From positions 1 through 17,017 of the forward strand of contig NZ_CP015786.1 in the NCBI RefSeq assembly GCF_001945665.1: a stretch of DNA of 17,017 bases. Direction: 5' to 3'. The position numbers and the translations under genes were made by a program. Each line of letters begins with the position of its first letter. Within the stretch, counting starts at the first letter, position 1. This stretch comes from Borreliella mayonii (GTDB lineage Bacteria; Spirochaetota; Spirochaetia; Borreliales; Borreliaceae). Positions 1 to 17,017 of this stretch are shown piece after piece. The notes below the pieces were generated by a model. It was given only the letters and a program-made list of their open reading frames with translations, was not told the origin of the DNA and made no database searches.

Positions 1-1087
1 ATTTTATTGACAAAAATATTAGTTTTTGCTATCATACATCTAATTTAATAAAGAGAAGTAAAAAGGTGTGTGATTTAAGAAAAACAAAACTAATAGATAA
101 AATAAGTTCACTAGAACTATACAAATACTCAATATTAAATACTCAATATTTTTTAGAAATTACATTGAAAATGTAGCAGAAGATTGCCTCAAGAACGGGC
201 TTGTTCTTGAGAGCGCTGACCACAATGTTAGTGAAGCTGAACTTGCTAGGTTAAAGGTACAGCTTAAAAATGCTCTACTTAATTGTATTATAAGCTACCG
301 TTTTCATGGGATTGGCTATGTTTTAGTAAAAACCAAAGATACCCTAATAGATCTTGAACAACCTGTTAATATAGAATTACCTATTGGTTTTGAATACCTT
401 GATTATGAATATGTAAGAGATTTGGGAGTTGATTTTGATCATATAACCTATAAAGTAAAATCCAACAATAAGAACAATTCTTTAGACGCAGTTAAAATAC
501 ATAAAAGTCGACTTATCATATATGAAAACTTTGATTATATCTTGAAAAGATATGTTCCGTGTTATGCCGAAAGCTTTTTGCTAGATATTTATTTATTTGA
601 AAAGATATACGTCGAAATAGAAAGACGTATTGAAAACCACAATTTTTTGTTTTACAAAGATGAATCTTTAGTACAACTACAAGACGCACTGTCTAGCGCA
701 ACAACTTCTTTAAGTGCACTTACTCAGAGCAATAATGATAGGGGAAGTGGCATTTTATCTTCTTTTTTGAGAAAACAAAATTCAAACAATCATAGTAAAG
801 ATATTTCTAATTCAAGAAACCTTAATGACTCATTATCACAGGAGCTTGCTAGGCTAAAAAGTAATCTAAATAATGAGGGAATGTTTTATACGGCCACCCC
901 TAGTGCTAGTTTAGAGGTTATTAAATACGACCTTAGTTACTTAAAGGAGGCCTTAGCATTAATTAAGGCAAAAATTGGTACAGATACTAAAGAGCTCTTA
1001 ACCAGAAGTTTTAATGAGCAGGCTAAAGGGCTAGGAAATGATGGTAAAGGGGATAGGAGTAATTATTACAACTTGACGCATTTTTAG
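1..1087 (+). pseudogene. Phage portal protein remnant (cp32 type), frameshifted
   Basis: In intact cp32 prophages the portal gene follows the large terminase; the portal ring is the DNA entry point of the capsid. A reading frame is open from base 3 with no start codon inside the window (GTG at 66 is one possible start) and reaches a run of six T at 149-154. There the cp32-like sequence changes frame and continues as FRNYIENVAEDCLKNG and onward, open to the TAG at 1085-1087. One lost T restores a continuous protein of about 350 residues. The last few residues (NLTHF) appear to come from reading a different gene out of frame after a deletion near 1065. The product would be truncated both by the frameshift and by the altered C-terminus. 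The family assignment rests on position and remembered cp32 sequence, not on a search. Confidence 0.7.
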
Positions 1088-1137
1088 AAAAACTAAAAAG
1101 AGAAACTTCAACGCCATCTTGTGTGGGGGTTGTCTAA
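1063..1137 (+). pseudogene. C-terminal scrap of a deleted late phage gene
   Basis: A second frame, closed upstream by TAA at 1060-1062, reads LLQLDAFLEKLKRETSTPSC and ends at TAA 1135-1137, sharing its last base with the ATG of the next gene. Such an overlap with a downstream gene is typical of a genuine gene end in a phage operon. The upstream part of this gene is absent and the portal gene runs into it out of frame, so this looks like the right-hand side of a deletion. I cannot name the family with confidence. Confidence 0.5.
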
Positions 1138-1520
1138 TGAATGGTGTTAGAAAAAGACTTTCTGATATGTCATTTCGCATGATCAACGTATTTAAGGATC
1201 CTAAACCCTTAAAGTTTTATAAAGGTACTGTTGTAAAGCTTTAAAATGATTCTTCTTATCAGAGAGTATTTGATAAAAATAAGTACACTGAATTCGCAGG
1301 AGTTATTATTGACATAAAGCCACAAGAACTTGTAATTCTTTATGATTCTGATATGTCTGATATTCAAGGATATTCCAAACTTTACACATATCAAGACCTT
1401 AACTATGAACTAAAAGACCGAATATCAATTGCAGATTTAGTTTACTTTGAAATATTTAGTATTGACTCTTCAATCGGATATTTTACTTTGGTTTTAAAGG
1501 AATTTATATGGACAAACTAG
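1137..1520 (+). pseudogene. DUF1506-family cp32 late protein, interrupted by a TAA codon
   Basis: The frame starts at ATG 1137, overlapping the preceding stop, and ends at TAG 1518-1520, for 127 codons. It reads MNGVRKRLSDMSFRMINVFK near the start and resembles the Borrelia DUF1506 family, one of the conserved cp32 late-region proteins of unknown structural role. Codon 36 is an in-frame TAA at 1242-1244, so only a 35-residue peptide would be made. The sequence after the stop keeps the normal frame and composition, which points to one recent nonsense change. The 3' end overlaps the next gene's ATG at 1508 by 13 nt, as in an intact operon. Confidence 0.65.
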
Positions 1521-1745
1521 AATTTAAAATGGAATTGGAAATTGGGTGGTTTGGTGGTCGTGCGCAGGTATTGCTAAAATGCATGAAAAAGGGAGTAACA
1601 ATTTACCAGCAAGAAAACATTTAACCAAAATTGATAGTAGCAATGAGTTTAGAGAATATATCAATAATAGCTATATAAATTCTAAATTTAATCTTGACCC
1701 TAAATCGGGAATGGGGGCTGTTGGACAAGCTTTTACAAGGTACTA
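1508..1745 (+). pseudogene. Virion-morphogenesis-type late gene, frameshifted and 3'-truncated
   Basis: ATG 1508 begins MDKLEFKMELEIGWFGGRAQ and then stops being family-like. From about 1566 a second frame continues as AGIAKMHEKGSNNLPARKHL, so about one base was lost near 1566. The KMHEKG...PARKHL stretch resembles the 'HExG....PAR.fL' signature of phage virion morphogenesis and tail-completion proteins, hence the tentative call. The second frame runs as ...GMGAVGQAFTRYYEIK and then meets holin-like sequence at about 1745. The C-terminal part of the gene and everything expected downstream in cp32 are missing, which marks a deletion endpoint. Confidence 0.5.
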
Positions 1746-2016
1746 TGAAATTAAGCCTTATAGCCGTAATGATTTTTGTAACGGTTTATGAGTTATATTC
1801 TCATTATAAATTAATCTATACAGCAAATATGGAAAGACTTGAGAGTACATTGACTCCAGCAATAAATTCGGCACTCGCTCCATTAGAATTAACCAAATCA
1901 ATAACCGTATTGATTTGGTTAATTCTAATGATAAAAATCTAAAAATATCTAATGATCTGAAATTCAATCAGGAAGGAAAACCTATCTATAAGGAAAGAAC
2001 ATATAATGCAAAATAA
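1745..2016 (+). pseudogene. Holin-like (blyA-position) membrane protein remnant
   Basis: Starting at ATG 1745 the sequence reads MKLSLIAVMIFVTV, a single hydrophobic segment close to the 'NEIKLIAVMIFVTV' I remember from BlyA, the small cp32 holin that permeabilises the inner membrane. It is followed by a charged helical stretch (NMERLESTLTPAINSALAPL). The frame then changes inside a perfect hairpin (1882-1929), and the likely original C-terminus is read in another frame (INQINNRIDLVNSNDKNLKI...YNAK), ending at TAA 2014-2016 and overlapping the blyB start by 11 nt. The N-terminus is replaced by the upstream deletion junction. The gene is non-functional as written. Identification as BlyA is tentative because only the membrane segment matches my memory. 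Confidence 0.5.
1882..1929. repeat. Perfect inverted repeat, 22-bp arms with a 4-nt loop
   Basis: The left arm at 1882-1903 (starts ATTAGAATTAACC) is the exact reverse complement of the right arm at 1908-1929 (ends GGTTAATTCTAAT), with loop ACCG. It lies inside the holin-like remnant exactly where the reading frame changes. It is not followed by a T tract, so it is not an obvious terminator. Confidence 0.9.
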
Positions 2017-2313
2017 CACTATTGGTTTAGGACTTAATTTACTATCCAGCTTAACTAACATAGCTAAAACTGATACAAACATAGATCATAATTACATTAA
2101 TATTTTAGTAAAGTAATAGATTTTTTCTACAAAACATATATAAGCAGACTAAAATCTATGGAAACAGCTGAGTCAACTAAAATATTTGAAGAAATACAAG
2201 ACATTTTAAAATACAACATTGAGATAATAGAGGCCATCTCTACTGACAAAAATAAAAAAATTATCACTTCACTTAAAGCAACACGTAACAAAATTATGAA
2301 AGAATATATCAAA
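2006..2313 (+). pseudogene. blyB: BlyB holin-accessory protein, single-base frameshift
   Basis: ATG 2006 starts MQNNTIGLGLNLLSSLTNIA, which I recognise as BlyB, the soluble protein that works with the BlyA holin of cp32/phiBB-1. In the starting frame it stops early at TAA 2114-2116. The conserved continuation (FSKVIDFFYKTYISRLKSME...) is in the next frame, so one T is missing from the run at 2103-2106. After the shift the frame stays open through KEYIKMLKR and directly into the next gene. Only a 36-residue peptide would be translated from the normal start. Its holin partner upstream is also damaged. Confidence 0.7.
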
Positions 2314-2667
2314 ATGCTTAAAAGATTGCATTGTCTACTAATTGCTTTGTTACTATGTTGTACTACTATTGCTAACCTAACAGAAGAACCAAAACCACCA
2401 ATTATTCAAACACTAAAATCTTTAGCTAAATATGAAACACAACTTTCAGAGTATGTTATGTACCTAGTAACATTTTTAGCTAAAACAAAAGTTAAAGTTA
2501 ATGATCCAAATTATCCAGAATATCCTTATCCATACTTATCAACACTAAAAGACGAACACTCCATAACTGCGGTAAAACATAATATCAAGATATATTTAGA
2601 GTACATTAAAAAAACAAAACCAATAGCGGGAAAAGTCTATAATCAATATTCCCAATTAAAAATGTAA
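2314..2667 (+). CDS. cp32 protein downstream of blyB, probable exported protein or lipoprotein
   Basis: ATG 2314 opens a 117-residue frame, MLKRLHCLLIALLLCC then TTIANLTEEPKPP. It has a short basic start, a hydrophobic core and two cysteines, which looks like an export signal, possibly a lipoprotein one although the lipobox (LLLCC) is not classical. The rest is helical and lysine/tyrosine-rich (YPEYPYPYLSTLKDEH, IYLEYIKKTK). In cp32 plasmids a gene of this kind follows blyAB, so a role near lysis or the envelope is possible but unproven. The frame is also continuous with the shifted blyB frame upstream, so the boundary between the two is an inference from the signal-like start. The gene itself shows no damage. 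Confidence 0.6.
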   Translation: MLKRLHCLLIALLLCCTTIANLTEEPKPPIIQTLKSLAKYETQLSEYVMYLVTFLAKTKVKVNDPNYPEYPYPYLSTLKDEHSITAVKHNIKIYLEYIKKTKPIAGKVYNQYSQLKM

Positions 2668-2733
2668 ATTACAAAAAGGTTTTTCCTGCAAGAAATTCTA
2701 CTTTATAATCAAATTGGCTTTTACAACAGAGAA

Positions 2734-2777
2734 AAAATCTAGATATTAGATTAACGCAGATTTAATATCTAGATTTT
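2734..2777. terminator. Inverted repeat between convergent genes, possible bidirectional terminator
   Basis: AAAATCTAGATATTA (2734-2748) and its exact complement TAATATCTAGATTTT (2763-2777) are separated by 14 nt. The arm ends supply A/T runs on both strands. It sits between the end of the bly-region gene (2667) and the end of revA (2805), which face each other. The stem is GC-poor, so strength is uncertain. Confidence 0.5.
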
Positions 2778-2804
2778 AACATTTTCAACATGAATATTTA
2801 CTAA

Positions 2805-3281
2805 TTAATTAGTACCCTCTTCTAGAAATTTTATTATTTTTTCTATCTGTCCTACAGCGTTTGTAGCCATTTCTTGCCCTTTGCCACTAGTATTATTTCC
2901 ACTGAACGGTACAGTTACTCCAACTAATTTTGCCTCTTTCCATATATCCGTTTTCTTTTGGTCTTTATCTGTATAACCTTCAATTGTTTGTTTAGCTGCT
3001 TTTAACGCTGCTAATTTAGCCGCTAATTTATCTTTAAATAGACTTTGCAACTTTAATAGTTTTTCTTCAAGTTCTGCATTACTTACATCCTTTAAACTTT
3101 CTTTTAACTTATTTATTTTATCTTTATAATCTTTAAATGTGTCACCAGAAGAATCATTTTTAAGAACTAAAACGTCTGTACTCAATGAATCTATTTCTTT
3201 CTTTTCTTCTACGTATGCTTTACAAGCCATTATAAATAACATTGATACAAAAAATAATTTAAATATGTTTTTATTTTTCAT
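2805..3281 (-). CDS. revA: RevA-type surface lipoprotein
   Basis: A 158-residue lipoprotein of the Rev family carried by some cp32 plasmids; RevA of B. burgdorferi is surface exposed and binds host fibronectin. The signal peptide MKNKNIFKLFFVSMLFIMAC ends in a lipobox with Cys20 as the predicted lipidation site. The mature part is lysine-rich and helical, with a DKLAAKLAALKAAK stretch and the ending IEKIIKFLEEGTN, both as I remember RevA; known RevA is about 160 residues. A good ribosome site (AGGAG on the minus strand) lies 6-7 nt before ATG. It is divergent from the mlp genes and convergent with the bly-region gene. No damage is seen. Confidence 0.85.
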   Translation of the reverse strand: MKNKNIFKLFFVSMLFIMACKAYVEEKKEIDSLSTDVLVLKNDSSGDTFKDYKDKINKLKESLKDVSNAELEEKLLKLQSLFKDKLAAKLAALKAAKQTIEGYTDKDQKKTDIWKEAKLVGVTVPFSGNNTSGKGQEMATNAVGQIEKIIKFLEEGTN

Positions 3282-3455
3282 TAGTTACTCCTATATTCAA
3301 TAATAATAATGAGATAAAAGCTAGCACAATATTCGAAAAATATAAATCTTTCAATTAAAATCTTTAAAAATTTTTGAAAATAGGATCTATAATTACAAGA
3401 ATAAATTTTAATTTTACTCAACATATTGTACTAGAAATAAAAAAAAGGAATAAAA
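3282..3455. promoter_or_regulatory. Divergent rev/mlp intergenic region with mlp promoter candidate
   Basis: These 174 bp separate two outward-facing lipoprotein genes. On the plus strand TATAAT at 3388-3393 is a perfect -10 hexamer, with only a weak TTTAAA about 19 nt upstream as -35, giving an mlp leader of about 55 nt. An AAAGGA ribosome site precedes ATG 3456. I do not see an equally clear promoter for revA. Opposed promoters so close could allow shared regulation, which the sequence alone does not show. Confidence 0.45.
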
Positions 3456-3881
3456 ATGAAAATTATCAATATATTATTTTGTTTATTTTTACTTATACTA
3501 AATAGCTGCACTGCTAATGATACACACATCCAACAAACAAAAAGTCGGGGAAAGCGCGATTTACCCCCAAAAGAAGTAACACAAGAAAAACCAAAATCTA
3601 AAGAAGAACTTCTTAGAGAAAAGCTATCTGAAGATCAAAAAACACACCTTGATTGGTTAAAAGAAGCTCTGGGGAATGATGGAAAATTTGATAAATTTTT
3701 AGGATATGATGAGTCAAAAATAAAAGAAGCGCTTGATCATATAAAAAGTGAACTTGATAAATGTACTGGAGAAAATGCAAATGAACAGAAAAGCACCTTT
3801 AAACAAGTGGTTCAAGGTGCCCTTGGCGGCGGAATAGATAGCTTTGCAAATCAAGCAAATAGCATGTGTGGTGGCAATTAG
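3456..3881 (+). CDS. mlp: Mlp-family lipoprotein, first of two tandem copies
   Basis: A 141-residue multicopy lipoprotein (Mlp, formerly '2.9 LP'). These are cp32-encoded surface lipoproteins expressed at mammalian-like temperature, with no settled function. The signal peptide [18 protein letters not shown] places the lipidated cysteine at residue 18. Next comes a charged linker ([15 protein letters not shown]) typical of Mlps, then a conserved helical domain with [20 protein letters not shown] and a C-terminal [14 protein letters not shown]...[10 protein letters not shown] segment. The AAAGGA ribosome site is well placed. The gene ends 20 bp before a second mlp with an almost identical signal-peptide coding sequence. 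It looks intact. Confidence 0.85.
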
Positions 3882-3901
3882 TAATAGGAAATGAGATAAA
3901 A

Positions 3902-4528
3902 ATGAAAATTATCAATATATTATTTTGTTTATTTTTAATTATGCTAAACAGCTGTAATTCTAATGATAATGATACTTTTAATAACAAAAGTGTCCAGCAA
4001 ACAGAAAGCAGAAAAAAACGTGATTTAAGCCAAGAAGAGCTGCAACAACAAGAGAAAATTACTTTAACTCATAAAGAAGAAAAAATGTTCAATTTATTAA
4101 AAACTGTGTTTACATACACAATCAAAAAATTATACAACGAGATGCAAGAATCAATTAATGGGAATAAGGGTGAATATGAAAGCAAATGTAATAATTTCTT
4201 TAATTGGCTTTTCAAAGATCCTCAAAAACAAAAAGAATTGGCCAATGCATTTACTAAAGTTTATAACTTCTTAGAATCTAAAAGACAATCAAAAGCAAGT
4301 GGTGAAAGCTTTGATGCTTATATTAAAGGAGCCATTGACTGCAAAAATAATGATAATAATAAATATGGAAACGGAAGTGATAACGAAATACGGCAATATT
4401 TCAAAGGTGTAGCCGATAGTACATTTTCTCATAAAAATGACAACAATGAGATTTATAAGTGCCTTAAAGATGAACTTTTAGACGATACAAACCATTATGC
4501 CGGTCTTACAGCTAATTGGCAAAACTAA
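3902..4528 (+). CDS. mlp: Mlp-family lipoprotein, second tandem copy of a different subclass
   Basis: A 208-residue Mlp starting at ATG 3902. An in-frame codon further upstream overlaps the first mlp and would bypass the signal peptide, so 3902 is preferred. The signal peptide [18 protein letters not shown] (Cys18) nearly matches that of the upstream gene. The linker [15 protein letters not shown] is also related, but the mature domain differs and is longer ([40 protein letters not shown]), as in the second Mlp subclass. The gap between the two genes is only 20 bp with no promoter or terminator, so they are probably co-transcribed. The pair shares a 5' end and diverges afterwards, the pattern expected from recombination between cp32 plasmids or from duplication. 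A strong hairpin follows. Confidence 0.85.
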
Positions 4529-4564
4529 AATCACACAAAAATAAAAACCTTAATTATTATACCT

Positions 4565-4595
4565 ATAGCAGCCCCCAAATAGAGGGGGCTGCTAT
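4565..4595. terminator. GC-rich hairpin between convergent mlp and ERF genes
   Basis: ATAGCAGCCCCC (4565-4576) pairs perfectly with GGGGGCTGCTAT (4584-4595) around a 7-nt loop. This is exceptionally GC-rich for this DNA. It lies between the stop of the second mlp (4528) and the stop of the ERF gene (4627), which converge. There is no proper T tract on either side, so it may act as a bidirectional transcript end or RNA-stabilising hairpin rather than a classical terminator. Confidence 0.7.
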
Positions 4596-4626
4596 TCAAA
4601 AATATTGCTATGCTGCAAATATATAA

Positions 4627-5553
4627 TTAAATTGTCTTTCTTTTTTTTAACATGCAAAAGAATTTTAATACTTTTGTTTTATAAACATCCCGATTATCAG
4701 ACATAAATACTTTAAGCTTATTTAGATCATCTAATCTATTAGTTTTATTGAAATATTCTTTTAGAATATTTGCCCAATATTCTATACTCTTAAGCTCAGC
4801 ATTCTTTTCTAAGAGATATTCAAAATCATCATCATTATCAGTACATAATGCCCGAATAAGAGCATTTATATTATTTTTTTCTTCACCTTCATTTACCCAA
4901 TTTTTTATATTAAACAGTGCGTCTCTAAAAATTTCATAGCAATAAGCCTTGCCAGATTTTAAGTTTTTATTAAAGCTGTTTAGTTGATTTTTTTCTTGAT
5001 TTATATCCTTTTTTTGTTCTTGTTTTCGATTAACACTAACTTGCTTGCTAGGCATAAAATTTGCGTTTTCATAATTATTGTAAATAGGCGCTGCATCGGT
5101 ATCAACTTCACTTTTTATATGAAGACATGTAACTAAAGCATACCTTTTGAAATAAGTAATAGCTGACCCAACCAGTTGTGGTGCTGTATTTACAACATTT
5201 TTAGACCCGTTTTCATTGTTCCATTGTAAGTTTTTTGTAAGCATTGGTGTATCAAAAGAAAATTCATATCCAGTACTTGTACTGTAAAATGTGGTCCTAA
5301 TAACATGCTCCTTTTGACCATCTACAAATTTAGATATTGGATATTGCTCAAAATCAAGCTCCAAATTGTGCTTATTAATAACGTTTTCGATTTCTTCTAC
5401 TATTTCATTGAAATTCTGATATTCGTATCCATATCCTTTAAGACTTTTGTCAATCCCTGGTAAATTCATTTTTAGGGTTTTCATATCTTTTCTGAAGCTT
5501 ATTTTTGCTTGAATATTTTCTTGTGGATTATTATTATTTGACATGTTTGTCAT
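4627..5553 (-). CDS. ERF-family single-strand annealing recombinase
   Basis: A 308-residue protein with an N-terminal ERF-type domain, the single-strand annealing protein of phages such as P22, which pairs complementary single strands during recombination. Residues about 38-150 show the family pattern: YGYEYQNFNEIVEEIENVI, FYSTSTGYEFSF, then APQLVGSAITYFKRYALVTC, the conserved 'GsaiTYakRYaL' signature. A polar lysine/asparagine linker follows, then a helical C-terminal part. The start MTNMSNNNN and the leader are shared with the exonuclease gene at 10127 on the other side of the replication cassette. An AAGGAG ribosome site and a promoter (TTGATA, 16 nt, TATACT) precede it. Annealase plus exonuclease form a Red/RecET-like pair. 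The gene is intact. Confidence 0.85.
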   Translation of the reverse strand: MTNMSNNNNPQENIQAKISFRKDMKTLKMNLPGIDKSLKGYGYEYQNFNEIVEEIENVINKHNLELDFEQYPISKFVDGQKEHVIRTTFYSTSTGYEFSFDTPMLTKNLQWNNENGSKNVVNTAPQLVGSAITYFKRYALVTCLHIKSEVDTDAAPIYNNYENANFMPSKQVSVNRKQEQKKDINQEKNQLNSFNKNLKSGKAYCYEIFRDALFNIKNWVNEGEEKNNINALIRALCTDNDDDFEYLLEKNAELKSIEYWANILKEYFNKTNRLDDLNKLKVFMSDNRDVYKTKVLKFFCMLKKRKTI

Positions 5554-5693
5554 GTTTTTACTCCTTGTATTTTAGTAATAAATAAAAGTATATAGCAAAA
5601 ACTATTTTTATCAACTTTTTAACAAAAAATTTTACAAAAAAGAAGTGGGACTTAACCAAACTCTTTCCTCAAAGAATCTCGTTAAGTCCCCAC
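5528..5693 (-). repeat. Left copy of the inverted leader repeat flanking the replication cassette
   Basis: Read on the minus strand this segment carries a terminator-like hairpin, TTTTTTGTAAAATTTTTTGT, a TTG-box promoter, ACTAAAATACAAGGAGTAAA and the first codons (MTNMSNNN). The plus-strand segment at about 9992-10155 carries the same elements in the same order with few differences. The hairpin here pairs GTGGGACTTAAC (5645-5656) with GTTAAGTCCCCAC (5681-5693), with one bulge, and on the minus strand is followed by TTCTTTTTTG. It would end any transcript arriving from the cassette side before the ERF promoter. Confidence 0.75.
5587..5614 (-). promoter_or_regulatory. Promoter of the ERF gene
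   Basis: On the minus strand TTGATA (5614-5609) and TATACT (5592-5587) are separated by 16 nt, close to sigma-70 consensus. The same TTGnnA plus spacer (AAAATAGTTTTTGCTA) occurs at 9915-9942 and 10071-10098 on the plus strand, so the element is shared with the exonuclease leader. Confidence 0.6.
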
Positions 5694-5949
5694 TATATTA
5701 TTATTTTTAGCAAATTCTAAAATATAAGGTAGTCAAAAATGATAATACATCAAATAACTACGATGGTTTTAGTGTAGCCCAATTTTAAATTAAAATCAAT
5801 TTATATTTTTACTAAATAAAAAATTTTATTTTTTTAACAAAATTAATAATTAAAATTTAATATTCTTTTAGAAAAGTATTTACTTTTAAATCAAAATTTT
5901 GCATTATAATACTTACTATTATATCTAAAGTATAAGGAGATTGTCAGAT
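5694..5949 (+). promoter_or_regulatory. AT-rich upstream region of the replication operon, possible origin
   Basis: No gene is seen here. The DNA is extremely AT-rich, with long A/T runs at 5800-5880. Near its end are two overlapping promoter candidates: TATAAT at 5905-5910, and TTGCAT (5899-5904) with TATCTA (5922-5927) at 17-nt spacing. AAGGAG at 5934-5939 is the ribosome site for the PF57 gene. Borrelia plasmid origins usually map within or beside the PF57/62 and partition cluster, so this is a reasonable origin candidate, but I see no iteron array that would prove it. Confidence 0.4.
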
Positions 5950-7044
5950 ATGACAACATCAACCAATAAAAAAATTGTAACTTGCCACAACAAACACCAA
6001 TACAAATTAATATCTCTTACTTCAACACTAAATTACCTAAACAAAAAAGATAAGAAATACACTCAACAAATCATACTCTATTACTTTAATGAAAATCTAA
6101 AAAGAAATGGTTTAGCTCCCACTACACTGAGAACAATGCAAAATTATCTTTATAAATTAGAAAAAGTACTAAAAGTTACAACTAATTACTACCAACACAT
6201 GGGAGTAAATTGTGGGACTGAAATTTACTATAAGCTAAAGTATCCTAAAAATGAATGTTACCAGAAAATCAACAAGTACTTTAAAGAGCGAAAAAACTCT
6301 AGATTTAAATCTAGAGTTAATACCCATTTTAAAGACAATATTTCTAAAAATGGTAGTGTAAATTCAGTGGAGTGTTTAAGTAATAAAAATAATATAAAAG
6401 AAGAAAGAAAAATTAACCAAATAGAAAAGTATCAAATAAGAAATTATTTCAATAAATGTAACTTTAAGACGGAAGAAGCTCTTTCTATTTTGTATTTAAA
6501 TACTGATAAAGATACTAAGATTGAGGCAATGAAAATCTTAAAACAAAATGAAATTGTTCTAATAAAACGTTTTAATATAAAAAAATCTTGTATTAAAGAA
6601 AAGCAAAATAAATTAAAGAACATTCTAAATAACACTCAGAAAGAATTCGAAAAAAATGGATATAATCCTGAACAATTAGAAATAAATTTGCAAAAAGTAT
6701 ACGAAAATTACAAATTTAAGCCCCATTTTATTATTGAAAATCATAAATATAATGATTTAAGTTGCATAAAACGTAAATTAGAAAAGTCGATTGAAAGAAA
6801 AAAAGAAAATTCTCAACAAAATTATCAAAATTTAAAGGCAAACATTTTCAATATCCTTATTGAACAACTAAAAAAATATGCAAATATTGAAATTCTAAAG
6901 CCTATTATAAAAGAATATTTGAATAACCAAAAGAAAATAGAATACAATAAAGTATTTGGTACATATTATCTTGAATTATTAGAAATAATAAAAAATGAAA
7001 AAAATTCTTTAACCACAGAAGAATTTAGCATAAAGACCGTATGA
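5950..7044 (+). CDS. PF57/62 plasmid replication/maintenance protein
   Basis: A 364-residue lysine- and asparagine-rich protein of the Borrelia 'plasmid maintenance' family (PF57/62), which is needed for autonomous replication of cp32 and related plasmids and is thought to act as replication initiator. Typical features are the N-terminal TTSTNKKIVTCHNKHQYKLI stretch and the TLRTMQNYLYKLEKVLKVTT helix-turn-helix-like segment at residues about 60-80. The ATG at 5950 is preferred over a TTG at 5941 because AAGGAG at 5934-5939 is 10 nt from the ATG but only 1 nt from the TTG. It is first in a tight operon with DUF226, ParA, PF49 and bdr. It is intact, which argues that the plasmid replicates. Confidence 0.85.
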   Translation: MTTSTNKKIVTCHNKHQYKLISLTSTLNYLNKKDKKYTQQIILYYFNENLKRNGLAPTTLRTMQNYLYKLEKVLKVTTNYYQHMGVNCGTEIYYKLKYPKNECYQKINKYFKERKNSRFKSRVNTHFKDNISKNGSVNSVECLSNKNNIKEERKINQIEKYQIRNYFNKCNFKTEEALSILYLNTDKDTKIEAMKILKQNEIVLIKRFNIKKSCIKEKQNKLKNILNNTQKEFEKNGYNPEQLEINLQKVYENYKFKPHFIIENHKYNDLSCIKRKLEKSIERKKENSQQNYQNLKANIFNILIEQLKKYANIEILKPIIKEYLNNQKKIEYNKVFGTYYLELLEIIKNEKNSLTTEEFSIKTV

Positions 7045-7053
7045 GGATTTAAC

Positions 7054-7620
7054 ATGGGAAATGCACCCGAACCTATTGAAACTATAAAAAAAGGCAAATG
7101 TAAAGTTGAATGCCAAAACAAAGAACGCTTTATTAAGATTGAAAAAGAAAATGGCAAAGCAATGTACCATACAAAAATAATGATGGACATTTACAAATTT
7201 GGAGTTTATGAGAAAAAACATGAATTTAGATTATCATTGAGGGCTTTATTTAATGGAGAAAGAATTGTTGAAGAAACTCACTTGTATCCAATTAAAGAGG
7301 GAGATAAGTTTATTGGTATTTTTTATGGTTATAGAAAACCAATTAAAAAACCTTTAATAAAGTATCAAATAAATGGAACTAGAAAAGCATATGCATTAGC
7401 AAGGGCATATTATATGGAATTTAGATTTAAAGTTGGAAGTGTTTTTTGCTATTTTAAAGGATTGTATCGTTTATTGGATAAAAAAAGAACAAACAATCAC
7501 TACAACAAAGTTTTATTTAGTATGTTTACGGATTTAGAACAACAAGTATATAAATTTTATGGGAAAAAATACCCGGAGCAAGGACCGTTAATAAAATGGA
7601 TACTAAAAAACCTAAAATAA
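7054..7620 (+). CDS. DUF226 (PF50-type) plasmid partition-cluster protein
   Basis: A 188-residue basic protein matching the Borrelia DUF226/PF50 family, found beside ParA in nearly all Borrelia plasmid maintenance clusters. Its molecular role is not established; it is thought to support replication or partition. Family features are the start MGNAPEPIETIKKGKCKVEC, the centre YHTKIMMDIYKFGV, and the C-terminal YYMEFRFKVGSVFCYFKGLY. GAGGA within the preceding stop region provides the ribosome site 9 bp after PF57. The 3' end overlaps the parA start by 25 bp, so the two are probably translationally coupled. It is intact. Confidence 0.85.
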   Translation: MGNAPEPIETIKKGKCKVECQNKERFIKIEKENGKAMYHTKIMMDIYKFGVYEKKHEFRLSLRALFNGERIVEETHLYPIKEGDKFIGIFYGYRKPIKKPLIKYQINGTRKAYALARAYYMEFRFKVGSVFCYFKGLYRLLDKKRTNNHYNKVLFSMFTDLEQQVYKFYGKKYPEQGPLIKWILKNLK

Positions 7621-8345
7621 TAACAATTGCGTCAATCAAGGGCGGTGTTGGTAAAAGCACAAGTGCAATTATATTTGCAACCTTATTGGCTCAAAAATAT
7701 AAGGTATTATTAATAGATATAGATACTCAATCATCTACCACTAGTTATTATTATGATGATATACAAAAATCCAGTATAGATTTAAGAAAAAATAATATAT
7801 ATGAAGTTTTAATAGAAAAATTAGATATTAATCGATCAATCGTTAATGTAGCGAATAATTTAGATTTAATACCTAGTTATTTGACTTTACACAGTATAAA
7901 TGCTTTTGGTTATAAGCACACTTTTGATGAATTTAGATTAAAAAAAGAGCTTAAATATATAGATGTTGGATATAATTTTATTATAATTGATACTCCCCCA
8001 AGTTTGGATTTTGCTTTAACTAATGCTTTAGTTTGTTGTAACAATGTAATTGTCCCCTTGACAGCAGAAAAATGGACAATTGAAAGTTTTGACCTTTTGA
8101 AATTTTTTATGAAAAAAATAGGTGTAGAACTGCCTACTTATTTTATAATAACGAGATTTAAGAAAAATAATACACATAAGCAATTGTTGGAAATGCTGAA
8201 CTCCAAAGAAAATTTTTTAGGAATGATATCAGAAAGAGAAGATTTAAATAGAAGAATTGCTAGTAATTCTTCTTTTGATTTTCAAATGGATTATATAAAA
8301 GAATATAAAAATTCATTAATAAATTTTTATGCAAAATTAAAATAA
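7596..8345 (+). CDS. parA: ParA-family partition ATPase (PF32)
   Basis: A 249-residue ParA-type ATPase that drives plasmid segregation; in Borrelia the PF32 sequence type tracks plasmid compatibility. The deviant Walker A motif KGGVGKST is at residues 15-22, the Walker A' region is LLIDIDTQSSTTSYY at about 37-51, and Walker B is FIIIDTPPSLDFAL near residues 128-141. Length and motif order fit a small type Ib-like ParA with no N-terminal DNA-binding domain, so autoregulation would depend on another protein. It overlaps DUF226 and is followed after 2 bp by a perfect palindrome. It is intact. Confidence 0.92.
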   Translation: MDTKKPKIITIASIKGGVGKSTSAIIFATLLAQKYKVLLIDIDTQSSTTSYYYDDIQKSSIDLRKNNIYEVLIEKLDINRSIVNVANNLDLIPSYLTLHSINAFGYKHTFDEFRLKKELKYIDVGYNFIIIDTPPSLDFALTNALVCCNNVIVPLTAEKWTIESFDLLKFFMKKIGVELPTYFIITRFKKNNTHKQLLEMLNSKENFLGMISEREDLNRRIASNSSFDFQMDYIKEYKNSLINFYAKLK

Positions 8346-8347
8346 TT

Positions 8348-8383
8348 TTAGTTATAAGTTCAACGCGTTGAACTTATAACTAA
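8348..8383. promoter_or_regulatory. Perfect 36-bp palindrome between parA and PF49
   Basis: The half TTAGTTATAAGTTCAACG (8348-8365) is followed directly by its exact reverse complement (8366-8383) with no spacer. It begins 2 bp after the parA stop and its last base touches the AGGAGG ribosome site of PF49 (8383-8388). It has no T tract. Candidate roles are the plasmid centromere (parS) bound by the PF49 or DUF226 protein, an operator, or an RNA hairpin that tunes PF49 translation by sitting against its ribosome site. Confidence 0.85.
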
Positions 8384-8394
8384 GGAGGCTTGTT

Positions 8395-8973
8395 ATGAAA
8401 AATAATACAAAATTAATAATCAATAAAAGGGATATTGATTCTGAGGGGAATGCATTACTTGTAGATTCTTCTAATGTTAGTAAAAATGGTGTTGAAACAG
8501 ATCGTTATAATACTTTGAAAAAGAAATTGTATGTAAACCTTAGAGAAGGAGTTTCTAATAGAGTAGAATGTATGAAAATCTTAAAAGAAATTAAAGATAA
8601 TGAATACTATAAACTTGATGGATACAAAAGTTTCGATGCTTTTATAAAGGATTATGATGTTGCAAAAACTCAAGCGTATAACTATTTGAAAATTGCCAAT
8701 GCAATAGAAGCAGGAGTTATTGAGGAACAATATGTATTAGATAATGGATTTAGATTAATATTAAGTGTATTGAAAGATAAAGAAAGTCCAGTATTGAAAA
8801 AATCTAAACAAAACTTAATAAAACCATTAAGATTTCAACTTAAAACTGAAGAAAGTTATGATTTTTACAAAAGCAATGCTAAATTTACAAGTTTTATGAT
8901 GCAAGAGATTTTTGAAAATCAAAAAGATTTGATTAGTAAACTTTTAAAAATGTATAAACAATTAAAAGGATAA
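8395..8973 (+). CDS. PF49 partition-cluster protein (ParB-like role)
   Basis: A 192-residue member of the Borrelia PF49 family, usually annotated as a chromosome replication/partitioning protein and found next to PF32 ParA. Family features are the N-terminal INKRDIDSEGNALLVDSSNV, the central EYYKLDGYKSFDAFIKDYDV and AKTQAYNYLKIANAIEAGVI, the latter like a helix-turn-helix segment at about residues 87-106, and a basic C-terminal half. By position and family it is the probable DNA-binding partner of ParA, although not a canonical ParB. Translation starts at ATG 8395 behind a strong AGGAGG that abuts the palindrome. bdr follows 3 bp later. It is intact. Confidence 0.85.
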   Translation: MKNNTKLIINKRDIDSEGNALLVDSSNVSKNGVETDRYNTLKKKLYVNLREGVSNRVECMKILKEIKDNEYYKLDGYKSFDAFIKDYDVAKTQAYNYLKIANAIEAGVIEEQYVLDNGFRLILSVLKDKESPVLKKSKQNLIKPLRFQLKTEESYDFYKSNAKFTSFMMQEIFENQKDLISKLLKMYKQLKG

Positions 8974-8976
8974 CCT

Positions 8977-9645
8977 ATGAACAATTTAGCATACAAAACA
9001 TATAATATAGAAAGTATAAAAAACGAATTTTTAAATATAGGGTTTAGCAAGGAAGCAATAGATTTTGTTTTCCTACATAATGATAATTACAACTTTGAAT
9101 TTTTAAAAGAGAAATTAATTGATGTAGAGAAGAATTTGCAAAAAGACATATCTAATTTAGATGCCAAAATAGACAATGTTGAAAAGAATTTAAATTTAAA
9201 AATAGATGGTTTGAATATCAAAATAGACAATGTAGAAAAGAGCTTAAATGCCAAAATAGATAGTTTAGATACTAAGATAGATAATGTAGAGAAGAATTTA
9301 AATATTAAAATAGATAGTGTTAAAAATGAACTTAATTCTAAAATAGATAGTTTAGACGCCAAAATAGACAATGTAGAAAAGAGCTTAAATGCCAAAATAG
9401 ATAGTTTAGATACTAAGATAGATAATGTAGAAAAAACTTTGCAAAAAGATATATTTAGCTTGAATACTAAAATAGATAGTGTAGAAAAAACCTTACAAAA
9501 GGATATATTTAGCCTAGATAATAAAATAAATGTTTTAAAAAACGAACTTACTGCAAGCAATAGAACAATACAAGTAATTTTAATAATGGGAATAACGCTT
9601 GCTCCAATTATCTATTCTATATTCAATAAATATTTTTTAAATTAA
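8977..9645 (+). CDS. bdr: Bdr direct-repeat inner-membrane protein
   Basis: A 222-residue Borrelia direct repeat (Bdr) protein. The N-terminal domain (about 1-45, YNIESIKNEFLNIGFSKEAI) is followed by a long coiled coil of roughly 11-residue units such as KIDNVEKNLN and KIDSLDTKIDN, with potential Ser/Thr phosphorylation sites typical of the family. The C-terminal transmembrane helix is VILIMGITLAPIIYSIF at about 200-216, with a short tail NKYFLN, so it is probably anchored in the inner membrane. Function is unknown. It lies 3 bp after PF49 and is last in the replication operon, as in other cp32 plasmids. The repeat region contains an exact 72-bp duplication. A terminator follows. Confidence 0.9.
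   Translation: MNNLAYKTYNIESIKNEFLNIGFSKEAIDFVFLHNDNYNFEFLKEKLIDVEKNLQKDISNLDAKIDNVEKNLNLKIDGLNIKIDNVEKSLNAKIDSLDTKIDNVEKNLNIKIDSVKNELNSKIDSLDAKIDNVEKSLNAKIDSLDTKIDNVEKTLQKDIFSLNTKIDSVEKTLQKDIFSLDNKINVLKNELTASNRTIQVILIMGITLAPIIYSIFNKYFLN
9219..9431 (+). repeat. 72-bp exact direct repeat, 141-bp period, inside bdr
   Basis: Bases 9219-9290 are identical to 9360-9431. Both encode KIDNVEKSLNAKIDSLDTKI and continue into DNV. The 141-bp spacing is 47 codons, so unequal crossing-over between the copies would keep the reading frame and change coiled-coil length. Confidence 0.85.
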
Positions 9646-9694
9646 GAATGATTAAAATTTTATAAAGCAATAAGTTAGTATATAGCTTTAAAAT

Positions 9695-9745
9695 AGAACT
9701 TATTTGAATTTTTTAATAAGATAATTTAAATAAGTTCTTTTGTTT
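9695..9745 (+). terminator. Terminator of the replication/bdr operon
   Basis: AGAACTTATTTGAATT (9695-9710) pairs with AATTTAAATAAGTTCT (9723-9738) over 16 bp with one G-U pair and a 12-nt loop, followed by TTTGTTTT. It lies about 50 bp after the bdr stop. Confidence 0.65.
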
Positions 9746-9846
9746 TAACAAATACAAATTGATTTTAATTCTAAATTAGACTATACTCAATTGTTGAAAA
9801 GCTTTTAAAAAATAATTTTAATAAGTGAATTCGGTTAAACCCTAGA

Positions 9847-9882
9847 CTTTATTAAGTTCTTATACAAGAGAATTTAATAAAG
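9847..9882. repeat. Stem-loop of the AAGTTCT family
   Basis: CTTTATTAAGTTCT (9847-9860) pairs with AGAATTTAATAAAG (9869-9882) with one G-U pair and an 8-nt loop. Its sequence is related to the hairpins at 9695-9738 and 9992-10041. The tail (CTTTTATT) is only weakly T-rich. Confidence 0.6.
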
Positions 9883-9914
9883 CTTTTATTAATTATAATA
9901 ATTTCTGTAAAAAG

Positions 9915-9961
9915 TTGGTAAAAATAGTTTTTGCTATATATATGTATATATATAGCAAAAA
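9915..9961 (+). promoter_or_regulatory. Orphan copy of the shared promoter fused to an AT palindrome
   Basis: TTGGTA (9915-9920), 16 nt, TATATA (9937-9942) repeats the ERF/exonuclease promoter spacer exactly. It merges into a near-perfect 34-bp palindrome, 9928-9943 against 9946-9961 (TTTTTGCTATATATAT and its complement, centre GT). No gene starts directly downstream; a transcript would enter the terminator-like hairpin at 9992-10049 before the exonuclease gene. Confidence 0.5.
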
Positions 9962-9991
9962 AAGTATATTGCTATCAAAAAAATCCAATTA

Positions 9992-10155
9992 AGTTGGGTT
10001 TAGCTAAGTTCTTTAACAAAAGAATTTAAATAAGCCCAACTATTTTTTTGTAAAAATTTTTGTAAAAAAGTTGGCAAAAATAGTTTTTGCTATTTTAGTT
10101 ATTACTAAAATATAAGGAGTAAAAACATGACAAACATGTCAAATAATAATCCACA
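9992..10155 (+). repeat. Right copy of the inverted leader repeat, with terminator-like hairpin
   Basis: This is the counterpart of the minus-strand leader at 5528-5693. The hairpin pairs AGTTGGGTTTA (9992-10002) with TAAGCCCAACT (10031-10041), with an inner AAGTTCTTT/AAAGAATTT stem, and is followed by seven T at 10043-10049. It is therefore a plausible rho-independent terminator that shields the exonuclease promoter from upstream transcription. TTTTTTTGTAAAAATTTTTG, the TTG box, ACTAAAATATAAGGAGTAAA and the MTNMSNNN codons follow. Confidence 0.75.
10071..10098 (+). promoter_or_regulatory. Promoter position of the exonuclease gene
   Basis: TTGGCA (10071-10076) and the conserved 16-nt spacer match the ERF promoter, but the -10 position reads TTTTAG instead of TATACT. 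The exonuclease copy may therefore be weaker than the ERF copy. AAGGAG lies 7 nt before ATG 10127. Confidence 0.4.
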
Positions 10156-11449
10156 AGACATTAATCAAGGAGAGCTCAAAATGACAAGTGTTAATCAACA
10201 AAGTTTTACTGGTTGTGAAATATTTGAGGAAAAATCTTCTCCCATTAAAGAAAAAAGCAAATTAAGCAAAATATGCAAGAAATTACCAGGAATAAGTAAT
10301 CAAGAATGTTTTAGATTTAATCGAAATATTGATTTTAGTATACAAAGAAACAAACTTGATAAATACGGTGCTAGTGAAGTAGGCAATATTCTTGTTGGAG
10401 GTGCTGGGCTGAAGGATTTAATGATAAACAGAATGCTTAAATATTTTGATATGAGCCTACCTTTTGAAGAGAATTTATATATGCTCAAGGGCAAAGAGTT
10501 AGAGAATTTAGGATTTAGAGAATTTGTTAAAGCATACGGTGATAATATTGATATTTTATATAAAAACAAATATGCCAATGGAGTTGATAAGTATAACTAT
10601 TTCAAAAAAATGGGCAGTTCAGAAACTTTAGTGGGCTCAACAATTGATGGCTGGTTTATTAATAATAATGGCGATTTAGAATTATTAGAGATTAAAAGTA
10701 GCGACTCTAATTATATGAGTAGCGCTATTGACAAATATAATAAAAATGGCAATTTTTTAAGCAGCAAATATTTTTTCAAATATTATGTGCAGGCGCAAAT
10801 GCAGCTAGCATGTACTGGTCTTGAGCATTGTAATTTGTTCTTTTTAATAGATGCTGCATCAATTAACTGTAAGATTAAGAGAAATGAGGCCTTAATATCA
10901 AAAGTGTTTGAATTTGTTAATAAATGTGAATTAGAAATTATAAATTTAAAAAAAGATATTTATAGTAACCATAGAGAGGAATACTTAATGGCACATAATT
11001 TTAACGAGGATACGTTTATAAAACTTGTTGAGGATTTAGTAGAAAGGAGTGATTTTTATAGTTCTGGAGTTGAGTTTGATTGGGCAAGAGAATTTATAGA
11101 ATATGTTGATTGCGTAGACCTTGAAATTATGGATAGGCAAGTTGCTGAAAATGTTGCGTGTGATCTAATGGATGTTGATAGTGCAAAAAAAGAATTAAAC
11201 AAAACACAAAACGAACACAAAAAAATAGAAAAGCCTCTTAAAGATTTCATCAAAATGAAAACCGACAATATTACGAATACATGTCCACTAATTGAGCATG
11301 TAAATTATAGGTTTAGAGAATTTGTGTTCACTTTTGATTCTAAGAAAAGAGCAATATCAGATAGATTAAGTGGTTTATTGCCAACAAGTGAAACATTGTT
11401 TTTCCCTAGCAATATAGCATTTTCAAATAGTGTTGGTGTCCCCATGTGA
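10127..11449 (+). CDS. DUF244/YqaJ-type phage exonuclease
   Basis: A 440-residue protein of the Borrelia DUF244 group with a visible YqaJ/lambda-exonuclease-like (PD-(D/E)XK) core. Visible elements, in order: the GASEVGNIL segment at 81-89 (the family's conserved G-x-S), KGKELE at 121-126, the metal-binding aspartate D174 in GSTIDGWF, E188 and K190 in LLEIKSS, and Q222/Q226 in YYVQAQMQL. Such enzymes resect duplex ends 5' to 3' and load a single-strand annealing protein, here probably the ERF protein encoded at 4627-5553 behind the same leader. The N-terminal 60 residues and the lysine-rich C-terminal 160 residues lie outside the core. The start at ATG 10127 has AAGGAG 7 nt upstream. It is intact, and DUF261 follows 52 bp later. 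Confidence 0.8.
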   Translation: MTNMSNNNPQDINQGELKMTSVNQQSFTGCEIFEEKSSPIKEKSKLSKICKKLPGISNQECFRFNRNIDFSIQRNKLDKYGASEVGNILVGGAGLKDLMINRMLKYFDMSLPFEENLYMLKGKELENLGFREFVKAYGDNIDILYKNKYANGVDKYNYFKKMGSSETLVGSTIDGWFINNNGDLELLEIKSSDSNYMSSAIDKYNKNGNFLSSKYFFKYYVQAQMQLACTGLEHCNLFFLIDAASINCKIKRNEALISKVFEFVNKCELEIINLKKDIYSNHREEYLMAHNFNEDTFIKLVEDLVERSDFYSSGVEFDWAREFIEYVDCVDLEIMDRQVAENVACDLMDVDSAKKELNKTQNEHKKIEKPLKDFIKMKTDNITNTCPLIEHVNYRFREFVFTFDSKKRAISDRLSGLLPTSETLFFPSNIAFSNSVGVPM

Positions 11450-11501
11450 ATGGGTGCACTAAAAAATTAAAAAAATAAATTTAATATAGGAGGATTAATT
11501 A

Positions 11502-11903
11502 ATGCTTATTAATAAAATAAAACAAGATAATAGAACTTTACGCCCAGAGATACAAAGGTGGGGTTGTTACTTTTTGTGTCTACATTATTATACAAGTCTA
11601 TTTAAGAAACGTGAATTTAATGCTTATGAGATAAATGTAGCGTATTATAGATTTATAGGACTTGGCTACATTAAGAGTAATTGTTTTATTATAAATCCGT
11701 GTATGATGCTTAATTACTATGGAATTAGAAGTAGTGTGAGATATGAATCTTTTGGTTATTTGGGTACAGCTAATGAATTTGAAATAAGTGAAGTTAAAAT
11801 CGATAAGGTTAATGGATATCATTTTATAGCAACAAAAAATAAAGAAATATTATATGATTCACTTGACTTAAAACCTCTTAGAAAAATATTTAAAGTAACT
11901 TAA
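11502..11903 (+). CDS. DUF261-family protein, possible cysteine peptidase fold
   Basis: A 133-residue protein I recognise as the Borrelia DUF261 family. Its function is not established. AGGAGG about 10 nt upstream supports ATG 11502. Three elements resemble a small papain/C39-like peptidase core: Q18 shortly before C22 in IQRWGCYFLCL, H107 in NGYHFIA, and D119 in ILYDSLD, in the canonical Cys-His-Asp order. If active it could cleave peptides, for example in the cell wall, but it has no signal peptide and would need another export route. It follows the exonuclease gene and may share its transcript. It converges on the recombinase gene, with 30 bp between the stops. It is intact. Confidence 0.7.
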   Translation: MLINKIKQDNRTLRPEIQRWGCYFLCLHYYTSLFKKREFNAYEINVAYYRFIGLGYIKSNCFIINPCMMLNYYGIRSSVRYESFGYLGTANEFEISEVKIDKVNGYHFIATKNKEILYDSLDLKPLRKIFKVT

Positions 11904-11933
11904 AAACGTATATTTAAACTAAAATAGGGGTTT

Positions 11934-12711
11934 TTACAGTTTTAAATTATTTTTCATGCATTTATAAGCGTGAATTTTGTTAGCAGCAGAGAGTCCATAT
12001 ATATTATCAATTTCGGAAGTTGAATGATATTTCATAAGCTCTTTAATTTGGAAATAGTTATAGCCATTAGATTTTAAATATGAAATAAACAAATTTCTAA
12101 ATAAATGGAGCGATTTATTAGCGCGAAATCCCGATTTTTTGAGAAGATTTTTAAATTTTTTAGAAATATTGATAATACTAATTTGATTGTATTTAAATTT
12201 ATGTTTGGTTTTTTGGAAAAGATAAGTACGTCGTAAGTCGAGATTTTTACTATTAAAATAATTTTCGTGGGCTTTTTGAATAGCCCGGAACTCTTCGGAA
12301 TTGATGACAATTTTTCTAATACAAGTGACATTTCTTTTTTTAGCGATATTTACTTTTATATTGTAAAAAAAATTCTCCAGTTTTACTTAATAGGGGAGTA
12401 ATATTTTGCATTTTTACTTTTTGCAGTTCTGCGCCCCTGCACCCACTTATTGCGAGTAGATGTAAAAACCAACCAGAAATTGGGTCAATTTGTTTTAATG
12501 TTTTGACGCATTTTTCAATTATTTTGATAGCTTTTGGGGTCAAATAAAACTTAGGAGTTGGCTTTAAAGTTTCTTTTTTTGGTTTAGATGAATTTTCTAG
12601 TGAATTTTTAAGAATTTTGTTTTCATTTACTATCTTTAGATAGTCTTGGAAGAATTTGCGCATAAAATCTGTATCAAAATTATTTAAATTAAAATAATTA
12701 TTCATGTCCAT
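11934..12711 (-). pseudogene. cp32 tyrosine recombinase (integrase), frameshifted in an A8 tract
   Basis: ATG at 12711 (or 12705) starts MDMNNYFNLNNFDTDFMRKF and the frame runs to residue 115, where an 8-A run (plus strand 12365-12372) throws it off and it ends as QYKSKYR. With one A removed, the protein continues as FYNIKVNIAKKRNVTCIRKI to a TAA at 11936-11934 and totals 258 residues. The restored protein keeps the tyrosine-recombinase catalytic set: R92 (SGCRGAEL), H202 and R205 (LHLFR), H229 (KYHS) and Y238 (NIYGL). The gene is thus one base from a complete enzyme. Slippage in the A8 run, or a sequencing error, are alternatives to true inactivation. It lies between DUF261 and the erp promoter, as in other cp32 plasmids. 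Confidence 0.85.
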
Positions 12712-12959
12712 AAAATCCTCTCCTTATAGTGTTACTTTTAAATTAAGTAAAAGTAATAAAAATAGATGAAAAAAGTAATTTATATTGTACCAAAAACAAA
12801 AAATTTTAGTCAAATTTTTGGGGTTCTCATTGCAAGAGAAATTTGGGTTGTAGAGTAGTTATGATAAACAGAATAGGCAATTTTTCGGGGTGGCAGATAA
12901 AGAAAGACATGATACTTTATCTAATCTATAGCAAAGACCCTGAAATTTAATTTGTATGC
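12712..12959. other. Non-coding DNA upstream of the erp control region
   Basis: About 250 bp with no gene. The first part holds the minus-strand ribosome site (GGAGAGGAT) and presumably the promoter of the recombinase gene. The rest includes a short G-rich patch (TTTTTCGGGGTGGCAG near 12881) and nothing I can assign. Confidence 0.4.
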
Positions 12960-13142
12960 ATTTTGTAGTTTTTTGTAATGAGTGGTGCATTTGCAATGGA
13001 GAGATTTTTGCGAGTTGATTAAAATTACATTTACGTTTTATTAATACGCAACAGGTGAATGTAGCAAAATCAAATATTTAAATCTTTGAAAAATTGCAAT
13101 TATTATGTATCAATGATATGATTGAGATTTATGGAGAGTATT
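12960..13142 (+). promoter_or_regulatory. erp promoter and operator region
   Basis: This stretch matches the conserved DNA in front of erp (ospE/F/elp) genes, where BpaB, EbfC and BpuR control transcription. The segment TTTTGTAATGAGTGGTGCAT begins the operator-1-like part. The operator-2-like part at 13047-13066 reads CGCAACAGGTGAATGTAGCA. The promoter is TTGCAA (13094-13099), 17 nt, TATGAT (13117-13122), so the leader is very short. GGAGAG at 13132-13137 is the ribosome site. The two positions that normally carry the EbfC motif GTnAC read GCAAC and GTAGC here, so EbfC binding may be altered. Confidence 0.75.
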
Positions 13143-14195
13143 ATGAGTAAGAAAATAAAAATATTTATTATTTGTACTGTTGTTATTATGATAAGTTCTT
13201 GTAAGAATTATCATGTAAGTAGTAAAGATTTAAAACAAAATGCAGAAGAGAAAATTAAAGGATCTTTAGATAAGATTTTAGATCCAACGAAGGATAAAAT
13301 TACTTCAAATGGGACAAAAGTAGATGAAGTAGCAAAAAAATTACAAGAAGAAGAAAAAAATGAATTAATGCAGGGCGATGATCCTAATAATGGCGTAATA
13401 AATCCTCCACCAGTATTGCCGGCAAGTAGTCAATATAATGCACCGGGATTAAAAGCAGAACAACAAAGTGGTGGTCAACAAGAAGAACAAGCTAAAGTAA
13501 GAAAGGAAGATAAGGGGAAAGGAGAAAAAACAGAAGATAGAAAAGAAAAACAAGAGGATAAAGAAGGAAGTGACAAAGAAAAAGAAGAAGTAGAAGAACA
13601 AAACAAAGGGAAAAAACAAGAAGCAGAAAAAGAAGCTAAAGAAAAACAAGAAAGAGAAGAACAACAAAGAAAAGCCAAACAAGAAGCAGAAAAAGAAGCT
13701 AAAGCAGAACAAGAAAGAGAAGAACAACAAAAACAAGAAGAAGAAAAGAAGGTTAAAGACAAAATCAAAAATCTTGTAGATAAAATAGATAAGATCAATG
13801 GAGATATTGATGGTATAAAAGGGAAAACAAGTGTGGGAGCAGAAGAAGTTAGAGATAAAATTACAGGACCTATATATGATGATTTTACTGATGGTAGTAG
13901 CTCTATACGTACAACTTGGGGGGATCTGGAAGATGACGAAGATTCAGACTTAGGAAAATTATTAAAAGAATTGAGTGATACTAGAGACAGTTTAAGAACC
14001 AAATTAAATGTAGGGAATCAACCATATATTATTGATACTAGAAGTATTGAGCCCCAATTAAAAGAAAATGTAAGTGTTAGCGAAATTAAATCAGACTTAG
14101 AAAAATTAAAATCAGAATTAGAAAAAGTTAAAAGCTATCTTAAAGATAGTTCTAAATTTGAAGAAATTAAAGGATACATCAGTGACAGTCAGTAA
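13143..14195 (+). CDS. erp: Erp surface lipoprotein, ErpB/Elp-like
   Basis: A 350-residue OspE/F-related protein (Erp) of the ErpB/Elp-like subgroup. Erps are surface lipoproteins made during mammalian infection; different members bind factor H, plasminogen or laminin. ATG 13143 is chosen because it follows GGAGAG and starts the signal peptide MSKKIKIFIICTVVIMISSC (Cys20); a longer frame from TTG 13122 would begin inside the -10 box. The mature protein has a KNYHVSSKDLKQNAEEKIKG start, a proline-containing linker, then a very long Lys/Glu/Gln-rich helical region with two 21-residue repeats (KQEAEKEAK...EEQQ). A conserved C-terminal domain follows (GPIYDDFTDGSSSIRTTWGD ... YISDSQ). cp32 erp loci often hold two genes; this has one. 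It is intact. Confidence 0.88.
   Translation: MSKKIKIFIICTVVIMISSCKNYHVSSKDLKQNAEEKIKGSLDKILDPTKDKITSNGTKVDEVAKKLQEEEKNELMQGDDPNNGVINPPPVLPASSQYNAPGLKAEQQSGGQQEEQAKVRKEDKGKGEKTEDRKEKQEDKEGSDKEKEEVEEQNKGKKQEAEKEAKEKQEREEQQRKAKQEAEKEAKAEQEREEQQKQEEEKKVKDKIKNLVDKIDKINGDIDGIKGKTSVGAEEVRDKITGPIYDDFTDGSSSIRTTWGDLEDDEDSDLGKLLKELSDTRDSLRTKLNVGNQPYIIDTRSIEPQLKENVSVSEIKSDLEKLKSELEKVKSYLKDSSKFEEIKGYISDSQ
13613..13738 (+). repeat. Tandem 63-bp repeat in erp (approximate ends)
   Basis: Two adjacent near-identical 21-codon units encode KQEAEKEAKEKQEREEQQ and KQEAEKEAKAEQEREEQQ, each followed by three variable residues. Repeat number in this charged region commonly differs between Erp proteins. Endpoints are approximate. 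Confidence 0.7.
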
Positions 14196-14237
14196 TTATA
14201 TTAGATGCTTTTAGATGTAACTAAATTTTGCGTACAC

Positions 14238-14280
14238 AAAATAACAGCTAGTAAAAAAGTTCACTGGCTGTTATTTTTTT
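14238..14280 (+). terminator. Rho-independent terminator of erp
   Basis: AATAACAGCTAGT (14240-14252) pairs with ACTGGCTGTTATT (14263-14275), 13 bp with one U-G pair and a 10-nt loop, followed by seven T. It lies 42 bp after the erp stop and is the clearest terminator in the window. Confidence 0.9.
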
Positions 14281-14337
14281 GTAGATTTCATTGTTATGAA
14301 TATAGAAATGTTTTCTATCAAAATTTTCATTTAAAAA

Positions 14338-14709
14338 GTGCAAAAACTATTGCTCAAAATATTGTTTATTTATATACTATCTATAATTAATATGTATACT
14401 AATGAGATTTCAAATTTTTATGATAATCTTAGTGAAGATTTAAAAAAGTCAATAAATAAACTTTATGAAACCGAGCAAGCAACTCAAGAGCAAAAAAGTC
14501 GAATGTATAGCTCTTATAAAGCAGCGCAAGAATACGGAATAAAAACTGGAAAAAGCACTGAGGAAATAATAAGTGACATTATAGACCATGTAAAAAAATT
14601 TATTAAAGACGTTCTGAAAGATAAATATTTAATAAAAAAACATAAAAATTCCAAAAATATGAAGCTTAATTGTAGCTGCAATAAAGGGATGTTAGATAAA
14701 TGTGTTTAA
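14338..14709 (+). CDS. Hypothetical cp32 protein between erp and terminase
   Basis: An open frame from GTG 14338 (123 codons) or from ATG 14391 (MYTNEISNFYDNLSEDLKKS). Neither start has a good ribosome site. The longer form begins with a hydrophobic stretch, MQKLLLKILFIYILSIIN, that could be an export signal, which favours it slightly. The body is helical and charged (KKSINKLYETEQATQEQKSR, KSTEEIISDIIDHVKKFIKD). The ending, NMKLNCSCNKGMLDKCV after a lysine-rich stretch, looks unlike the rest and may be read from the start of the next gene. I do not recognise the family. Position suggests a conserved cp32 gene at the head of the late region. Confidence 0.5.
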   Translation: MQKLLLKILFIYILSIINMYTNEISNFYDNLSEDLKKSINKLYETEQATQEQKSRMYSSYKAAQEYGIKTGKSTEEIISDIIDHVKKFIKDVLKDKYLIKKHKNSKNMKLNCSCNKGMLDKCV

Positions 14710-14732
14710 AAAAATTAGGAGAGTATGATTCT

Positions 14733-14912
14733 ATGGTATTTTTGGGGGCTGCTTATGGTATTCTTAATGATATTAATCAAAAAGTTCCAAAGCGATATCA
14801 ATTGATTATAATCAACGAATTTAAAGATATACTATTTGTAAGTATACACAACTATGACAAGAGAATTTTTACAAGCTATGATCTAATTAAAACAATAAGA
14901 GATTTTCCCTAA
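14733..14912 (+). CDS. Small cp32 protein, possibly a DUF1473-like fragment
   Basis: ATG 14733 has AGGAGAG 9 nt upstream and encodes 59 residues, MVFLGAAYGILNDINQKVPK to LIKTIRDFP. The frame is open back to ATG 14700 (MCLKKLGEYDS), just after a run of seven A (14708-14714 lies within it). Upstream, MKLNCSCNKGMLDKCV sits in another frame, so the original gene may have started near 14659 and been split by a frameshift in the A run. The composition (QLIIINEFKDILFVSIHNYD) suggests a small alpha/beta protein, and I tentatively associate it with the Borrelia DUF1473 family. Function is unknown. It may be complete from 14733 or a remnant. Confidence 0.45.
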   Translation: MVFLGAAYGILNDINQKVPKRYQLIIINEFKDILFVSIHNYDKRIFTSYDLIKTIRDFP

Positions 14913-15101
14913 TTTATATAGTCAAGCTATGACAAAATTTAATAAATTAGTTAATTACTATTTCTAAATCAATAAAAGTCAATAAATACCAAATACCTGT
15001 CAATAGATATCAACAAGATAATAGTTAATGTTAATAATTAATAAATTGAATTACTATTTAGAGTAACAAGTTGTTAATTTTGTTATTTTAGGAGAATTTT
15101 C
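14913..15101 (+). promoter_or_regulatory. Upstream region of the terminase genes with TCAATA repeats
   Basis: These 189 bp have no gene. TCAATA occurs at 14969, 14979 and 15000, that is 10 and 21 bp apart, about one and two helical turns. Short AT-rich dyads follow (near 15020-15050 and ACAAG-TTGTTAATTTTGTT near 15066). The end holds the AGGAGA ribosome site (15090-15095) for the TTG start at 15102. It could hold a late promoter, or a packaging site recognised by the small terminase; both are inference. Confidence 0.35.
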
Positions 15102-15668
15102 TTGAAAAGAGTTAAAAGGCCTTTTGATGATTATGTTGCGTATTTTAGAGAAGGATCGTTAAGCGATAAAGAAATAGCAGCTAAACTAAGGGTTTCCAAA
15201 GTAAATGTGTGGAGGATGAGACAAAAATGGAAAAGTGGAGAAAGTTTTGTTAACGAGGACTCTAGACTAACAATTAGTGAGGATATTTTTGAACACCTTT
15301 TATCACAAGCTTTTAAATCAGAAGTTAACGCCAAGAAAGTTAGAAGCGAATTGGATTTAGAGAGGGCTAATTTAGAATTAGGATTTATACGTGCATTTAA
15401 GCAATATTCTGGTGTTGAACTTGCTAGCATATATACTAAAATAGAAAATTTAATAACTGAAATTGACGCTTTAAATAAAGCAAATAGTAAAAAAAACAAG
15501 CAAGTTGTTAATGGAGAAATTAATTCTTTAAAAATCGAGCTTGATGAATATATAAAGGAGTGTTCAATAAGAGAAATGGAGCTTTACTATGAATGTATGA
15601 AAAAACTTGCAACTGCTAATGAGGCTGAAAGCAAAAACAACTACAAAAATAGTAAAGGGCACAAGTGA
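15102..15668 (+). CDS. DUF603 protein, probable small terminase subunit
   Basis: A 188-residue protein of the Borrelia DUF603 family located immediately before the large terminase gene, the usual place of a small terminase, which recognises phage DNA for packaging. Residues about 19-46 (LSDKEIAAKLRVSKVNVWRM) form a clear helix-turn-helix of the type found at the N-terminus of small terminases, and the rest is a long coiled coil (VRSELDLERANLELGF, KIENLITEIDALNKANSKKN) suited to oligomerisation. The TTG start is supported by AGGAGA 6 nt upstream. The stop overlaps the GTG of the large terminase by 4 nt, so the two are translationally coupled. It is intact, unlike its partner. Confidence 0.7.
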   Translation: MKRVKRPFDDYVAYFREGSLSDKEIAAKLRVSKVNVWRMRQKWKSGESFVNEDSRLTISEDIFEHLLSQAFKSEVNAKKVRSELDLERANLELGFIRAFKQYSGVELASIYTKIENLITEIDALNKANSKKNKQVVNGEINSLKIELDEYIKECSIREMELYYECMKKLATANEAESKNNYKNSKGHK

Positions 15669-17017
15669 ACTTATATCAAACAAAACTTTTTACAACATTA
15701 CAAAAGGAATACAAAAATAAATATGGAGTTGACATATCGCAATTTATAAAGCTAACAAACTCTTTAATTGATTTTGCTAAGTTTGAAGAAAAACAGTTAA
15801 CTTTAAAGCAAAAAAATGTAATAAAAAGCATTAAAAAGAATAATGAAAAGAAGATTATACTCAGCGGTGGTATAGCTAGTGGCAAAACATATCTTGCGTG
15901 TTATCTTTTTCTAAAAAGTTTAATTTAAAATAAAAAGTTATACTCTAGTGATACGAATAATTTCATTATTGGGAATTCACAACGCTCAGTTGAAGTTAAT
16001 GTTTTGGGACAATTTGAAAAGCTATGTAAACTTCTTAAAATTTCGTATATTCCAAGACATACAAATAATTCATATATTCTGATTGATTCACTGCGTATTG
16101 ATCTATACGGTGGAGATAAGGCAAGTGATTTTGAAAGATTTAGGGGAAGTAATTCGGCACTTATTTTTGTCAATGAGGCTACAACTTTACACAAGCAAAC
16201 GTTAGAGGAAGTCTTAAAAAGACTAAGGTGCAGGTAAGAAACTATTATTTTTGATACTAATCCCGATCATCCAGAACACTATTTCAAAACCTATTATATT
16301 GATAATATAGCGACCTTTAAAACATATAATTTTACAACTTATGATAATTTGCTACTTAGCAAAGGATTTATCGAAACACAAGAAAAACTCTATAAAGATA
16401 TACCATCATATAAAGCAAGAGTTTTGCTAGGTGAGTGGATAGCAAGCACTGATTCAATTTTTACACAAATAAATATTACTGATGATTATGTATTTACTAG
16501 CCCGATAGCATATTTAGACCCAGCATTTAGTGTTGGCGGGGACAACACTGCATTATGTGTTATGGAGCGAATTGATGATAAGTATTATGCTTTTGTATTT
16601 CAAGACCAACGACCAGCCAATGATCCTTATATTATGAATATGGTAAAGACTGTTATAGAAAATTTCAATGTGTATACACTGTATTTAGAGGATAGAGATA
16701 ATATAAAAGGTGCTGGTGGATTGACCTGTGAATACATCTTGCTAAGAAATAATATAAGCCAATATTTTAGAATTGTTCCAGTTAAGCCAAAGTCTAATAA
16801 ATTTAGCAGAATAACAACGTTAATTACGCCGTTTACTTATAAGAAACTTTATATTACAAAGTACAGTAGTTCTTCTGTATTTAATGATATTTATTCGTAT
16901 AAGGGGGATAGCAAAACCCATGATGATGCTCTTGATGCAATATCTGCAGCATATTTGATGTTGTCTTTAGGATATAGAGAGCGAAGTGTTCACTTTGGCA
17001 ATCAAAGATTTTTGTAA
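15665..17017 (+). pseudogene. Phage large terminase, interrupted by two in-frame TAA codons
   Basis: A 450-codon frame from GTG 15665 to the TAA at 17015-17017 encodes the cp32 large terminase, the ATP-driven motor and nuclease that packages phage DNA. Visible motifs: Walker A GGIASGKT (residues 68-75), Walker B SALIFVNEAT, and the RNase H-like nuclease parts YLDPAFSVGGDNTALC, LYLEDRDNIKG and THDDALDAISAAY with their acidic residues. TAA codons interrupt at codon 88 (15926-15928) and codon 191 (16235-16237); the frame is otherwise continuous, with no shift. Only an 87-residue fragment with Walker A would be made. Restart products are possible but would lack the ATPase. In cp32 the portal gene comes next. 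Confidence 0.88.

What the first reader, a model, noticed from the sequence alone, without database searches (positions are those of the whole stretch)
1..17017. A cp32 prophage reduced to a lipoprotein, recombination and replication plasmid, possibly helper-dependent
All replication/partition, recombination and lipoprotein genes are open, while portal, DUF1506, morphogenesis, holin, blyB, integrase and large terminase are broken or missing. Tail and most capsid genes are absent. The putative small terminase and its upstream DNA are intact, so an intact cp32 phage in the same cell could in principle package this replicon, spreading rev, mlp and erp alleles. Shortened cp32 (cp18-type) plasmids are known; the satellite-like role is my inference.
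Basis: partly seen in the sequence, partly recalled or inferred. Interest (0 to 1): 0.7.

Follow-up and report, generated by a model that had tools for sequence, protein, structure and literature searches.

The report
Shortened prophage plasmid of Lyme spirochete
This is a 17-kb circular plasmid of the Lyme agent Borreliella mayonii, a published deletion product of a 30-kb phage-plasmid that has lost nearly all of its particle-making genes but keeps its replication genes, its surface-lipoprotein genes and the DNA stretch where phage packaging starts, so an intact sister phage in the same cell might carry it.

Summary
The window is Borreliella mayonii MN14-1539 plasmid cp32-6, complete and circular. 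Two deletions (about 4.3 and 9.5 kb) removed most of the virion operon. Of 26 packaging, assembly and lysis proteins of PBi cp32-7, only DUF603, the putative small terminase, is open here. Replication/partition, ERF, DUF244/YqaJ and lipoprotein genes are open.

It is already in print: Kingry 2016 reports this truncation; cp18-type truncated cp32s are long known. The published phiBB-1 pac region lies upstream of erp, not directly upstream of the small terminase; the window keeps that interval whole. The same strain has a full helper candidate, cp32-4 (26 of 26 open).

Added here: all 14 truncated circular cp32s sampled keep the pac interval, one of three stretches kept by all 14. Against a satellite reading: erp genes lie beside it, also in the smallest plasmid; the window's pac is no better conserved than its dead neighbours; no hijacking gene was recognised. 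Packaging by cp32-4 is plausible but unshown.

The parts
66..1072 (+). portal (DUF1073) remnant: frame broken near the 5' end, 3' part lost at deletion junction 1
   Evidence: tblastn of cp32-4 proteins; blastn
1068..1069 (.). deletion junction 1 (cp32-1 map 1055 to 5335), 2-bp overlap, no long homology
1069..1746 (+). remnants of DUF3890 (3' end), DUF1506 (one internal stop) and the following gene
1750..1783 (.). deletion junction 2 (cp32-1 map 6015 to 15511), no long homology
1775..2325 (+). two blyB (holin accessory) genes, both broken
2314..2667 (+). BBA14/orfD family lipoprotein, open
2805..3281 (-). revA, annotated fibronectin-binding protein, open
3456..3881 (+). mlp lipoprotein, shorter type, open
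3902..4528 (+). mlp lipoprotein, longer type, open
4627..5553 (-). ERF single-strand annealing protein, open (308 aa; not in the record's gene table)
5950..8973 (+). replication/partition block PF57, PF50 (DUF226), PF32 (ParA), PF49, all open
8977..9645 (+). bdr repeat protein, open
10127..11449 (+). DUF244 protein with YqaJ/RecE-like exonuclease match, open
11502..11903 (+). DUF261, open but 8 residues shorter than in cp32-4
11934..12711 (-). tyrosine integrase pseudogene
12712..13142 (+). integrase-erp intergenic interval that holds the phiBB-1 pac region in other cp32s; complete here
13143..14195 (+). erp lipoprotein (annotated ErpC), open
14392..14906 (+). DUF643, broken
15102..15668 (+). 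DUF603, putative small terminase, open; predicted N-terminal helix-turn-helix and long helices
15665..17017 (+). large terminase, in frame but with two internal stops

Best explanation
The window is a deletion-derived, defective cp32 phage-plasmid of cp18 type. Two illegitimate deletions took out most of the virion operon, and further lesions broke portal, DUF1506, blyB, integrase and large terminase (order of events unknown). It persists because its own PF57/50/32/49 block replicates and segregates it and because its surface lipoprotein genes (revA, two mlp, BBA14, erp) serve the bacterium (inferred). It cannot make particles by itself. Because the whole interval that holds the pac site is kept, and cp32-4 of the same strain has all tested late genes open, induced phiBB-1 machinery should be able to start on this replicon and fill heads from its concatemers; two unit lengths, 34.0 kb, are about 1.1 cp32-4 lengths. 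Shown: anatomy, broken and open genes, presence of the interval, presence of a helper candidate. Inferred: a working pac site, concatemer formation, packaging, transfer. I put packaging above the general background at about 0.5 and selection for being packaged at about 0.15-0.2. The confidence below is for the defective-cp32 account with packaging left open.
For: Identity with NZ_CP015802.1; two deletions; 1 of 26 late or packaging genes open here against 26 of 26 in cp32-4 and 25 of 26 in cp32-1 of the same strain. The pac interval is complete; 249 of 255 near-invariant columns among 42 distinct sequences match. Faith 2024 shows that a cloned cp32 pac region raises packaging of a shuttle vector and that packaging is headful. 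All 14 truncated circular cp32s sampled keep this interval. Replication genes show dN/dS of 0.05-0.33 to their three best relatives.
Against: No packaging data for this replicon. Its pac interval deviates at 5 of 238 near-invariant columns, no less than the dead integrase (6 of 490) or dead large terminase (12 of 1058) and more than PF57 (0 of 507) or PF50 (1 of 275), so there is no sign of constraint. Faith 2024 associates divergent pac regions with low packaging (CA-11.2A cp32-1) or an inactive isoform (B31 cp32-9); the window's interval is 79-91% identical to the 43 others compared. My near-invariant measure does not separate active from inactive B31 isoforms: cp32-1 deviates at 0 of 254, cp32-6 at 1, the inactive cp32-9 at 1, cp32-3 at 7 of 257. 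The primers that bound the cloned pac region were not found in the window with up to 3 mismatches, and the cut-site motif is only in a figure, so it was not tested.
Confidence: 0.8

Rival explanations
1. A plain decaying cargo plasmid: the pac interval is kept only because it lies directly before erp (and probably holds its promoter) and beside the retained core, and the replicon is packaged no more than any other DNA.
For: The dead neighbours are as well conserved as the pac interval. Of the 14 truncated cp32s, at least 12 have an erp gene next to it by annotation or by my own check: the smallest, MM1 cp32-4, has no erp in its gene table only because the gene runs over the record origin, and an open erp is there; the other two have an unnamed open gene at that place. 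The arc from DUF244 to pac is kept by at least 13 of 14, so pac stands out within it by one plasmid only, B. maritima cp32-2, and there the pac interval is the most diverged of 46 (25 of 243 columns). cp9-sized records persist with only a 72-bp piece of it.
Against: None that separates pac from erp; the interval is longer than a promoter needs and its integrase-side half is uniform in the window (0 deviations in the first 225 bases), but dead genes are nearly as uniform.
Confidence: 0.45
2. A dedicated phage satellite that exploits and interferes with cp32 helpers, selected as a parasite of phiBB-1.
For: Helper candidate present, pac kept, own replication block, virion genes gone; N40, 297 and MM1 also show both about 30-kb and truncated cp32 records.
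Against: The genes recognised are ordinary cp32 genes; no capsid-size, terminase-switch or interference module was recognised. Most deletion endpoints differ between plasmids, as for repeated independent loss rather than one satellite lineage.
Confidence: 0.08
3. Assembly or culture artefact: a collapsed full-length cp32-6.
For: cp32s are hard to assemble because they are alike.
Against: Kingry 2016 gives 17,017 bp for cp32-6 at 153x mean coverage with no size difference listed between two isolates and no cp32-6 row in its table of differences; the window differs along its length from the four sister cp32s.
Confidence: 0.03

Closest known systems
cp18 / cp18-1 / cp18-2 (N40 cp32-7, 297 cp32-7 and cp32-9) and N40 cp32-4
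   Same: Circular cp32s shortened by deletion inside the virion operon, with partition and lipoprotein genes kept (PMC3303823 passages)
   Different: Different endpoints; the window has two large deletions plus small lesions, and its large terminase is broken while that of N40 cp32-4 is open
Borrelia maritima CA690 cp32-2 (16,877 bp)
   Same: Similar size, revA with two tandem mlp genes, few annotated virion genes, pac interval present
   Different: Other deletion endpoints, about half of the integrase gene gone, pac interval strongly diverged
phiBB-1 / full-length cp32 prophages, e.g. B. mayonii cp32-4
   Same: Same gene order in the shared blocks, same partition block layout, same pac interval
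   Different: 26 of 26 tested late genes open in cp32-4, 1 of 26 in the window
Helper-dependent phage satellites (P4, PICI) and pac-bearing defective phage DNA (recalled, no call)
   Same: No virion genes of its own, own maintenance, a helper's packaging site
   Different: No recognised hijacking or interference module; derived directly from the helper's own family

Membership tests
cp32-family phage-plasmid | cp32 PF57-PF50-PF32-PF49 block with ERF, mlp, DUF244, DUF261, integrase, erp, terminase in cp32 order | tested here: met
   (integrase and large terminase present but broken)
cp32-family phage-plasmid | complete virion assembly, packaging and lysis operon | tested here: not met
   1 of 26 genes open
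truncated cp32 (cp18 type) | deletion confined to the virion assembly region with partition and lipoprotein genes kept | tested here: met
   definition from passages of PMC3303823
phiBB-1-packageable pac replicon | pac interval between integrase and erp present in full | tested here: met
phiBB-1-packageable pac replicon | exact cut-site motif present | not tested
   motif given only in a figure of PMC11008901; the text that I read gives no letters
phiBB-1-packageable pac replicon | DNA of this replicon found in particles | not testable with these tools
   needs particle sequencing
phage satellite | own genes that redirect or interfere with a helper | tested here: inconclusive
   family scans of 10 (Pfam) and 5 (PHROGs) window proteins and comparison with 42 cp32 proteins show ordinary cp32 genes only; revA, mlp, erp and PF50 were not scanned, and genes without a named function cannot be excluded
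phage satellite | dependence on a helper for transfer | not testable with these tools
   no transfer data
small terminase (DUF603) | DNA-binding domain plus oligomerising helices encoded just before the large terminase | tested here: inconclusive
   position and overlap, predicted HTH and long helices at mean pLDDT 74, best small-terminase match E 0.015 in BFVD, no match at E 0.001 or better in either library

The most novel reading that the evidence does not exclude
Shortened cp32s are a recurrent class of helper-dependent passengers of phiBB-1: independent deletions strip virion genes but spare replication, ERF and the pac interval, so the shortened replicons ride in heads made by full-length cp32s, about two unit lengths per head, and spread rev, mlp and erp alleles without making phage themselves.
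Probability: 0.2. Interest if true: 0.65.

Novelty: already known. Interest (0 to 1): 0.35.

Why it matters
The plasmid and its truncation are published. What is added is a concrete, cheap test: pac was mapped in 2024, and all 14 truncated cp32s sampled here keep that interval, several in named strains (N40, 297, MM1) that also have cp32 records of about 30 kb (whether those are intact was not tested). Sequencing particle DNA from such strains would show whether defective prophages carrying host-interaction lipoproteins still move between Lyme spirochetes, which bears on how erp, rev and mlp diversity is spread.

Tried and rejected
The internal control removed its force: dead genes beside it are equally conserved.

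pac without erp: I first took MM1 cp32-4 as a plasmid that keeps pac but has no erp gene, because its gene table lists none. A recheck found an open erp that runs over the record origin, so this argument is withdrawn and I lowered the novel case from 0.25 to 0.2 and raised the plain-cargo rival from 0.40 to 0.45.

Rotation test of deletion placement: the fraction of rotations sparing pac was 0.50-0.77 per plasmid, but the gap list included allele divergence at PF32 and erp, so I do not use it; the coverage count replaces it.

Deletion hotspot: left endpoints of three plasmids lie within 43 bp in the portal gene, but uniform draws give three or more in 43 bp in 1339 of 20000 for all 32 endpoints and 171 of 20000 for 16 left endpoints, chosen after the fact; not claimed.

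First completeness table used cp32-4's own proteins (DUF244 from cp32-1) as reference, so its column for cp32-4 is circular; repeated with 26 PBi cp32-7 proteins.

dN/dS: the dead large terminase still shows 0.10-0.17, so its loss is recent and low dN/dS of other genes on this plasmid says little about the time since the deletions. revA against its best relative gives 1.26 on few changes; erp 0.42-0.62; not interpreted.

Small terminase: no PDB sequence match, no PHROG, weak folds. CA-11.2A, the strain in which pac was mapped, was not found: its lp54 accession is not in the collections and I saw no CA-11.2A row in the capped listings. No pac match in the phage collection or of one primer in viral contigs; a search for PF50 relatives in viral contigs gave no confirmed locus.

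Papers: 'cp32' with 'helper' and 'satellite', and with 'defective prophage' and 'transduc', gave 0 papers each; phiBB-1 with cp18 gave 2. Passages of PMC13155636 and PMC5870499 mention truncated or deleted cp32s only in passing or not at all. My 'not in print' rests on these searches of open-licence papers only.
Full report
What the window is. The 17,017-base window is identical over its whole length to NZ_CP015802.1, plasmid cp32-6 of Borreliella mayonii MN14-1539, a circular record. Kingry et al. 2016 (PMC5193363; passages and the cp32 section read) describe this plasmid: a truncation gives a 17-kb circle that has lost 21 ORFs compared with other cp32s, listed at 17,017 bp and 153x mean coverage with no separate size for the second isolate, and with no cp32-6 row in the table of differences between the two isolates. 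The reduction is therefore real, not new, and reported for two isolates.

Anatomy. Against cp32-1 of the same strain the window falls into collinear blocks separated by two large deletions: cp32-1 positions 1055 to 5335 and 6015 to 15511. Junction 1 has a 2-bp overlap; junction 2 shows no long shared sequence, as for the non-homologous events that Casjens 2012 (PMC3303823, passages) describes. Elsewhere revA stands where cp32-1 has a bdr gene, two mlp genes stand in tandem, and one erp gene is present where cp32-1 has two. A tandem mlp pair is not new: Stevenson and Brissette 2023 (PMC10016077, passages) describe mono- or bicistronic mlp operons.

Which genes are open. With 26 packaging, assembly and lysis proteins of PBi cp32-7 as reference (the DUF693 gene, which is not in that record's gene table, left out), the window has 1 of 26 open over at least 90% of the reference length, DUF603. 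cp32-4 of the same strain has 26 of 26, cp32-1 25 of 26, cp32-13 21 of 26 and cp32-3 19 of 26. Portal, DUF1506, both blyB genes, integrase, DUF643 and large terminase are broken in the window. ERF (Erf-like annealing protein) and DUF244 (YqaJ/RecE-like exonuclease) are open and make a phage-type recombination pair by family. The replication and partition block is open, with dN/dS of 0.05-0.33 to the three best relatives of each gene.

Packaging site. Faith et al. 2024 (PMC11008901; abstract, sections 8, 9 and 22 and passages read) mapped the phiBB-1 packaging start to the interval upstream of the erp genes, report headful packaging, and report that a 377-bp region there, cloned in a shuttle vector, raises packaging of the vector. 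In the window the interval between the integrase start and erp (12712-13142) is complete; it matched 43 other loci over most of its length at 79-91% identity (one more locus, L045, matched over 82 columns only). Among 42 distinct sequences (44 loci including the window, 2 duplicates dropped), the window departs from columns that are at least 95% uniform in the others at 6 of 255, none of them in the integrase-side 225 bases (12712-12936). On the same measure B31 cp32-3, an isoform reported as active, departs at 7 of 257, and B31 cp32-9, reported as inactive, at 1 of 254, so the measure does not predict activity. The two cloning primers were not found in the window with up to 3 mismatches; of 7 loci then held, one primer occurs exactly in N40 cp32-4 next to erp, the other in none. 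The exact cut motif is in a figure and was not tested.

Survey of truncated cp32s. I mapped 14 circular cp32-family plasmids shorter than 26 kb on cp32-4: the window, 297 cp32-7, and 12 that the listings of a replication-block query without pac contain (for B331 I used the record, the listing showing one of the same size). Eight of the 12 had been seen before in lists drawn with the whole window or with pac; four came from the pac-free query alone as far as the listings show (MM1 cp32-7, PAbe cp32-3, B. maritima cp32-2, VS116 cp32-5). Left out: linear records, repeat records judged by strain and length, cp9, and records under about 80% identity to the block, which I took for other plasmid families without checking. 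Each listing showed 60 of 193 records, so the set is a sample. All 14 keep the pac interval. Of 444 sliding 430-bp windows present in four longer cp32s used as controls, 66 are kept by all 14; they form three stretches: blyB/BBA14 (15501-16480), ERF with PF57/PF50 (17901-20680), and the integrase 5' end with pac and the first bases of erp (25351-26030). DUF603 is fully covered in 10 of 14 and the large terminase in 8 of 14, some of those being broken (which held the window and 8 of the other 13).

Why it is not yet a satellite. First, the neighbouring dead genes of the window are as well conserved as pac: 5 of 238 near-uniform columns changed in pac, 6 of 490 in the dead integrase, 12 of 1058 in the dead large terminase, against 0 of 507 in PF57 and 1 of 275 in PF50. 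The losses are recent, so conservation says nothing about use. Second, pac and erp go together: an erp gene, or in two cases an unnamed open gene, follows the interval in the plasmids surveyed (gene tables). MM1 cp32-4, whose table lists no erp, has one that runs over the record origin. The erp promoter probably lies in the interval (recalled), which would be reason enough to keep it. Third, at 13 of 14 plasmids the stretch from DUF244 to pac is kept almost throughout, so pac belongs to a retained core and stands out only because B. maritima cp32-2 lost parts of the rest. Fourth, in that plasmid the pac interval is the most diverged of all 46 (25 of 243), and cp9-sized records persist with a 72-bp piece of it. 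Fifth, no gene with a helper-directed role was recognised.

The putative small terminase. DUF603 overlaps the start of the large terminase, has no PHROG and no PDB sequence match, and is predicted to have three short N-terminal helices followed by long ones (mean pLDDT 74, pTM 0.44). A small terminase is second among BFVD matches at E 0.015; the best PDB match is at E 0.29 and is a metal-dependent regulator. The assignment remains likely by position only.

Mechanism judged most likely. A defective cp32 is kept as a plasmid by its own partition block and by the value of its lipoproteins, and can be packaged in trans when cp32-4 is induced. Two lengths of the replicon (34.0 kb) are close to the 30.4-kb cp32 unit plus a little, so size is no bar in principle, and a shuttle vector with pac was packaged in the published work. 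Packaging, concatemer formation and transfer are inferred.

Verdict. Real, ordinary in kind, already in print as a truncated plasmid; the helper idea is plausible, not met in the papers that I searched, and can be tested by sequencing particle DNA of existing strains.

Noticed in passing
window 2805-4528; L064 8983-10698: revA followed by two tandem mlp genes of different length types occurs both in the window and in the reduced cp32-2 of Borrelia maritima; among the loci held, the longer mlp of the window is closest to that of B. maritima (72%).
   Followed up: partly
window 1068; L003 1037; L064 3927: Three truncated cp32s from three species have left deletion endpoints within 43 bp inside the portal gene, with different right endpoints; weak by chance test.
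   Followed up: yes
L007 (B. mayonii cp32-3), L005 (cp32-13), L002 (cp32-1): Three of the four longer cp32s of this strain also have late genes that are not open over 90% of the reference (7, 5 and 1 of 26), so cp32-4 is the only one with all tested late genes open.
   Followed up: yes
NZ_CP015962.1 4413-4483 and three other small records: A 72-bp piece of the pac interval (query positions 313-384) sits on records of 8.3-11.4 kb, among them the strain's own cp9, at 83-86% identity.
   Followed up: no
L052, L062, L053, L054: B. burgdorferi MM1 holds four truncated cp32s among those fetched, the smallest 13.3 kb without any terminase match; its erp runs over the record origin and is missing from the gene table.
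   Followed up: partly
L068 4376-9234: B. bavariensis PBaeII cp32-4 is annotated with a type ISP restriction/modification gene and DnaB-like helicase pieces in a region where cp32-4 of B. mayonii has virion genes.
   Followed up: no
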